NCBI RefSeq assembly: GCF_004138485.1
Contig: NZ_RYEV01000003.1
Location: 1,364,001 to 1,428,000 of the forward strand
From: Peristeroidobacter soli
Lineage (GTDB): Bacteria; Pseudomonadota; Gammaproteobacteria; Steroidobacterales; Steroidobacteraceae
Length of the DNA: 64,000 bases
Direction of reading: 5' to 3'
Shown here piece by piece: positions 1-64,000 of this stretch. The position numbers were made by a program, and so were the translations under genes. The notes under the pieces are model-generated. The model made no database searches and had not been told where the DNA came from. It saw nothing but the letters and a program-made list of their open reading frames with translations. Every line of letters begins with the position of its first letter. Position 1 is the stretch's first letter.

Positions 1-69
1 AGCATGGCGTCGTAGACGCGAAGTCGGGGTGATGCCACTGGTATTGCTGCTCGGTCCATTTGACGATGG

Positions 70-116
70 ATCGTAAAATAGTCTGGACCATTTTACGATA
101 GGCGCGAAAATGGTCC
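70..116. repeat. Two overlapping, mutually exclusive inverted repeats
   Basis: A perfect 10-bp inverted repeat (70-79 with 90-99, loop of 10) overlaps a second perfect 10-bp inverted repeat (85-94 with 107-116, loop of 12). The shared bases 90-94 can pair in only one of the two stems. This is visible directly in the sequence. It lies downstream of the minus-strand hydrolase gene (ending at 136) and before whatever lies left of the window, so it could act as a terminator or as an operator. The role is not known. Confidence 0.6.
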
Positions 117-135
117 GTGGGCCTGGCAGGGGAGT

Positions 136-810
136 CTACAGTGCGTCCACCCAGTCCGCGATCATGCCTGCGAGCTCCTCCATCACTTCATGATCTTTCC
201 GGCCTGAGCGTGCGAGTGCGTGAAAGGAATGATCCGCGCCGTCGATTCGCTTCATTGTTACGCTCGGCCCGAGCCTTTGCACGATCGGTTCCAGCAGCGT
301 CAGATCGGCCAGGTCATCTCGCGTTCCCTGCAGGAACAACATCGGAATCTTCACCTCGGCCAGATGCGTCGCGCGTTCGGTGGAGGGCTTCTTTGCGGGA
401 TGCAACGGAAAGCCCACGAACGCGAGACCGCGCACGTCAGGTAATGGTTTCGCGGCCTGCGCCTGTGAAGTCATTCGGCCCCCGAACGACTTACCTCCCG
501 CGATGAGTTTGATATTTGGCGCCTGCTTGCGCGCTTCCTCCACAGCCGCACGCACCGTTGCATGACACAGTGCCGGTGGATCGGGGCGCTTCGAGCCGCT
601 CTCCATGTAAGGAAAGTTGTAGCGCAGCGTGCCGATCTGTCGTGCTTCGAGTGCGTTTGCGAGATCAGCCATGAAAGAGTGCTCCATGCCGGCGCCCGCG
701 CCATGACCCAGCACGTAACAAGCGCGTGCCTTTGGCGGAAGCTGCAGTAAAGCTGACACCCGCAGGCCGGGTTTAACTTCTATGCTTAGCGGTGTCGCGG
801 AACCTGTCAT
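136..810 (-). CDS. Alpha/beta hydrolase of the KANL3/TEX30-like (dienelactone-hydrolase-like) family
   Basis: Predicted cytosolic alpha/beta hydrolase of 224 residues; substrate unknown. Near the N-terminus is the oxyanion-type motif GHGAGAGM (about residues 35-42). The nucleophile elbow is GGKSFGG with Ser at about 108, followed by an Asp in the segment GTRDDLAD and a His in GADHSF near the C-terminus, giving a full Ser-Asp-His triad. Length fits the family. I chose the ATG at 810. A longer reading frame begins with GTG at 867, but its 19 extra residues lie before the conserved first strand. No signal peptide or membrane segment is seen. It does not form an obvious operon with its neighbour, which is on the other strand. 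The fold assignment is firm; the reaction is not. Confidence 0.85.
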   Translation of the reverse strand: MTGSATPLSIEVKPGLRVSALLQLPPKARACYVLGHGAGAGMEHSFMADLANALEARQIGTLRYNFPYMESGSKRPDPPALCHATVRAAVEEARKQAPNIKLIAGGKSFGGRMTSQAQAAKPLPDVRGLAFVGFPLHPAKKPSTERATHLAEVKIPMLFLQGTRDDLADLTLLEPIVQRLGPSVTMKRIDGADHSFHALARSGRKDHEVMEELAGMIADWVDAL

Positions 811-989
811 GTCCGGCAGTATGAACTTTCGCGGCGCTGAATGGCAGTTTGCGGACACAGCCTTCACGGAACGCGATCCGGAACGCTTTGCGTACCTTGG
901 AATTGGCGATCAACTCGCTTTAGTCAGCGCCATTGTGCCAAGGCCATGCACCATGGCTGTTCGACAGGTCGATGTTGAAAGGACGAATC

Positions 990-1412
990 ATGAAACCTCG
1001 CATTACCCTCATCACGCTCGGCGTCGACGATCTCGAACGCGCTGTGACGTTTTACGCCCGCGGTCTCGGGCTCAAGACCGAGGGCATCGTCGGCAAGGAG
1101 TTTGAGCACGGTGCGGTCGCGTTCTTTGAGTTGGAAGGCTGCTTGCGATTGGCGCTGTGGCCGCGCAAGAGTTTGTCGCACGATTGCGGGTTGCCGGTGT
1201 CAGCGCCGAGCCCGACGGATTTTTGTCTTGCTCACAATGTGAGTACGAGGGCGGAAGTCGATGCGGTGATGGATGAGGTTTGGAACGCAGGTGCGACGAT
1301 CGTCAAAGCCGCGCACGATACTTTCTACGGCGGGTACGCGGGATATTTTCAGGATCCGGACAAGCATCTGTGGGAAGTGGCTTGGAATCCGCAGATGTTG
1401 CCGAAGGAGTGA
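990..1412 (+). CDS. VOC family protein (glyoxalase/bleomycin-resistance fold)
   Basis: A 140-residue single-gene vicinal-oxygen-chelate protein. It opens with the typical first beta-alpha unit (ITLITLGVDDLERAVTFY) and ends with the typical YFQDPDKHLWEVAWNP segment, whose Glu is a usual metal ligand in this fold. The reading frame is open from 933, but ATG at 990 is preceded by AAAGGA at a good distance and starts right at the conserved strand, so it is preferred. Members include glyoxalases, dioxygenases and antibiotic-binding proteins; nothing here distinguishes among them. It is probably cytosolic and has no recognisable operon partner. Confidence 0.88.
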   Translation: MKPRITLITLGVDDLERAVTFYARGLGLKTEGIVGKEFEHGAVAFFELEGCLRLALWPRKSLSHDCGLPVSAPSPTDFCLAHNVSTRAEVDAVMDEVWNAGATIVKAAHDTFYGGYAGYFQDPDKHLWEVAWNPQMLPKE

Positions 1413-1656
1413 GCGAGTCCGTGATTGATCAGTCGCCGCGGTGATGGCCGAGATCAGATTCGATCCTCATGAAAGAGGCCCCCTTCAGCAAATTCCTGAA
1501 TTTCGCCGCTAACATGAGTCGAGGGAAGAACTTGACGGACTCTGGTTTCTGCAGAAGCCGATACTGAGCGCGCAACTCGAAAAGAGCGGCACCCGGAAGT
1601 GTTAGCAGCACCTCCGGGCGCCTGACCACAGCCGACTCAACATAGGAAAGCTGACC

Positions 1657-1986
1657 ATGGCTACTGCAAAGTGTACGACGCCCCCGCGCGGCGAGAGCGC
1701 GCATATTCCCTCGCAGCCCTCCGCAGCGATCGAATCGCGCCAGCTCAAGATCCGAGATTTCCGTCCCTACAAACGTTTGTTAGAAGGCAACGAGCCCGCG
1801 CCGATGCCGTCGTTGCATCTGCAAGGGCGCTGGCTTGAGAACGCCGGCTTCCCCATCGGCGCGAACGTGCGAGTGCGGGTAACTCCGCGGCGATTGGTCG
1901 TGGAGCTAGTAGAATGCAATTGCAACAGCGCAGAGTTACGTGCGCCGCGCGCTCGGCGCATTGATGCGGACATATCACGAAGCTGA
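1657..1986 (+). CDS. SymE-like toxin of a type I toxin-antitoxin family
   Basis: A 109-residue protein. Residues from about 50 to 90 match the SymE domain: a RQLKIRDF-type strand, then LHLQGRWLENAGFPIGANV and RVRVTPRRLVVEL, matching the family pattern of Gly-x-Trp-Leu, Ala-Gly-Phe, Gly and a basic beta hairpin. In Escherichia coli SymE is an SOS-induced, AbrB-fold-derived protein that affects nucleic acids or the nucleoid and is repressed by the antisense RNA SymR. ATG at 1657 follows AGGAAAG by 8 bases. The extended N-terminal 35 residues are low-complexity and not conserved. An antisense regulator could overlap the 5' region on the minus strand, but I cannot identify its promoter. No LexA box was recognised. 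Confidence 0.75.
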   Translation: MATAKCTTPPRGESAHIPSQPSAAIESRQLKIRDFRPYKRLLEGNEPAPMPSLHLQGRWLENAGFPIGANVRVRVTPRRLVVELVECNCNSAELRAPRARRIDADISRS

Positions 1987-2274
1987 TCGATGTGATGAGA
2001 GCCGCCGCGTCGTATGCGCGGCTGTTCCCGCGAAGATCACAATTTGACAGTTCGCGTTCTGCAGAAACGCCGTTGTCAGGATCTCTGCGGCGAATTGAGC
2101 AGATGGATGAGTGAGCGATCGCGGCGCGGTCGTTGCGGTTCTCATCCGGGTGGCGGCGGCTATTGGCGTTTATTGATCGTTGCCTGCGGATGCGAGGGTT
2201 CTGCCGGAGGATCAATGGGTTGTGGAATGGTCTAATCGACGCAAGGTAGGGTCGTTTAGGCTAAACTTCCCGGC
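1987..2274. other. Gene-poor stretch after the SymE-like gene
   Basis: Roughly 290 bases with open frames on both strands but no start with a good ribosome site and no recognisable protein. I see no convincing terminator or RNA gene in it. It presumably holds the promoter of the nucleotidyltransferase gene at 2275. Confidence 0.5.
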
Positions 2275-2814
2275 ATGGAAGAGCTTGAGGTCCTGAGGGT
2301 AGTCAGCGAGCGCCTGGAGAATGCTGGGCTACCTTTCATGCTTACGGGTTCCTTCGCCATGGCCTACTACGGCAGGCCGCGCATGACGCGCGATCTCGAT
2401 ATCGTGGTGTCATTGCGAGAGGATGACGTTGCCAACATCGTATCGGCCCTGTCACCTGATTTTTACATCGACGCCGATAGCGTGCGGTCGGCTATCGTTT
2501 CACAGCGGTTGTTCAACCTCATGCATTTCGCCACGAGTATCAAAGTTGATCTGATTGTCCGAAAGGGCTCGGAATATCGGCAGGTGGAGTTTGCGCGGCG
2601 GCAGCCAGTGCAGATGCATGGAGTAAAGACGTGGATCGTAAGCCGCGAGGATCTGATTCTTTCGAAGCTTGCTTGGGCGAAAGATTCCGGATCCGAGTTA
2701 CAGCGCCGTGATGTGAAAACGTTGTTGGATGAGTCAATGGATCGCGCGTACTTGGAGCGTTGGGCTACACGGCTCGGGGTAGCTGAAGCACTGGCGGAGA
2801 TTGTGCATGAATGA
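2275..2814 (+). CDS. Nucleotidyltransferase-fold protein (DUF6036/AbiEii-like), possible toxin-antitoxin component
   Basis: A 179-residue protein with the polymerase-beta-type nucleotidyltransferase signature. The segment LTGSFAMAYYGRPRMTRDLDIVV (about residues 23-45) gives the Gly-Ser and the Asp-x-Asp metal site, and a third acidic residue lies in IKVDLIV at about 93. The central LILSKLAWAKDSGSELQRRDVKTLL segment is typical of the DUF6036 and AbiEii-like group, where such proteins often act as nucleotidyl-transferring toxins or bait proteins. It overlaps the next gene by 8 bases, so the two are very likely translated together. Whether it is a toxin, an antitoxin or a metabolic enzyme cannot be decided from sequence alone. 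Confidence 0.8.
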   Translation: MEELEVLRVVSERLENAGLPFMLTGSFAMAYYGRPRMTRDLDIVVSLREDDVANIVSALSPDFYIDADSVRSAIVSQRLFNLMHFATSIKVDLIVRKGSEYRQVEFARRQPVQMHGVKTWIVSREDLILSKLAWAKDSGSELQRRDVKTLLDESMDRAYLERWATRLGVAEALAEIVHE

Positions 2815-3058
2815 CACTTCCCCTGAATTCGAAGCCATGCTCAACGAGCGCTACCGACGGATGACGCCGGATGAGCGGGTGCGGATTGCCGCCTCGATGT
2901 ATGACACGGCCCGAGCCATTGTTCTGTCGTCCCTGCCTGCTGGATTGGACCGACGAGCGAGACGACTGGCGTTCGCAAAACGTTTCTATGAGGGCGAACT
3001 GCCCGAGGCAGCATTGATTGCCTATGCTGAGTGGGAGGGTGCGACAGGCTCGCCATAG
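2807..3058 (+). CDS. Small hypothetical partner of the nucleotidyltransferase
   Basis: An 83-residue acidic-to-neutral helical protein, starting at ATG 2807 inside the end of the nucleotidyltransferase gene. It contains the helices FEAMLNERYRRMTPDERVRIAASMYDTARA and a basic middle (DRRARRLAFAKRFYEGEL). No enzymatic motif is seen. The head-to-tail 8-base overlap indicates a two-gene unit, which suits a toxin-antitoxin-like pair, but no family was recognised with certainty. It could equally be a small regulatory subunit. Confidence 0.7.
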   Translation: MNDTSPEFEAMLNERYRRMTPDERVRIAASMYDTARAIVLSSLPAGLDRRARRLAFAKRFYEGELPEAALIAYAEWEGATGSP

Positions 3059-3087
3059 TCGTCGCGATCCCTTAGGCTTGTCTAGGC

Positions 3088-3492
3088 TTAGTCCGGATCT
3101 TTCACAAACGTCTTCGCCCCTGCCGGCAACGCCACCCAAGAGTGCCTTCGACTGTCATACACCGAAACCGTAGGCGCCGGAAAACTCGGATCCGCAAACG
3201 CGCCGACCGCAACACTGACCCGCCCCTCATCGCCTTCCTCCGTGTGAAAGACCGTCGACCCGCACACCGGACAAAACCGAAACCTGAACTGCGCGCCCTG
3301 ATCTCCCGTGCGCACATACTCCGTGGCCTTGCCTGAAACTCTAAACGGCGCCGCGAATCCGGCGAGCGCGGCGAAGACGCTGCCGGTGCGCTGCTGGCAG
3401 GCGAGGCAGTGGCAGACGCCGACGCCGCCAGGTTCGCCGTCGACTTCGATGCTCAGTTGACCGCAACAACACGACGCCTTCCGTGTAACCAC
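3088..3492 (-). CDS. GFA family protein (CENP-V/GFA zinc-binding domain)
   Basis: A 134-residue zinc-binding protein with the complete set of GFA cysteines: CCCGQLS at the N-terminus, CHCLACQQRTGS in the middle and FCPVCGSTVF in the third quarter. The family was named for glutathione-dependent formaldehyde-activating enzyme, but most members have unknown function. It starts with GTG at 3492, only 4 bases downstream of the aminopeptidase stop, so both minus-strand genes probably share a transcript. It is cytosolic with no signal peptide. The domain call is firm; the substrate is unknown. Confidence 0.88.
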   Translation of the reverse strand: MVTRKASCCCGQLSIEVDGEPGGVGVCHCLACQQRTGSVFAALAGFAAPFRVSGKATEYVRTGDQGAQFRFRFCPVCGSTVFHTEEGDEGRVSVAVGAFADPSFPAPTVSVYDSRRHSWVALPAGAKTFVKDPD

Positions 3493-3496
3493 TGAA

Positions 3497-5029
3497 TCAC
3501 TCCCTTCGCGCGCGCTTCATCCGTCCACCGGAGAGCACATCCTGCTCCAACAACAACTGCGCCGTGTACCGCACGCCAAATCCTGTGAAGTCCGTCGGCA
3601 CGTGTGCCAATCCACCGGGCCGATTGCCTGCCGCGAGATCGATGTGAATCCACGGAATCTCCGCGGGCACGAATCGATTCAGGAAGCGCGCCGCCAGAAT
3701 GTGATCGCCCTTGCTGTCCGGCGTGCACTGGAGCACATCGGCGATCGATGATTCGAGGTCGCTGTCGAAGTCCTCATCCATCGGGAACGGCCACACACGT
3801 TCGCCGCTCTCACGGCCGGCGGATTCAATCGCGCCGTGCCACTCGGGGCGATTTGTGAATGCACCACAATAGCGCTCGGTCAGCGCTGTAACACATGAGC
3901 CGGTCAGTGTCGCGAAGTCGATGATCAAATCCGGCTGCTCGCGTGATGCAATCGTCAGTGTGTCGGCGAGCACCATGCGGCCTTCGGCGTCGCTGTGCGC
4001 GACTTGGATCGTCGTGCCATTCGCGGCGCGCACGACTTCCTGCGGACGGAAGGCGTTCGGGCCGATCTGGTTTTCGGTGATGGCGAGCCAGCAATCGATG
4101 TCATACGGCACGTTCAGGCGGCTCAGCGCGAGCAGGGTGCCGACGGCGACGGCGCTGCCCTGCATGTCTTCGTGCATCTGATACATGCTTTTGTGGGGCT
4201 TTAAATTAATACCCCCCGTGTCAAAACAAATACCCTTGCCGACCAGCGCCAGTTTCTTGCGAGCGGCGTCGCCGTTCGCGCGATAACGCAGGCGCACGAT
4301 GCCGGCATCGCGGTGCTCGTTTGCGCGGGTTACCGCCAGAAAGGCACCGGCATTCAGCTTCCGAAGCGCCTTCTCATCGAGGAACGAGAACGCCCAGCCT
4401 TCGCGTTTGGCGAGGTCACGCAACGCTTTTCGGTAACTGGCCGTGTGTAAGACATTGGGCGGCAGCGTCGTCAGCCAGCGCGCCAGATGATTGCCGCGAT
4501 CGATCGCGATCGACAGGTCCGTATCGATGTCCGGGCCATCGCCGCTGAGCGTGAGTTGCGGCGGCTCGGGCGCTTTCGGCGTCTTCGACTTGATCACCGG
4601 CATCGGCGCGGTCGCCGCCAGCGCAGCGGCGGTCAGCGCTTCGAGCATCGCGGCGCTGTGGGTGGCATCGAGCCCCTGGGTGGCCAGCAGCACTTTTGCC
4701 CCCGAAACGGCTGCCAACTCCTTCCAAATACGGGTCGCGAGCGCCAGGCGCTCGAAGGCCGAGCTTGAAGGCTTTGCCAGCGCCACCACCATAGGAGAGG
4801 CATCGGCTGAGAGTCGCGCACTGAGGATGGATACAGGTCCGCGCGCCTTGGCTTCGCGATACAGCCGTTGCCATGCCGCCCCGTAGGGCAGCTTGGTCAG
4901 GCGCTGTTCGGCTTGCTCTTTATCGACGACGACGATGCAGGCATCGTGTTTTTGCATCGAGCTTTCGCTCAGCGGCGCGCGGCGCTGAAAAATGCGGATG
5001 TCGCGCTCTGCAGGAAGCAATTCCACCAC
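3497..5029 (-). CDS. Leucyl aminopeptidase family protein (peptidase M17)
   Basis: Cytosolic metallo-aminopeptidase removing N-terminal residues from peptides. The catalytic M17 domain carries VGKGICFDTGGINLK, containing the metal-binding Lys and Asp and an active-site segment. It also has VAHSDAEGRMVLADTL, the counterpart of the canonical NTDAEGR block with an Asn-Thr to His-Ser change. About 510 residues is normal for the family. I placed the start at GTG 5029, preceded by AAGGA at 8 bases. ATG at 4957 is an alternative, and the frame stays open to 5215, overlapping the divergent aceE start. It is co-transcribed with the GFA gene. Confidence 0.88.
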   Translation of the reverse strand: MVELLPAERDIRIFQRRAPLSESSMQKHDACIVVVDKEQAEQRLTKLPYGAAWQRLYREAKARGPVSILSARLSADASPMVVALAKPSSSAFERLALATRIWKELAAVSGAKVLLATQGLDATHSAAMLEALTAAALAATAPMPVIKSKTPKAPEPPQLTLSGDGPDIDTDLSIAIDRGNHLARWLTTLPPNVLHTASYRKALRDLAKREGWAFSFLDEKALRKLNAGAFLAVTRANEHRDAGIVRLRYRANGDAARKKLALVGKGICFDTGGINLKPHKSMYQMHEDMQGSAVAVGTLLALSRLNVPYDIDCWLAITENQIGPNAFRPQEVVRAANGTTIQVAHSDAEGRMVLADTLTIASREQPDLIIDFATLTGSCVTALTERYCGAFTNRPEWHGAIESAGRESGERVWPFPMDEDFDSDLESSIADVLQCTPDSKGDHILAARFLNRFVPAEIPWIHIDLAAGNRPGGLAHVPTDFTGFGVRYTAQLLLEQDVLSGGRMKRARRE

Positions 5030-5110
5030 TGCTGAAGTCCTTACTGGGTTCCTTGACCGAAAATTCTCAAACTCCGATGATACGCGGCCTACTTTTGCAG
5101 CACACCCGAC

Positions 5111-7780
5111 ATGACCGAACCGTCCAGGTTTGATGATCTCGATCCCGAAGAAACGCGGGAATGGCTCGAATCGATTGACTCGGTGATCAAGGCGCAGGGC
5201 GCCGGCCGGGCGCACTTTCTGCTCGAAAGGTTGATCGATTTCACGCGCCGGAGCGGCGCGTACCTGCCGTTCAAGCCCAATACGGCCTATGTGAATACAA
5301 TTTCACCCGGGCAGGAGCAGGACTACCCGGGCGATCGCAGCATCGAGCGGCGCATCGAAGCCTTCATCCGCTGGAACGCGCTGGCCATGGTGGTGCACAC
5401 CAATCGCCAGAGCTCCGAGTACGGCGGACACATCGCAAGCTATGCCTCGTCGGCGACCATGTACGAAGTGGGCTTCAACCACTTCTGGCGCGCGCCGTCG
5501 GAAAAGCACCCTGGTGACATGATCTACATCCAGGGCCACGTCGCGCCGGGCATCTACGCGCGCGCGTATCTCGAAGGCCGTCTCTCCGAAGAGAATCTGC
5601 GCTATTTCCGTCAGGAAGTGGCCAGCCCCGAGAAGGGCCTGAGCTCCTATCCGCATCCGTGGCTGATGCCGGATTTCTGGCAGTTCCCGACCGTGTCCAT
5701 GGGGCTCGGTCCCATGATGGCGATTTATCAGGCGCGCTTTCAGCGTTACCTGGAAAATCGCGGCATCGTGCCGGAGACCGACCGCAAGGTGTGGGCGTTC
5801 CTCGGTGACGGCGAAATGGACGAGCCGGAGTCGATGGGCGCGATCACCATGCCGGTGCGCGAGAAGCTCGACAACCTGGTGTTCGTCATCAACTGCAACC
5901 TGCAGCGCCTCGACGGTCCGGTGCGCGGCAACGGCAAGATCATTCAAGAGCTCGAAGCCGCGTTCCTCGGCGCGGGCTGGAACGTCGTCAAGGTCATCTG
6001 GGGCTCACGCTGGGATCCGTTGCTCGCGAAGGACACCAAGGGTCTGCTGCGACGGGTGATGGAGGAGTGCGTCGACGGCGAGTATCAGAACTTCAAGGCC
6101 AAGGGCGGCGCATACACGCGCGAGAATTTCTTCGGTAAATACCCTGAACTCAAAGAAATGGTCGCCAATATGTCGGACGACGACATCTGGCGCCTGAACC
6201 GCGGCGGTCACGACTACAAGAAAGTCTGGAACGCGTACAACGCGGCCGTGAATCACAAGGGCGCGCCCACCGTGATTCTGTGCAAGACGGTCAAGGGCTT
6301 CATGATGGGCAAGTGGGGTGAGAGCCAGAACATCACCCACCAGCAGAAGAAGCTCGACGACGAAGCGCTCAAGGAATTCCGCAAGCGCGTGTACATCGAC
6401 ATTCCGGATGAGCAGCTCGCCAAGTCGCCGTTCCAGCGACTGCCGGAAGACAGCGAGGAAATGAAGTATCTGCGCGAGCGTCGCGAACGGCTCGGCGGTC
6501 CGCTGCCGCAGCGTCGCGCGAATGCGCCGTCGCTGGTCGTTCCTCCGCTGGAAACCTTCGACTCCCTGCTGCAGTCCTCCGGCGATCGTGAGTTCTCCAC
6601 CACGATGGCGTTCGTGCGCATCCTGCAGATGCTGGTGAAGGACAAGAACATCGGCAAGAACGTCGTGCCGATCGTCCCCGACGAAGCGCGCACCTTCGGC
6701 ATGGAAGGCATGTTCCGTCAGGTCGGCATCTATTCCTCGGCCGGTCAGCTGTACACGCCGCAGGACGCCGATCAGCTCATGTTCTACAAGGAAGACAAGA
6801 AGGGACAGATTCTCGAGGAGGGCATCAACGAAGGCGGCGCGGCCGCGTCGTTCATCGCGGCCGGTACCGCGTATGCCAACCACAACGTGAACATGATTCC
6901 GTTCTACATCTACTACTCGATGTTCGGATTCCAGCGCGTTGGCGATTTCCTCTGGGCGGCGGGCGACAGTCAGGCGCGCGGCTTCCTGTTGGGCGGCACG
7001 TCGGGCCGCACGACGCTCGCGGGCGAAGGCTTGCAGCACCAGGACGGTCACAGCCATCTCGCGGCCAGCACGATTCCGAACTGCATCGGCTACGACCCGA
7101 CGTTCGCGTACGAGCTCGCGGTCATCATTCAGGACGGCATGCGTCGCATGTTTGCCGAGCAGGAAGATGTTTTCTATTACCTCTCGGTGATGAACGAAAA
7201 CTACGCGCACCCGGCCATGCCGAAGGGCGCGGAGCAAGGCATCCTCAAGGGCATGTACCTGCTGCAGCCTGGCGGCAAGGGCAAAGTGCGCGTGAACCTG
7301 ATGGGCTCCGGCACGATCCTGCGCGAAGTCATCAAGGCCGCCGAGATTCTCGAGAAGGATTACGGCGTGCCGGCCGACGTGTTCAGCGCGACCAGCTTCT
7401 CCGAGCTGCGCCGTGAAGCGTTGGATGTCGAGCGCAAGAACATGCTGCATCCGGATGCTCCGCAGGCCGTGCCGTACGTGCGGCAGGTGCTGGGCGATCG
7501 CAACGGCCCGTTCATCGCATCGACGGACTACATGCGCATCGTGCCCGATCAAATCCGTCAGTGGGTCCCCGGACGTTTCGTCGTGCTCGGCACCGATGGT
7601 TACGGCCGCAGCGATTCCCGCGCCGAGCTTCGCCGGCATTTCGAAGTGGACGCCGCGCATATCGTGGTGGCTTCGCTCCGCGCACTCGCGGATGAAGGCA
7701 AGCTCGACATGGCGACCGTCAAAGGCGCGATCAAGAAGTTCAACATCGATCCGGACAAGCCGAATCCGGTCACGCAGTAA
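5111..7780 (+). CDS. aceE: Pyruvate dehydrogenase E1 component, homodimeric type
   Basis: Thiamine-diphosphate-dependent E1 of the pyruvate dehydrogenase complex. It decarboxylates pyruvate and reductively acetylates the lipoyl arms of AceF. At 889 residues it matches the gammaproteobacterial homodimeric form. The N-terminal domain includes the conserved AYVNTI segment, the ThDP-binding block GDGEMDEPES (about residues 234-243) and the following NCNLQRLDGPV. The central and C-terminal transketolase-like domains contain FGMEGMFRQVGIYSS and GLQHQDGHSHL. It heads a tight operon with aceF (15-base gap) and lpdA (4-base overlap). It is divergent from the M17 peptidase gene, so the promoter lies in the short space 5030-5110. 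Confidence 0.97.
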   Translation: MTEPSRFDDLDPEETREWLESIDSVIKAQGAGRAHFLLERLIDFTRRSGAYLPFKPNTAYVNTISPGQEQDYPGDRSIERRIEAFIRWNALAMVVHTNRQSSEYGGHIASYASSATMYEVGFNHFWRAPSEKHPGDMIYIQGHVAPGIYARAYLEGRLSEENLRYFRQEVASPEKGLSSYPHPWLMPDFWQFPTVSMGLGPMMAIYQARFQRYLENRGIVPETDRKVWAFLGDGEMDEPESMGAITMPVREKLDNLVFVINCNLQRLDGPVRGNGKIIQELEAAFLGAGWNVVKVIWGSRWDPLLAKDTKGLLRRVMEECVDGEYQNFKAKGGAYTRENFFGKYPELKEMVANMSDDDIWRLNRGGHDYKKVWNAYNAAVNHKGAPTVILCKTVKGFMMGKWGESQNITHQQKKLDDEALKEFRKRVYIDIPDEQLAKSPFQRLPEDSEEMKYLRERRERLGGPLPQRRANAPSLVVPPLETFDSLLQSSGDREFSTTMAFVRILQMLVKDKNIGKNVVPIVPDEARTFGMEGMFRQVGIYSSAGQLYTPQDADQLMFYKEDKKGQILEEGINEGGAAASFIAAGTAYANHNVNMIPFYIYYSMFGFQRVGDFLWAAGDSQARGFLLGGTSGRTTLAGEGLQHQDGHSHLAASTIPNCIGYDPTFAYELAVIIQDGMRRMFAEQEDVFYYLSVMNENYAHPAMPKGAEQGILKGMYLLQPGGKGKVRVNLMGSGTILREVIKAAEILEKDYGVPADVFSATSFSELRREALDVERKNMLHPDAPQAVPYVRQVLGDRNGPFIASTDYMRIVPDQIRQWVPGRFVVLGTDGYGRSDSRAELRRHFEVDAAHIVVASLRALADEGKLDMATVKGAIKKFNIDPDKPNPVTQ

Positions 7781-7795
7781 GGTCCGGTCAAGCAA

Positions 7796-9571
7796 ATGGC
7801 AATAGATATCAAGGTCCCGGACCTGGGCGACTTCAAGGACGTCGAAGTCATCGACGTGCTGGTGAAGCCGGGCGATCAGGTCGACGTCGACACTCCGCTG
7901 ATCTCCATCGAAACCGAGAAGGCCACCATGGATGTGCCGTCCACGGCCGCCGGTGTGATCGCCTCGCTCGCGCTGAAGAAAGGCGATCGCGTTTCCAAAG
8001 GCACGCTGATCGGTCAGCTCGAAGCCAAGGGTGGCGCGGCGCCGGCCGCTGCTCCGCCGGCAGGCGCGAAGAAGACGAGTGGTGCGGCTGAAGAGCCCAA
8101 GTCCACGCCGTCGATCAGCAAGGAACAGTCGGAGAAGAACGCGGGCGCGCCTGCGTCGAAGACGGCATCCGGCGGTACGGCGTCGAGCCCGGCATCGGCG
8201 GCTCCGAGCAAGCCGGAGTCGAGCGGTGGCTCAACGGGTGGCGGCGAAGTTCGCGTGCCCGATCTCGGTGACTTCAAAGACGTCGAAGTCATCGACGTGC
8301 TGGTGAAGCCCGGGGATCGCATCGAAGTCGATACGCCGCTGCTGACGCTCGAGACCGAGAAGGCGACGATGGATGTGCCGTCCACGGCCGCCGGCGTGGT
8401 CAAGTCGCTGTCGTTGAAGAAGGGCGATCGGGTTTCCAAGGGCGCGTTGATCGGTCTGCTCGAAGGCGGCGCGACGCCTGCATCGAAGGGTGCACCCGAA
8501 GAGCCGGTGTCGACGCCGAGCAAGGCGGAGACTGCGCGTCCCGCGCCGGCAAAGGCTGCGGCCCCGGCGGCTGCGCCCGCTCCGGCGAAGTCCGAGTCGG
8601 CGCCGGCTGCGCCGAGCCTTTCTCCGCAGATCGACGAAGCCGGCTTTGCCAAAGCGTACGCCAGCCCATCGGTTCGCAAGTTCGCTCGCGAGCTGGGCGC
8701 CGATCTGAGCCGTGTGAAAGGCACCGGTCCGAAAGGTCGCATCACGCCCGACGACGTGAAAGCGTTCGTCAAACAAGCGCTCGCTTCGGGTGCGGGCGCT
8801 GGCGCAGCGGCCGGCGGTGGCGGCGGTGCGCTGCCGAAGGTGCCTGACGTCGATTTCTCCAAGTTCGGCGAGATCGAGGTCAAGCCGCTCAGCCGCATTC
8901 AGAAAATCTCCGGTCCGCATCTGCAGGCCAGCTGGCTGAACATTCCGCACGTCTGGCAGATGGACGAGGCGGATATCACCGAGCTGGAAGAAACCCGCAA
9001 GAAGCTCAAGGGCGAAGCCGAGAAGCAGGGCATCAAGCTCACGCCGCTCGCGTTCGTCCTGCGTGCCTGCGTGAAGGCGCTGAAGGAGTTCCCGAACGTC
9101 AACAGCTCGCTGGAGTCGTCGGGCAAGAACCTCATTCTCAAGAAGTACATCAACCTGGGCTTCGCGGCGGACACGCCGGGTGGCCTGGTCGTGCCGGTGA
9201 TCAAGGATGCGGACAAGAAGGACATCTACGAGATCGCGCGCGATCTCGCCGACCTCTCGGCGAAGGCCCGTGACGGCAAGTTGAAAGTCACCGAAATGCA
9301 GGGCGCGACCTTTACGGTGTCGAGTCTCGGCGGCATCGGTGGCGTGGGCTTCACGCCCATCATCAATGCGCCGGAAGTGGCGATCCTCGGTGTCGCGAAG
9401 TCGAGCTTCAAACCGGTCTACAAGGACGGTCAGTTCGTGCCGCGCCTGATGTTGCCGTTCACCCTGGCCTACGATCACCGCGTGGTCGACGGCGCCGCTG
9501 GCGTGCGCTTCACCACGTTCCTCGCGGAGAAGCTCGCTGATGTCCGTGGGCTCATCGAGGCTGTGCCGTGA
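7796..9571 (+). CDS. aceF: Dihydrolipoamide acetyltransferase, E2 of pyruvate dehydrogenase, with two lipoyl domains
   Basis: Transfers acetyl from lipoyl-lysine to CoA and forms the core of the complex. The 591-residue protein has two lipoyl domains (about residues 3-76 and 150-225), each with the lipoylation motif ETEKATMD. Ala/Pro/Lys-rich flexible linkers join these to a peripheral-subunit-binding domain (about 288-325, starting YASPSVRKFAREL) and the catalytic domain (about 365-591). The active-site motif DHRVVDG lies near 560. The two lipoyl domains are almost identical, pointing to recent internal duplication or gene conversion. Its GTGA junction with lpdA indicates translational coupling. 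Confidence 0.96.
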   Translation: MAIDIKVPDLGDFKDVEVIDVLVKPGDQVDVDTPLISIETEKATMDVPSTAAGVIASLALKKGDRVSKGTLIGQLEAKGGAAPAAAPPAGAKKTSGAAEEPKSTPSISKEQSEKNAGAPASKTASGGTASSPASAAPSKPESSGGSTGGGEVRVPDLGDFKDVEVIDVLVKPGDRIEVDTPLLTLETEKATMDVPSTAAGVVKSLSLKKGDRVSKGALIGLLEGGATPASKGAPEEPVSTPSKAETARPAPAKAAAPAAAPAPAKSESAPAAPSLSPQIDEAGFAKAYASPSVRKFARELGADLSRVKGTGPKGRITPDDVKAFVKQALASGAGAGAAAGGGGGALPKVPDVDFSKFGEIEVKPLSRIQKISGPHLQASWLNIPHVWQMDEADITELEETRKKLKGEAEKQGIKLTPLAFVLRACVKALKEFPNVNSSLESSGKNLILKKYINLGFAADTPGGLVVPVIKDADKKDIYEIARDLADLSAKARDGKLKVTEMQGATFTVSSLGGIGGVGFTPIINAPEVAILGVAKSSFKPVYKDGQFVPRLMLPFTLAYDHRVVDGAAGVRFTTFLAEKLADVRGLIEAVP

Positions 9572-11436
9572 CCAAAGTCAACGTTCCCGATATCGGCGAC
9601 TTCAAGAACGTCGAAGTCATCGACGTGCTGGTGAAGCCGGGCGATGAAATCGCGCTGGAAACTCCGCTTGTCACTCTTGAGACCGAGAAGGCGACGATGG
9701 ATGTGCCGTCGCCTGCGGCGGGGGTCGTCAAGTCGGTGTCCATGAAGAAGGGCGACCGCGTTTCCAAAGGCAGCTTGATTCTCGAAGTCGAAGCCGCCGG
9801 CGCCGCCGCGTCGGCTCCGGCTGCTCCGAAGCAAGAGACAAAGGCCGCCGCGCCTGCTCCTGCCAAGGAAGAGGAAGACGTTCCATTCACGGATACGATC
9901 GTTCGCGAGAAAGCGAAAGCGTCGGCTGCCGCCGCGCCGACTCCCGCGAAGGACACGTCGGGCGGCACATACGATTTCGACATGGTCGTGTTGGGCGCCG
10001 GTCCCGGCGGTTACACTGCCGCGTTTCGTGCCGCCGATCTCGGCATGAAGGTCGCGCTGGTCGAGCGCTGGCCGCAGCTGGGTGGCGTCTGTCTCAACGT
10101 CGGCTGCATTCCTTCGAAGGCATTGCTTCACGCCGCGAAGGTGATCGAAGAAGCGCACGAAATGGAAAGCTTCGGCGTGACTTTCGGCAAGCCGCAGATC
10201 GATGCGGTCAAGCTGAAGGGCTGGAAGGAAAAGGTCGTCAGCAAGCTGACCGGTGGCCTGGGCATGCTCGCCAAGCAGCGCAAGGTCGAAGTCATTCGCG
10301 GCATCGGCAAGTTCGTCTCTGCGCACGAGATGCAGATCGCGAATACCGACATGACGCCGCTCTCCACCGTGCTGTCGAAGGGCGAGAACGCGCCGGGTGA
10401 GGGCGCGCGCAGAATTTCGTTCAAGAACTGCATCATCGCCGCCGGCTCCGAAGTGATTCGCTTGCCGGGCCTGCCCGACGATCCCCGCATCATTGATTCC
10501 ACCGGCGCGCTCGAGCTGGATCTGCCGAAGCGCATGCTGGTCATCGGCGGCGGCATCATCGGCCTGGAAATGGCGACGGTGTACGACGCGCTGGGCACGA
10601 AGGTCAGCGTCGTCGAGCTCACCGACGGGCTCATCCCCGGTTGCGATCGCGACCTGGTGCGTCCGCTCGAGAAGCGTGTCAGCAAGCGCTACGAGAAGAT
10701 CATGGTGAAGACCAAGGTCACCAAGGTCGAAGCGCTGAAGGAAGGCATTCGAGTCACGTTCGAAGGCGAGCAGGCCATCGAACCGCAGCTCTACGACAAG
10801 GTGCTGGTGGCGGTCGGTCGCAGCCCGAACGGCAAGAAGATCGGCGCGGAAGCGGCGGGCGTGGTCGTCAACGAGCGCGGCTTCATTCCCGTCGACAAAC
10901 AGATGCGTACCAACGTTTCACACATCTATGCGATCGGCGATATCGCCGGTCAGCCCATGCTCGCGCACAAGGCGTCGCATGAGGGCAAGCTCGCGGCCGA
11001 AGTCGCTCATGGCGAGAAACGTTTCTTCGATGCGCGCGTGATTCCGTCGGTTGCTTACACCGATCCGGAGATCGCGTGGGTCGGCGTGAGCGAGACCGAA
11101 GCGAAGGCCAAAGGCATCGCGTACGAGAAGGGCAGCTTCCCGTGGTCGGCGAACGCGCGTTCGCTCACGCTCGGCCGTGATGACGGTCTGACCAAGGTGC
11201 TGTTCGATCCGGCCACCCACCGGGTGATCGGCGGCGGCATCGTCGGTCCGAACGCGGGCGATCTGATCTCCGAAATCGCCCTCGCCATCGAGATGAACAC
11301 GGACGCCACCGACCTGGGCCTGACCATCCATCCGCATCCGACGCTCTCGGAAACGGTGATGTTCTCGGCCGAGGCGTATGAGGGCACGCTGACCGACCTG
11401 TACGTGCCGAAGAAGGCCGCGCGGCCGGCTCACTAG
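9568..11436 (+). CDS. lpdA: Dihydrolipoamide dehydrogenase (E3) with an N-terminal lipoyl domain
   Basis: FAD- and NAD-dependent E3 that reoxidises dihydrolipoamide. Unlike classical E3 proteins of about 475 residues, this one has 622 because it carries its own lipoyl domain (residues 1-77, ETEKATMD) and a linker before the flavoprotein part (from about 133). The redox-active disulfide lies in GGVCLNVGCIPSKAL (about residues 173-187), the NAD-binding glycine motif in VIGGGIIGLEMA, and the C-terminal catalytic His-Glu pair in HPHPTLSE near 590. Lipoyl-E3 fusions are known in several proteobacteria. It starts with GTG overlapping the aceF stop and is followed by a GC-rich hairpin terminator. 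Confidence 0.96.
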   Translation: MTKVNVPDIGDFKNVEVIDVLVKPGDEIALETPLVTLETEKATMDVPSPAAGVVKSVSMKKGDRVSKGSLILEVEAAGAAASAPAAPKQETKAAAPAPAKEEEDVPFTDTIVREKAKASAAAAPTPAKDTSGGTYDFDMVVLGAGPGGYTAAFRAADLGMKVALVERWPQLGGVCLNVGCIPSKALLHAAKVIEEAHEMESFGVTFGKPQIDAVKLKGWKEKVVSKLTGGLGMLAKQRKVEVIRGIGKFVSAHEMQIANTDMTPLSTVLSKGENAPGEGARRISFKNCIIAAGSEVIRLPGLPDDPRIIDSTGALELDLPKRMLVIGGGIIGLEMATVYDALGTKVSVVELTDGLIPGCDRDLVRPLEKRVSKRYEKIMVKTKVTKVEALKEGIRVTFEGEQAIEPQLYDKVLVAVGRSPNGKKIGAEAAGVVVNERGFIPVDKQMRTNVSHIYAIGDIAGQPMLAHKASHEGKLAAEVAHGEKRFFDARVIPSVAYTDPEIAWVGVSETEAKAKGIAYEKGSFPWSANARSLTLGRDDGLTKVLFDPATHRVIGGGIVGPNAGDLISEIALAIEMNTDATDLGLTIHPHPTLSETVMFSAEAYEGTLTDLYVPKKAARPAH

Positions 11437-11451
11437 AAATATATGTGAAAT

Positions 11452-11472
11452 GGCCGGTCCGCTGGACCGGCC
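11452..11472 (+). terminator. Likely terminator of the aceE-aceF-lpdA operon
   Basis: A perfect 9-bp GC-rich stem (11452-11460 with 11464-11472) and 3-base loop start 15 bases after the lpdA stop codon. No long T tract follows, so termination may be Rho-assisted or weak. Confidence 0.65.
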
Positions 11473-11711
11473 CCCGTTGCTTGTGAGTAAACGACTGGGG
11501 CCATTTATGCCGTTTGTTCCCAACTCATTTCATCACAAGCAGATAACTTAATGCCAACCACGAATGGGTGGGCGGTGCAGGGTTAACAGTCGAACCCTGA
11601 CCGGTCGACCACAGTGGAAACCCCTTTTGCATCGCCCGCCGTAGCCAGGATAAAAACAAAGGCAACATGCACAAAGAGTGGTCAGGCAGACGCGTCGCTT
11701 AGGGATTGCTC

Positions 11712-12329
11712 GTGATCGATCGCCGGAGTCATGGGGAAGTCAAGGTAGCAACCTCAGCGCGTGCCGTGGACACGCGAGACGAGCTTGCGTCTTCGGACGC
11801 TGCCGCTGAGCCCGTCGATCAGGGCAATAAACGCTTCGCCCAATGGTTCAAGGATTGGCGCAAGCCGGTCCGGCATTGGCTGTCGCGCCGCGCCGCCGTG
11901 CCAGCTGCCGAGCTGGACGACCTGGCTCAGGAAGTTTTTCTACGCCTGCTCCGTTATAGCGAGAAGACCGCGGTCGAGAACCCGCTGGGCTACCTGCTGC
12001 GGATCGCTGGCAATGTCGCGAGTGAATGGCGCGAGCGCGCCCGGGTGTCCAAACCCCACGATCAGGAATGGCTCGATGACCTGCTGATCGAGCCCGATCA
12101 GGAGCCGGAAAATTCCGTCTCCCAGGCCCGCACCAATGCCAGCGTGCAGGCCGCCGTCGACAAGTTGCCGTTCCGGCAGCGTCAGGTACTACTGTTGCGA
12201 GTGAACGAGGGGCTGACCTACAAGCAGATCGCCGACCGGCTCAAGCTGTCGCCGCGCATCGTGCTTCGTGATCTGTCCCGCGCCTACAGCCAGCTGCGCA
12301 CGCGGCTGGATCCGGAAGACCTCAAGTGA
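11712..12329 (+). CDS. FecI-like ECF sigma factor (relay module 1)
   Basis: A 205-residue extracytoplasmic-function sigma factor. Region 2 contains ELDDLAQEVFLRLLRY and the following GYLLRIAGNVASEWRER. Region 4 contains KLPFRQRQVLLLRVNEGLTYKQIADRL. I chose GTG at 11712, because the three sigma paralogues here all begin with a GTG-Ile-Asp-Arg codon series (11712, 24064, 27142). It overlaps the next gene, an anti-sigma FecR, by 4 bases (GTGA), and a STN-type receptor follows. This is the classical cell-surface signalling order, in which a ligand at the outer membrane frees the sigma factor. Its target promoters are not known; the neighbouring receptor and precursor gene are candidates. Confidence 0.92.
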   Translation: MIDRRSHGEVKVATSARAVDTRDELASSDAAAEPVDQGNKRFAQWFKDWRKPVRHWLSRRAAVPAAELDDLAQEVFLRLLRYSEKTAVENPLGYLLRIAGNVASEWRERARVSKPHDQEWLDDLLIEPDQEPENSVSQARTNASVQAAVDKLPFRQRQVLLLRVNEGLTYKQIADRLKLSPRIVLRDLSRAYSQLRTRLDPEDLK

Positions 12330-13468
12330 AGGAACCACAAGAGGGCGAGGACATGCCAGCAGAACCTGTGTCGGAACGTACGCGGATGGCGAGCCAGGAG
12401 GCTGCCTATTGGTATATCCGCTGTGTGGATGAGCCGGTGATGAAGGCAGGCGATCGCAAGCTGCTGCTGACGTGGCTGCGCCGCTCCCCTGAGAACATCT
12501 CGGAATTTCTGCACATCATCCAGGTGGATGGCGTCGGCCTGCAGCACCCCTTGCACGACGTCGTGAAGGAAGCGGAGCAGTCGTCCAATGTCTATGACAT
12601 CGGAACGCGCGAGCAAGTGTCGAACTACGAATACAACCCCAGCCCTTCCGTCCCCGACGCCGTCAGAACCAAGCTGCCACCGGCCTGGGCGTTTGCCGCG
12701 ATGATCGCCGTGCTGGCAGTCGCGCTGGGCTTCGGCTTCGTCGTGCTGAAGAACTCTCCCAACCGCACGGTCACCACCGTCGCCAGTCAATGGCAGAACA
12801 TGACCCTCGACGACGGCAGCACCGTCCACATGGACGCGCGCACCAAACTGAAGATCGAGTTCAGTGACGAGCGCCGCCTCGTTCATCTATTCGAGGGCCG
12901 CGCGGTATTCGAAGTCGCGAAGGACAAAAACCGGCCGTTCACGGTGCGCACTCACATCGTCGATGTGACTGCGGTCGGCACTCGCTTCGAGGTGGCTATC
13001 AACCCTGGTGTTACGACCACGGTTTCCGAAGGTGTCGTGAGAGTGACGCCGCACGGGAAGCTGAGCGATGCCTCGACCATGAAGGAGCTGCACGCGGGCG
13101 AGGAGTTGCGTGTGTTCAACAGTAACGCCGGGCGGGATGAGCGGCTGTTTGGTGGCGGTGGGGGATACGCCGATCTCTCCAAGATGAATGTGCTCAAGGT
13201 CGATGCGGAACTCAAGCTCGATTGGGTGAACGGCTGGGTGACATTGCAGGGTGGCGAGCCCATCGGCGACATCGTTACGCAGTTCAATCGCCGCAATGCC
13301 ACTCAAATCAAGCTCGAGGATGACGGCATTGCTGCCAAACCGCTGAAGGGTAATTACTACCGGCTTCGCCTCGATAGTCCGGAAAGTTTCGTCAGGGTGC
13401 TTGAGAGCCAGGAGGGTATCGTCGTGATCAGAGACCGCGGAGATTTAGTGCGCCTGAAGTCGGAATAG
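12326..13468 (+). CDS. FecR-like anti-sigma factor (relay module 1)
   Basis: A 380-residue inner-membrane signalling protein. The N-terminal cytoplasmic DUF4880-type domain (about residues 15-65) should bind the sigma factor. One membrane helix lies at about 113-135 (AWAFAAMIAVLAVALGFGFVV), followed by the periplasmic FecR domain (about 140-245, with RLVHLFEGRAVFEVAKDKNRPFTV) and a C-terminal STN-binding region. The GTG at 12326 overlaps the sigma stop. ATG at 12353, preceded by GAGGGCGAGG, is an equally plausible start. It lies directly upstream of the receptor gene (6-base gap), so the three genes form one operon. Confidence 0.92.
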   Translation: MKEPQEGEDMPAEPVSERTRMASQEAAYWYIRCVDEPVMKAGDRKLLLTWLRRSPENISEFLHIIQVDGVGLQHPLHDVVKEAEQSSNVYDIGTREQVSNYEYNPSPSVPDAVRTKLPPAWAFAAMIAVLAVALGFGFVVLKNSPNRTVTTVASQWQNMTLDDGSTVHMDARTKLKIEFSDERRLVHLFEGRAVFEVAKDKNRPFTVRTHIVDVTAVGTRFEVAINPGVTTTVSEGVVRVTPHGKLSDASTMKELHAGEELRVFNSNAGRDERLFGGGGGYADLSKMNVLKVDAELKLDWVNGWVTLQGGEPIGDIVTQFNRRNATQIKLEDDGIAAKPLKGNYYRLRLDSPESFVRVLESQEGIVVIRDRGDLVRLKSE

Positions 13469-13474
13469 CCAGCG

Positions 13475-16297
13475 GTGATTGTTTGTCGATGGCGTTTGGC
13501 AAGGATGCTCGCCGCCGCGCTAACGATGGCGTGGGCTCAACTGACCGTGGCGCAGAGCAGCTCGGTCAGTACGGAATATTCCCTCTCCATCCCCAGCGGC
13601 TCCTTGACCACGGCGATCGACCAGTTCTCCAAACAGACTGGTCTGCAGATGGCTACGGACCTGACTCCCGAACAGCAGCAGCGAACCGTCGATGCCGTGA
13701 TCGGGCGTTTCACGGCAGATGCGGCACTGGACAGGCTGCTTGCTGCCAGCGAGCTCACGCATATTTGGTTGGATGCCTCCACGGTCAGGATCTATGTGCG
13801 CGTTGTCGAGCTTCCCCAAGGCGAAGCCGGTCAGCGGGATGTGTTGGTGACGGGAAGTCGGCTTGGAGGCGGCGAGGGGCCGGCTCCCATTCGTAGATAC
13901 ACTCGGGAGCAGCTCGATCGTCTCGGGGTCTCCTCGCTGGCCGGCGCGGCGACCTTCATGACCCAGCAGCCATTTTCTTTTGGAGAATGGGTTCAGCGTA
14001 GCGGAGCCCAGCATTTTCAACTGCGCGGGTTGGGTGTGGACACCACCCTGGTTCTGATCAATGGTCGTCGCGCGCAGCCTAGTGCGACAAGCGTTAGCTT
14101 GAATGCGTTTGACCTGAATGCGATTCCGCTCACGGCAGTGGAGCGGATTGAAGTCATGTCGGATTCAGCCTCGGCAATATACGGTTCCGATGCCATCGGG
14201 GGGGTCGTCAATATCATTCTCAAGCAGGAGGTCGACCAGCCGGATGTTTTTCTTCATTACGGAGGCGCGTCTGGAGGTGCCTACGAGCGGCGTGCAGCGG
14301 GCTCCATCGGCACAGCCTGGCAACGTCTGAAAACGGCGCTCACACTCGACTACTTTGATCGCTCCATGCTCGTCGGCGCAGAGCGCGATCTCTGGCGCAA
14401 TCAGGATTTTCGGCGCTTCGGCGGCAAGGACTATCGTACAACTGCGTCGCCTCAAGCCAACGTCTACTCGCTCACCGGTACGCCACTGGCTGGATTGCCG
14501 ATGTCACAGGCATCGGTGCCTGTGGGAAGCACCGGTGTCGGTCTTCGACCGGAGGACTTCCTGGAAACGGCTGGCAAACTCAGTCAGTACTCCACACGGA
14601 AAACCACGGCCATCGAACCTGACCTGAAGCAATTGTCAGCCGTCGGCTCGGCCGAATTTTCCATTGGCAGTCGTGCCGCCATTTTTGGCGAGATGTTGAT
14701 GAGCTCGCGTGACATTCTGAATCAAGGCCCCTTGGCGGCCGCGACGGGGCAGATCGTGCCAGCAACGAACCCCTTCAATCCCTTCGGCCAGGCGGTCAGG
14801 GTGGATTTTGCGCTGGCCGGAATAGAGCCCGTATCTCTGTTGACGGAAGGAGAGTCAACGAGGTTCGTGCTCGGCGCTCGGGGCGAGCTGAGTCGCTGGG
14901 ATTGGGAACTTGCACTCACCCGCAGCAGTGATAGCGCCCGCGTGCAGTCAATCAATGAACTGGATCTCTCTCGGGTTCAAGCGGCGCTGCAGTCGACGGA
15001 CCCGCAAACCGCACTGAATCCCTTTGCAGATGGGGTGTCAGGGAGCGATGCATTGTTGTCTTCCCTGGTTCGGGATCAAGGGTACGACTATTTCTCGCGA
15101 GCATGGTTGTTTTCCGGATTCGTGCGCGGCCCATTGTTTCGCATGCCCGGAGGAACGAGCGAGTTTGTCGTCGGAGGAGAGCTGCGGCGAGAAGGAGTGA
15201 AAACCGTCGACACATCGCCGCTTGAGCAACAGCGCGACATCGTTTCTGAGTTTGCGGAGGTCAATCTGCCATTACTGAAGCAACTGTCGCTCAAGCTGGC
15301 CTTGCGGGCGGATCTCTATGAGCACGCCGGCGACTCGGTGAATCCACAGTATGGGCTCGTATGGCGGCCGAACCAGGATTGGTTGATCCGAGCCGCTTAT
15401 GGCACCAGCTTTCGGCCGCCGTCATTGTCTGAATTGTCCTTCCCAAGGTCGGAGTTGGTGTTCCCTCTTGCGGACCTGCAGCGTGGGGGGGCGGCGTCTC
15501 CCGTCAGGGTGATCGTTGGCGGCAATCCCGACCTGGAAAATGTATCAGCGCATTCTTTCACCACAGGCGTTGCGTATCGGGCCAGCGATTGGCTCGGGCT
15601 GCATTGGGGCGCTAACTATTGGCGGGTGGTGATGGACAATCGCATCGTCCTGCCTGGTGTTCTGAATCTGGCGAAACTGGAAGAAGTGCCTGGTCGCGTC
15701 ACGCGCTCGGCACCGACCGATGCCGACAGGTTGGCGGGCTGGGCTGGTGCACTTCAATCAGTCGACATCTCGCTACTCAATTACGGCCGCCTGGAGACCA
15801 GCGGTATCGATCTCGATCTCTCATATCGCATCGGCGGGAGCCTGGGGGACCTGCGAGGTGCCCTTTCGGCGACTTGGGTTGACAACTATGCGTCGCAGGA
15901 CATGGCCCCGATCCAGTCGCCGGATCGCGTAGGCATTGCCAATTACTCAGGCACCATTCCCGAGTGGCGCCTGGTCGGGTCGTTGACGTGGGATGGCCGT
16001 GGCTGGGGCGTTTCCACGACGGCCACCTTTACGCCGAGCTACCAGGATTCAGATCTTTCCGGGCCGCTGAATCGGCGCCTGCCGTCGCGGACCGTCATCG
16101 ACATGCAGGCGTGGCTGGAGCTGGGGGGGCTATTCGGCCCGGCTTGCTTCAATGATCTCAAGATTACGGCCGGTGCATTGAACCTGTTCGACGAAAAGGT
16201 GGATTTTGCCAATGCAGGTCTGATGTACGGCTTCGATATATCGCAAGCGGACTTGAAGCAACGATTCACCTACTTGCGGATCGCCAAGAGCTTCTAG
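13475..16297 (+). CDS. TonB-dependent receptor with STN signalling domain (receptor 1)
   Basis: Outer-membrane active transporter of 940 residues. Order: signal peptide (about 1-27), STN domain (about 33-110), plug (about 125-250, with LRGLGVDTTLVLINGRR and SDSASAIYGSDAIGGVVNIIL), and a beta-barrel ending in Phe after TYLRIAKS. The STN domain signals it is a transducer that contacts FecR. It is a close paralogue of the receptor at 29147, sharing long blocks such as GEGPAP, LNAFDLN, IPL and YGGASGGA. Its stop faces the stop of a lasso precursor gene 60 bases away. GTG at 13475 and ATG at 13505 are both possible starts. A lasso-peptide ligand is my inference. Confidence 0.93.
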   Translation: MIVCRWRLARMLAAALTMAWAQLTVAQSSSVSTEYSLSIPSGSLTTAIDQFSKQTGLQMATDLTPEQQQRTVDAVIGRFTADAALDRLLAASELTHIWLDASTVRIYVRVVELPQGEAGQRDVLVTGSRLGGGEGPAPIRRYTREQLDRLGVSSLAGAATFMTQQPFSFGEWVQRSGAQHFQLRGLGVDTTLVLINGRRAQPSATSVSLNAFDLNAIPLTAVERIEVMSDSASAIYGSDAIGGVVNIILKQEVDQPDVFLHYGGASGGAYERRAAGSIGTAWQRLKTALTLDYFDRSMLVGAERDLWRNQDFRRFGGKDYRTTASPQANVYSLTGTPLAGLPMSQASVPVGSTGVGLRPEDFLETAGKLSQYSTRKTTAIEPDLKQLSAVGSAEFSIGSRAAIFGEMLMSSRDILNQGPLAAATGQIVPATNPFNPFGQAVRVDFALAGIEPVSLLTEGESTRFVLGARGELSRWDWELALTRSSDSARVQSINELDLSRVQAALQSTDPQTALNPFADGVSGSDALLSSLVRDQGYDYFSRAWLFSGFVRGPLFRMPGGTSEFVVGGELRREGVKTVDTSPLEQQRDIVSEFAEVNLPLLKQLSLKLALRADLYEHAGDSVNPQYGLVWRPNQDWLIRAAYGTSFRPPSLSELSFPRSELVFPLADLQRGGAASPVRVIVGGNPDLENVSAHSFTTGVAYRASDWLGLHWGANYWRVVMDNRIVLPGVLNLAKLEEVPGRVTRSAPTDADRLAGWAGALQSVDISLLNYGRLETSGIDLDLSYRIGGSLGDLRGALSATWVDNYASQDMAPIQSPDRVGIANYSGTIPEWRLVGSLTWDGRGWGVSTTATFTPSYQDSDLSGPLNRRLPSRTVIDMQAWLELGGLFGPACFNDLKITAGALNLFDEKVDFANAGLMYGFDISQADLKQRFTYLRIAKSF

Positions 16298-16316
16298 CTA
16301 CAGCGCGAATAGTCAA

Positions 16317-16344
16317 GAGGGCCCGTGTCTCAGCGCGAGCCCTC
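16317..16344. terminator. Possible terminator between receptor 1 and the convergent precursor gene
   Basis: A 6-bp GC-rich inverted repeat (16317-16322 with 16339-16344) with a 16-base loop lies between the two convergent stop codons. There is no T tract, so the call is tentative. Confidence 0.4.
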
Positions 16345-16356
16345 GTCGGCCTTGGG

Positions 16357-16503
16357 TTACAAACCGAGATACGTATAAGTACAGCAGGAGTCCGGTACCA
16401 CCGGAACCTGGCCCGGCTGTTTCGTCTCCTTCATCGCATCTCCCAAATCAATCATCTCAATCCCTTGAACTTCGTCCTTCGTCGCCTCGATCTTCTCATT
16501 CAT
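16357..16503 (-). CDS. Lasso peptide precursor, orphan copy (A1)
   Basis: A 48-residue peptide gene, starting at ATG 16503 with AAAGGA 6 bases upstream. The acidic leader begins MNEKIEATKDEVQGIEMI and continues DLGDAMKETKQP. The predicted core is GQVPVVPDSCCTYTYLGL. Gly1 and Asp8 of that core could form the 8-residue isopeptide ring of a lasso peptide. Leader and core align with the second precursor at 34879: both have DLGDAM, ET followed by K or R, Gly, Pro at core position 4, Val at 6, Asp-Ser at 8-9. No maturation genes lie next to it, so it probably uses the B and C proteins encoded at 32-35 kb. It is convergent with receptor 1. Vicinal cysteines at core positions 10-11 are unusual. The exact leader cleavage site is uncertain. 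Confidence 0.85.
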   Translation of the reverse strand: MNEKIEATKDEVQGIEMIDLGDAMKETKQPGQVPVVPDSCCTYTYLGL

Positions 16504-16857
16504 GACGGTTCCTTTAAGGAATTATGACGACCTCCTGCCCGCCCGGTAGATAACCCTTCCTATTGGTTAACAGCAATACGTCGAGTTGCGGAGCTGAAAA
16601 ATAATAGTTCACACCCTCGGAAAAGGGGGGTTAAGCTCAGCACCTGATCCGGTCCATGTGGACAGAGACCCAAAGATCATCAGGACCTAGGTGCTTGGTT
16701 CGCCCTTGGTGGTTTGTAGTGGGCGTCATGGATGACGTCCGCTGCGAATCTTCGAGCCGGGCACCGCCTCGACGCGGAGAATTTGCAGCCCTTTCAGGGA
16801 GGATGGGGCTGCAAGCTTCCTCGGACCCACCGATGAAACCGCGATATTGCGGTCCGG
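16504..16857. other. Upstream region of precursor A1 and of the nuclease-helicase gene
   Basis: About 350 bases without a supported gene. The left part is the leader region of the minus-strand precursor. It includes GCAGGAGG (reverse complement at 16531-16538), 27 bases before the start codon; the same octamer lies 26 bases before the other precursor gene. The right part must contain the promoter of the gene at 16858. No further small precursor with the DLGDAM leader motif was seen here. Confidence 0.5.
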
Positions 16858-19800
16858 GTGCGGGTTGTACAGTCTGCGCCCCTTTCAATAAGCGCCGTCG
16901 GAACTCCCTTGCTCAAACGCGGCCGTGCGCTCCAGCTGAGCGCTTCCGATCTGGTGGGGTATCTCAACTGCCACCATCTGACCCACCTCGATGCCCAGGT
17001 CGCCGCCGGGATGCTGGCGAAGCCGCAGGTCTGGGATCCGTCGCTGGAAGTGCTGTGGGAGCGGGGCGCTGCGCATGAGCGGGAGTATGTCGAGCATCTG
17101 CGGGCGCGCGGCCTGACGGTCGTCGAGATCGAAGGGATCGGCATCGCGCCGGCGCAGGTCGAGCAAACGATGGCGGCCATGCGAGCGGGCGCGGAAGTCA
17201 TCGTGCAGGGCGCATTTCTGGATGGGGTGTGGAGCGGGCGAACGGACATCCTGCTTCGGGTGCCGAAGGCCAGTGCGCTGGGCGATTGGTCGTACGAGGT
17301 CGTCGACACCAAGCTGGCCAGGGAGACCAAGGGCGGCACGGTGCTTCAGCTGTGCCTGTACTCGGACTTGCTGGCGAGTGCGCAAGGGTGCGCGCCGGAG
17401 GCCATGTATGTCGTCACGCCGGGGCGCGGTTTCGAGCCTGAGCGCTACAGGGCGGCGGCCTATGCGGCCTATTACCGCCAGGTACGAGCGGAGCTGGAGC
17501 GGTCGCTAGCGGCGAAGGAGGCCGCGCCGACCTATCCCCAGCCCAAAGATCACTGCGACATCTGCCGATGGCGGCGAGACTGCGATACGCGGCGGCGGCA
17601 GGATGACCATTTGTGCTTGGTGGCAGGCATTTCCACAGCGCAGATTGCCGAGCTGGCCCGACACAGCGTCACAACGCTTGCCGGTCTGGCGCAATTGCCA
17701 TTGCCGCTGCCCTGGAAGCCCGAGCGCGGCCTCGCTCAGTCGTTCGAGCGAAGTCGTGAGCAGGCGCGCGTTCAATGGGAGGGGCGGCAGGGCGCGCGGG
17801 AAATCTATGAGCCGTTGCCGCTCGTGCCGGGCGCCGGGCTCCATCGGCTGCCGGAGCCATCGCCCGGAGACATCTTCCTCGACCTGGAAGCGGATCCGTT
17901 CGTTGGCGACGAGGGGCTGGAGTTCCTGTTCGGCTACGTCACCACCGAAGCGAGCGGGGCGCGCAACTACGTCGCCGAATGGGCGTTCTCGCGGGTCGAG
18001 GAGCGGCGAGCGTTCGAGCGCTTCGTCGATTTCGTCATGGCGCGGTGGGCTCAGTATCCAGGGCTTCACATCTATCACTACGCTCCCTATGAGCCGAGCG
18101 CGCTGAAGCGGCTGATGGGGCGATATGCGACGCGCGAGGACGAGATCGACCGCATGTTGCGTGCGTCGCTGTTCGTCGATCTCTACACGATCGCGCGTCA
18201 GAGCATTCGTGCCAGTGTGGAGCGGTACTCGATCAAGAATCTCGAGCCCTTCTACGATTTCAACCGCGGCGTGCCGCTGGTCGAGGTGAGAAGTGCGCTG
18301 GCGAAGTTGCAGGCACGCCTGGAGCTCGACGACGCGGCCGCGATCTCTGAGGAGTGCAAGGACATCGTGCGCCGTTACAACTGCGACGATTGTCTCTCGG
18401 CGCAGCGGCTGCGGGATTGGCTGGAGAAGATCAGAAGCGAAATGATCGCCAATGGCGCGGCGATTTCGCGACCGGCGGCGGAGGATCCGGAGCCATCGGC
18501 TGAGCTCGACGAACGTCAGCGTGAAGTGGCGGCGCTGGTGGCGCGTCTCACCGCCGACGTGCCGGCAGACACGGCGGAGCGCACGGCCGAGCAGCAGGCG
18601 CGCTGGATTCTCGCGCATTCGCTCGACTGGCATCGTCGAGAGTTGAAGTCGTCGTGGTGGGAATTTTTCCGCCTCGCCGAGCTGACGCCCGACGATCTGC
18701 AGGATGAGCGCTGTGGCATCAGCGGCCTGGTGTTTCGCGCGAGCGTCGGTGGGACGGCGCGGGCGCCGATTCATCGGTATCAGTTTCCGCCGCAGGAACT
18801 GGAGCTGAGCGAAGGCGACACGCTGCATCTGAGCCTGGAGCAGAAATTGGGAACGGTCGTGTCGGTCTCAGCCGAAAGCCGGACCATCGACATCAGGAAG
18901 CGTGGCGACTCGATCGCACTTCATCCGCAAGCGGCATTCGCGCATGACATGGTGCGCACCGGCGTGATGGCCGATGCATTGTCGCGGCTCGGAGCTCACG
19001 TCGCTGACAATGACATCGCGGGCATCGGCGCCTATCAGGCGGCGAGAGATCTCTTGCTCAACGTCCCGCCGCGCTTGGGTAACGATCCGCTGCAATTGAG
19101 CGGTGAGTCCGCGAGCGAGGCTGCGGTTCGCGTGGCGACGAAGCTTGCGAGTGGAGTCCTGCCGATTCAAGGCCCGCCGGGCGCGGGCAAGACGTTCACG
19201 GCGGCGCGGATGATTTGCGCGCTGGTGAAGGCGGGCAAGAAAGTCGGTGTGACGGCGAACAGTCACAAGGTCATTCGCAATCTGCTCGACAAGGTCGTGG
19301 AGCAGGCCGGTCGCATGCATATCGACGTTCAATGTTTGCAGAAGGTCGCCGACAAGGCGGCCGACGTGCCGGGCATTCGCTTCGAGACGGATAACGAGAA
19401 GGCGCTCGCTGCGCTCGGGGTCTCGTGTCAGGTGGTGGCGGGAACGGCGTGGCTGTGGTCGCGCGAGGATGCGTTCGAGGCCGTTGACACGTTGTTCGTG
19501 GACGAGGCGGCGCAAATGTCATTGGCCAACGTGTTGGCGGTGTCGCAGGCGTGCCGAGCGCTGGTATTGCTCGGCGATCCGCAACAGCTGGAACAGCCGA
19601 TTCAAGGCAGTCATCCGGAAGGAACCGACGTGTCGGCGCTCGAGCACGTGCTCGGCGGCGCGGCGACCATCGGCGAGGGGCAGGGCTTGTTCCTGGAAGA
19701 AACCTGGCGCCTGCATCCCGACATTGGCTCGTTTACCTCCGAGCTGTTCTACGAAAGCAGATTGGCGTGTCGCGCCGGTCTCAACCGGCAGGAAGTCACA

Positions 19801-20304
19801 TCAAGCGGTCGTATTCAGGGCACCGGATTGCGATTCCTCCCGGTGGTGCATGAGGGCAATCAGAACTCCGCGCCGGAAGAGGCCGAGGTGATTCAGCGGT
19901 TGGTCGAAGAAACATTGGCGGCAGGTGCCTCCTGGACCGATCGCGACGGCCGCTCGCGGCCCGTCACCATCGATGACATTCTGATCATCGCGCCGTACAA
20001 CGCGCAGGTGTTCGAGATTCAACGCCGCCTGCCGCGTGCGCGCGTCGGCACGGTCGATAAGTTTCAGGGACAGGAAGCGGCGATCGTCATGTACTCGGTG
20101 ACGACGTCGTCGCACGCCGATGCGCCGCGAGGCATGGAGTTTCTGTACAGCTTGAATCGTCTCAACGTGGCGGTGTCGCGCGCGAAATGTGTGTGCGTGC
20201 TGGTCGCGTCGCCTGCCATCTTCGAGCCCGCCTGCACGACGCCGCGGCAAATGGAATTGGCCAACGCGTACTGCCGCTATAGAGAGCTCGCCCGCCCGCT
20301 TTAG
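16858..20304 (+). CDS. RecB-like nuclease (TM0106 family) fused to RNase H-like and UPF1-type helicase domains
   Basis: A 1148-residue DNA-processing protein. The N-terminal third is a TM0106-type RecB/Cas4-like nuclease with VVDTKLARETKGG near 147 and four probable Fe-S cysteines: one in YLNCHHL near 38, and three in DHCDICRWRRDC at about 231-242. Next is an RNase H-like exonuclease domain (FLDLEADPFVGDEGLEFLFGY, about 340-360). The C-terminal half is a superfamily 1 helicase with Walker A GPPGAGKT near 772, Walker B FVDEAAQ near 880, and late motifs VDKFQGQE and NVAVSRAK. Such fusions are known but uncharacterised; roles in repair or defence are possible. The start is uncertain: GTG 16858, or TTG 16909 close to the first conserved block. 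Confidence 0.88.
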   Translation: MRVVQSAPLSISAVGTPLLKRGRALQLSASDLVGYLNCHHLTHLDAQVAAGMLAKPQVWDPSLEVLWERGAAHEREYVEHLRARGLTVVEIEGIGIAPAQVEQTMAAMRAGAEVIVQGAFLDGVWSGRTDILLRVPKASALGDWSYEVVDTKLARETKGGTVLQLCLYSDLLASAQGCAPEAMYVVTPGRGFEPERYRAAAYAAYYRQVRAELERSLAAKEAAPTYPQPKDHCDICRWRRDCDTRRRQDDHLCLVAGISTAQIAELARHSVTTLAGLAQLPLPLPWKPERGLAQSFERSREQARVQWEGRQGAREIYEPLPLVPGAGLHRLPEPSPGDIFLDLEADPFVGDEGLEFLFGYVTTEASGARNYVAEWAFSRVEERRAFERFVDFVMARWAQYPGLHIYHYAPYEPSALKRLMGRYATREDEIDRMLRASLFVDLYTIARQSIRASVERYSIKNLEPFYDFNRGVPLVEVRSALAKLQARLELDDAAAISEECKDIVRRYNCDDCLSAQRLRDWLEKIRSEMIANGAAISRPAAEDPEPSAELDERQREVAALVARLTADVPADTAERTAEQQARWILAHSLDWHRRELKSSWWEFFRLAELTPDDLQDERCGISGLVFRASVGGTARAPIHRYQFPPQELELSEGDTLHLSLEQKLGTVVSVSAESRTIDIRKRGDSIALHPQAAFAHDMVRTGVMADALSRLGAHVADNDIAGIGAYQAARDLLLNVPPRLGNDPLQLSGESASEAAVRVATKLASGVLPIQGPPGAGKTFTAARMICALVKAGKKVGVTANSHKVIRNLLDKVVEQAGRMHIDVQCLQKVADKAADVPGIRFETDNEKALAALGVSCQVVAGTAWLWSREDAFEAVDTLFVDEAAQMSLANVLAVSQACRALVLLGDPQQLEQPIQGSHPEGTDVSALEHVLGGAATIGEGQGLFLEETWRLHPDIGSFTSELFYESRLACRAGLNRQEVTSSGRIQGTGLRFLPVVHEGNQNSAPEEAEVIQRLVEETLAAGASWTDRDGRSRPVTIDDILIIAPYNAQVFEIQRRLPRARVGTVDKFQGQEAAIVMYSVTTSSHADAPRGMEFLYSLNRLNVAVSRAKCVCVLVASPAIFEPACTTPRQMELANAYCRYRELARPL

Positions 20305-20376
20305 GTCTTTCGGTCAGTGCTGCCATCGCCGGGCTTCTGGCATAAACCACGCTCTTCATGACTCAGGAGCGTCCCT

Positions 20377-21636
20377 TTGGATTTCAACAAACTGATGGCT
20401 CGCGCCAAAGCCATTTTGCTGTCGCCCAAGACGGAGTGGCCGGTGATTGCAGGCGAGCCGACCACGGTCGCCGACCTCTATAAAGGTTATGTCATTCCGC
20501 TCGCCGCGATTCCGGCGATTTTCGGCTTTCTGCAGATGAGCGTGATTGGCGTGTCGACGTTCTTCGGCGGCACGGTCCGCATGGGCATCGGCTACGGGCT
20601 GACCCAGGCGGTGTTGACGTTCGTGATGGGGCTGGTGCTGGTGTATCTGGTGGGCCTGATCGTCGATGCGCTCGCGCCGTCGTTCGGTGGCCAGAAAAAT
20701 AACATCCAGGCGCTGAAGGTCGTTGCGTACTCGACCACGGCCGGCAGTGTCGCGTCCATCGCGGGAATCGTTCCGGGTCTCGGCATCCTCATCGGTATTG
20801 CTGGCGGCATCTACAGCATCTATCTGCTGTATCTCGGCTTGCCGGAGTTGATGAAGTGTTCGCGGGAGAAGGCGGCAGGTTATACCGCGGTCGTCGTCAT
20901 CATCACGATCGTCGTGGCCGCCATCGCCGGCGCGGTGATCGGCAGCGTCGTTGGTGTGGGCAGCATGATGAGCGCATCGACCCACAGCTCCTCGAAGGGC
21001 GATGACGATGTGAAGTTCGACGAGAACAGCGCGCTCGGCAAGATGCAGAAGTGGGGCGAGGACATGGAAGCTGCCAACAAGAAGCTCGAAGAGGCGCAGA
21101 AGTCTGGCGATCAGGGTGCGCAGGAAGAGGCGTTGAAGGCGGTGTTCGGTGCCGCGCTGGCGGGCGGTGGGGAGCAGGTCGAGTCGCTGGCGCCGGACCG
21201 CCTGAAGGCATTCGTGCCGGAAGCGCTGGCCGGCCTGAATCGCTCGAGCCTGTCCGCCGAGCGCAGTGGCGCGATGGGCTTTCAGGTGTCGACGGCGTCG
21301 GCCACGTACTCCAATGATTCAGGCCGTGAGGTCCGGCTGGAGATCACCGACGCCGGCAACGCCAAAGGTTTGCTAGGCTTGGCCAGCTGGGCCGGCGTGG
21401 AAGGCGAGAAGGAAGAGAATGGGCGTCACGAGAAAACTTTTCGCGAGGACGGCCGTTTGATGCATCAGGAGTGGGATAGTGGCGCGTCTCGCGGGCAGTA
21501 CACGGTGGTCGTCGGCGATCGCTTCACGGTGAAGGTCGACGGCGCCGCGGGTAGCCTGGGCGAGCTGCGTGACGCGGCGGAAGAGCTGAATCTCGACGGC
21601 CTCGCCGATCTGCGCACTGAGGGCGTCAAGAACTGA
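20377..21636 (+). CDS. Yip1-domain membrane protein with a novel soluble C-terminal half
   Basis: A 419-residue protein. The first 200 residues form a Yip1/DUF1282-type membrane domain with about five hydrophobic helices, including an LTFVMGLVLVYLVGLIVDAL helix and a final VVVIITIVVAAIAGAVIGSVV helix. The remaining 220 residues are charged and probably extracytoplasmic or cytosolic: a helical segment rich in Glu/Lys/Ala (about 225-270), then a beta-rich part around FQVSTASATYSNDSGREVRLEITDAG. It starts with TTG at 20377, preceded by AGGAG at 8 bases. I do not recognise the C-terminal part. Function unknown; bacterial Yip1 proteins are likewise uncharacterised. Confidence 0.82.
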   Translation: MDFNKLMARAKAILLSPKTEWPVIAGEPTTVADLYKGYVIPLAAIPAIFGFLQMSVIGVSTFFGGTVRMGIGYGLTQAVLTFVMGLVLVYLVGLIVDALAPSFGGQKNNIQALKVVAYSTTAGSVASIAGIVPGLGILIGIAGGIYSIYLLYLGLPELMKCSREKAAGYTAVVVIITIVVAAIAGAVIGSVVGVGSMMSASTHSSSKGDDDVKFDENSALGKMQKWGEDMEAANKKLEEAQKSGDQGAQEEALKAVFGAALAGGGEQVESLAPDRLKAFVPEALAGLNRSSLSAERSGAMGFQVSTASATYSNDSGREVRLEITDAGNAKGLLGLASWAGVEGEKEENGRHEKTFREDGRLMHQEWDSGASRGQYTVVVGDRFTVKVDGAAGSLGELRDAAEELNLDGLADLRTEGVKN

Positions 21637-21670
21637 CGCGTCGAGAGTCGATGGTTGAGGTTGAGGCGGT

Positions 21671-22663
21671 ATGAAGATCATTGATGTTCCCCAGCCCGGC
21701 GGTCCAGAGGCACTGGTCGTCGCGCAGCGTCCTGTGCCGACACCTCAAGCAAGCGAAGTGCTGATCAAGATCGCGGCCGCTGGTGTCAATCGCGCGGACG
21801 TGCTCCAGCGCAAGGGTGGCTATCCGCCGCCGCCGGGCGCGCCGAGCTATCCCGGTCTGGAATGTGCCGGTGTCGTGGAGGCGATCGGCTCCGCGGTTCG
21901 TGATTTCAAAGTGGGCGACAGGGTGTGCGCGCTCCTTCAGGGTGGCGGTTATGCCGAGTATTGCGTCGTGGACGAGGCGCAAGTGCTGCCGGTCCCCGGC
22001 TCGCTCAGCATGATCGAGGCGGCGTCGCTACCCGAAGCGTATTTCACTGTGTGGAGCAACGTGTTCGAATTCGGGCGGCTGCAGCCCGGTGAGACATTGT
22101 TGGTTCATGGCGGCTCCAGCGGCATCGGTGTGTCAGCCATTCAGCTTGCAAAGGCGTTGGGTCACACCGTGTTCACTACTGCCGGCAGCGATGACAAGTG
22201 CCGGTTCTGCGAGCAGCTCGGCGCCACGCGCGCCATCAATTACAAAACGGAAGATTTCGTTGCTGTGATAGCCGAGGTAACGGGCAAGCGCGGCGTGAAT
22301 GTGCTGCTCGACATGGTGGGCGGTAGTTATCTGTCAAAAAACATCGCTACCCTGGCCACGGAAGGCAGGCTGGTGATCATCGCCACTCAAGGCGGTCTGA
22401 AGGGCGAGGCCGACCTGTTGAAAGTCCTGCAGCGCCGGTTGGTGATTACCGGGTCGGCACTGCGACCGCGCGATGTGGCATTCAAGCGGTTCATCAAGAC
22501 CCGTCTGTTGGAAGGGGTGTGGCCGTTGCTCGAGCGCGGGACGATCAAGCCGGTCGTCGACAAGGTCGTGTCGCTGGAGCGCGCCAATGAGGCTCATGCG
22601 TATATGGAGAGCAGTGCCCACCGGGGGAAGATCGTGCTCGCGGTCGACCACGCCATCCATTGA
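21671..22663 (+). CDS. NAD(P)H-quinone oxidoreductase, PIG3 family (zinc-independent MDR)
   Basis: A 330-residue medium-chain dehydrogenase/reductase of the PIG3/TP53I3-like quinone reductase group. The N-terminal GroES-like part includes GVNRADVLQRKGGYPPPPGA, the group's signature, followed by YPGLECAGVVEAIG. The Rossmann part has LVHGGSSGIGVSAIQLAKALG, with the nucleotide-binding Gly-rich turn, and ends with the typical RGKIVLAV. The structural-zinc cysteines are absent, as expected. It likely reduces quinones with NADPH in the cytosol. It follows the Yip1-domain gene by 34 bases and may be co-transcribed, without an obvious functional link. Confidence 0.93.
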   Translation: MKIIDVPQPGGPEALVVAQRPVPTPQASEVLIKIAAAGVNRADVLQRKGGYPPPPGAPSYPGLECAGVVEAIGSAVRDFKVGDRVCALLQGGGYAEYCVVDEAQVLPVPGSLSMIEAASLPEAYFTVWSNVFEFGRLQPGETLLVHGGSSGIGVSAIQLAKALGHTVFTTAGSDDKCRFCEQLGATRAINYKTEDFVAVIAEVTGKRGVNVLLDMVGGSYLSKNIATLATEGRLVIIATQGGLKGEADLLKVLQRRLVITGSALRPRDVAFKRFIKTRLLEGVWPLLERGTIKPVVDKVVSLERANEAHAYMESSAHRGKIVLAVDHAIH

Positions 22664-23173
22664 TAGCGCCGTTTCTTAGCATATTTCGCAACTCGAACAA
22701 CAAAGTCGCTAAGACCGGGCATCTCTGAGAGTTCATCTCTAGGCATTTTCCGAATTTGCCGCTATTTCGCCGAGGTCCTGAGGCGGCGTCTGGTAGTTTT
22801 TCCCAACCCTGTATCGCTGCGTATTGATCGGGATGCCATCCCGCGCATTGCGTCGCCGGCACCAGCATTGCAGGGAATATTTGCGGCGTCGAGGGCAGGT
22901 CGTTGGCGGCAGCGGCCTGATCCAAAGGGATTTTTCGGCGCCATCAGCGGAAAGTGGTTGAGGGAATCGGCCATGCATCAGTCTTCCTTTCTCTGTGACC
23001 ACCGACAGAGCCACACGTCGTGGTGTTGCTCGGCAAGCAAGCGTACGTAACAAAAAAATTACCGGCGCAGTTCCGGAGATCGCGCCGTTGGGAGGTAGGG
23101 GTGACGACAGAACAGGGTGGGACGTCGATGTCTCAGAGGTTTTCATCTTCAGGTTAACTACGGAGGGCGCACC
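22664..23173. other. Long intergenic region upstream of the GntR gene
   Basis: About 510 bases with no confident gene. On the minus strand, overlapping short frames of 70 codons (start 22974, stop 22762) and 79 codons (start 22978, stop 22739) lie behind AAAGGAAG. Neither product resembles a known family nor the lasso precursors of this region. The right part, rich in A/T around 23040-23060, should include the GntR promoter. No terminator of note was seen after the quinone reductase. Confidence 0.45.
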
Positions 23174-23899
23174 ATGCTCTCAGCGGATCCAAGCAAGCGA
23201 ATCTTTGTGTTGAAACGGGAAGAAACCACCAGCCGCAAGGCCAGCAGCGATCACGCCGTGGAAGGAATCTACGACCGCATCAAGTCGCTGTTGCTGGCGC
23301 ATACGCTCGCGCCTGGGCAGTTGTTGCAGATCGGTACGCTCGCCGAAGAGCTCGGCGTGAGTACCACGCCGGTGAGAGAAGCGTTGACCAGGCTCGCCGC
23401 GGAGCGACTGATCGTATTCGCGCCGAAGCGAGGCTTCTTCGCGAAGACGGCATCGGAAGACGAATTGCGTGGCCTGTACACGCTGAATCAAACATTGCTC
23501 GACTCGGCGATTCGTGAATGGAACGCAGCCGCGATGATCGATGACGATACCAAGGCGCCGTCGAAGATCTTCGCGTCACTGCCGTTGTCGGACCGGCCCG
23601 ATCAGTTGACGCGCACGGTCGACGATCTGTTCGTGCGCATCGCGACGCGCTCGGGCATCGGCGAGCTCGCGGACATCATTCGCAACTTCAACGATCGTCT
23701 GCATCACGCGCGCATGATCGAAGGCGAGATCATCGAAGGCGTGGTCGATGAGCTCGCGCGCTTGCGACAGCTCTACAGCGAGAACAACAAAGAGCAGTTG
23801 CAGCTGGCACTACAGATCTATCATCAGAGGCGTCGTGAGCTGGTGTCATCGATTTGCAAAGAGCTGTTGTTCCGGCCGTTTCTTGCCGAAAATAAATAA
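23174..23899 (+). CDS. GntR family transcriptional regulator
   Basis: A 241-residue regulator. The N-terminal winged helix-turn-helix (about residues 28-95) contains GVSTTPVREALTRLAAERLIVFAPKRGFFAK, the diagnostic GntR block. The all-helical C-terminal part (about 105-240) resembles an effector domain of the FadR/FCD size class, but I cannot see the usual metal-binding histidines clearly. ATG at 23174 follows GGAGGG at 6 bases; the frame is open further upstream without good support. It stands just ahead of the second cluster of sigma/FecR genes, so it may control that cluster or the lasso genes; this is inference from position only. Confidence 0.88.
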   Translation: MLSADPSKRIFVLKREETTSRKASSDHAVEGIYDRIKSLLLAHTLAPGQLLQIGTLAEELGVSTTPVREALTRLAAERLIVFAPKRGFFAKTASEDELRGLYTLNQTLLDSAIREWNAAAMIDDDTKAPSKIFASLPLSDRPDQLTRTVDDLFVRIATRSGIGELADIIRNFNDRLHHARMIEGEIIEGVVDELARLRQLYSENNKEQLQLALQIYHQRRRELVSSICKELLFRPFLAENK

Positions 23900-23911
23900 T
23901 GCTTGCGCTGC

Positions 23912-23938
23912 CTCCGGAGGCATTCTTCGCCTCCGGGG
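23912..23938 (+). terminator. Probable terminator after the GntR gene
   Basis: A GC-rich hairpin (23912-23921 with 23929-23938, one G-T pair, 7-base loop) starts 13 bases after the GntR stop. No long T tract follows. Confidence 0.5.
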
Positions 23939-24063
23939 GCTGGCCTCGCCCGCGCTCCCGGTCAGTACTTAATGACGGATCGCGCCGTGCCCGGGCACAC
24001 TGGCCCGGCGGGTGAGATAATCGTGGCAGGCAAGTCGCGTTGCTTCAGACATAGGGAAATCCA

Positions 24064-24678
24064 GTGATCGATCGCCACAAGCACCTGGAGCGGGGCGAGC
24101 CGGGGCGTACTTCTACACATGCGCCGCAACCCGATATCGCCGACCCGGACGTCGCGAGCTCGTTGATGGCCACCCGCAATGGCCGCATCACGCTGTGGTT
24201 CGATCGTTGGCGCAAGCCCATTCGCAGTTGGTTTTCCAGTCGCGCTTCGGTCCCGCGTGCCGAAGTCGACGACCTCGCCCAGGAAGTGTTTCTACGGCTG
24301 CTGCGTTATAGCGACGATGTCGCCGTCGAGAATCCGCAGGGTTATCTGTTCAGGATCGCCGCCAACGTTGCGAATGAATGGCGCGATCGTTCGCGCGTGC
24401 GCCAGCCGCACGATCGCAGCTGGCTCGATGAGCTGCAGGTCGATCCGGCCGATCAGCCGGACAATGCCGTTTTCCAGAATCGTGTCAGCAAACATCTGCA
24501 AAACGCGGTCAACCGCTTGCCGAAGCGGCAGCGTGAAGTGCTGTTGCTCCATGTCAATGAGGGCCTGACGTACAAAGAAATCGCCGATCGATTGGGTGTG
24601 ACTTACCGGATCGTTCTAAGGGATCTGACTCGCGCTTACGCCGCGCTGCGCATGCAGCTGAAGGCTGAAGACCTCTAG
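24064..24678 (+). CDS. FecI-like ECF sigma factor (second copy)
   Basis: A 204-residue ECF sigma factor closely related to those at 11712 and 27142. Region 2 reads EVDDLAQEVFLRLLRYSDDVAVENPQGYLFRIAANVANEWRDR and region 4 RLPKRQREVLLLHVNEGLTYKEIADRLGVTYRIVLRDL. GTG at 24064 is preceded by AGGGAAATCC. It is followed after 28 bases by a FecR gene, but there is no receptor directly downstream; the next two genes are both FecR-like. It may therefore respond to a receptor encoded elsewhere or share the receptor at 29147. Confidence 0.92.
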   Translation: MIDRHKHLERGEPGRTSTHAPQPDIADPDVASSLMATRNGRITLWFDRWRKPIRSWFSSRASVPRAEVDDLAQEVFLRLLRYSDDVAVENPQGYLFRIAANVANEWRDRSRVRQPHDRSWLDELQVDPADQPDNAVFQNRVSKHLQNAVNRLPKRQREVLLLHVNEGLTYKEIADRLGVTYRIVLRDLTRAYAALRMQLKAEDL

Positions 24679-24706
24679 GAAGCGCAGGCCATTGAGGGCA
24701 AGGGGT

Positions 24707-25759
24707 ATGAAACAAAGCAGCGACACCGAAATCGACGGGCTCTTGAGCGAGCAGGCGGCGGGTTGGTTCGTGCGGCTGGTGGCGAACGATCTGTCGGCGC
24801 GCGAGCGTCGCGAGTATCTCGCCTGGTTGAAGGCGTCCAGTCGCAACGTCGAGGCTCTGCTCGATATCTATCGCTATCACGGTTACGGGCGCAAAGCGAA
24901 ACTGCACATGCGCGTGTCGCCGGAGGGCGAGCCCGGCGAGAATGTGATTCCGTTCGGGCCGCGGGGTATGACGGTCGTACACAAGCAGACTCGACAGTTG
25001 AAGCGACGGCGCGCGCGACAGATGAAAGTCGCCGCGGCCATCGCCGGCATCCTGGTGACGATCGTCGCTGGCTGGACGCTGAAGGCGACGTATTTCGATA
25101 AGCGCATCGCCACCGGCCCGGGCCAGTGGGATCGCGCGATGCTCTCCGATGGCAGCGTGTTGCGCATCGGGCCGAACACCCGGTTGCGTTGGTCGTTCGA
25201 CCAGAATCAACGCACCATCGTGCTCAGCGAAGGCGAAGCTGTATTCGAAGTGGCGAAAGATCCCAGCCGACCATTCATCGTGACGACTCACGTCGGCGAT
25301 GTGCGCGCGGTGGGCACGGAGTTTGGTGTGTCGTTGATGAATGCATCGACCGCCGTCGTGACGGTAGCTCACGGCAAAGTTGCAGTGAGCAAACATGGTG
25401 ACGATCGTGTGACCACGATCAAACGTGCGGCAGTGGCGGAGCTGATCGAAGATCAGCAGATCGTTCTATCCGACGGCAACGCGCAGCCGGTGAAACAAGT
25501 CGACGCATCGCGCGAGTTGCAGTGGGCCACGGGTTACTACGAATTCCGCGGCGAAACGGTGCGCGAAGCCATCGAACAGTTCAATCGTCGCAATCGTTTG
25601 AAGGTGGTGATGTCCGACCCGGCCATCGGCGCGATTGCCATGCCCTTCACTACGGTAAAGCTGGACGATCCGGAAACATTCGTGCTGATGCTGGCAGCGC
25701 GTCCGGACGTGCAGGTCGCCTACGAGAGTGCGAACGTCATTCGATTATTGCCCGAATAA
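24707..25759 (+). CDS. FecR-like anti-sigma factor (second copy)
   Basis: A 350-residue inner-membrane anti-sigma or sigma-regulator. It has an N-terminal DUF4880-type domain (LLSEQAAGWFVRLVANDLSARERREYLAWLKAS, about 13-46) and one membrane helix at about 110-130 (VAAAIAGILVTIVAGWTL). The periplasmic FecR domain carries EGEAVFEVAKDPSRPFIVTTHVGDVRAVGTEF, and a C-terminal STN-contact region follows. ATG at 24707 follows GAGGG by 8 bases and is preferred over TTG at 24692. It pairs with the sigma gene just upstream. Confidence 0.9.
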   Translation: MKQSSDTEIDGLLSEQAAGWFVRLVANDLSARERREYLAWLKASSRNVEALLDIYRYHGYGRKAKLHMRVSPEGEPGENVIPFGPRGMTVVHKQTRQLKRRRARQMKVAAAIAGILVTIVAGWTLKATYFDKRIATGPGQWDRAMLSDGSVLRIGPNTRLRWSFDQNQRTIVLSEGEAVFEVAKDPSRPFIVTTHVGDVRAVGTEFGVSLMNASTAVVTVAHGKVAVSKHGDDRVTTIKRAAVAELIEDQQIVLSDGNAQPVKQVDASRELQWATGYYEFRGETVREAIEQFNRRNRLKVVMSDPAIGAIAMPFTTVKLDDPETFVLMLAARPDVQVAYESANVIRLLPE

Positions 25760-25942
25760 CGCGCCCGCCAAGATCGCTGCTTTGCAGCGTAACTTTCGTA
25801 TCCCGCCTGACGCTATTCCTAGGGATGGAGTACTGCTTTCGCCCGGTCTTCATTAGGCGCGGGGTACTCCACGGCTTACGGAAACGTAGTCACAGATCGC
25901 TAAACAGTTGCGCCTGTGAACTACTCAGCGGGGACCGGGAAC

Positions 25943-26983
25943 ATGAACCCAACACCAGAACAGCGTGCTGTGATCAGGCAGGCCGTGGAATGGCACCAAC
26001 TCGTCAACGACGGTGAGCTGGATCCGGTCTCGCGGCTCGAGTTTCGTACCTGGCTGCAGGCGTCGCCGAGCCACGTGCATGAGTTCGCGCGCATCTGCGC
26101 ACTCGAAGTGGTGTTGCAGGGGTCGTTGAAGAAAGGCGTGCCGCGCGCGCTGCCCGGCAATGTCATCAATTTCGATTCTTATGCCTGTATCACGCGACGT
26201 CCGCCGCCGCCGCCGCGGATGCCGACCGTGTCGCTGCGTTTCAACACTAAAAAAATTGCTATCGCGGCGAGTGTGGTGCTCGCGCTCATCGTGACGCTGT
26301 TCGCGAGCCTCGTGAGCACCGATAAAGTCATCGTGACTCAGCTCGGTCACTGGGATAAACAATTGCTGGAAGACGGCTCAGTGGTTTATGCCGGGCCGCG
26401 CACCAAGTTGCGGTTCCATTTCAATGGCGACGTGCGCGCAGTGAGACTGGTGCGCGGTGAGGCATTGTTTGAAGTTGCCAAGGAGCCCGGCCGGCCATTC
26501 ATCGTCTCGACGGACGCGGGCACAGTGCAGGCCGTCGGTACCGAATTCGCCGCGGCGGATCTCGGTGACACCGTGGTGGTTACGGTCGCGGAAGGGAAGG
26601 TTGTCGTGACGGCGACCGCAGTTCGTGATGGCGTGCAATCGATGACGCCGGTCGTCGCGGATCAACAGGTGGTGATGTCGCCGACCGGGGCCAGCGCGCC
26701 GGTGGGCGTCGATGCCAATCGCGAGCTGAAATGGATTCGCGACTGGTACGAATACGACGGTGAGCGGGTCGGCGACATCGTCGCTCAGCTCAATCTGCGC
26801 AACGACGTTCAGGTGATCGTCGACGATCCCCAGGTGGCGCGGCTGCGCCTGAATCAGCCGCTGACGTTCAAGCCCAGCCAGCCCGAGGACTTCGTGCGCA
26901 AGGTCAATCGCTGGTATCAGGACTATCCCCAGAAAACCGGTGGCCAGGCTGGTGCGAAGGTTCTGCATCTGGAACGGTCGTAG
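25943..26983 (+). CDS. FecR-like protein without a cognate sigma gene
   Basis: A 346-residue protein with the same plan as the other FecR proteins: DUF4880-type N-terminus (QAVEWHQLVNDGELDPVSRLEFRTWLQASPSHVHEFARI), a membrane helix at about 105-125 (IAIAASVVLALIVTLFASLV), a FecR domain (RGEALFEVAKEPGRPFIVSTDAGTVQAVGTEF) and a C-terminal domain. ATG at 25943 follows GGGGACCGGGAA. Unlike the other three FecR genes it is not preceded by its own sigma gene: a 183-base gap separates it from the previous FecR. It could be a second regulator for the sigma factors at 24064 or 27142, or a decoy. Confidence 0.88.
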   Translation: MNPTPEQRAVIRQAVEWHQLVNDGELDPVSRLEFRTWLQASPSHVHEFARICALEVVLQGSLKKGVPRALPGNVINFDSYACITRRPPPPPRMPTVSLRFNTKKIAIAASVVLALIVTLFASLVSTDKVIVTQLGHWDKQLLEDGSVVYAGPRTKLRFHFNGDVRAVRLVRGEALFEVAKEPGRPFIVSTDAGTVQAVGTEFAAADLGDTVVVTVAEGKVVVTATAVRDGVQSMTPVVADQQVVMSPTGASAPVGVDANRELKWIRDWYEYDGERVGDIVAQLNLRNDVQVIVDDPQVARLRLNQPLTFKPSQPEDFVRKVNRWYQDYPQKTGGQAGAKVLHLERS

Positions 26984-27090
26984 GCGGTTCGCCTTCAGGT
27001 TCAGCCCTCCGATTCGACGTAATCCCTGATCGCTTCCGGCCGGGGGCGCCGGAGGGATGATTCGCGCCCGTGATCCAGTCATCTAGCCGT

Positions 27091-27108
27091 GGGGGAATGG
27101 TTTCCCCC
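27091..27108. terminator. Short hairpin upstream of the third sigma gene
   Basis: A 7-bp stem (27091-27097 with 27102-27108, 4-base loop) lies between the orphan FecR gene and the sigma gene at 27142. It could end the upstream transcript or act as a leader element; no T tract is present. Confidence 0.35.
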
Positions 27109-27141
27109 TCAGACAGTTAGCCTCAGGCGCCAGAACGCTCA

Positions 27142-27777
27142 GTGATCGATCGGCAGAAGCAGCAGTTGCAAGAGGAAGATCGTTGGAATTCGTCCAGGGA
27201 GGATGAACAGCGCGAGCCGGAGGGCTGTCGCCCCGAAGAAGCCGAGGGCCAGCAGGCTCGTCCGCGTCACAGCCGCGACGGTCGATTGATCGAGTGGTTC
27301 GGCAAGTGGCGCAAGCCGATCCGCAGCTGGCTGCGCAATCGCGCCTCGGTGCCGCCGGGTGACATCGACGATCTCGCCCAGGAAGTGTTCCTGCGGCTGC
27401 TTCGCTATAGCGACGATGTCGCCGTCGATAACCCGCAGGGCTATCTGTTCCGGATTGCCGCCAACGTCGCCAACGAGTGGCGCGAGCGCTCCAGGGTCCG
27501 CAAGCCGCATGACGACAGCTGGCTGGATGAGTTGCAGATCGAGGCCGGCGATGAGCCGGAAAACGCGTTCGCCAAGACGCGGGCCAATGAATACGTGCAG
27601 GCGGCCGTCGATCGGCTGCCGCCACGGCAGCGTGAGGTTTTGTTGTTACACGTGAACGAGGGGCTGACCTACAAGCAGATCGCTCAGCAGAGGGGACTGA
27701 CGTATCGGATCGTATTGCGCGATCTCACACGTGCCTACAGTACGTTGCGCATGCAATTGCGACTGGAGGACCTGTGA
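27142..27777 (+). CDS. FecI-like ECF sigma factor (relay module 2)
   Basis: A 211-residue ECF sigma factor. Region 2 has DIDDLAQEVFLRLLRYSDDVAVDNPQGYLFRIAANVANEWRER and region 4 RLPPRQREVLLLHVNEGLTYKQIAQQRGLTYRIVLRDL, nearly identical to the copy at 24064. The N-terminal 50 residues are a variable, charged extension. GTG at 27142 matches the conserved start of its paralogues. It overlaps the FecR gene at 27774 by 4 bases, and the STN-type receptor at 29147 follows, giving a full relay operon directly next to the lasso biosynthesis genes. Confidence 0.93.
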   Translation: MIDRQKQQLQEEDRWNSSREDEQREPEGCRPEEAEGQQARPRHSRDGRLIEWFGKWRKPIRSWLRNRASVPPGDIDDLAQEVFLRLLRYSDDVAVDNPQGYLFRIAANVANEWRERSRVRKPHDDSWLDELQIEAGDEPENAFAKTRANEYVQAAVDRLPPRQREVLLLHVNEGLTYKQIAQQRGLTYRIVLRDLTRAYSTLRMQLRLEDL

Positions 27778-29018
27778 ACACTCCAATGGACGACGACGAG
27801 GATTTCGGAATGAAAGGAAGCCTGAGCCACCGGGCCCATGAACGGGCCAGCAAAGAGTCGTTGAGCAACGAAGCCGCCGAATGGTTCGTGCGCCTGCGCG
27901 ACGACCGGCTCGGTGCACGCAATCGCGAGCGGAATGTTCGCTGGTTGAAGGAATCGCCGACTCATATCGCCGAGCTGCTCCGGATCCAGCAGGTTTATCA
28001 GGCGCTGCGCGCCGCCAAGGTCGTCAATCGTTCGCCCAGGACGGGCGACCCCTCGAACATCATCGAGCTGGGCGTGCAGCGTGAGTCCGAGCCGCCCCCT
28101 TTCGACTCATTCGCCGACGAGCCGGCCCGGCGCCGGCCGCGCGTCGAGACGTGGAAGATCGCCGCCGCGGTGGTCGGTCTCACGATGTCCTTTTTCCTGG
28201 GCTTCATGGCCAAGGTCGCCTGGCTCGATCGCACCATCGAGACCGAGCTGGGCGAGTGGCGGACCGTGTCGCTGACCGATGGGACGAGGGTCCGGCTCGG
28301 GCCGGCCTCGAAATTGAAAGTCGCGTTCGGTGACGATCACCGCACGATCCGGTTGATCCAGGGCGAGGCGAGGTTCGATGTCGCCAAGGATCGCACGCGA
28401 CCGTTTTATGTTGAGTCGGAGATGATCGGCGTGCTCGCGGTCGGTACGGAGTTCCGGGTCTCGCGGCTCGGCGGCAAGGATGTGGTTGCGGTCACCGAAG
28501 GCAGCGTCGCGCTCTATCGCGACGGCCGCGATGCCATCCGAGGCACGGTGACCACCGCGCCGGCGCAACTCGCTGAAGCAACCGGAGGCGTTGCGCTCGC
28601 CGCGGGTGAACAGGTGTCCATCACGCGGGCCAGCCGCGCGCAGCCCGTTGCTAAAGAAAAGGTAAACCTGGATTACGAGCAGGCCTGGGCCGAGGGCTGG
28701 CTGGTGTATGAAAACAAGACGGTCGCGGAAGTGGCCCGCGACTTCAATCGGCTCAATCGGGTGAAGATCGTGATCGGCGAGCCGTCGATTGCCGCGCGTC
28801 GCCTGGCCTTCTTCCGGGTCAGCGCCACCGATCCTGAATCGTTTGTCGGGGCGCTGGCGACCAGTCCCGACATCGTGATCGTGCGGAACGTTCCCGATGT
28901 GCTGCGTATCGAGTTGCGTCGAGGCGTGTCGGCAGCGACGCTGCCCGGTGCCGAAAGTTCCGAATCCAATCACGGTGGCGGCAATGTGCCGCCGACCGTC
29001 AATCCCAATCCGATCTGA
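27774..29018 (+). CDS. FecR-like anti-sigma factor (relay module 2)
   Basis: A 414-residue FecR protein. The cytoplasmic DUF4880-type domain (about 25-75) contains LSNEAAEWFVRLRDDRLGARNRERNVRWLKESPTH. A membrane helix lies at about 125-148 (IAAAVVGLTMSFFLGFMAKVAW). The FecR domain has QGEARFDVAKDRTRPFYV, and the C-terminal STN-interacting region is longer than in its paralogues and ends in a Ser/Asn/Pro-rich tail. GTG at 27774 overlaps the sigma stop. It should transmit the signal from receptor 2 to the sigma factor at 27142. Confidence 0.92.
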   Translation: MNTPMDDDEDFGMKGSLSHRAHERASKESLSNEAAEWFVRLRDDRLGARNRERNVRWLKESPTHIAELLRIQQVYQALRAAKVVNRSPRTGDPSNIIELGVQRESEPPPFDSFADEPARRRPRVETWKIAAAVVGLTMSFFLGFMAKVAWLDRTIETELGEWRTVSLTDGTRVRLGPASKLKVAFGDDHRTIRLIQGEARFDVAKDRTRPFYVESEMIGVLAVGTEFRVSRLGGKDVVAVTEGSVALYRDGRDAIRGTVTTAPAQLAEATGGVALAAGEQVSITRASRAQPVAKEKVNLDYEQAWAEGWLVYENKTVAEVARDFNRLNRVKIVIGEPSIAARRLAFFRVSATDPESFVGALATSPDIVIVRNVPDVLRIELRRGVSAATLPGAESSESNHGGGNVPPTVNPNPI

Positions 29019-29146
29019 AGATATATTTTCGCTCGGGGTTGCTCCCTAGGTAGCAAAGTCTCAGCGCATCGCGACGCCTTGCGGTAGATTCCCAGTCATC
29101 AGCGGCGGGGCAGCGGCCCCGATGTCAAAGGGAATTTGCTGGGGAG

Positions 29147-32100
29147 ATGGTCGCGAAACAGGTCATCGCCGGACTCGTGGCGGCCGTTGTTGCGGGCTGC
29201 TGGTGGCCCGACCGCGCGCCCGCTCAGAACACGCACGAAGACGCGCGCACCGCTCAGGAATACACGCTCGATATTCCACGCCTGCCCATCATCGAGGCGC
29301 TGAAGGAATTCACGACCCAGACCGGCCTGCTGATCAGCTTCTGGCCGGATCCACAGACCGATCAAACCCGGTTGGTGGGACCCTTGCGGGGCAAGTTCAC
29401 CGCGGAAATCGCACTGACCCGGCTGCTGGCGGAGAGCGGTCTGGTTTACCGCCGGACCAACGCGCGTTCGCTGGTCGTCATGGCGCCGTCGCTGCTCGGC
29501 GCGCCTCGTAACGGTGTGACTGGCTCCGACGAGGATCGCAGCCGTCTGGCGGAAGGCCAGATCTATCTGCAAAAGAAACATCGACCGCTGGAGCCTGGCA
29601 TGGCCGCGGCCGGTCAGTCGGGTTCGGCCGCGATGATCGGCGCGCCTACGTTCGATCATGTCGACGAAGTGATCGTCACCGGTTCCCGCATCGAGCGTAC
29701 GGGTGAAGGTCCCGCGCCGGTGCAGGTGTTCACGCGCCGGATGATCGAAGAGCTCGGCGCGTCTTCCATTCCCGACGTTTTACGCTATACGCCACAACAA
29801 CCATTTACTCGCGCGGAGCATTATTACAGCGGCGGTGCGCAGTACTCACAGATGCGCGGCATCGGCATCGATACCACGCTGGTTCTCATCAACGGGCGAC
29901 GCGTCGTTCCCACGTCGAACAGTCTGGTGCTCAACGCGTTCGACTTGAACAGCATTCCGCTCGCTGCGGTGGAACGGGTCGAGGTGCTGTCGGACTCTGC
30001 TTCGGCCATTTATGGCGCCGACGCCATGGGCGGCGTGATCAACGTGGTGTTGAAGAAAGAAATCTCGCAGCCCGTGCTCGACATGCAGTATGGCGGCGCC
30101 AGCGGTGGCGCGGATATGGCGCGCGGGTCGTTCAGTGCCGGTTATCAAACCGAGCGACTGCGAGCCTCGGCAATTTTCGACTACTACCAGCGGGATTTTC
30201 TGTTGGGATCTGAGCGCGGCCTGTGGAGCGATCAGGATTACACGCGCTATGGCGGTGTCGACTATCGGTCTGTCGCGGGTGTTCCAGGAACGGTGAGCTC
30301 ATTGCGCGGCGACAATCTGCCAGGGTTGTCATCGTCCTTCGCGATGGTGCCTGAAGGCAGCAGTGGCATCGGACTGACGCCGCAGGACTTCGTCGCAACC
30401 GCGGGCGTTCGCAATTACACGAGCACCGCGAGCGCGCTGTCCATCGTGCCGGAGGCCCGGCAGCGCAGTGTGGCGCTATTTGGTGAGTACGATCTGACAC
30501 CGGTGCTGACGGCGTTTGCGGAAGTGCTCTACACCAACCGTCAGACTGCCTCACAGGAAGGTCTCCATACGCTGCAGGGCGCACTGGTGCCGGCAAACAA
30601 TCCCTTCAATCCGTTCGGCCAGCCGGTGCGGGTCGATGTCATTCTGAATGGCCTCGAGCCGCGTCGCTTCGAACACGATACTGAGTGGCTGCGGGGCGCG
30701 TTCGGGCTGCGAGGTCCGCTGATTTCCAGCTGGGAATGGGAAGTGGCGGGATTGATCAGCACCGAAACCGGCGACGCTCTGAGCACCGTCGATCTCAACA
30801 GTCAGCGTGTCAGCGCGGCGCTCGCGGCAACCGATCCGGCGCGCGCGTTGAATCCTTTCGTAGACGGTCCCGCCGGCAGTCCGGAGCTGCTGGCCTCGCT
30901 GATTGAACCAGATCACGAACGTCATCTCTCGCGTGGCCGGCAGCTGTCGGCGTTCTTGCACGGCGAGTGGCTCGAGTTGCCAGCGGGTCCCATTCGAGCC
31001 GTGGTGGGCGGCGAATGGCGCGATGAAAAAATGATCTATGACGACCAGACGTTGCCGGTCGACGACGGCCGCGACATGCGGGCTGCCTTCACCGAGCTGC
31101 GAGTGCCGCTGCTGGCAAGCTCGGTTACGGATCGCGACGATGTGCTGTCGCTCACGCTGGCCGCACGGCTCGACAATTACAGCGACTTCGGCAGCTCGCT
31201 GAATCCGCAACTCGGATTGATGTGGCGGCCCGTCGAGGACCTGCTGCTTCGTGGCTCCTATAGCACCAGCTTTCGCCCGCCTTCGCTGTTCGAGTTGCAC
31301 GCGCCCCGCACGACCGTGGCGTACCCGGGCATCCCCGATCCAGCACGCAACGATTCAGTGAGCCCGGTGACGTTTGTTACCGGTGGCAATCCCGATCTCC
31401 AGCCGATTGAAGCGAATTCGATGACCGCCGGCTTCGTGTGGTCGCCGCGCGCGCTGCCGGGTCTGCGGCTGCTGACGAGCTACTGGAAGATCAGCACCGA
31501 TCATCGCGTCACGTTCGTGCATTTCTCCACGATGCTCGCCAACGAGGAAGCGTTCCACGACCGCATCGTGCGCGATGTTCCAACCGAGGCCGATATCGCC
31601 GCGGGCATTCCGGGCAGGCTGCTGCAGCTGGATATTTCCCGAATGAATTTCGGACGCCTCACCACGAGTGGCATCGACGTGGAGGCGAAGTATGAATTGA
31701 GCACGCACTGGGGAGAGTTCACGCCGCGGCTGTCCGCCACGTGGGTCAAAGAGTTCAGCGCTGTCGACGTGCCGAGAACCGCTGCTGTCGACCGCGTCGG
31801 TGTCGCGAATGCCGGCGGCTCCATACCGAGGTGGCGTGTCGTTGGCAGCGTGGGCTGGAAGCGCAACGGCATTGGTCTGTCGACTACCGTCGACTGGTTG
31901 CCAGGTTATATGGATGCGACGACGGTCGGACTCACGGGGCGCCGCTTGTCTTCGCGCACGCTGGTGGATCTGCAGGCGAGCTTCGCGGTGGACGAGATGA
32001 TCGGTGCCGGGCCGATGTGGGATGACTTGAAGCTGCAGCTGGGTGTCAAGAATGCATTCGACCAGACGGCGTCGTTCGCCGATATCGGCTATTCATCGGG

Positions 32101-32167
32101 TTTCGATTCTTCGCAAGGCGATCTGATCGGTCGCTTCAGTTATCTGCGCCTGTCCAAGGGCTTCTGA
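29147..32167 (+). CDS. TonB-dependent receptor with STN signalling domain (receptor 2)
   Basis: A 1006-residue outer-membrane transporter-transducer. It has a signal peptide (about 1-26), an STN domain (about 42-108), an unusually long linker of about 60 residues, a plug (about 175-300, with MRGIGIDTTLVLINGRR and SDSASAIYGADAMGGVINVVL), and a barrel ending LRLSKGF. It is a close paralogue of receptor 1. Its stop codon lies 5 bases from the convergent stop of the lasso cyclase gene, an extremely tight arrangement. In other proteobacteria receptors of this type sit beside astexin- and caulosegnin-like lasso clusters and are thought to import the peptide. That the peptide made here is its ligand is inference. 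Confidence 0.93.
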   Translation: MVAKQVIAGLVAAVVAGCWWPDRAPAQNTHEDARTAQEYTLDIPRLPIIEALKEFTTQTGLLISFWPDPQTDQTRLVGPLRGKFTAEIALTRLLAESGLVYRRTNARSLVVMAPSLLGAPRNGVTGSDEDRSRLAEGQIYLQKKHRPLEPGMAAAGQSGSAAMIGAPTFDHVDEVIVTGSRIERTGEGPAPVQVFTRRMIEELGASSIPDVLRYTPQQPFTRAEHYYSGGAQYSQMRGIGIDTTLVLINGRRVVPTSNSLVLNAFDLNSIPLAAVERVEVLSDSASAIYGADAMGGVINVVLKKEISQPVLDMQYGGASGGADMARGSFSAGYQTERLRASAIFDYYQRDFLLGSERGLWSDQDYTRYGGVDYRSVAGVPGTVSSLRGDNLPGLSSSFAMVPEGSSGIGLTPQDFVATAGVRNYTSTASALSIVPEARQRSVALFGEYDLTPVLTAFAEVLYTNRQTASQEGLHTLQGALVPANNPFNPFGQPVRVDVILNGLEPRRFEHDTEWLRGAFGLRGPLISSWEWEVAGLISTETGDALSTVDLNSQRVSAALAATDPARALNPFVDGPAGSPELLASLIEPDHERHLSRGRQLSAFLHGEWLELPAGPIRAVVGGEWRDEKMIYDDQTLPVDDGRDMRAAFTELRVPLLASSVTDRDDVLSLTLAARLDNYSDFGSSLNPQLGLMWRPVEDLLLRGSYSTSFRPPSLFELHAPRTTVAYPGIPDPARNDSVSPVTFVTGGNPDLQPIEANSMTAGFVWSPRALPGLRLLTSYWKISTDHRVTFVHFSTMLANEEAFHDRIVRDVPTEADIAAGIPGRLLQLDISRMNFGRLTTSGIDVEAKYELSTHWGEFTPRLSATWVKEFSAVDVPRTAAVDRVGVANAGGSIPRWRVVGSVGWKRNGIGLSTTVDWLPGYMDATTVGLTGRRLSSRTLVDLQASFAVDEMIGAGPMWDDLKLQLGVKNAFDQTASFADIGYSSGFDSSQGDLIGRFSYLRLSKGF

Positions 32168-32172
32168 AATCC

Positions 32173-34029
32173 TCAGGCGGGTTGCGGCCGGGCGTTGCCG
32201 AGCCAGTGACGCGCCCAGAACTCCGAATCCAGATGCCGGAAGATCTCGCCCGGAAAGACCGTGTTCTTGGTCGGGCGGGACGACAGCACTTCCTCGAGTA
32301 GCGGCCGGTTCAGCAGGCCATGGCGCGCCAGCACGCCTTCCAGCAATGTTTCTTTCAGGAACGGGCGCTCGCGCTCGAGCAACTGATCGTGAAAGCCCGG
32401 CGCGCGATCCTTCCACAGACGACGCAGGATGGGCTCCGGAACGTCCGTGGCGAACGCCATGCGCGCCAGACCCCGATCGCGGCCACCATGGAAATGAGTG
32501 TGGATCGGAATCCGCAACAGCACTTCGATCGACGGCTGGGAATACAGCGGTGAGACGCTCTCCGCAACGGGGGAATGGGTGGCGGCGGTCACGGTGTAGT
32601 TCTCGGGCGCCATCATCAATGTGCCGATGCGCCGGATCTTGTCCCAGGGCACGCGGCGCTGACCTTGAAACCACGGATGAGACACGGCGTCGTGACCTCG
32701 AAAGTCCTGTTTGAGCTCGGAGCTCACCAACTGGCTGGCCTCGAGGATGCGGGCAGTCGGTATGCCGGTCTCCTGGTCGGAGACCAGGCGCCGGAGCGCG
32801 GTCGTCAGCACGGTCCAGCTGGATTTTTCGGTGAGCAGCGCCACTTGCGAGGCGAGCTGGAACAGGCGAGGCGCGATGCCGTGCGTCCTCAAGTATTCGG
32901 ACACGGCGTAGCCGATCGAGTCGCTGCAAAAACCCGAGTCGCCCCCCTCGCCGTTGAAGATCGCGGTGGCCTGGGTTTGCCCCAGCAGTTGCGGTTCGAC
33001 GCAGCTGCGCTGAATGAAGCCGAGCAGCGGCGAAGGCTCGGGAGACGGCGGCATGCGCAGCCCGAGCGTCAGATCCAGATCCAGCGCATGCATCGGAGCT
33101 TCGATGTGCTCGCATCCGGCGTGACCGGCGGCGAGCCGCGCCCACGGGCGCTCATCGGAGCGACCGGTCGGGCTGAAGTAAGTGTAGGCGGCGAAGCGTG
33201 CCGAGGTGCCCTTGAGGCAGCCGGCGATGATGGAGGAGTCGAGCCCGCCCGACAGCCTCAACAATATGGAGCGATGCAATCGCGCCAGCCCGGTGGTGGC
33301 GCTCTTGATCACACACTGCATGGCGCGAGCGGCGGTTTGCGGATCTTCGATCAGATCCCCGGCGCCGGTGTAAGTCAGCGGCGTCCAGTACATCTTGCGG
33401 GTGCTGTGCCAGCCCGAGCTGTCTTTCTGGAATTCGATGCACTCACCCCGTCGCACCGGCGATGCTTCGTTGAGCGACGAGGCATTCTGCAAGCTGCTGC
33501 CGGCCATCATGTGCGCGCGCAGGTATGCCTCGTTGACGGTGAAGCGCAGCAGTCGCAGATCGAGACAGTCGCCGATGCTGGAGAAGAACAGGCTCGCGCC
33601 ACGAAAGTCGGTGCGCAGGCACGGCAACGATCCGGTCGGATCCTTGAGGACCCATTGGCAGTCGCCGGTTGCGTCGCGGCCGAACGCGACGTAGTCGCCC
33701 CACGCATGATCGATCAGCCATCGGCCGCGACTCTGCACGAACGATGCGCTTTGTGCCGCGCCGAAATGAAATAGCTCATCCGGTGTCGGCGAGAACAGAT
33801 CCCGACTGCGAGTCAGCAGCGTGCCGACGACGATGCCGCCATTGCCATCGACGCGATGGATCTGCACGGCCTGGTCGCGCACGCCGATGCAGAACACTTG
33901 CAGGCCCGGCGCGGAATAGTGCTGTTGCCATTGCGGCGACAGTTGTCGCAGGCGCTCGGCGACCAGTTGCACGGCTTCTTGTTGAGGTGCGCTCGTGCGG
34001 TCCCACACCATTGCGAGATATCGAAACAT
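32173..34029 (-). CDS. Lasso peptide macrolactam synthetase (C protein, asparagine-synthetase-like)
   Basis: ATP-dependent cyclase of about 618 residues that adenylates the Asp/Glu side chain of the core and joins it to the core N-terminus. The N-terminal glutamine-amidotransferase-like domain begins MFRYLAMVWD and has no nucleophilic Cys2, as usual for lasso C proteins. The synthetase domain has the PP-loop LRLSGGLDSSIIAG (about 258-271) and the conserved NGEGGDSGF block near 370. ATG at 34029 follows AGGAG at 7 bases; an in-frame GTG lies 6 bases upstream. It is the last gene of the A-B-C unit, 16 bases after B, and is convergent with receptor 2. Confidence 0.93.
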   Translation of the reverse strand: MFRYLAMVWDRTSAPQQEAVQLVAERLRQLSPQWQQHYSAPGLQVFCIGVRDQAVQIHRVDGNGGIVVGTLLTRSRDLFSPTPDELFHFGAAQSASFVQSRGRWLIDHAWGDYVAFGRDATGDCQWVLKDPTGSLPCLRTDFRGASLFFSSIGDCLDLRLLRFTVNEAYLRAHMMAGSSLQNASSLNEASPVRRGECIEFQKDSSGWHSTRKMYWTPLTYTGAGDLIEDPQTAARAMQCVIKSATTGLARLHRSILLRLSGGLDSSIIAGCLKGTSARFAAYTYFSPTGRSDERPWARLAAGHAGCEHIEAPMHALDLDLTLGLRMPPSPEPSPLLGFIQRSCVEPQLLGQTQATAIFNGEGGDSGFCSDSIGYAVSEYLRTHGIAPRLFQLASQVALLTEKSSWTVLTTALRRLVSDQETGIPTARILEASQLVSSELKQDFRGHDAVSHPWFQGQRRVPWDKIRRIGTLMMAPENYTVTAATHSPVAESVSPLYSQPSIEVLLRIPIHTHFHGGRDRGLARMAFATDVPEPILRRLWKDRAPGFHDQLLERERPFLKETLLEGVLARHGLLNRPLLEEVLSSRPTKNTVFPGEIFRHLDSEFWARHWLGNARPQPA

Positions 34030-34045
34030 CGCCACGCTCCTGCGA

Positions 34046-34777
34046 CTAGATCGCCAGAATCGGTGTGTATTCGCAAACCTGTTCTGGATTGGCGTCGAGG
34101 AGCAGTGTCCCTTGCTGTACCCAGCTGTGTGCCGCCCATGGCTTGGTGCGCACGCCGATGACCCAGGTCGGGTACACGTCGTAATAAGCGAGGAAGCGGA
34201 CCAGCGCCAATGCGTGGAACAGACATTGGTCGCGGGCCGCGAAAGTGTGTGGACGCAGTCGGCGAAAGATGCCGACCAGCTCGATCGCGCGTTCGTTGTC
34301 GAAGGGCGCGCCGGCGGCGTTCTTCTGTCGCCCGAGCTCTTCGGCCACCAGAAACAACGTCCGCGATCGCACCGAGCTGCGGGCCCAGGTGCAGGCGCGC
34401 AGGAAGCTGACCAGGTGTCGCCAGCGAATCGGCGCTTTGCGATCCACTTCGTGACCGACGCTGGTGAGCAGACTGTTGAGGTCCACCTGCGTGGGGGTGA
34501 AGGCGGCGGCTTCGGGAACGCTGTTGCTGAGCAGCCCGGCCTGGACCAGCTTGTCCGCGATGCTCATGGCATCGGGTGGCGGCAACGGCTCGGTGTCGCT
34601 GGCAAAACTGGCGGCGGAAAGACTCTGCCAGTTGCCGGCCAGGGTGCGCAGCGCCGTGGTTTCCTTGCGGCCGACGCCGAAATATCGATTGCGCCGCAGG
34701 TCCAGCAGCACAGTGCCAGTTGCTGTCGAGCACGCCCGGACGTGCGACGGCAGCCAGTACGCTTTTTCGGTGTGCAT
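34046..34777 (-). CDS. Lasso peptide leader peptidase (fused B1-B2 protein)
   Basis: A 243-residue proteobacterial-type B protein. The N-terminal 85 residues form a PqqD-like RiPP recognition element (B1) that binds the leader (TGTVLLDLRRNRYFGVGRKE). The C-terminal part (from about 110) is a transglutaminase-like cysteine protease (B2) that removes the leader. The catalytic triad is visible: Cys185 in RDQCLFHALAL, His217 in AAHSWVQ and Asp228 in LLLDANPEQV. It lies between the precursor gene (101 bases upstream) and the cyclase gene (16 bases downstream). Because it reads only the leader, it could also process the orphan precursor at 16357. Confidence 0.93.
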   Translation of the reverse strand: MHTEKAYWLPSHVRACSTATGTVLLDLRRNRYFGVGRKETTALRTLAGNWQSLSAASFASDTEPLPPPDAMSIADKLVQAGLLSNSVPEAAAFTPTQVDLNSLLTSVGHEVDRKAPIRWRHLVSFLRACTWARSSVRSRTLFLVAEELGRQKNAAGAPFDNERAIELVGIFRRLRPHTFAARDQCLFHALALVRFLAYYDVYPTWVIGVRTKPWAAHSWVQQGTLLLDANPEQVCEYTPILAI

Positions 34778-34804
34778 GGCTATGGCCCGGTTCTTGTCTC
34801 AACA

Positions 34805-34825
34805 GGGCTCGCGAGACGCAAGCCC
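34805..34825 (-). terminator. Hairpin between the lasso precursor and the B gene
   Basis: An imperfect 9-bp stem with one C-A mismatch and a 3-base loop (34805-34813 with 34817-34825) sits in the 101-base space between precursor A2 and gene B. Hairpins at this place in lasso operons are known to raise precursor mRNA over enzyme mRNA. Here that role is inferred from position. Confidence 0.5.
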
Positions 34826-34878
34826 TGCGCATCGACGTTGGACGTCAATGGTTCAGCCTGTCCTTGAGGGATGTCCCA

Positions 34879-35010
34879 TCAAGGCACTCTTTCCCCCAGC
34901 AAATAGTACGAATCGAAAACGATCGGATACATACCGCTTTCCCGGGTCTCGAGCATCGCATCGCCCAGATCCAGCAGCTCGATGTCCATTCCTTCTTCCA
35001 GTTCCGTCAT
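34879..35010 (-). CDS. Lasso peptide precursor (A2), first gene of the A-B-C cluster
   Basis: A 43-residue peptide, ATG at 35010 preceded by GAGGGAAAG. The leader reads MTELEEGMDIELL then DLGDAMLETRES, and the predicted core is GMYPIVFDSYYLLGERVP. Gly1 and Asp8 would close an 8-residue ring around the C-terminal tail; the aromatic pair at 10-11 or Arg16 could be the plugs. Leader and core align with the orphan precursor at 16357. In known relatives such as astexin the leader has Thr at -2, but here Thr is at -4 from the Gly; cleavage after Arg would give a core starting with Glu and Asp at position 10. The position directly upstream of B and C supports the call strongly. Confidence 0.9.
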   Translation of the reverse strand: MTELEEGMDIELLDLGDAMLETRESGMYPIVFDSYYLLGERVP

Positions 35011-35315
35011 GGTCTTTCCCTCGATGAAGCAACAGTCCTCCTGCATCGCTAACGCTGCAATGTTTGAGAACGGACGTCAATATACCTGGCTGAAGCTCAC
35101 AAAATATTTCTACTCCGACGCTCCGATTCTGCCGATTCGTATGAATCGCACTTGAAGTAAAAAAGCACAACGCCTGTCACTGACGCGATCGCTGCGATTG
35201 TCGGGGCCTTGCGTCGCCGGCATCCGCCGGGTCGCATGGCTGTGGCATGGTCTGGATCGGGAGGGGGAGACCATGTTCGTGTCCAGAGCGGTTGCGCGGT
35301 GAGCCAGGGCATCCG
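35011..35315. promoter_or_regulatory. Divergent control region between the lasso operon and the ABC remnant
   Basis: About 305 bases without a gene. It is A/T-rich between 35080 and 35175, in contrast to its surroundings, and contains a small inverted repeat (GATTC, 4 bases, GAATC) near 35134-35147. The lasso promoter must lie here. The octamer GCAGGAGG (reverse complement at 35037-35044) lies 26 bases before the precursor start, as it does before the orphan precursor. I could not assign -35/-10 boxes with confidence. Confidence 0.5.
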
Positions 35316-36137
35316 ATGCAAACCCTGCGGCAGACTTTGCAGCTTTTCTGGCCGGTCGCCGCCCGGTTTGCGAAGCGACGACTGCGAGTGGCGCTCGCTC
35401 TTGTTACGAGCCGCGCCGTGCTGGCGCCCGCGAGCCCGCGAGTCCGGGGCGAGCTCACGCTCGAAGGCATCACGTTTGCCTATCGTGAGGCACGCGCGGT
35501 TCTGCAAAACGTGAGCTTCACGGTGCCCGCCGGCAAGACGGTCGCGGTGGTGGGGCTGAGTAGCGCGGGCAAGTCCTCGCTGATCCGCCTGCTGTTTCGC
35601 CTCTATGAGCCCGATGCGGGCCGCATCCTGCTCGACGGCACTCCACTTGGCGATCTGTCGCCGTCCGCCTTGCGTCGGGCCATCGCAGTAGTGCCGCAGG
35701 ATACGGTGCTGTTCAACGACACCATCGCCGCCAACATCGGCTTCGGTCGGCTGGGGGCGAGCGATCTGGAAATTCAGGCAGCGGCGCGGCTCGCCAATCT
35801 GCACGAGCTCGTTGCCAGGCTGCCGTATGGCTATGAGACCGTGCTCGGCGAGCACGGCCCGAAACTGTCGAGCGGCGAACGTCAGCGGCTCTCGATTGCG
35901 CGGGCGGCGCTGAAGAGCCCGAGGATTTTCGTTGTCGACGCGGCGATGTCATCGCTCGATGCCAGGACCGAGCGCGAGATTCAGCGCAATCTGCTTGGGG
36001 TGTCCGCGCACAGCACGACGCTGGTCATCGCCAATCATCGATCCCTGGTCAAGCATGCCGACCGGATCATCGTGCTGGATCGGCACGGCGCAGTCTCGCA
36101 GCGGGAGGAACTGCCGACATCGGCAGCTCAAGGATAG
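35316..36137 (+). pseudogene. Remnant of an ATM1/McjD-type ABC exporter lacking its membrane domain
   Basis: A 273-codon frame. Residues 1-30 (MQTLRQTLQLFWP, RLRVALALV) look like the N-terminus of an ATM1-type half-transporter. The text then jumps directly to the nucleotide-binding domain (from about residue 45), so about 300 residues with all six helices are missing. The ATPase part retains a Walker A variant (GLSSAGKSS), a Q-loop, a signature LSSGERQRL and the H-loop His. The Walker B segment reads FVVDAAMSSLD: the catalytic Glu is replaced by Ala. ATG at 35316 follows AGGG. It is divergent from the lasso genes, where an exporter gene (D) is expected. It is most likely an inactivated exporter; a regulatory ATPase is an outside possibility. 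Confidence 0.8.
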
Positions 36138-36182
36138 AGGCCGTTCCTCCCGCGTGCGCAAACCGGTTGAGCGATGCTCACC

Positions 36183-36210
36183 GGGGCGTTGCCGAGCACA
36201 GCAACGCCCC
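36183..36210. terminator. Strong hairpin between convergent genes, possibly a REP-like element
   Basis: A perfect 10-bp GC-rich stem (36183-36192 with 36201-36210) and 8-base loop lie between the ABC remnant and the convergent transposase-like gene. It may serve as a bidirectional terminator. Because a REP-type transposase gene follows 22 bases away, it could also be a REP-like palindrome; no other copy was recognised in this window. Confidence 0.6.
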
Positions 36211-36232
36211 ACGCACCAACACCGCCCCCTGC

Positions 36233-37240
36233 TTAGAGTGATTGCCGGTCCTCGTCGTCGCCGTCACGGGCATCGGCGGCGCCATCCCAATAATGAACCT
36301 TGACGTTGCCGCCGATGGGCACCAGCGGCGAGATGTCGTGCATGGCCGTGATCTTGAACAGCTCCGGCCGGCGCGTGCGATAACGACTGATCGCCATCGA
36401 CAATGTCGACGGATCGCGACGCAGACAACGCGCGACTTCGCTCAAGGTCGCAACACCTCGTTCCGTCGCGTACCACGCGATCAATGCACGCACCAATGTA
36501 AACTCGCGCTGACGTGAGTTGGACAGCACCAGATCGCGCTCCACACCCATGCGACAGGTGACGGTGTGAATGATCTGATCCAGCGACGCCTTGCTGCGAT
36601 AGGTGCGCGAGTTGCGAGGCAAGTTCTCCAGGAACTCGGTGCTGCCGATGACGCGCAGGTCGTTCGAGCCGACACGCTCGAACTGAACGACGTCTTCAGG
36701 CTCGGGGCAACGGGCCATGTAGGCTTCGTACTCGGTGCCGCCGTCCTTCAGCTCGAGCAGTCGTAACGCGCTTCGCGTCGTCAGCCAAGGGGTGGCGGAC
36801 TGGCGCAGATACGTGCCATGGCTGGTGTGTTCAGCCACGCCCGGATGCTCCGCCAGCCCGCCCAATACCGGGATGTGATGCAGGTAATGCATCAGCTTCA
36901 GCAGGTAATGCTTCGGATCGATCAGTACCGCTTTATAGCGCTGCCGGAAGAAGTGACCGGATTCGCCGATGCGACGATGCATGCTGCGCGCGTAGCGGCT
37001 GGTGAGGCCTTGCATGATGCGACCCACCGAGATCTCGTCGATCTGCAGGATCAGATGAATGGCTTGCGGCGTCCAGCAATAGGCGTGCACTCGTGCGTTA
37101 GTGCGTCGCAGGCCGGTCGCGAGCAAACGCTCGAACAGCGCGTAGTCCTCGGGTTGAGAAAAAATGGGATGATGTGTGTTGCCATGTTGAACGACGTAGT
37201 ACGTACCGCCCGCAACATGGAGCCGTTGCCGTCGAGACAT
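36233..37240 (-). CDS. REP-associated tyrosine transposase-like protein with DnaA-type C-terminal domain, altered HUH motif
   Basis: A 335-residue protein. Residues 1-175 form a Y1 (IS200-like) transposase domain of the RAYT group, including GHFFRQRYKAVLID and the helix LLKLMHYLHHIPVLGGL with the probable catalytic Tyr119. The metal-binding HUH motif, normally His-hydrophobic-His, reads WTPQAIHLIL here: the first His is Ala60. Residues about 235-305 resemble the DnaA C-terminal DNA-binding fold (VATLSEVARCLRRDPSTLSMAISRYR). ATG at 37240 follows AGGAGG by 8 bases. No IS ends or target repeats were seen, so it looks like a single-copy, possibly domesticated gene. Confidence 0.85.
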   Translation of the reverse strand: MSRRQRLHVAGGTYYVVQHGNTHHPIFSQPEDYALFERLLATGLRRTNARVHAYCWTPQAIHLILQIDEISVGRIMQGLTSRYARSMHRRIGESGHFFRQRYKAVLIDPKHYLLKLMHYLHHIPVLGGLAEHPGVAEHTSHGTYLRQSATPWLTTRSALRLLELKDGGTEYEAYMARCPEPEDVVQFERVGSNDLRVIGSTEFLENLPRNSRTYRSKASLDQIIHTVTCRMGVERDLVLSNSRQREFTLVRALIAWYATERGVATLSEVARCLRRDPSTLSMAISRYRTRRPELFKITAMHDISPLVPIGGNVKVHYWDGAADARDGDDEDRQSL

Positions 37241-37356
37241 CCTGCAAACCTCCTGGTGAGCTTCCCTGACCTTGCGCCCGATCGAGCGCTTATGCTCTCC
37301 GTGCCGAAGGAATGTAGTCTGGCCTCAAGGGACATGCATTCATATATTTTGTTGTG

Positions 37357-38259
37357 TCAACGCTCCGCGAGTGTGCGCGAGGGCAGTGAGCGCAAACATT
37401 GCGGATATGTAATGTCGGGCGACACGCCATCGCCCGCCAACATTTGATATTCCGAATCCCACGGCATGACGATCATACGTTCGACTCTGCGTATTTTGGG
37501 CAACACCGGCGCGACGTCCCGCTGTGCTTCAGCGGCGAGGATTGCGTTCAGGGAAACGTGTTGTCGCACACTGGCGTCGAGCTCCATCAAGTTGTAAAGC
37601 GTCGGCCGCGAAAGCGTCATCGTGCCGTCATGAGCCGCTGCGATGAGCGCTGCTGGCGTCTGCCAGCACAGCTCCGTCGCTTCGATGCTGTCGATGGACG
37701 CGAGCTGTCCGGGCGGCAGGGCGGCGAGATAAAAGCGAGTATCGAATCGCTTCGGCACCACCGACGGCGTGATCCAGTGCGCCCAGTAAATCAAGCGGCG
37801 CACATCCAACTGCAGGTGTTCTTCCTGCAGCGAGGTGGCAAACAGCTCAGGTTGTGAGACGATTGCGCGCTGTCGGTCATGCAGTCGCGCCAGTCGCTCG
37901 CTCTCACAATGGTGTCCTTCCGCACTCGTCGCCAGCAGCACACCGGTTTCCTCGAACGTTTCGCGAGCGGCTGCGATGGCCAGCCCCAAACACGTAGCGC
38001 TCGGCAGCGCGTTGCCCTCGAGATCGAGCAGGCGATGACAGTCGACGCGCGCGCTCTCCGGTACCAGCGCCAGCGACTGCGCGGACGTGTCGGCCGGACA
38101 GAGCGTGCCGCCAGGGAACACCCACATGCCACCCATGAACGCGAGGTTCTCGTGTCGACGCGTCAACAAAACTTCGATCGCGCCGTGCTGTTCGCGCAGG
38201 AGGAGCACGCTGGCTGCGTGACGAGGGATGACGGGTTGCGGGCTGGTGGGATGGCTCAC
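37357..38259 (-). CDS. NUDIX hydrolase (NUDT19-like)
   Basis: A 300-residue nucleotide-diphosphate hydrolase. The first strand RHAASVLLLREQHGAIEVLLTRRHENLAFMGGMWVFPGG is followed by the Nudix box with AIAAARETFEETGVLL, containing the REx2-3EExG catalytic core. The long insertion between the Gly-Gly and the Arg-Glu elements is typical of the NUDT19/CoA-pyrophosphatase-like group, as is the C-terminal helical region (YWAHWITPSVVPKRFDTRFYLA). It probably acts on CoA derivatives or a similar nucleotide in the cytosol. It is divergent from the VanZ-domain gene 17 bases away. Confidence 0.9.
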   Translation of the reverse strand: MSHPTSPQPVIPRHAASVLLLREQHGAIEVLLTRRHENLAFMGGMWVFPGGTLCPADTSAQSLALVPESARVDCHRLLDLEGNALPSATCLGLAIAAARETFEETGVLLATSAEGHHCESERLARLHDRQRAIVSQPELFATSLQEEHLQLDVRRLIYWAHWITPSVVPKRFDTRFYLAALPPGQLASIDSIEATELCWQTPAALIAAAHDGTMTLSRPTLYNLMELDASVRQHVSLNAILAAEAQRDVAPVLPKIRRVERMIVMPWDSEYQMLAGDGVSPDITYPQCLRSLPSRTLAER

Positions 38260-38276
38260 GATATGGGGTCGTTCCG

Positions 38277-39239
38277 GTGAAGCGCGCTCACTGGATTGCG
38301 CTGCTGGTGATCGGGATTTTGCTGGCTGCCGTGGTGTTCGCGCCAGTCCCCGGCGACACGCGCTGGATCAGGACACTGCACAACTCGGCGCACGCGCCCA
38401 TTTTCGGCTGCGTTTCGCTGCTGACGTTGTTCATCGTGCGCGGCCATCCGCGCTTCGCATCGGTTGGGCTGCCGGGCCAATATGCGCTGGCGCTGGCGGC
38501 GGCGCTGGTGCTCGGTATTCTGACCGAGCTGCTGCAGATTCCAGTGGGCCGCGATGCTGAGGTGGAGGATGCGGTTCACGATGTCATCGGGGCCGTCGCG
38601 GTGCTGGGAATCTTCGCCGGGTTCGATTCGCGTGTGCGCGCCTCGGCACGTGCCGGCTTCGTTCGATTCGCCGGTGTGGTGATTGGCATCGTGGCGCTTG
38701 CAGTTGCCATGGCGCCGGTCACGCGCGCGGCGATCAAATACCAGCAGAGAGACGGTCGCTTTCCAGTGCTGGCGGATTTCACCGAACGGTACGACCGTTA
38801 CTTCATCTTTCAGCAGTCGGCCGAGTTCTCGCCGGCGCCACTGCCCGCGCCCTGGGCGAGCAAAGCGGGCGAGCAGGCGATGCACGTCGCGCTGTTCGAC
38901 GGTCCGTATCCAGGATTGGATTTCATCGAGCTGCGGCCGGACTGGAGCGGGTATTCGACGCTCGCCGTCGATCTGACCAATCCGACGTCCCTGGGTCTGA
39001 CGTTGCTGCTCCGAGTGAACGACGCGACTCACAACAATCAGCCGACCGATCGGTTCAGCCGGCGTTTCGAAGTGCCGTCGCGGACCCGTCAGGTCATTCG
39101 CATTCCGTTGCAGGATATCGCCGCCGGTCCGCGCACCCGCGAGCTGGATCTGCGCAATGTCGCGGAGATGATCATTTTCCGGACCGACGATTCGCCACGC
39201 GCCAGCGAGCTGTATTTCTCGCGCGCGTGGCTGGAATGA
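38277..39239 (+). CDS. VanZ-domain membrane protein with a C-terminal jelly-roll-like domain
   Basis: A 320-residue protein. The N-terminal 140 residues form a VanZ-like membrane domain of four or five helices, with the family hallmarks LHNSAHAPIFGC and GILTELLQIPVGRDAEVEDAVHDVIG. The C-terminal 170 residues are soluble and beta-rich (GLDFIELRPDWSGYSTLAVDLTNPTSLGLTLLLRVND and RQVIRIPLQDIA), resembling CIA30/carbohydrate-binding jelly rolls; they would face the periplasm. It starts with GTG at 38277. Function unknown; the combination suggests recognition of a cell-surface glycan. Confidence 0.8.
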   Translation: MKRAHWIALLVIGILLAAVVFAPVPGDTRWIRTLHNSAHAPIFGCVSLLTLFIVRGHPRFASVGLPGQYALALAAALVLGILTELLQIPVGRDAEVEDAVHDVIGAVAVLGIFAGFDSRVRASARAGFVRFAGVVIGIVALAVAMAPVTRAAIKYQQRDGRFPVLADFTERYDRYFIFQQSAEFSPAPLPAPWASKAGEQAMHVALFDGPYPGLDFIELRPDWSGYSTLAVDLTNPTSLGLTLLLRVNDATHNNQPTDRFSRRFEVPSRTRQVIRIPLQDIAAGPRTRELDLRNVAEMIIFRTDDSPRASELYFSRAWLE

Positions 39240-40325
39240 TCAGAGCACGATCACGGAGCGGATCGACTCGCCCTTGCGCATCAGCTCGAAGCCTTCGTTG
39301 ATCTGCTCGAGCTTGAGTCGATGCGTCACCAGCGAATCCAGGTCGATCTTCTTGTCGACGTACCAGTCGACGATCTCCGGCAGCTTGGTGACGCGCGCGC
39401 CGCCCATGTAGCAGCCGGTCCAGTGACGGCCCATCATCAAATGACCGGGATATGACGTGACTTCCGCGCCGTGCGGCGCGACGCCGACAACGTAGCTCGT
39501 GCCCCAGGCCGGATTGGTGCATTCGAAGGCCTGGCGCATGACCTGTGGATTGCCGATGCATTCGAACGTGTAGTCCGCACCCCCCGCGGTGAGCTTCATC
39601 AAATGACTGGTGAGCTTCTCGACCAGCTTCGGATTGACGAAGTCGGTGGCACCGAACTGGCGCGCGATGGCTTCCTTGGCGGGATTGGTATCGACGCCGA
39701 TGATTTTCTTCGCGCCCGCCAGGCGAGCGCCTTGCACGACGTTCAAGCCGATGCCGCCGAGACCGAAGATCACGACCGAGCTGCCGGCCTCGACCTTGGC
39801 CGCGAACAGCGCGGCGCCCAGTCCGGTCGTGGCGCCACAGCCGATGTAACAGATGGGATCGAACGGCGCGTCGTCACGCACCTTGGCCAGCATGTTCACG
39901 GGCAGCACCGAGTAATCGGCGAACGTGCCGAGGCCCCACAGCTGCGTCACCGGTTTGCCGTTCAGCGAAAAGCGCGACTCGCCCGGCTTCAAGCGCGCGA
40001 ACGCCTCGACGCACAGATTGGTCTTGGTGGAATGGCAGTAGCCGCACTTTTCGCAGTGAGGAATCAAGAACGGAATGACATGGTCGCCCGGCTTGAATTG
40101 GGTGACGCCAGGTCCGCACTCCACGACCACGCCGGCGGCCTCGTGACCCAGCAGCGCGGGAAACGCCCAAGGCAGCTTGCCCTCGTAGACGTGCAGATCG
40201 GAATGACACAGCCCGGTGGTCTTGATGTGCACCAGGACTTCGCCTTCGCGCGGCCCGTCCAGTTGCAGCGTTTCCATGACGAACGGCTGGTTCGGCCCAT
40301 GCACGACGGCGGCGCGGACATCCAT
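39240..40325 (-). CDS. Zinc-dependent alcohol dehydrogenase, class III-like
   Basis: A 361-residue medium-chain dehydrogenase oxidising alcohols or S-hydroxymethyl-thiol adducts. The catalytic zinc ligands lie in GLCHSDLHVYEG and LLGHEAAGVV, the structural zinc cysteines in HCEKCGYCHSTKTNLC, and the NAD-binding turn in VVIFGLGGIGLNVVQGARLAGA. It belongs to the group containing NDMA-dependent and mycothiol-dependent formaldehyde dehydrogenases; the substrate is not predictable. ATG at 40325 is preferred over an upstream in-frame TTG. Its stop abuts the VanZ-domain gene on the other strand with no spacer. It is divergent from the molybdenum hydroxylase pair. Confidence 0.92.
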   Translation of the reverse strand: MDVRAAVVHGPNQPFVMETLQLDGPREGEVLVHIKTTGLCHSDLHVYEGKLPWAFPALLGHEAAGVVVECGPGVTQFKPGDHVIPFLIPHCEKCGYCHSTKTNLCVEAFARLKPGESRFSLNGKPVTQLWGLGTFADYSVLPVNMLAKVRDDAPFDPICYIGCGATTGLGAALFAAKVEAGSSVVIFGLGGIGLNVVQGARLAGAKKIIGVDTNPAKEAIARQFGATDFVNPKLVEKLTSHLMKLTAGGADYTFECIGNPQVMRQAFECTNPAWGTSYVVGVAPHGAEVTSYPGHLMMGRHWTGCYMGGARVTKLPEIVDWYVDKKIDLDSLVTHRLKLEQINEGFELMRKGESIRSVIVL

Positions 40326-40534
40326 TGGCACGATGTACTTCCCCAAAGCGTAAAGTGGAGGGCGAGCCTACGCACATCGTCGCGGTGGAGCAATCGGCCA
40401 GCACGGTCCCGATGCATCTCGACTTTTACCCACGCGCCATGCGGAATCCGACAGGATTGTGCAACCCGGCCGCAGCCTCGCCGGAGTAAGATTCCGGCAC
40501 TTCCAGGTAGCCACCCGCCAACCCGAGGTCTCCC

Positions 40535-40996
40535 ATGATCACCCTGAATATCAACGGCCAGACGGTCCAGACCGACGTTGAGCCCGATACGCCGTTGCTG
40601 TGGGTATTGCGTGATCATCTGAACATGACCGGCAGCAAATATGGCTGCGGCAAGGCGCTGTGCGGGGCCTGCACTGTGCACATCGATGGCAACGCCACGC
40701 GCAGCTGTGTGCTGCCGGTGTCGGCGGTGACTTCGAACAAGATCACGACCATCGAAGCAGTCGGCGTGTCGAAGGCCGGCAAGGCCGTGCAGGATGCGTG
40801 GATTGCGGAGGATGTACCGCAGTGTGGCTACTGCCAGTCGGGACAGATCATGAGCGCGACCGCTCTGCTCGCCACCAACAGCAAACCCACCGACGCGGAT
40901 ATCGACGCCGCGATGGCCGGCAATGTATGTCGTTGCGCCACCTATGTGCGCATCCGCGCGGCGATCAAGCGGGCCGCCGGCTCGTTGACGACTTGA
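40535..40996 (+). CDS. 2Fe-2S subunit of a molybdenum hydroxylase (isoquinoline 1-oxidoreductase alpha-like)
   Basis: A 153-residue small electron-transfer subunit. The plant-ferredoxin-type cluster is in [18 protein letters not shown] plus a later Cys, and the second cluster is in CGYCQSG and CRCATY. It pairs with the large molybdopterin subunit encoded 10 bases downstream; together they would oxidise an N-heterocycle or aldehyde and pass electrons to a cytochrome or quinone, as IorAB-type enzymes do. There is no third FAD-subunit gene, which is typical of this subfamily. Confidence 0.93.
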
Positions 40997-41006
40997 GGAG
41001 ACGACC

Positions 41007-43187
41007 ATGAGCGCAGCAGAAGATTCGATGATTCACGCGACTCGTCGTGATGTCCTGAAAGGTGGCGCCGTCCTGACCGTGGGCCTGTGGCTGCCCTCGG
41101 TTGGCGCGCAGGCCAACGAGCCGGCTGCGGCGAAGGCCGGCACGTTCGTGCCGAATGCCTTCGTGCGAATTGGCGAGGACAACATCGTCACCGTGCTGTC
41201 GAAGCACACCGAGATGGGGCAGGGGTCCTATACGGGCCTCGCCACCATCGTCGCCGAAGAGCTCGATGCCGACTGGAATCAGATTCGGGTCGAGGGCGCG
41301 CCCGCCGATGCGAAGCTTTATAACAATCTCGCGTTCGGTCCGTTCCAGGGCACGGGTGGCAGCACCGCGATTGCGAATTCGTACGAGCAGTTGAAGAACG
41401 CAGGCGCCACCGCGCGCGCCATGCTCGTGACCGCCGCCGCCAATCGCTGGCAGGTGCCGGCCAACGAAATCACGATTGCTTCGGGCGTCGTTCAGCACAA
41501 GTCGGGCAAGTCGGCGCGCTTCGGTGAGCTGGTCGCCGATGCTTCGAAGTTGCCGGTGCCCACCGAGGTGAAGCCGAAAGATCCGTCGGCCTACAACCGC
41601 ATCGGCAAGAGCGCACCGCGCGTCGACAGCAGAGCGAAGTCGACCGGCAAAGCCATCTTCACGCAGGACTTCAAGCTGCCGGGCATGTTGACCGCCGTCG
41701 TCGCTCATCCGCCGCGCTTCGGTGGCAAAGTGAAGAGCTTCGATGCGAGCAAGGCCAAGGAGATCAAGGGCGTCAAGTCCGTGGTCGCGTTCGAGACGCC
41801 GGCGCGCTCCGGTGTTGCCGTGGTCGCGACTGATTTCTGGGCGGCCAAGAAGGGTCGCGACGCCTTGAGCATCGAGTGGGACGAGTCGAACGCGTTCAAA
41901 CAGAGCTCGGATGAGATGCTGAAGCAGTATCGCGAGCTCAGCAGGAAGCCGGGCGATATCGCCAAGCAGGAAGGCGATGTCGAGAAGGCGTTCGCCTCCG
42001 CGGCGCGCACTTTCGAAGCGACCTACGAATTCCCCTACCTGGCGCACGCCACGATGGAGCCGATGAACTGCGTGGTGCAGATCGGCCAGGGCACGTGCGA
42101 AGTCTGGAACGGCGAGCAGTTCCAGACCGCCGATCAGATGGCCATCGCGACGATGCTGAACATCGCGCCGAAGGATGTGAAGATCAATCAGCTGTTCGCC
42201 GGCGGCAGCTTCGGCCGTCGTGCCAATCCGGCCGGCGATTATCTGGTGGAGACCGTGGCCATCGCCAAGGCGATCGGCACGTCCGATCCGGTGAAGCTGG
42301 TGTGGACTCGCGAAGAAGACATGCGCGCGGGTTACTACCGCCCAATGTATGTCCATTGGCTCAAGGCTGGCGTGGATGCGCAGGGCAAGATCATCGCCTG
42401 GCAGCATCGCATCGTCGGTCAGTCCATCACGCGCGGCACGCTGTTCGACAGCAAGAGCAAGATCGATTTCACGTCGGTGGAAGGCGCGCAGAATCTGCCG
42501 TATCACGTGCCGAATCTGCTGGTGGAGTTGCATACCACCGAGCCACAGGTGCCGGTGTTGTGGTGGCGCTCGGTGGGATCGACGCACACTGCGTTCTCCA
42601 CCGAATGTTTCCTCGACGACATCGCTCGCGGGACCAAACAGGATCCGTGCGCGTTGCGCCGGTCGTTGCTCGAGAAGCATCCGCGCCATCTGGCCGTGCT
42701 CGATCTGGTGGCTGAGAAGGCCGGCTGGAACAAGAAGCGCGCGACCGATGAGATTTACGGTCTGGCATTGCATGAGTCCTTCAACAGCGTGGTCGGTCAG
42801 GTCGCGAAGCTGAAGAAGACGCCGAACGGGCCGAAGCTGGTCAGCGTGGTGTGCGCGGTGGACTGCGGTATCGCTGTGAATCCAAACATCATCGCCATGC
42901 AGATGGAGTCGGGCATCGGCTACGGTTTGTCGGCGGCGCTGATGGGCGCGGTGACGTTCAAGGAAGGTCAGGTCGAGCAGAGCAACTTCGATGACTATCC
43001 GGTGCTGCGTATCAACGAAATGCCGGCCGTCGAAACGCACATCGTGCCGTCGAAGAACAAGCCCACGGGTGTCGGTGAGCCGGGCACGCCTGTCATTGCG
43101 CCGGCGCTGGCGAATGCGCTGGCCCAGATCGATGGCAAGCCCATTCACGCCCTGCCGCTCTCGGCGCATGGAGTGAAGCTGGCATAA
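41007..43187 (+). CDS. Molybdopterin-binding subunit of a molybdenum hydroxylase (isoquinoline 1-oxidoreductase beta-like)
   Basis: The 726-residue large catalytic subunit. The N-terminus has a Tat-type signal (TRRDVLKGGAVLTVGLWLP), placing the enzyme in the periplasm. The first xanthine-dehydrogenase-type block contains KHTEMGQGSYTGLATIVAEEL. Later blocks GGSFGRRANP and the C-terminal KPTGVGEPGTPVIAPALANA, which carries the active-site Glu, complete the cofactor pocket. ATG at 41007 follows GAGGAGACG. It forms a two-gene operon with the 2Fe-2S subunit. The substrate cannot be read from sequence. Confidence 0.93.
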   Translation: MSAAEDSMIHATRRDVLKGGAVLTVGLWLPSVGAQANEPAAAKAGTFVPNAFVRIGEDNIVTVLSKHTEMGQGSYTGLATIVAEELDADWNQIRVEGAPADAKLYNNLAFGPFQGTGGSTAIANSYEQLKNAGATARAMLVTAAANRWQVPANEITIASGVVQHKSGKSARFGELVADASKLPVPTEVKPKDPSAYNRIGKSAPRVDSRAKSTGKAIFTQDFKLPGMLTAVVAHPPRFGGKVKSFDASKAKEIKGVKSVVAFETPARSGVAVVATDFWAAKKGRDALSIEWDESNAFKQSSDEMLKQYRELSRKPGDIAKQEGDVEKAFASAARTFEATYEFPYLAHATMEPMNCVVQIGQGTCEVWNGEQFQTADQMAIATMLNIAPKDVKINQLFAGGSFGRRANPAGDYLVETVAIAKAIGTSDPVKLVWTREEDMRAGYYRPMYVHWLKAGVDAQGKIIAWQHRIVGQSITRGTLFDSKSKIDFTSVEGAQNLPYHVPNLLVELHTTEPQVPVLWWRSVGSTHTAFSTECFLDDIARGTKQDPCALRRSLLEKHPRHLAVLDLVAEKAGWNKKRATDEIYGLALHESFNSVVGQVAKLKKTPNGPKLVSVVCAVDCGIAVNPNIIAMQMESGIGYGLSAALMGAVTFKEGQVEQSNFDDYPVLRINEMPAVETHIVPSKNKPTGVGEPGTPVIAPALANALAQIDGKPIHALPLSAHGVKLA

Positions 43188-43194
43188 TGGATTG

Positions 43195-45474
43195 ATGCCA
43201 GTCGCGTTCAACCGTCGGAAATTTCTACTCGGTGCGTCCTCTCTCTCGCTGCTCGCTCTGGCCGAGCGAGCAGCGGGCACCGGTTTGCTCAGCAAGAGCG
43301 CCGAAGCGCACATCGAAGCGCTGATCGCGAAAATGACCCTTCGGGAGAAAGCGGGACAGCTCAGCATTTTCTCCGACTCGACGCGCGTGGTGCCCAAGGC
43401 GCTGATCAATCCCGAAGCCGGTCCGCCCGTCGATGACAATCTCGCCAAGCGCGTTCGCGAAGGACGATTGATCGGCGTCTTCAACGGCTTCGGCGCCGCC
43501 GGTGCCCGCGCCATTCAACGAATCGCGGTGGAAGAGTCGCGGCTGAAGATTCCGCTGATCTTCGGCGCCGATGTCTTACACGGTCTCTATACGATCTTTC
43601 CTATCCCTTTGGGTGAGGCCGCGAGCTTCGATCCGCTGTTGGCTGAACGCACGGCGCGCGCCGCTGCCGTCGAATCGACTGCGAACGGCTTGCACTGGAC
43701 CTTCGCGCCGATGGTCGATATCGGTCGCGATCAACGCTGGGGCCGGGTCGCCGAGGGCTCGGGCGAAGATCCTTTCCTCGGCTCGGCGCTCGCGGCTGCG
43801 CGGGTGCGTGGGTTCCAGGGACGAAGTCTCACCGACGAGGACAGCCTGCTCGCCTGCCCGAAACATTTCGTCGCCTATGGCGCGGCCAAGGGCGGCATGG
43901 ATTACAACACCGTCGAGATGACCGAGCAGACCTTGCACGAGGTTTATCTGCCGCCGTTCAAAGCTGCGTTCGATGCGGGCGCGCTGTCCACGATGAGCTC
44001 GTTCAACGATGTGAACGGCGTGCCGATGTCGGCCAACCGCGCATTGATGACCGGTCTGCTGCGCGATCAATGGAAATTCCGCGGCATGGTGGTTTCGGAC
44101 TACACGGCCGACAAGGAGCTGATCATGCACGGCGTTGCCAAGGACGATCGCGAGGCGACCAAGCTCGCGCTCCTGGCTGGCGTCGACATCAGCATGCAGA
44201 GCGATCTCTATAATTTGTATTTGCCGGAGCTGGTCGAGAGCGGCGACCTGGCGATGGCTGTCGTCGATGAATCGGTACGACGCGTGTTACGCACGAAGTA
44301 TCTGCTCGGCTTGTTCGATAATCCCTATCGCTCGCTCAATCCGGAAGTCGAGCAGCGGGACACGATGACACCGGAGCTGCGCGCCGTCGCTCGAGAGAGT
44401 GCGCGCGCCTCCATCGTGCTGCTCAAGAACGAGGGTGGTTTGTTGCCGTTGCCCAAGTCGGGAAAGAAGATCGCGCTGATCGGTCCGTTCGGCAACGACA
44501 CGTTGAATCTCGCCGGGCCCTGGGCGCCCTTCGCCAAGTCCGATCACGTCGTCAGCGTCGAGCAGGGCATGCGCGCGGCGCTGGCGGATCAGTCGCTGTT
44601 GACCGTGACGCTGGGCTCGATGATCGAGAAACCGATGGATGGCGGCATCGACGCGGCGGTCGCCGCGGCTCGTGCGGCTGACGTGGTCGTGCTCGCGATC
44701 GGTGAAGGGCAGGACATGTCGGGGGAGGCGCAGTCGAGGACACAGATCATCGTCCCTCCGCCTCAGCAACAACTCGTCGAAGCCGTGGCCAGGGTGGGCA
44801 AGCCGCTGGTCGTGTTGTTACGAAACGGCCGCGCGTTGGCGCTCGAAGGCGCGGTGCGTAATGCGCAGGCCATCGTGACGACCTGGTTCCTCGGCACGGA
44901 GACGGGCAGCGCCATCGCGGATGTGCTGTTCGGCGATTACAGCCCGGGCGGTCGATTGCCGGTGAGCTTCCCGCAGGACTCCGGACAGCAGCCGTATTTT
45001 TACAATCGTCGCACCACGGGCCGGCCGCAAGGCAAGGAAGGGCCGGCATTCAAGGCGCGTTATCGCGAAGTATCGAACGAAGCGCTGTATCCGTTCGGTC
45101 ACGGGCTCACTTACTCGCGCTTCGAGTATGAGTCGCCGAAGCTGAGCGCGGAGTCGCTGGCATGGAATGCAACGCTGAGGATCACTGCCAGAATCACGAA
45201 CTCGGGCGACCGTGAGGCCGAGGAAGTCGCACAACTCTATGTTCGCGATATCGTGGCGAGCATGACGCGCCCCATTCGCGAGTTGAAGGGATTCAAGAAA
45301 GTTCGCCTGCCGCCCGGAGCGTCCACCGAAGTGCAGTTCATGCTGACGCGTAAAGATCTCGCGTTCTACAACGCGCAGATGCAGTTCGTTGCCGAGCCCG
45401 GTGAGTTCGATGTGTGGGTCGCGCCGTCGGCCACTGCGGGTGTCAGCAAACGGTTTGAATTGCTGGCCGGGTGA
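43195..45474 (+). CDS. bglX: Glycoside hydrolase family 3 beta-glucosidase (BglX-like), Tat-exported
   Basis: A 759-residue periplasmic glycosidase removing terminal beta-linked sugars. A Tat signal (NRRKFLLGASSLSLLALA) starts the protein. The GH3 N-domain contains the KHFVAYGAAKGGMDYN block and the nucleophile Asp in RGMVVSDYTAD at about residue 302. The C-domain begins near VLLKNEGGLLPL, and a fibronectin-III-like domain ends the protein (REAEEVAQLYVRDIV and RPIRELKGFKKV). ATG at 43195 is taken as start; an in-frame TTG precedes it. Only 7 bases separate it from the upstream dehydrogenase gene, so they may share a transcript. Confidence 0.93.
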   Translation: MPVAFNRRKFLLGASSLSLLALAERAAGTGLLSKSAEAHIEALIAKMTLREKAGQLSIFSDSTRVVPKALINPEAGPPVDDNLAKRVREGRLIGVFNGFGAAGARAIQRIAVEESRLKIPLIFGADVLHGLYTIFPIPLGEAASFDPLLAERTARAAAVESTANGLHWTFAPMVDIGRDQRWGRVAEGSGEDPFLGSALAAARVRGFQGRSLTDEDSLLACPKHFVAYGAAKGGMDYNTVEMTEQTLHEVYLPPFKAAFDAGALSTMSSFNDVNGVPMSANRALMTGLLRDQWKFRGMVVSDYTADKELIMHGVAKDDREATKLALLAGVDISMQSDLYNLYLPELVESGDLAMAVVDESVRRVLRTKYLLGLFDNPYRSLNPEVEQRDTMTPELRAVARESARASIVLLKNEGGLLPLPKSGKKIALIGPFGNDTLNLAGPWAPFAKSDHVVSVEQGMRAALADQSLLTVTLGSMIEKPMDGGIDAAVAAARAADVVVLAIGEGQDMSGEAQSRTQIIVPPPQQQLVEAVARVGKPLVVLLRNGRALALEGAVRNAQAIVTTWFLGTETGSAIADVLFGDYSPGGRLPVSFPQDSGQQPYFYNRRTTGRPQGKEGPAFKARYREVSNEALYPFGHGLTYSRFEYESPKLSAESLAWNATLRITARITNSGDREAEEVAQLYVRDIVASMTRPIRELKGFKKVRLPPGASTEVQFMLTRKDLAFYNAQMQFVAEPGEFDVWVAPSATAGVSKRFELLAG

Positions 45475-45480
45475 CAGAGC

Positions 45481-47511
45481 TCACTGTAACGGTTCGCGTT
45501 GCAGGCTCAGGTCCAGCGGCTGGCCGTTCCAGTCCTTGACCTCGATCGGGTAGTAGCCGAAGGCTGAGACTCGCAACGAGCTGCCCGCGAACCCGCCAGG
45601 CAGATAGCTGATGCCGCTGCGATCGGGCTGCAATTGCAGGGCGACGCCGGTGACGCCGTTGATACTTTCGAGCACCAGGACGCTGTCGATCGCCCGATGG
45701 CTGCCGGCCTCGCGCACTTTGATCTCGACGCCGCGCGACGGACGCAAATAGATGGTCATATTGGAGATGGGCGAGCCGTAGGAAAGCGGCGCGCGATACA
45801 GCTCATAGCCTGCCTTATAGGCGGACACCACGAAGTCGCCCGGTTGCATGCCGCGAATGCCGAATTGCCCGAAATTGTCGGAGCTGTCGCTGAGCCGGCT
45901 CGACTGCGATTGCCGCTGCGCCGGCCGGACGTTGATGCGGGCACCGACTATGGGCACCTGGCTGTCTTCCTCGAACACGTGACCCGACAGGTGCACGTTG
46001 GGGACGTCGAAGTCGAACACGGTGTCGCCGGAGACGCGCACTCGGGAACTGGCGTATGACTCGATCATGAACACATAGTCGCCGGCAGCCACATCTTCGT
46101 ACGAGTACTCGCCGCTCGCCGAGGTCACCAGCGGACTCAGAAATACATCGATATTCCCATCGGGTGATATGGATTGCGGACGTAACATGGCGCCGGCGAG
46201 CGGCTTGCCGCCGGCGGTGACGCGTCCGCTCAAGCGCGCGCCAGGTTTGAATTCAACATTCGCGACGAGGTCGCTGTCCGCGGGCATCTGGACGAGCTTG
46301 GTCACTCCGCCACGAGCGCCGGCGGCGACCTGGATTCGGACCGAGCCCGGTGCGACACCTCGCACTTCATACGCTCCCCGTTCATCGAGCGTGGACTGAT
46401 AGCCGCGACCGCTGCGAGTGTTCTCCGCGAAGGCATACAGGTATGCGCCGGCCAGTTCTTCCGGCCGCAGGCCGGTAACGACGCCGCGAATACTGTGCCC
46501 CGGGCTCATGGCCACCACGATGCCTTCGAGCCGCTCGTCGTGGGCCAGCTCGATCTCGCGCTGGCCGTTCAAATTGCCGCCGTGGCCGGCCAGCAGATAG
46601 CGGCCGGCCTTCAGTCGATCGAATGAGAATTCGCCGGCGCTGCCGGTCGAGGTCGTGACCGTGATGTTCTCGTCGAGATTGCCCAGGCTGATCTCGCCAG
46701 CGACCGGTGTGCGCCCGTCCACGTCGGCGAGATATCCCGCGATCGTGCCGCCTTTGTTGAGTGCGATTTCCAGGGGCGGTGTCTTGCCGCTCGCGAGGAT
46801 CTCGATTTCCTTGCTTGTATAACCCGACGCGCCGACGCCGACGCGGACGGCGCCAGGAGGTACGCCGTTGAGCACGAACGTACCGTCTTTTGCCGAGCGC
46901 GCTGACGGTCGCGAGCGGAAGTCACCCTCGAAAACACCCACGGACGCTTCACGAAAGTTGATCACCGCCGAGGCAATCGGCTCTTTGGTGAGCTCGTCGA
47001 TGACGCGCCCGCTCACGACATGGCCTGCCCGCATCGGGATCAGGATTTCTTTTGCCTGTGGATTTTCCGAGATACGCACGGCACCGATGTTGAAGCGCTG
47101 ATAGCCCGGTGCCATCGTGAACAGAGTGCCGATGACTGTCGGCAGGCCGTGATACTCGAATCGTCCGTCCTCGCTATGGAACGAGCGCGAGAGAGGTGGC
47201 GGTGGCTCGCGGCGTTCGGGCTGTCGCGGTGGATGAAACTCCACCGTGAATTCGCGAATGGGCTGCCGGGTCGCCGCGTCGATCACGCGACCTCGAAATA
47301 TGCCGGCACCCATTGGCGCTTCATTCGCAATGATGGAGCCCGGCTTCGAATCTTCACGCGCGGGCTGGATGACTTTGGCGATCGGCTCGCTGGCGGGAGG
47401 CGCGGGCGTTTCAAGAGAACCTTCTTTGTCGAAGCGCACGACCCAGCGGCCCAGCAGAGCCAGGCACAGCACCAGTCCCAGAATCAGCGCGACGGTGCGA
47501 CGGCGGTCCAT
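45481..47511 (-). CDS. Large membrane-anchored protein with carboxypeptidase-regulatory-like repeats
   Basis: A 676-residue protein. A basic N-terminus and one membrane helix (ALILGLVLCLALLGRWVV, about residues 8-25) anchor it with the bulk in the periplasm. The rest consists of repeated beta-sandwich units of the carboxypeptidase-regulatory-like type, each with a phrase such as GRVIDAATRQPIREFTVEF, GRVIDELTKEPIASAVINF or GHVFEEDSQVPIVGARINV. About five to seven units can be counted. No catalytic motif is seen. It is convergent with the GH3 gene. A role in surface binding or envelope structure is possible but not shown. Confidence 0.82.
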   Translation of the reverse strand: MDRRRTVALILGLVLCLALLGRWVVRFDKEGSLETPAPPASEPIAKVIQPAREDSKPGSIIANEAPMGAGIFRGRVIDAATRQPIREFTVEFHPPRQPERREPPPPLSRSFHSEDGRFEYHGLPTVIGTLFTMAPGYQRFNIGAVRISENPQAKEILIPMRAGHVVSGRVIDELTKEPIASAVINFREASVGVFEGDFRSRPSARSAKDGTFVLNGVPPGAVRVGVGASGYTSKEIEILASGKTPPLEIALNKGGTIAGYLADVDGRTPVAGEISLGNLDENITVTTSTGSAGEFSFDRLKAGRYLLAGHGGNLNGQREIELAHDERLEGIVVAMSPGHSIRGVVTGLRPEELAGAYLYAFAENTRSGRGYQSTLDERGAYEVRGVAPGSVRIQVAAGARGGVTKLVQMPADSDLVANVEFKPGARLSGRVTAGGKPLAGAMLRPQSISPDGNIDVFLSPLVTSASGEYSYEDVAAGDYVFMIESYASSRVRVSGDTVFDFDVPNVHLSGHVFEEDSQVPIVGARINVRPAQRQSQSSRLSDSSDNFGQFGIRGMQPGDFVVSAYKAGYELYRAPLSYGSPISNMTIYLRPSRGVEIKVREAGSHRAIDSVLVLESINGVTGVALQLQPDRSGISYLPGGFAGSSLRVSAFGYYPIEVKDWNGQPLDLSLQREPLQ

Positions 47512-47702
47512 GGCGAAACAGCCCGAAGCGAAGCCCGGGAGCGAGGATACACCCCGGCATCCACTGTCGGGCTTCTTATCAAATCGCCCGCGCCAGTTTG
47601 TTGACGGGCGGGCAATTCAGCGGCGCCGCAAGGGTCTGAGCTTGCCGGCATGCAACTTGCTCCAGCTCACCCCGTCCAACGATCGAGCTGCGATAAGCGA
47701 AC

Positions 47703-48278
47703 ATGTCAAACGCGAAGTTCCTGGTTTCGATGCTGCTGACGGGCCTGTGCGCGCAGGCTGCTCATGCGACCTCCGGTTCCACCAAGGCGCTGGAAGGGAT
47801 GTGGTGCAGCCAGGATGAGAGTGCCGGCGCAACCATCGTGCAGTACTCGGCCAAGGACTCCGAAGTCACCGCGTTCACTGTGCTCTCCGAAGCGGATCCG
47901 CGTCGTATCGGCAGCCAGGACTCCATCGAGTTGACCGCCGAGGCGCCGAATGTATTCGTGCGCCGTGCGCTGGTCGGTGCCGATGAAGAGTTCAGCATCC
48001 AGAGCGAACAGCTCACCGTGAACTCGCTGTGGGTTTCGAATCGTGGCACCCGCGATGAAACGCGTCAGGTGCTCGCCACGCAGACTTATTACAAGTGCGA
48101 CATGGGTCAGGCGCTGCGCCGGGCGCAAGCCTTCATGTCGTCGCCGAAGGCCGAAGAGGCCACGCGCATGGCGCTGTTGAGGGATGAGCAGTTCCAGCTC
48201 GAGATGACTCGTAACGCCAGCAAAGACGCGTACTACGCCGGGCTGATCCGTCAGCTGAAGCTCAGCCCGCGGCTCTGA
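47703..48278 (+). CDS. Exported hypothetical protein
   Basis: A 191-residue protein with a clear signal peptide (MSNAKFLVSMLLTGLCAQAAHA). The mature part starts with LEGMWCSQDE, a pattern common in small exported beta-rich proteins. It contains two Cys (in MWCSQDE and YYKCDMG) that could form a disulfide, and ends in a helical stretch. I do not recognise the family. Its 3' end overlaps the convergent cache/CheW gene by 17 bases. Confidence 0.75.
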   Translation: MSNAKFLVSMLLTGLCAQAAHATSGSTKALEGMWCSQDESAGATIVQYSAKDSEVTAFTVLSEADPRRIGSQDSIELTAEAPNVFVRRALVGADEEFSIQSEQLTVNSLWVSNRGTRDETRQVLATQTYYKCDMGQALRRAQAFMSSPKAEEATRMALLRDEQFQLEMTRNASKDAYYAGLIRQLKLSPRL

Positions 48279-50778
48279 GCGGCGTCACCGATGCCATCGG
48301 CTGCGACAACTTGAAGCCGGCCGCGCCGGCGTAAATCAGCAGCTGTTCCACGTTCATCAGCATGAGCATCGGCTCCTCCGCCCGCTCCGGCCGCACGGCG
48401 CGATCCAGGATGCTCACGCCACGCGCATTCAGATCGCCCACCGGCAGGATGCGACTGACCGCGATCTCGGGAATGTCCGCCAGCTCTTCGACGAGCAGAC
48501 CAAACAATTGACCCGTTTCCACCGCGCGCAGGACGATGACGTTGCGCGCCTCGGTGCCGGGACCTGCATTCAACAGCTTGCCCAGATCGATCACCGGCAG
48601 CGGGGATTCGCGATACATCAATAGACCGGCATGCCAGGCGGGCGCGTTCGGAATCGGGCGCAGATTGATACCGTCCATGGCCTCGACGATATCGTCCCGC
48701 TGCAACCCCAGGCGCTGCTGGCCGCAGTAGAACGTGGCGATATCGATCATCGGCTCCTGCGCGATGGCGCGACGATGACTCTGCGCTTCGGCACGTCGGA
48801 GGACCACGCGCTCGATGGCCGCGCCCAGTGGAATGAGGATCAGACTGTACGCACCCATGCCGGTGTACTCACGATAGCCCGTCGTCTTGCGCACGCCGAC
48901 GGCGTAGTGAGTGCCGTTCATGCAAACGGTCTGTTGGCCGCTGCTCAGCACGTCGCGGGATAAGTCGATCGTATCGCCCGGCTCATAGTCGGACGTAGCG
49001 GCGACCACGGTCATGCGTGCATCGACGAACAAACCAATGCAGCCGCTTACGATGTCGCCGGACTCGGTGCGAGGCAGGGCATCGCGCAACATCGCTTTGA
49101 ACTGAGGAGTGGTGTCGAACACGATGCCGATGCCGCCGACCACGCGACGCGATTCGTTGCGAAGCGCGGCGCCATATATAAGCGTGTGCTGGTCGCCATA
49201 GAGATCGCTCCGGGCGAATGCCGACACCGCATACTGCTGCGAGTCGCGCAGCTCTAGCGTGGCCGCGACCCAAGGCTCTCTGATCGTGCTGCCCACCTTA
49301 CTCGCATGCGATGGATTGGAGACCGCGACGACGCGCCCCGCCGCGTCGAACAGCACGATGTCGTGATAGACGGTGTAGAGACTGTTGATGTGGCGAAGGA
49401 TCTCGCCGGCGTCGCGATCACCCTTGCCGTCCGAAAGATGGCGACTCAGCGCGCCGTTCAGCGCCCACCATCGGCAATCGTTGGCGCGCTCGTAAAGATT
49501 CCGGTCGAGCACATCGACCGCCAGTTCGGCGAGCAACTGCGCGTCATCGAGGATGGATGACACCACTGTTTCCTGCAGCTCGCTGATGGAGTGCTCGAAT
49601 GTATCTTGCGTGCGGCGACCGGCGTTGCCGATCTCGCGCAGCAGGACCTTGGTGAAGTCGCTACCGGTGTCCGTGCTGGTCGCGAGACGCACGTTGCCGT
49701 TCCAGACCGTGCGATTCAACTCGCGCTGAATCGCATCGGCTTGCACGGGAATCTTGCGCAGGGCAGGGGAGAAGATGGTCTGGCTCTCACGCAGCGCTGC
49801 GAGCAGCTCGCGTGGAATCGCCTTCGCGCTTTCGTCAGCATGATGATCGAACGCGTGCTCGATCGGCATCATGGCGTGCCCGTACCAACCCGGGCCCATG
49901 TAACCCTGATATCCCTGGGTTGGACAGGTGACCGCGAGATATTCACGGCCCGCGAACCGAATGATGCGGCCGCCTGCATCGAGCACGAGCGGCATCGGTG
50001 CGCCGAGCGGAACCTGCCACGCATCGCTGCTCGCGAGCACCGTGCCTTTGTCGTCGAGGAAGCAGAACACGGTCCAGTCATCGTCCGAGCGCAGCTTGGC
50101 GAAGATGCCGCTGACTTCGTCCTCGAAACGGAAGCACAGGCACAGCACGCCTTCGACGCGCGAGCCGTCACCGACGCGGAATGAATAGACGAGGTTGTGA
50201 TCGGACTCGGGCAGCAGGTCGATGCGGCCCGCCGTCTCGACGTAGCCCTGACGCGTCGTGAGCGTATGTTTCAACAGCTCGTGCGAGGTGCGCCCGACGT
50301 TGTGACGCTCGTCCAGGCGGACCAGGACCTGGCCCTCCGTGTCCAGCAAGACGACGTCGTGATAAACGGAATACTTGCCGACGTACTCACGAAAGCGGCC
50401 ACGCAGGCGCTCATTCAACTTCTTGACCTGCGAGCCGTCGGCGCGGTGCTGTCGCAGATAATCGCGAATGTCGTCGTCGATCGCGAGGAAGCCGATATCG
50501 GCGGTGCGCTCGAACAGATTGCGCACGATCACATCGATGGCGATCTGGCCACGTGCTTTCAGCGCCAGCATCGCCTTCTTATATGTTTCCTCGCTCAGGC
50601 TGTGCACGAGGTCGTTGGCCAGTGCTTCGAAAGCCTGGCGCGTGCCGCTCATGTCGGCGCCGTCGCCGCGCAAATGAGATAGCAACGACAACGTGTCCCA
50701 CGAGCCCTGCAAGCTGGCCAAGCGGGCGCGATAGTCCTCCACCGAGGACATATGACGTACCACCGCTGCCTTGACCAT
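48262..50778 (-). CDS. Soluble double-cache protein with C-terminal CheW domain
   Basis: An 838-residue protein without signal peptide or membrane helix. Two related sensor units are visible. One starts near residue 75 (QIAIDVIVRNLFERTADIGFLAIDDDIRDYL), the other near 375 (LAELAVDVLDRNLYERANDCRWWALNGALSRHL). Each is followed by a PAS/cache-like segment with HDVVLLDTEGQV or HDIVLFDAAGRV. The last 150 residues are a CheW domain (FYCGQQRLGLQRDDIVEAMDGI and SPLPVIDLGKLL). There is no methyl-accepting or kinase domain. It may couple cytosolic signals to a chemosensory kinase array. ATG at 50778 has a GAGGGACGG ribosome site. Confidence 0.85.
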   Translation of the reverse strand: MVKAAVVRHMSSVEDYRARLASLQGSWDTLSLLSHLRGDGADMSGTRQAFEALANDLVHSLSEETYKKAMLALKARGQIAIDVIVRNLFERTADIGFLAIDDDIRDYLRQHRADGSQVKKLNERLRGRFREYVGKYSVYHDVVLLDTEGQVLVRLDERHNVGRTSHELLKHTLTTRQGYVETAGRIDLLPESDHNLVYSFRVGDGSRVEGVLCLCFRFEDEVSGIFAKLRSDDDWTVFCFLDDKGTVLASSDAWQVPLGAPMPLVLDAGGRIIRFAGREYLAVTCPTQGYQGYMGPGWYGHAMMPIEHAFDHHADESAKAIPRELLAALRESQTIFSPALRKIPVQADAIQRELNRTVWNGNVRLATSTDTGSDFTKVLLREIGNAGRRTQDTFEHSISELQETVVSSILDDAQLLAELAVDVLDRNLYERANDCRWWALNGALSRHLSDGKGDRDAGEILRHINSLYTVYHDIVLFDAAGRVVAVSNPSHASKVGSTIREPWVAATLELRDSQQYAVSAFARSDLYGDQHTLIYGAALRNESRRVVGGIGIVFDTTPQFKAMLRDALPRTESGDIVSGCIGLFVDARMTVVAATSDYEPGDTIDLSRDVLSSGQQTVCMNGTHYAVGVRKTTGYREYTGMGAYSLILIPLGAAIERVVLRRAEAQSHRRAIAQEPMIDIATFYCGQQRLGLQRDDIVEAMDGINLRPIPNAPAWHAGLLMYRESPLPVIDLGKLLNAGPGTEARNVIVLRAVETGQLFGLLVEELADIPEIAVSRILPVGDLNARGVSILDRAVRPERAEEPMLMLMNVEQLLIYAGAAGFKLSQPMASVTPLRAAG

Positions 50779-50906
50779 GAATTGCCGTCCCTCGTTGTCT
50801 GGCCTTGTCAGACAGATAACGGCCCGCATTGCGGCAACCTTGAAAAGTAAAATGCGCCCTGGTTCGCGATTTCTCGCGTCCAAAAGGGTGCAAGGGGGGA
50901 ATGTTT

Positions 50907-51605
50907 CTAGCGGTAGGTGATGAGATGACGCAGCTCTGCACGATCCAGGTGCGGCAGGCCATTGAACATCGACAGCGAGACCTTTTCCGCGCTGTAGATC
51001 AGACGAGTGATGGAGGCGTTGTGAACCGCCCAGTTGAGCTCGATGCCGGTGTGATTCGACTGGCCCATCACATTGGCCACGAGGGTGCCGATGACGCCGC
51101 CGGAGGTGCTGACGATCAATGTTTTCGAGCGTCCTTCGGTGCGCATGATGTTTTCGATGGCGCCGACGATGCGGCCGTGAAAGCCCCGCCACGGCGTCAT
51201 CTCGTCGGCTTCGATTTGCGCTTCGACCCAGGCCCGGGCGGCCCGCTCCAGGAAGAATTGAAACTTGCGACGATCGGTGCGCAGCTCGGGCCAGCCCGCT
51301 TCGGCCAGCTGCTCCGGCGGCAGCGATTTCGCGAACGTATCCAGGATCAGATCGCTGTCGTATTCGTCGAACGCGGTCTCGATGGCGAGCGGCGGCGCCT
51401 GCTCCACGAAGGACTCCCTGATCAGCTCGGCGGTTTCGGTCTGTCGTTGCAAGGAACCGGAATAGATGCGATCGATACGTTCGCCCAGCCCCGCGAAGTA
51501 GCTGCCGAGCTGGCGGGCCTGCTCGCGACCGGTGGCGGACAGTTGATCGTAGTTGTCAGTGCCGAACGAGGCCTGGCCGTGGCGGACTAGATAAATCGTG
51601 CTCAT
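50907..51605 (-). CDS. Histidine phosphatase family protein (phosphoglycerate-mutase-like)
   Basis: A 232-residue enzyme opening with the catalytic LVRHGQASFG motif; the His is phosphorylated in the reaction. The second catalytic block is in the C-terminal half (TLIVSTSGGVIGTL). This replaces the usual SHGG His with Thr-Ser, which departs from the canonical motif. The conserved Arg and Glu are plausible in YSGSLQRQTETAELI. The substrate is unknown. ATG at 51605 is chosen because it begins at the first strand. It is divergent from the small gene at 51650. Confidence 0.88.
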   Translation of the reverse strand: MSTIYLVRHGQASFGTDNYDQLSATGREQARQLGSYFAGLGERIDRIYSGSLQRQTETAELIRESFVEQAPPLAIETAFDEYDSDLILDTFAKSLPPEQLAEAGWPELRTDRRKFQFFLERAARAWVEAQIEADEMTPWRGFHGRIVGAIENIMRTEGRSKTLIVSTSGGVIGTLVANVMGQSNHTGIELNWAVHNASITRLIYSAEKVSLSMFNGLPHLDRAELRHLITYR

Positions 51606-51649
51606 GCACGCAGTATAGTTGCGCTTACTTATCCATGGCAGGAGCCGCA

Positions 51650-51967
51650 ATGTCGCTGACTCGCATCGATGCGTATGAGGTTTTCTATTCCGCAAATGCC
51701 TTTTCGCCGCGCGTTGCCTTGAAGAGCGCGGGCAATTACATCGGCATGATGGTGTTTCTGCCCAACGGGACGACATTGCCCGCGGACACGGTGACCAAGG
51801 GCCAGGTGGTGCTCTACTACCACCTCGACCATTATCACAACGCGATCGATCTGTTACGCAACGAGAAGCCGATGTATTTGTTCTACAACGGCTCGGGGCC
51901 GGGCTTCGAGAACGGCATCAAGACCATGATCGAGAAGGTCGGCGAGGGCGAAATCGCTACTCAATGA
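51650..51967 (+). CDS. Small conserved hypothetical protein
   Basis: A 105-residue soluble protein with no signal peptide; ATG at 51650 is preceded by CAGGAG. Features are a strand-rich middle (YIGMMVFLPNGTTLP and QVVLYYHLDHYHNAIDLLRNEKPMYLFYNG) and a helical C-terminus. No known motif was recognised. A strong bidirectional terminator follows it. Confidence 0.75.
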   Translation: MSLTRIDAYEVFYSANAFSPRVALKSAGNYIGMMVFLPNGTTLPADTVTKGQVVLYYHLDHYHNAIDLLRNEKPMYLFYNGSGPGFENGIKTMIEKVGEGEIATQ

Positions 51968-51974
51968 CGATCGT

Positions 51975-52008
51975 GCATCGAGAAAAAAGCGTGGTTTTTT
52001 CTCGATGC
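51975..52008. terminator. Bidirectional intrinsic terminator
   Basis: A perfect 14-bp stem (51975-51988 with 51995-52008) and 6-base loop. The stem itself contains six A on one side and six T on the other, so it works as a classical terminator in both directions. It separates the stops of the convergent genes at 51967 and 52054. Confidence 0.93.
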
Positions 52009-52053
52009 TCGCTGCCCATGGCGGCGGGGCACCTCCATGGTGCCCGGGTGGAA

Positions 52054-52266
52054 CTAACGAACGGCTGCGGTGCGCTTCTCGGGTGTCGGTTCGACCGGGC
52101 CGAGATCGGTGATCTCGACGGCCCAGGAGCGCTCCTGCACCTGACTGATTTCCACGCTCGGCACTTCCTTCGGCGGACTGAACAGTGCCGAGGACGCCCA
52201 GAGGGCTGCGCCGACCAGCGCGAACGCGCCGGCAATACCAACGATTTGTTGAGACTTGATCACCAT
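52054..52266 (-). CDS. Small single-pass membrane protein
   Basis: A 70-residue protein, ATG at 52266 with AAAGGGAG upstream. One hydrophobic helix (IVGIAGAFALVGAALWASSALF, about residues 8-29) anchors a short periplasmic tail containing SVEISQVQERSWAVEITDLGPVEP. No family recognised. It is isolated between a strong terminator and a gene-free stretch, so it probably has its own promoter. Confidence 0.7.
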   Translation of the reverse strand: MVIKSQQIVGIAGAFALVGAALWASSALFSPPKEVPSVEISQVQERSWAVEITDLGPVEPTPEKRTAAVR

Positions 52267-52679
52267 GAGTGGCTCCCTTTCCTGCATCTCTTGGACGCGT
52301 TAGGCGAGGTCAGCTCCGGACCCGCTCCTTACAGCTAATCGAACGGGGCCAACAATAGCCTGCTGGCGATTCTGGAGCGTGCGTCACATCACACTGATTC
52401 TGTAAATGCGCCGCAAAAATATTGGAAACGCGACGCACTTCTCAGCTTCATATTTAAGCGATGTAACAGGGCGGAAATATTTTCAGGGAAACCCGCAGGC
52501 CGCTGCGCGCCGGCGACGTTATGAAATACAGCGCAAATAAGAGCACTGCCGGCAAGGTGTGCACACATGAGTGAGGCCGGCGGCTCTCCGGCTCGGGGCC
52601 TCCGCAGGAGAAAACAAAAGAATTCTTCCCCCTCCCGTGCACGGGAGGGTTTGGAGTGGGGCTTGCGGCTAACGGAAAA
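52267..52679. other. Gene-free stretch with A/T-rich centre
   Basis: About 410 bases with no supported gene. An A/T-rich zone (about 52400-52510) likely carries the promoter of the small membrane protein gene. The right end contains the terminator palindrome of the CheZ-like gene. Confidence 0.5.
52630..52649 (-). terminator. Terminator of the CheZ-like gene
   Basis: A perfect 20-base palindrome. On the minus strand it is followed by a purine run and then a T-rich stretch (TTCTTTTGTTTT), as expected for termination of the gene ending at 52680. Confidence 0.65.
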
Positions 52680-53258
52680 TCAGAACAGTTCGATGTCGCC
52701 GGCGGTGCCGACGCGAATGGTCTGCGTGCTCTGGTGAATGTGATCGCGGGCTTCGTCGGCGGACGCGCCTTCCACCATCATCTGGAAGATCTGTTTCTCT
52801 TCCTCGGTGCGATACAGGCGCTTGAGCGTCGTGAACAGGCGGCGCCACTGCTCGCGCTCGCTGGCCTGGGCCCGGTCGCAAACGAACAAGGCGAGCGAGG
52901 ACAGGCTGTAACGCACGTGGCCGAGCCGTTGCGTGAGCTTGTCGTAAAACTGGAAGGCGACGACTGCCGAAGTCATCTGGCGTTCGATGGACTCCATCTG
53001 TTTCTTCAGATCGATGTCACCGAGCGCGGCGCGCTGTTCGGGCGTCATCCTGGCGGCTGTGGCCTTCAAGGCGCGGGCGGTTTCGGCCAGGCCGGAGAAG
53101 GCTTTGACCAGCGAGTCGACCGCGAGGTCCGATTCGCAGGTCGCCGATTCCATCTGCGCCTCGCACAGCTCGAGCATCTGCGCGATCTGTTGTTCGGGCG
53201 TCCAATCGGCGAGCGGCGCTGCTTCGGCGTTGGTGATTTCTATTGAACTGGGCAGCAT
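52680..53258 (-). CDS. CheZ-like or chemotaxis-associated helical protein
   Basis: A 192-residue, mostly helical cytosolic protein. The central block MTSAVVAFQFYDKLTQRLGHVRYSL resembles the CheZ-type helix pattern with Gln-Phe and Asp near the CheY-contact site, and the extreme C-terminus GDIELF resembles short CheY-binding tails. It is immediately upstream in genome order of a CheY gene on the same strand (transcribed CheY first, 36-base gap), supporting a role in dephosphorylating or binding CheY. The similarity is moderate, so it is a likely rather than certain CheZ relative. Confidence 0.65.
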   Translation of the reverse strand: MLPSSIEITNAEAAPLADWTPEQQIAQMLELCEAQMESATCESDLAVDSLVKAFSGLAETARALKATAARMTPEQRAALGDIDLKKQMESIERQMTSAVVAFQFYDKLTQRLGHVRYSLSSLALFVCDRAQASEREQWRRLFTTLKRLYRTEEEKQIFQMMVEGASADEARDHIHQSTQTIRVGTAGDIELF

Positions 53259-53294
53259 GGACGGCGTTACCGCGGCTCCGTGGCGTCGGCGGAT

Positions 53295-53666
53295 TTAGAG
53301 CACTCGGGCGATGGTCGCGAGCAGCTGGTCGGGGTTGAACGGCTTGACGATCCAGCCGGTCGCGCCGGCCTGTTTGCCGCGCTGCTTGGTTTCCGGGCCG
53401 GACTCGGTGGTCAGCACCAGCATCGGCGTGAACTTGTAGCTGTCCAGGCCGCGCAGTTCCTTGACCAGCGTGATGCCGTCCATGCGGGGCATGTTGACGT
53501 CCGTCAGCACCAGGTCGACACCGCGTCCCTTGGCGAGGTCGAGGGCTTCGACGCCGTCAGCAGCCTGGATCACCTCGTAGCCCGCCCCCTCCAGGGTGTA
53601 GCGGACCATCTGGCGCATCGACGCTGAATCGTCCACGGCGAGAATTGACTTCGAGGCTCCAGACAT
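53295..53666 (-). CDS. CheY-like single-domain response regulator
   Basis: A 123-residue receiver domain with no output domain. It contains the acidic pair in LAVDDSASMRQMV (residues about 11-12), the phosphorylated Asp in LVLTDVNMPRMDG near 55, Thr in LVLTTESG near 85 and Lys in IVKPFNPDQL near 107. ATG at 53666 follows GGAGCG. This type acts in chemotaxis by binding the flagellar motor or other targets. It forms a transcription unit with the CheZ-like gene; the cache/CheW gene lies nearby on the same strand. Confidence 0.93.
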   Translation of the reverse strand: MSGASKSILAVDDSASMRQMVRYTLEGAGYEVIQAADGVEALDLAKGRGVDLVLTDVNMPRMDGITLVKELRGLDSYKFTPMLVLTTESGPETKQRGKQAGATGWIVKPFNPDQLLATIARVL

Positions 53667-53815
53667 TACGCGCGCTCCAATTACACAGAATCTGGCAGTC
53701 ACAGGGGGCAGCGACCGCATCGTTTGCCGTATTAACGGCGATTGCTGCGGGGAGTTGAGTCGGGGGTTCCCGGAATGAGCGGCCGGTCGCACTCTGCGGG
53801 GACGGCGCCCGGCGA

Positions 53816-54586
53816 TTACGGTCCGGCGAGCGCGGCTGTGAGGGAGGCCAGGGGCATGCTGTGTTTTTTCCGGTTCAGCGGAATGTCGTACGTCACAGTC
53901 GCGCCATATCGTTCCGGTTCGTGCGGATCGTTACGGCGTTTGTCGAACACCAGCAAGCGGGTGCCGAGCTGAAAGCTTTCTTTCAGATCGTGAGTGATCA
54001 TGAAGATGGTCATGCGGTTCGCCTGCCACAGACGCAGGATGATCTCGTGCATGTCGGCGGTGATGCCCGGGTCGAGCGCGCCGAACGGCTCGTCGAGCAA
54101 CAGGATCTTGGGCTCGCGGATGACCGACTGCGCAATGGACAGACGCTGTTGCATGCCGCCCGACAGTTGCGACGGATATTTGTCGCGCGCTGTGTGCAGC
54201 CCGATCGCTTCGAGCAGGCTCTCGGCCTTCTCCAATGCCACGCGTCGCCTGGCGCCGAACAGCTTGCCGAGCCAGCGCGAGCCGGAGAACTCGAGGCCGA
54301 GCATCAGATTGTCGAGCACGCTCAAGTGCGGGAACAGCGAGTAACGCTGGAACACGATGCCTCGATCGGGGCCGGGCTCGGCGGGCACGGGCTCGCCGTC
54401 GATCAGCAACTGGCCCTTCGTTGGCTGCTCGACGCCGAGCAGCATGCGCAGGAACGTGGTCTTGCCACAGCCGGAGGCACCGATGATGGTGACGAACTCG
54501 CGATCCGCAACGTGCAGGTTCAGATTCTCCAGCACGACCTGGCTGCCGTATTCCTTCCACAGATGTTTGACCGTGACGGACGCCAT
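53816..54586 (-). CDS. ABC transporter ATP-binding protein of the guanidine/urea-carboxylase-linked importer
   Basis: A 256-residue ATPase of the nitrate/taurine/sulfonate importer type. Walker A IGASGCGKTTFLRML (about residues 37-51), Q-loop, signature LSGGMQQRLSIAQSV, Walker B ILLLDEPFGALD and H-loop MITHDLKE are all intact. ATG at 54586 is 2 bases after the permease stop (TGAGCATG), so translation is coupled. It is the last gene of the minus-strand operon that begins under the guanidine-I riboswitch, which points to guanidine as the imported compound. Confidence 0.95.
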   Translation of the reverse strand: MASVTVKHLWKEYGSQVVLENLNLHVADREFVTIIGASGCGKTTFLRMLLGVEQPTKGQLLIDGEPVPAEPGPDRGIVFQRYSLFPHLSVLDNLMLGLEFSGSRWLGKLFGARRRVALEKAESLLEAIGLHTARDKYPSQLSGGMQQRLSIAQSVIREPKILLLDEPFGALDPGITADMHEIILRLWQANRMTIFMITHDLKESFQLGTRLLVFDKRRNDPHEPERYGATVTYDIPLNRKKHSMPLASLTAALAGP

Positions 54587-54588
54587 GC

Positions 54589-55401
54589 TCAGCGGCTCTC
54601 CGCCCAGGGGAACAGACGGGCTCGCGTCATTCGGAGCAACCAGTCCATGGTGTAGGCGAGCAGCGTGATCCAGATGACGTAGGGCAGGATCACATCCATC
54701 GCCATGTAGCGACGCACGAGGAAGATGCGATAGCCGAGTCCTTCGGTGGAGGCGATAGCCTCGGCGGCGATGAGGAACAGCCACGCCGAGCCGAGTGTCA
54801 GTCGTAGCGCGTCGATGAGGCGTGGCCAGAGCTGCGGCAGGATGACTCTCGTTGCGAGCAGCCAGCTCGATGCACCCAGGGTCTGTGCCTTGATGAGTTG
54901 TTCTTTCGGCAGCTCGCCGGCGCGCAGGGAGACGTCGCGAATGATGCAGGGCGCGACGCCGAACACGATCAATGCGATTTTCGCGACTTCGCCGAGGCCG
55001 AGCATGATGAACAGGATCGGCAGGATGGCCAGCGGCGGGATCATTGCCAGCGCGGCCACGAAAGGCCCGAGCAGGGATCGCACTATGGGTAGCGCGCCGA
55101 TGGCCAGGCCGCCGACGATGCCGATGAGTGCGCTGATACCCAACGCTATCAATAGACGCTTCAGGCTGGCGCCGGTATCGAGCCACCAGAGCACTTCGCC
55201 GCTGCGCCGGTCTTCTTCGACCGCGTAGCTTTTCAATGTCTCCACGAACGCGCTCGGCGCCGGCAGCAGCTTATCGTCTGGATTCTCAGCGAGCCGTGTC
55301 GCCGAGCCGAATAGATAAGCGGCGATCAAGATCAAGAACGGTAGCGCGCCGAGTGCCAGCGCGCCGCCGCTCGAGGGGTACAGGTTTACCAGCCGGGGCA
55401 T
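54589..55401 (-). CDS. ABC transporter permease of the guanidine/urea-carboxylase-linked importer
   Basis: A 270-residue inner-membrane permease of the SsuC/TauC type with about six helices. The EAA-like cytoplasmic loop (about residues 170-190) reads RAGELPKEQLIKAQTLGASSWLLATRVILPQLWPRL, the site of contact with the ATPase. ATG at 55401 is chosen as it begins just before the first helix; the frame is open up to 55512. It lies between the binding-protein gene and the ATPase gene on the minus strand. Confidence 0.93.
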   Translation of the reverse strand: MPRLVNLYPSSGGALALGALPFLILIAAYLFGSATRLAENPDDKLLPAPSAFVETLKSYAVEEDRRSGEVLWWLDTGASLKRLLIALGISALIGIVGGLAIGALPIVRSLLGPFVAALAMIPPLAILPILFIMLGLGEVAKIALIVFGVAPCIIRDVSLRAGELPKEQLIKAQTLGASSWLLATRVILPQLWPRLIDALRLTLGSAWLFLIAAEAIASTEGLGYRIFLVRRYMAMDVILPYVIWITLLAYTMDWLLRMTRARLFPWAESR

Positions 55402-55576
55402 GAAACCGGCTCGCTCCGCTTCGCCGTCGTGCCGGCCAGCTGTCGCTGGCGGCACTGTCTGGTGTGGTGAATCATCGCAACATGCCCGGCACCTGTTCCC
55501 GTCGGCGGGCATCGCGCCGTTTCGGCGCGGAGGCGAGCCGATCGAGCAATTGTGTTGGCGGCCGGGCTATCGAGCA

Positions 55577-56656
55577 TCACAGCGCGCCGTCCACCGCCAT
55601 CTTGATGTAGCTGGCGTCGAATCTCATTTTCACGTTCTTGGCATTGCCTAGGGTCTTGCCGCCCGGGAACTCGATGCCCACCGCATCGACCGTCTTCGCT
55701 CCCTCGCCGAGCAGGCCATGATCGAACGAGAACTTGCGCACCGAGTCCATGGTCTTGATCACCGTCGGGCTGGTCGCGAACGTGTGTGCTTCCGCCGGCG
55801 TCCAGAACATCTTGGTCGTCGCCAGCTGGCTGTTGAATCCCGCGAGGTCCGTGCCCGATGCTTTGGCCATGTGCGCCAGAGCTTTCGGGTCTTTCGCCGC
55901 CATCAGCTGCAATGTTTCGAACCACGCGCCGACCAATGCCTTACCCAGCTTCGGGTTGTTCTTCAGCGTCGTCGTGTTCACGACCATCATGTCGATGATC
56001 TCGCCCGGGATCTTGCTGGAGTCGAACACCAGCTGCGCATCCTTCGCCGCCAGGATCTCGCTCAGCTGCGGCTTCCAGGTCACCGTCGCTTTCGTATCCG
56101 CGGCGGCGTATGCAGCGACGATGTCCGCATCGGACGTATTCACGACCTTGATGTCCCGTTCCTGCAGGCCCGCCGTTTCCAGCGCCCGCGCCAGCAGATA
56201 GTGAGACACCGACAGCTCGACCAGATTGACCGGCAGTCCTTTGATGTTGGCGAGCGTCTTGCCTTTGCCCTTCAGCACCACGCCGTCATTGCCGTTGGAG
56301 AAGTCGCCGATGATGAGTGCGGTGGAGTCGACGCCGCCCGCCGACGGAATCGTCAGCATGTCCATGTTCGTCATTACACAACCGTCGAAGCCGCCGGCGG
56401 TGTATTGATTGATGGACTCGACGTAGTCGTTGATCTGCGTGAGCTGAATGGCGATACCGTACTTGTCCGCCCACTTCTTCAGGATGCCGCTTTGAGCCGC
56501 GTAGTCCCACGGCATCCAGCCGACGTAGATGCTCCAGGCGATCTTGAACGATTTCTTCTCGGCCGCATGAGCCGCCGGCGTCAGTGCCAGCAGCGTCAGG
56601 GTCAGCAATGCGACCCGGAGCATGCGAACAGCAAGGGAACGAGCGTGGGACAACAT
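55577..56656 (-). CDS. Periplasmic binding protein of the urea-carboxylase-region ABC importer
   Basis: A 359-residue periplasmic substrate-binding protein. The signal peptide ends at TPAAHA. The mature part begins KKSFKIAWSIYVGWMPWDYAAQSGILKKWADKYG, a hallmark of the family found next to urea carboxylase genes (related to TIGR03427). ATG at 56656 follows AGGAG by 8 bases. The gene is preceded by a guanidine-I riboswitch with terminator, which implies that the ligand is guanidine rather than urea. Specificity is inferred, not visible in the binding pocket. Confidence 0.92.
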   Translation of the reverse strand: MLSHARSLAVRMLRVALLTLTLLALTPAAHAAEKKSFKIAWSIYVGWMPWDYAAQSGILKKWADKYGIAIQLTQINDYVESINQYTAGGFDGCVMTNMDMLTIPSAGGVDSTALIIGDFSNGNDGVVLKGKGKTLANIKGLPVNLVELSVSHYLLARALETAGLQERDIKVVNTSDADIVAAYAAADTKATVTWKPQLSEILAAKDAQLVFDSSKIPGEIIDMMVVNTTTLKNNPKLGKALVGAWFETLQLMAAKDPKALAHMAKASGTDLAGFNSQLATTKMFWTPAEAHTFATSPTVIKTMDSVRKFSFDHGLLGEGAKTVDAVGIEFPGGKTLGNAKNVKMRFDASYIKMAVDGAL

Positions 56657-56727
56657 TCGGCGTCTCCTCTTATTGGACAGGTCACTCGAGTCGAGTGCCG
56701 GAAGACGCATCCCCGTCGAAATAAATA

Positions 56728-56758
56728 GGGAGGCCGCCTGCCGGCGCGCAAACCTCCC
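56728..56758 (-). terminator. Expression-platform terminator of the guanidine-I riboswitch
   Basis: On the minus strand, GGGAGG at 56758-56753, which is the 3' end of the aptamer, can pair with CCTCCC at 56733-56728, followed by the U-rich stretch UAUUUAUUU. The bases are shared with the aptamer's conserved CCCGGGAG end. Guanidine binding should hold them in the aptamer and permit read-through into the importer operon. Confidence 0.8.
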
Positions 56759-56845
56759 GGGCTTTTATCCCGCCGTGTATCCAGCCTCGTCACTGGACTG
56801 CCTCTCTCGGACCAGCATCGCCCAAGCGATCGGAACCCTAGAGGC
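56750..56845 (-). promoter_or_regulatory. Guanidine-I riboswitch (ykkC class)
   Basis: Read on the minus strand, this leader contains the hallmark conserved blocks of the guanidine-I aptamer in order: CUCUAGGGUUCCG, a variable hairpin, GCUGGUCCGAGAGAGGC, then ACACGGCGGGAUAAAAGCC and CGGGAG. All the invariant stretches known for the class are present. It lies about 95 bases before the start of the periplasmic binding protein gene and overlaps a terminator at its 3' end, giving an ON switch. It should turn on the importer when free guanidine accumulates. Confidence 0.95.
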
Positions 56846-57092
56846 AAATTGCAATGGTTGAGTTTGCAAGGCGCGTGCCGCTCGACGCTCGCCTGGATTT
56901 GTCGCCGCTCGCCGCACGTGCGGCCGTCGTCCGTGCATTTAAATGGCGCGCCGATTTGTCGTGATCGCACTCAAGCAGTGCGCTCGTGCTCGCGTCGGGT
57001 GCGTAGATGCGCAGACCGCACGAGGAATGCGCATTGGTACGCTCCTTGCTCTGCAGGTCCCAAGTCAACGCGGACTTTTCATGGGTGTGGGA
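56846..57092 (+). promoter_or_regulatory. Promoter region between the divergent guanidine operons
   Basis: About 250 bases separate the riboswitch from the first plus-strand gene. The minus-strand promoter and the plus-strand promoter must both be here. I looked for a second aptamer ahead of the plus-strand genes: an ACGAGG at about 57020 is present, but the required partner segments are not. Confidence 0.4.
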
Positions 57093-57818
57093 ATGGCCGA
57101 AGGCGCGCCGTATTGGATGCTTTGGGATGAACTCGTCGTCGGCGGCGCTCATTGGTCCGGGCTGCTGCGGCGGGGGACGACGTTGCGGCTGACGGATGTC
57201 GCTGGCGGTGGCAACGTCTCGGTGCTGTTCTATAACTACGACGATCGCCTCGAGCGCTACAACATGGCCGACACGCTCAAGGCCCAGCACACCGCCTATC
57301 TGACTCGCGCCTGTGTGTGCTACTCCGACATGGGCCGCGTGATCTGTTCCATCACCGACGACACCTGCGGCTGGCACGACACGCTGTGTGGCGTCACGAA
57401 CGCATCGATGATCAATGCGAAGTATGGCGACGCCCGTTATCAGGAACGCCGCAACGAATATCACCGCAATGCCTACGACGGCTTTCTGAACGAGCTGGGC
57501 AAGTACGGCCTGGGCAAGCGCGATCTTGCCGCCAACATCAACTTCTTCAGCAAAGTGACTGCCGACGACAGCGGCACCCTGACATTCCACGACGGGCACT
57601 CGACCGCGGGCAGCTATGTCGATCTGCGCTTCGAGATGAATACCCTGGTGGTGCTGGCCGCCTGCCAGCATCCGCTCGATCCGGCGACCCGCTATCAACC
57701 CAAGGAGGTGCGACTGACGACGTGGCATTCGCGTCCGGCGCCTCGCAACGATCCTTGCCGTACCCGCTGTCCCGAGAACGAACGGGGCTTTCGCAATACT
57801 GAAGTGTGGTACCGCTGA
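57093..57818 (+). CDS. Urea-carboxylase-associated protein, DUF1989 (carboxyguanidine deiminase subunit type)
   Basis: A protein of about 241 residues in the DUF1989/UAAP family. It contains [19 protein letters not shown] near the N-terminus, [12 protein letters not shown] near the middle with probable metal ligands Cys and His, and [15 protein letters not shown]. In guanidine-degrading bacteria two such paralogues form carboxyguanidine deiminase, which converts carboxyguanidine to allophanate. ATG at 57093 starts just before the conserved block; 57081 and further upstream frames are alternatives. Its stop overlaps the next start (TGATG), so it is coupled with its paralogue. Confidence 0.9.
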
Positions 57819-58468
57819 TGGCACTCAAGGAAAGTGCCTTGAACCCCGCGCAGGCTGTACACCGGCAGATCATTCCGGCCGGCGAGCCGTGGATGGGCAG
57901 TCTCAGGAAGGGACAGTATTTTCGCATCGTCGACCTCGAAGGCAACCAGGCCGTCGACACGTTGTTCTACAGCGGCGCGTCGCTCGATGAGCGCTACAGC
58001 GCGCAGGACACGATTCGCGCCCAGGGAAACATCTATCTCAGCGCCGGCACGCTGCTGCTTTCCAACGAAGGCAACACGATGCTGACGATCGTTGCCGACA
58101 CTTGCGGTCGTCACGACACGCTGGGTGGCGCCTGCTCGGCTGAGAGCAACACGGTCCGCTACGCGATCGAGAAGCGGCACATGCATAGCTGTCGCGACAA
58201 CTTCCTGCTGGCGCTGTCGCATTGGGGCGCGAAATATCACCGCGACTTCGGCAAGCGGGACCTGGCCAGCAACATCAACTTCTTCATGAACGTGCCAGTG
58301 ACGCCGCAAGGCAAGCTCACGTTCGCCGATGGCATCTCCGCCGCGGGTCGTTACGTGGAGATGCGGGCCGAGATGGATGTAACGGTGTTGATCTCCAACT
58401 GCCCGCAGTTGAACAACCCGTGCAACGGCTATAACCCGACGCCGGTCGAAGTACTGGTCTGGGATTGA
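57818..58468 (+). CDS. Urea-carboxylase-associated protein, DUF1989 (second carboxyguanidine deiminase subunit type)
   Basis: A 216-residue paralogue of the preceding gene. It has [23 protein letters not shown] near the N-terminus, [19 protein letters not shown] with the Cys-x-x-His site, [13 protein letters not shown] and [18 protein letters not shown] at 57818 overlaps the upstream stop. Known pairs of this kind act together as the deiminase after guanidine carboxylase. The gene is followed by a guanidine-II riboswitch, which implies that the downstream carboxylase is controlled separately or additionally. Confidence 0.9.
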
Positions 58469-58490
58469 CGGCAGGCGACGCATGTCGCCA

Positions 58491-58538
58491 CTCGCGGGAC
58501 GACCCGCGGGTTTCATGACAACGCCGGGACGACCCGGC
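58491..58538 (+). promoter_or_regulatory. Guanidine-II riboswitch (mini-ykkC class)
   Basis: Two GC-rich hairpins each have the tetraloop ACGA. Hairpin 1 pairs 58491-58498 with 58503-58510 (loop 58499-58502) and hairpin 2 pairs 58523-58528 with 58533-58538 (loop 58529-58532), joined by a 12-base linker. Paired hairpins with ACGR loops define the guanidine-II aptamer. It lies 43 bases before the carboxylase start codon. A following AACGCC (from 58555) can pair with GGCGTT (58573-58578), which overlaps the ribosome site AAGG, suggesting control of translation. Ligand and fold are inferred from this consensus. Confidence 0.88.
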
Positions 58539-58581
58539 ATCGGATGCGCCCGGCAACGCCGGACGGGTCGAAGGCGTTCTC

Positions 58582-61500
58582 ATGTTCGATAAAGTGCTGA
58601 TCGCGAATCGTGGCGCGATTGCGTGCCGGATCATTCGCACGCTGCGGCGGTTGGGCATTCGTTCAGTCGCCGTGTACTCCGACGCGGATCGTCACTCGAT
58701 GCACGTCGCCATGGCGGACGAAGCCATCCACATCGGCGCCGCGCCGGCTGCCGAAAGTTATCTCCGCCAGGACCGAATCATCGCCGCCGCTCGCGAGACC
58801 GGCGCGCAGGCGATTCATCCGGGCTATGGATTTCTCAGTGAGAACGCATCGTTCGCCGAGAAGTGTGAGGCGGCGGGTGTCGTGTTTGTCGGACCGAGCC
58901 CTCAGCAGATGCGCAGCTTCGGTTTGAAGCACACTGCTCGCGAGTTGGCCCAAGCGCAAGACGTACCGCTGCTGCCAGGCAGTGGATTACTGAGCAATGC
59001 CGAACACGCGGCGCTCGAGGCGGCTGTCATTGGCTATCCCGTGATGCTGAAGAGCACGGCGGGTGGCGGTGGTATTGGCATGCAGCTGTGTCGTAGCGCT
59101 GAAGAGCTGGCCTCAGCCTTTCACACGGTGGAGCGACTGGCTGCCAGTAACTTCAGCCAGGGCGGCGTGTTCATCGAGAAGTTCGTCGAGCAGGCACGTC
59201 ACATCGAAGTGCAGATCTTCGGCGATGGCCGTGGCAATGTGGTGGCGCTCGGCGAACGGGATTGCTCCGTTCAGCGACGCAATCAGAAGGTCATCGAAGA
59301 AACCCCCGCGCCTCGGCTCGACGATCGGACCCGCCAGCACTTGTTTTTGTGCGCCGAGCGGCTCGGCCGGACGGTGGGTTACAAGTCGGCCGGCACGGTC
59401 GAATTCGTATACGACGATGCCAGCGGCGAGTTTTACTTTCTCGAAGTGAACACGCGCCTGCAGGTGGAGCACGGTGTTACCGAACAGGTCACTGGCATCG
59501 ATCTGGTCGAGTGGATGCTACGAGTCGCCGCGGGCGAGCCGCCGGATCTGCTGAATCATCGAGTGGAGCCGAGCGGTCATTCCATCCAGGTTCGTGTGTA
59601 TGCCGAGGATCCCGCGCATCAGTTTCGTCCGTCGAGCGGGCTGCTGTCTCATGTGCAGTGGCCGGAGGGCGTGCGTGTGGATCATTGGGTCGAGACGGGC
59701 ACGGAAGTGCCGGCCCACTACGATCCGATGCTCGCAAAGATCATTGTGCACGGAGCGAATCGTGAGGAGGCGCTGCGGAGGTTGCAGGAGGCGTTGGCGG
59801 GCACGCAGTTGTATGGGATCGAGACGAACCTTGCCTATCTCAGACGTGTGATCGCCGATGAGGTGTTTCGCGAGGGGCGGCAGACGACTCGCTTTCTTGC
59901 GGGTCTGGTTTATCGGCCGGCGACGGTGGAAGTCCTTCAGGCCGGCACGCACACCAGCCTTCAAGAATTTCCGGGGCGGGTGGGATATTGGGATATCGGC
60001 GTGCCACCGTCGGGGCCGATGGACGATCTCGCGTTTCGGTTGGCCAACGAACTGGTGGGAAATGTCGGGCCGGCGGCGGGGCTGGAGCTCACGGTCAGTG
60101 GGCCGACGTTGAGGTTCAATGCGCCGGCGGTGATTGCGCTGTGTGGCGCATCGATGATGGCTGAGCTCGATGGGGCGGCGGTGCCGTATTGGGCGGCTGT
60201 CAAAGTCATGGCTGGCAGTGTTTTGAAGATGCGCGCCATTCAAGGTGCCGGCCAGAGAACGTATTTGGCCGTGCGTGGCGGATTCGATGTGCCGATGTAT
60301 ATGGGCAGTCGTGCGACGTTCACGCTGGGTCAGTTCGGTGGCCATGCAGGCCGGGCGCTGCGTGCCGGCGATACGTTGCGCTTGAATGAGAGCGTTGATT
60401 TGACCGATGTTGGTTTGCCACTGTCGTCGGCGCGCATTCCGGCGTACTCGAATGCGTGGACTATTGATGTGATGTCGGGGCCGCATGGGGCGCCGGATTT
60501 CTTCACCGAGGAAGATATCGAGACGTTCTTCGCCGCTGACTGGGAGGTGCACTACAACTCGAGCCGCACCGGCGTGCGCTTGATCGGCCCGAAGCCGACG
60601 TGGGCCCGCACCGATGGTGGCGAGGCGGGGCTGCATCCTTCGAACATTCACGACAACGCCTACGCCATCGGTGCGATCGACTTCACTGGCGACATGCCGG
60701 TGATTCTTGGCCCGGACGGGCCGAGCCTCGGTGGGTTCGTGTGCCCGGCGACGATCGTCGGCAGTGAGTTGTGGAAAGTCGGGCAGCTGCGGCCGGGCGA
60801 TAAAGTAAGGTTTCGCTGCGTCCGTCCGGCCGCGCGCGAAACGGCCGAGCTCGTCGGCGGCGATGCCGAGCTGGCGCAAGAGATATTGACTGGCGGCGCA
60901 CCGCGCAGCGGTGCAGACGCAGATCGCACCGTGAAGCGGCGCATCGTTAGCGAGCCCGTGCTCCATACCATCGCGGGCTCGGCGACCGGCACGCCGGCGG
61001 TTTGCTACCGCCAGGCTGGCGACAACTATCTGTTGGTCGAGTACGGCCCGCTGGTGCTGGATCTCGAGCTTCGCTTCCGAGTGCACGCGTTGATGGATTG
61101 GCTGCAACGGCAGCGAGTGGATGGCGTGCTCGAGCTGACGCCGGGCATCCGTTCGTTGCAGGTCCATTTCGACAGCGGCGTCATTTCACAACGTGCCTTG
61201 CTGAAGGTCCTGCTCCGTGCCGAAGCAGAATTGCCCGCGGTCGATGACATCGAAGTCCCGAGCCGCATCGTCCATCTACCGCTCTCCTGGGACGACCCGG
61301 CGACGCGCGTCGCCATCGATAAATATGTGCAGTCGGTGCGCAAGGACGCGCCGTGGTGTCCGAGCAATATCGAATTCATCCGCCGCGTGAACGGGCTCGA
61401 GTCCATCGACGAAGTTCGTCGCATCGTCTTCGATGCCAGTTATCTCGTGATGGGGTTGGGCGACGTCTACCTCGGCGCGCCGGTCGCGACGCCGCTCGAC

Positions 61501-62226
61501 CCGCGCCATCGCCTGGTCACGACCAAATACAACCCGGCTCGCACCTGGACACCAGAAAACGCGGTCGGAATCGGCGGTGCGTATTTGTGTGTCTATGGTA
61601 TGGAGGGGCCGGGCGGCTATCAATTCGTGGGGCGCACGGTGCAGATGTGGAATCGTCACCGTCAGACGGCCGACTTCAAGGATGGCAAGCAATGGCTGCT
61701 GCGCTTCTTCGATCAGTTGCGGTTCCATCCGGTGTCGGCCGATGAATTGCTACAGATGCGCGAGGATTTCCCGCGTGGCAAGTTCAAACTGCGCGTTGAG
61801 GAGAGCACGCTGAAGCTGCGGGACTATCGCCAATTTCTCGTCGACAACGACGACTCGATCGTCGCGTTCAAGACGAAACAGCAGGCAGCGTTCGAAGCAG
61901 AACGAGAACGCTGGCGGGTGAGCGGACAGCTCACATTTGATTCGGAGCCGGCCGTCACTGGCGAGGCGGCGGTCGCAGCCGTCCCCGCCGGCTGCGAGGC
62001 AATTACGTCGCCCGTGACGGGCAGCGTTTGGAAACAAACCGTCACGGTGGGCCAACGCATCGACGCCGGAACAGAGCTGCTCGTCATGGAAGCAATGAAG
62101 ATGGAGATTCCCATCATCGCTGAACAGGCCGGAGAGATCGTTGAGATCCGCTGCGCGGTCGGGCGCGCAGTGTCCGCCGGTGAAGTGCTGGGCGTCATCA
62201 GGCCAAGCGGACATAACGCGCGCTAG
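58582..62226 (+). CDS. Urea carboxylase family enzyme, probably guanidine carboxylase
   Basis: A 1214-residue biotin enzyme. The biotin carboxylase domain (about residues 1-450) has the ATP-grasp blocks [11 protein letters not shown] and [17 protein letters not shown]. Next come AHS2/KipA-like (about 460-770) and AHS1/KipI-like (about 790-1000) parts, the latter including [32 protein letters not shown]. The C-terminal biotinyl domain has EAMKMEI near 1172. Urea carboxylase makes allophanate; close relatives under guanidine riboswitches carboxylate guanidine instead. The riboswitches and the DUF1989 pair favour guanidine here. No allophanate hydrolase gene follows. Confidence 0.93.
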
Positions 62227-62376
62227 CTGAACGAAATATCGGACGCAATTGCATCCATCCCGTCCTTCGCCCCCGAAACTGCCAACTGTTTGGCAGAGCT
62301 GCAAAGTGTGACGCAGTACAGTCCCGCCGCAGACCGGACATAAGGCAGGGCGCGGCTCCAACGTCAAGGGACTTCG

Positions 62377-63243
62377 ATGGGTCTTTCCGAAACCATTATG
62401 GCGGCCATGATCGGTGCTCTAGCCACCGTCACCACCGCTTTGTTTCAGCTGTTCAGCTCCTTCAAACAACAACGCACGTCTCGCGTCGACTCGAAACCCA
62501 GGAAGGGTTCCACGTTGCGCTCGGTGCTGGCCGTGCTCGCGTTGATGGTCGCGTCGGCCGCGGGCGGTTTTCTCTATTCCGAATTCATGAAACAACGCGC
62601 CGCTGAAGACATGCGCGCCATGCGTGACGAGTTGAAGGAAATGCGCGCGATGATCGCCGCCGAGCGAGAGGCGGCGCGTACCGAAGTCGCTGCTCCCGCC
62701 GATTCCGCATCGATGCCCAACAAAGCGGTGACGTTACCTGCCGCGATGGAGAGCGTCGCGGACAGTGTCGAGTCCGTCGTCTATGTGCCGGCCTGTCGTG
62801 CGGCCGGTGCCACTGCAGCTTGTAGTGAGCAGGAAGCTCAGCGTATCGCGCTATGCGGGACGATCCCGTCATATGCGCGCGTCGATCGCATTCACTTGTT
62901 CGCGCAGCCGGACGCCATGCAGTACCCGTGGGAGCAACATCAGGTGACGTTCGAGCAAGACCTGGGCGGCGCGCGCTTCACCGGCAACTCGTTCGAGTAC
63001 GCGCAGGGCCAGGAACTGAAAGCCGTGTGTGTGAATTTCATGCAGTGGAGCAGTGAGCATCCGCATATCGCGCGGGTCGTCGTGGAATTCGGTTTCGGAA
63101 GCGCGCCGGCCCCCGCCGAGCCGGCGCCGATGACGACGCCACTTCCGTCGACGCCGGCGCAGGTGCCGGCGGTCATTGCCGCTGAGTCTTTGCATCCAGT
63201 GCCGACCGCCGCGGCCTTTACTGGAACGGGAGCGTCCCAGTAG
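62377..63243 (+). CDS. Membrane-anchored hypothetical protein
   Basis: A 288-residue protein. A short N-terminal hydrophobic stretch (about 8-28) is followed by a basic segment and a clear membrane helix (SVLAVLALMVASAAGGFLYSEFM, about 49-71). Next is a coiled-coil-like Glu/Arg-rich helix (about 75-105), then a soluble domain with four Cys (PACRAAGATAACSEQEAQRIALCG and KAVCVNF) and a Pro/Ala-rich tail. Even numbers of Cys suggest disulfides in the periplasm. Family not recognised. It stands alone after the carboxylase gene. Confidence 0.75.
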   Translation: MGLSETIMAAMIGALATVTTALFQLFSSFKQQRTSRVDSKPRKGSTLRSVLAVLALMVASAAGGFLYSEFMKQRAAEDMRAMRDELKEMRAMIAAEREAARTEVAAPADSASMPNKAVTLPAAMESVADSVESVVYVPACRAAGATAACSEQEAQRIALCGTIPSYARVDRIHLFAQPDAMQYPWEQHQVTFEQDLGGARFTGNSFEYAQGQELKAVCVNFMQWSSEHPHIARVVVEFGFGSAPAPAEPAPMTTPLPSTPAQVPAVIAAESLHPVPTAAAFTGTGASQ

Positions 63244-63381
63244 CCCTGCGCGTGTACTGGTTAGGCCCGGCGTCGATGCTTTTTTCTCCTCTGTAAAGCG
63301 CCGCGCCGCTGCGTCAAGCGTCCCCGCGACATTTGTGGTATCACTTCAGATACTACGTAAAGCGTCGTTGGGGGACGGGTC

Positions 63382-64000
63382 ATGTTCGGACAGATGATGG
63401 AGCAACAGCTGCTCATCAGCAGCATCGCGCGCCATGCGGAATTACAGCATCCTCGCCGGGAGATCGTCTCGGTCACCGCCGACAATCCCCGCCACCGATA
63501 TACCTACCAGGAAGCGTTCGCGCGCTCTCGCAAGCTCGCCAATGCCCTGAGCCGACTGGGCCTGCAGCCGGGCGATCGGGTCGCGACCCTGGCGTGGAAC
63601 GACTATCGGCACTTCGAGGTGTATTACGCCGTCTCCGGTTCGGGTTTCGTCTGTCACACCATCAACCCGCGTCTGTTCGAAGATCAGATCGTCTACATCA
63701 TCAATCATGCCGAGGATCGCTGGCTGTTCCTGGATCCGGTGTTCGTCCCGCTGATCGAGAAGCTGCAGTCGCGCCTGCCGAAGCTCGAAGGGTGCATCGT
63801 CCTGACCAGCGACGCACACATGCCGCAGACCCAGCTGCCTCGCGCGCGCAGCTACGAATCTTTCATCGCGGGCGAGAGCGACGAGTTCGACTGGCCGCAG
63901 TTCGATGAGCGGACCGCGAGCTCGCTGTGCTACACGTCGGGCACGACGGGCGATCCGAAAGGCGTGCTCTACAGTCATCGTTCGACCGTTCTGCATTGCT
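63382..64000 (+). CDS. AMP-dependent acyl-CoA synthetase, truncated by the window edge
   Basis: The first 206 residues of an acyl-activating enzyme. The N-terminal domain contains RYTYQEAFARSRKLANALSRLGLQPGDRVATLAWN and HTINPRLFEDQIVYIINHAED, and the AMP-binding P-loop SLCYTSGTTGDPKGVLYSHRS lies at the cut end. It probably activates medium- or long-chain fatty acids with CoA for degradation. ATG at 63382 is preceded by GGGGGACGG. The rest of the gene lies outside the window. Confidence 0.93.
   Translation, partial: MFGQMMEQQLLISSIARHAELQHPRREIVSVTADNPRHRYTYQEAFARSRKLANALSRLGLQPGDRVATLAWNDYRHFEVYYAVSGSGFVCHTINPRLFEDQIVYIINHAEDRWLFLDPVFVPLIEKLQSRLPKLEGCIVLTSDAHMPQTQLPRARSYESFIAGESDEFDWPQFDERTASSLCYTSGTTGDPKGVLYSHRSTVLHC

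Follow-up and report, generated by a model that had tools for sequence, protein, structure and literature searches.

We propose that one lasso peptide B/C enzyme pair quite probably acts as a hub for precursor-receptor modules dispersed across genomes of Peristeroidobacter soli and its relatives. The case begins with a window of 64,000 nucleotides, the whole stretch of DNA analysed, in which the initial annotation pointed to two short minus-strand peptide genes. Both open reading frames translate as claimed and contain the common letters DLGDAM, ET[KR] and G..P.V.DS. Lasso peptide mining means looking for a precursor gene (A) next to B and C, and only one of the two genes is so placed. The other (the orphan) has neither B nor C at its own locus and lies about 18 kb away across unrelated genes, as had been described. 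Below, G000 is the genome of P. soli (9.37 Mb) and other G numbers are the related genomes compared.

16357..16503, minus strand: orphan lasso precursor A, 48 aa, MNEKIEATKDEVQGIEMIDLGDAMKETKQPGQVPVVPDSCCTYTYLGL (translation; orthologues in G115, G106 and G074)
16420-16503, minus strand: orphan leader; predicted core QPGQVPVVPDSCCTYTYLGL at 16360-16419 (Thr(-2) rule, see below)
34879..35010, minus strand: cluster lasso precursor A, 43 aa, MTELEEGMDIELLDLGDAMLETRESGMYPIVFDSYYLLGERVP (translation; orthologues in G115, G106, G074 and G129)
34942-35010, minus strand: cluster precursor leader; predicted core ESGMYPIVFDSYYLLGERVP at 34882-34941 (Thr(-2) rule)
34046..34777, minus strand: lasso B, one chain combining leader recognition with leader peptidase activity (hub B; NCBIfam lasso_biosyn_B2)
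32173..34035, minus strand: lasso C macrolactam synthetase (hub C; PF00733 Asn_synthase)

Hub B scores 61.7 bits against NCBIfam lasso_biosyn_B2 (NF033537, cut-off 33), and its C185 and H217 are invariant in all 15 aligned B proteins. Its N-terminus (residues 11-59) reaches 24.4 bits against a PqqD-type model, under the cut-off of 70, and a sequence search returned no PDB relative. Hub C matches PF00733 at 73.7 bits (cut-off 21) and SGGLDSS is invariant in 7/7 aligned C proteins; its scores against the NCBIfam lasso cyclase models are all under the cut-offs (NF033561, 44.8 bits, cut-off 300). No match to the lasso isopeptidase model NF033523 exceeded its cut-off in the window. Elsewhere in G000 there are seven over-cut-off matches, and 14 control genomes gave sub-cut-off matches in ten and over-cut-off matches in none.

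From these sequences we infer a scheme in which hub B would bind the leader ...DLGDAxxET via its N-terminal RRE-like part and cleave two residues past the conserved Thr. Hub C would then close a threaded ring by bonding the N-terminus of residue 1, which is Gln or, for the window's cluster precursor, Glu, to the Asp side chain at position 10, or at 9 or 8 in some precursors. Precursors distant from the hub, among them the orphan at 16357-16503, would use hub B/C in trans, and each orphan's TonB receptor would probably import or sense that orphan's peptide, so that one set of enzymes probably yields a family of peptides, each matched to a receptor. Orphan loci may be former A-B-C-receptor loci that lost B and then C and retained precursor and receptor. 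The scheme in its fullest form, with one B/C pair, two to five scattered precursors per genome, receptor-locked orphans and mostly Gln1-Asp10 ten-residue rings, has in our judgement slightly less than an even chance of being right.

The precursor family in the genus

When the orphan peptide was used as a query against its own genome, four places matched. Apart from itself these were contig C7, which carries a third precursor (E 7.4e-5), the cluster precursor of the window (E 1.1e-4) and, weakly, C2:545833 (E 1.77). The initial annotation noted only two precursors; both exist, but the genome holds four with the same leader, one of which has its own C without B. The DLGDA motif at the DNA level discriminates weakly (39 genome places vs 9 for a reversed-pattern control) and was set aside as evidence by itself.

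Across the genus, the leader ...DLGDAxxET[KR] occurs in 26 precursors from 10 of 14 genomes, a set that leaves out the weak match G028:C1:2389609 (E 0.087). The G, the T and the core D are invariant, and DLGDA..E is conserved at ≥90%. An adjacent B is missing for 15 of the 26, and 13 have neither B nor C nearby; two of the orphans are on short contigs (G115:C19, 7.7 kb; G135:C246, 8.4 kb), and the assemblies of G129 and G135 are fragmented. In all 14 genomes, precursor and B either occur together or are both missing. The four with no B match (one of them 75% complete) are the same four that have no precursor. Five genomes (G000, G115, G106, G074 and G129) encode one matching B each for two to five hub-leader precursors. 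The B genes total exactly two in each of G000, G115, G106 and G129, namely hub B and a divergent B.

The earlier suggestion that related genomes be searched for the orphan position proved productive, as the position is kept in three other species (G115, G106 and G074). There the orphan lies 20-24 kb from the B/C cluster and nearly all genes between are conserved. The retention of orphan and cluster together in these genomes fits the hub model.

Core start and ring size

The core had initially been read as starting at Gly1 and closing an 8-residue ring. This reading was rejected, as Gly is found at that place in only 9/26 precursors, is replaced by Leu in the G129 cluster orthologue (...ETKQWLLWPIWFDS), and would shift the conserved leader Thr to -4, away from -2. 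The excerpted text of the metanodin paper states Thr at -2 as a rule (PMC12670498). Counted in this way, residue 1 is Gln in 21/26 precursors and Glu in the window's cluster precursor, with Gly (G044) and Cys (G135 C43) among the other residues seen there. Position 10 carries the last candidate acid in 20/26, position 9 in 5/26 and position 8 in 1/26; four of the 20 with an acid at 10 have a second one at position 7, and both window precursors have a candidate ring acid at position 10 only. The Thr(-2) rule and the prevalence of an acid at position 10 thus predict mostly ten-residue rings. Reviews give a range of 7-9 residues for lasso rings, and in the literature consulted, partly in excerpt, the only ten-residue ring mentioned belongs to an in vitro analogue. 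A natural ten-residue ring, if true, would widen the described limits of the lasso fold.

Given the hub model, we consider a start at Gln1 rather likely. A start one residue later, after Gln and with Thr at -3, is unlikely but deserves serious weight, and would give mostly 9- or 8-residue rings. The last acid is at 9 or 10 from Gln in 25/26 precursors, so that rings of 8 or 9 would stay within the described range, and Gln could instead be conserved as the residue at -1. However, this start conflicts with the Thr(-2) rule in the excerpts of PMC12670498. Moreover, the residue after Thr-x is G (five), A, T or D in eight precursors of the divergent B/C set in the genus, a count that leaves out short ORFs not adjoining a B gene, and even in the hub set it is not always Gln, given the Gly and Cys noted above. 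The residue after Gln is freely variable, and in 3/26 it is Pro, which has no primary amine.

Known systems and genome mining

A similar arrangement in another peptide class is that of the prochlorosins, ProcM lanthipeptides for which one promiscuous enzyme acts on many precursors with a common leader, some encoded away from the enzyme gene. They differ from the hub system in their lanthipeptide chemistry and in coming from cyanobacteria, and we know of no pairing of each precursor with a receptor gene. Among lasso peptides, the caulosegnins begin with Gly1. Caulosegnins I-III of Caulobacter segnis are alike in that three precursors share one enzyme set, but all three are in one cluster and the rings have 8 and 9 residues (PMC13352647, in excerpt).

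The excerpts of PMC12670498 offer a further comparison in metanodin (BGC 89, from a Steroidobacterales soil metagenome). It comes from the same order as P. soli, its genes stand in the classical A-B-C arrangement, to which some of its group add an inversely oriented peptidase, and the conserved Thr is likewise at -2. Residue 1 is not Gly; it is Asn, as supported by MS/MS, and Gln in a Steroidobacteraceae relative. In contrast to the hub system, metanodin has a single precursor adjoining B and C, the excerpted text describes no dispersed precursors, and the ring has nine residues as read from nine linear forms. According to the same excerpts, the metanodin precursor was missed by antiSMASH annotation (PMC12670498), which adds to our reasons for thinking that gene-cluster searches would likely miss orphan precursors. 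Isopeptidase-type clusters (astexin, sphingopyxin and similar) carry sigma/anti-sigma and TonB-receptor genes beside A-B-C, as here (PMC9266682, PMC5067487, both in excerpt), whereas no isopeptidase match above the cut-off lies beside the hub cluster, and here precursor-receptor pairs are found away from B/C.

If processing in trans is true, lasso peptides are undercounted by genome mining (15/26 precursors without adjacent B), and B/C enzymes of the hub type take very different cores in nature. Each orphan core would also come with a probable receptor, making the purpose of TonB-linked lassos directly testable.

Receptors, possible locus decay and the second enzyme set

Both window precursors are near a TonB receptor gene and a FecI/FecR pair, identified with Pfam.

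13475..16297, plus strand: TonB-dependent receptor, tail-to-tail with the orphan precursor, 59 bp gap (Pfam Plug, TonB_dep_Rec)
11706..12329, plus strand: FecI-type ECF sigma factor of the orphan locus (Pfam Sigma70_r2/r4; syntenic in G115, G106 and G074)
12326..13468, plus strand: FecR anti-sigma factor of the orphan locus (Pfam FecR)
29147..32167, plus strand: TonB-dependent receptor of the cluster, tail-to-tail with C-B-A (Pfam)
27142..27777, plus strand: FecI-type sigma factor of the cluster (Pfam)
27774..29018, plus strand: FecR anti-sigma factor of the cluster (Pfam)
24064..24678, plus strand: further FecI-type sigma factor upstream of the cluster (Pfam; syntenic in G115, G106 and G074)
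24692..25759, plus strand: further FecR (Pfam)
25916..26983, plus strand: further FecR without its own sigma gene (Pfam)

The tail-to-tail arrangement of orphan and receptor is repeated in the three other species. Each of the 13 orphans meets a TonB-receptor gene 3′ end to 3′ end, with an overlap of at most 57 bp or a gap of at most 132 bp, and this receptor-facing place is the one held by C and B in hub clusters. The receptors include five clades (support 1.0) with one core type per clade, each group being found in at least two genomes; a sixth clade (G044, G085, G028 and G003) shows little core similarity. Receptor and core distances are correlated (Mantel r 0.71, 25 pairs, p 5e-5, 20,000 permutations), and the nearest receptor belongs to the nearest core in 14/25 cases. 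Agreement of this kind is also expected from the linkage of neighbouring genes.

The C7-type locus differs in gene content between species. G000 and G129 have A and C but no B there, and G115 and G106 have A but no C. The G106 locus still has a 24-codon remnant of C, placed between the receptor gene and A (58% identity; E 4.5e-5 when 13 short stretches made up the database, E 0.003 among loci), and the receptor beside the G106 C12 orphan is missing its N-terminal half, so this module may be decaying. Only the L119 remnant was counted as a C fossil. A 9-residue match at L117 (E 0.02) was rejected, as it falls within inverted-repeat sequence ahead of the probable start of C, and the search for B/C remnants at other orphan loci gave only matches with E >0.1, taken as chance.

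It is improbable that the orphans are non-functional leftovers of broken clusters, a reading to which the remnant and the half-missing receptor at the G106 C12 locus lend some weight, as does an ABC-exporter remnant adjoining the window cluster. Codon changes in the orphan show no clear bias towards silent substitutions: the 18-codon leader block has 0-5 silent vs 2-7 replacing changes over six species pairs, and the 8-codon block from the core Asp has 1-3 silent vs 5-6 replacing changes in pairs with G074. Between G000 and G115, however, the latter block (DSCCTYTY) has five silent changes and one replacing. The frame, start region and leader of the window orphan are intact in four species, and the recurrence of the five receptor/core groups also argues against leftovers.

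The initial annotation held that both precursors are processed by the same enzymes. The shared leader, the single matching B in each of five genomes and the orphan position kept in three species make this the likeliest option, yet not the sole one, as the genome has another, divergent B/C set about 340 kb from the window (B at G000:C2:1056425, adjoining one of the seven isopeptidase matches of G000). That this set processes the orphans is, we think, a notch less probable again than the leftover reading, although it is present in 6/6 genomes having more than one hub-leader precursor and its leaders keep the same G-x4-ET spacing as those of the hub set. In G000, G115, G106 and G129 the divergent B is next to a C of its own and to a precursor whose leader is different, I/VKLGKVS[QK]ET[KR] in the first three (IKLGKVSQETR in G000) and VVLGKASEETR in G129. 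The divergent-set cores (G000, G115, G106 and G074:C27) start with D, G, G or T and have Glu at 9, whereas the orphans match hub cluster precursors in both leader and Gln1 / Asp9-10 pattern.

FecI or FecR genes are present at several orphan or cluster loci, with no match to either at orphan loci L117, L119 and L046. These genes, and the receptor gene touching or nearly touching every orphan, would suit short peptides that never become lassos and instead serve the neighbouring FecI/FecR/TonB system as signals or regulators, but we regard this as very improbable, as the peptides have Thr, one residue and an Asp 8-10 residues on, as in A-B-C cluster precursors, and track B across the 14 genomes.

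Hub-leader precursors and lasso enzymes

Two short minus-strand genes in the window encode lasso precursors where the initial annotation had placed them. Both open reading frames translate as it described and, as it had claimed, B and C genes adjoin only the second precursor:

16357-16503, minus strand: orphan precursor, translation MNEKIEATKDEVQGIEMIDLGDAMKETKQPGQVPVVPDSCCTYTYLGL
34879-35010, minus strand: cluster precursor, translation MTELEEGMDIELLDLGDAMLETRESGMYPIVFDSYYLLGERVP
34046-34777: B gene (hub B), beside the cluster precursor
32173-34035: C gene (hub C), beside the cluster precursor

Hub B matches lasso_biosyn_B2 at 61.7 bits (cut-off 33), with a weak family match for its RRE-like leader-binding part, and hub C matches Asn_synthase. 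Neither precursor had a Pfam or NCBIfam match (E 0.001). Directly upstream of each is a purine-rich stretch that could be a candidate ribosome-binding site.

The window covers positions 1364001-1428000 of contig C2 in its genome (G000; 9.37 Mb, 17 contigs), which falls in the Steroidobacter-type genus of its matches. We searched all 14 genomes of this genus with a 12-sequence precursor alignment (E up to 0.1), and 10 had a match with the shared leader, DLGDAxxET followed by K or R (the hub leader). Reading of the loci gave 26 such precursors: four in G000, five each in Steroidobacter agaridevorans SA29-B (G115) and Peristeroidobacter agariperforans KA5-B (G106), three each in Steroidobacter gossypii S1-65 (G074) and the Steroidobacter MAG RBC007 (G135), two in the Steroidobacter MAG MAG-237 (G129) and one each in the MAG ZC4RG14 (G003), G028, G044 and G085, a count that includes none for the B/C locus on G135:C156. 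The G, T and core D never vary among the 26 precursors, and at least 90% have each of the residues D, L, D, A and E in DLGDAxxE. Of the 217 family genomes, the 203 outside the genus had no match (E 0.001), and all nine genomes with a match (E 1e-4) among 396 drawn from across the order belonged to the genus. Judged from these sequences, the precursor finding is real and wider than first stated: both precursors of the initial annotation stand, but its count of two does not.

We searched the 14 genus genomes for B genes and repeated this for six of them with the B2 family model. Exactly two were found in each of G000, G115, G106 and G129, one a hub B (identity to the window's B 85-100%) and one divergent (32-37%); G074 has a hub B and three divergent B genes. 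For G135, the 14-genome search gave four, of which one is a piece at the end of a contig, and the B2 family model gave three. Divergent B genes in G000, G115, G106, G074 and G129, and that on contig C82 of G135, come with their own C and a differently led precursor, as in G000:

G000:C2:1046000-1065999 (L003): divergent lasso cluster with isopeptidase, precursor MIKLGKVSQETRDTKFLTDPETDGLPQIFF

No precursor was found in the four genomes of the genus that gave no B match, one of which is 75% complete. Eleven of the 26 hub-leader precursors adjoin B (including that on G135 C43, beside the contig-end piece), two adjoin C only (G000 C7 and G129 C49), and 13 adjoin neither.

At one G085 locus (L130, contig C37), a cyclase match at about 11347-12834 carries two in-frame TGA codons, and this cluster may be broken. 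G000 also has six lasso-isopeptidase genes above the family cut-off (L141-L146, at C5:648002, C1:144868, C5:426252, C3:1226204, C1:212274 and C8:340804), with FecI, FecR and TonB-receptor matches close by and no match for lasso B or C within the 20 kb extracted around them. These look like loci for uptake and opening of lasso peptides from elsewhere.

Core start and ring size

The initial annotation began the core at Gly, which is most likely wrong: Gly occurs there in 9 of 26 precursors and is missing even from the G129 orthologue of the cluster precursor. Two residues after the conserved Thr stands Gln in 21 precursors, Glu in three, Gly in one and Cys in one. In eight divergent-set precursors this position holds G (five), A, T or D, the Asp being that of MIKLGKVSQETRDTKFLTDPETDGLPQIFF at predicted core position 1; seven of the eight were found by a pattern demanding an acid at core 7-10, which partly fixes where their acid stands and leaves residue 1 free. 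In metanodin, a lasso peptide from the same order, residue 1 is Asn and Thr is at -2, and a relative has Gln at position 1 (PMC12670498). On these grounds, and given a shared enzyme hub, Gln is the reasonably likely first core residue, with Glu taking that place in the window's cluster precursor.

Counted from there, the last candidate acid is at position 10 in 20 of 26 precursors, 9 in five and 8 in one, and a natural Gln1-Asp10 ring is predicted. Reviews give lasso rings of 7-9 residues, and one mentions a ten-residue-ring analogue made in vitro with fuscanodin/fusilassin enzymes (PMC8498205, PMC9266682). The main alternative to Gln1, a core that starts after Gln with a smaller ring, appears rather unlikely.

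Orphan loci, receptors and a probable shared enzyme hub

Hub clusters consist of a receptor gene, then C, B and A on the opposite strand. At all 13 orphan loci (two on contigs of just 7.7 and 8.4 kb) the 3′ end of the precursor lies at the 3′ end of a TonB-receptor gene, with an overlap of up to 57 bp (five pairs) or a gap of up to 132 bp; thus the place of C and B has closed up. One orthologous locus has precursor and C without B in G000 and G129, and receptor and precursor without C in G115 and G106, with a 24-codon piece of C left in G106. The simplest history would be that B was lost first and C next, with precursor and receptor retained and the enzymes supplied in trans.

In one extracted locus (L032), the precursor gene is followed, directly upstream of the likely C start, by a GC-rich inverted repeat around CCGGGTGCAT...ATGCACCCGG. 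This repeat also occurs in L117 and L119 (the latter with the C remnant) and is retained even without C; it might act as a terminator or as a hairpin for processing.

Of the 29 receptors placed in a tree, 25 adjoin hub-leader precursors and four adjoin divergent sets. Five clades have support 1.0, with one core type per clade; in a sixth (G044, G085, G028 and G003) the cores have little similarity. Receptor and core distances are correlated (Mantel r 0.71, p 5e-5, 20,000 permutations) over 25 pairs, a set without the G135 C93 precursor, whose contig has no receptor; nearest receptor and nearest core are concordant in 14 of 25. The correlation fits ligand-receptor modules, and plain linkage gives it too.

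Hub B would bind the common leader and cut two residues past Thr, and hub C would activate the core Asp and close the ring. Because distant precursors carry the same leader, they would be processed in trans by these enzymes; in paeninodin, B1 has nanomolar affinity for the leader and does not bind the core on its own (PMC5067487). From the neighbourhood, FecI/FecR may regulate, and the receptor may take up or sense the peptide. We consider it quite probable that lasso biosynthesis has here been rearranged into a single enzyme hub and scattered precursor-receptor modules. Among the open-access papers listed, judged by title and the opening of the abstract, none described this layout. Caulosegnins have multiple precursors, but all within one cluster (PMC13352647), whereas those of the Steroidobacter-type system are scattered, some without adjacent B/C.

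Conservation of the orphan in place

The orphan peptide, used as the query against 150 family genomes, had a match in six, every one in the genus. The check for a conserved orphan position that the initial annotation had proposed came out positive: the orphan is kept in G115, G106 and G074 with its surrounding gene order. This order is a gene that we take to be LipDH-like, FecI, FecR, TonB receptor, orphan precursor, helicase, hypothetical, a presumed oxidoreductase, GntR, more FecI/FecR, a second TonB receptor, C, B and cluster precursor. The one exception is that G074 has no match for the oxidoreductase gene at its place and a weak 33% match before the helicase instead. The distance between the two precursors is about 20 kb in each of G115 and G106; in G074 it is about 24 kb.

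Over the eight codons from the orphan core Asp, G000 and G115 differ by five silent changes and one replacing change, and pairs with G074 by 1-3 silent changes and 5-6 replacing ones. Over the 18 codons of the leader block, the six species pairs have 0-5 silent and 2-7 replacing changes. The orphan's frame and leader letters are kept; the codon counts are too small to prove constraint.

Upstream of the cluster's receptor, window positions 24064-29018 hold two FecI/FecR pairs separated by one additional FecR (25916-26983), syntenic in the three other species. Beside the hub cluster (36233-37240, minus strand) is an IS200-type (Y1_Tnp) protein that includes an HTH stretch resembling DnaA-C (28.9 bits, under the cut-off). 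It is 96-97% identical in G115, G106, G074 and G129, where cluster A, B, C and receptor are 56-89% identical, and homologues (41-67%) adjoin lasso loci in G135, G028 and G044; this gene is conserved and changes slowly, and it is perhaps domesticated. The ABC-transporter ATPase domain at 35247-36137 (plus strand), with no membrane domain matched, has matches of just 28-40 residues in G115 and G106 and larger pieces in G074, and is apparently an exporter remnant.
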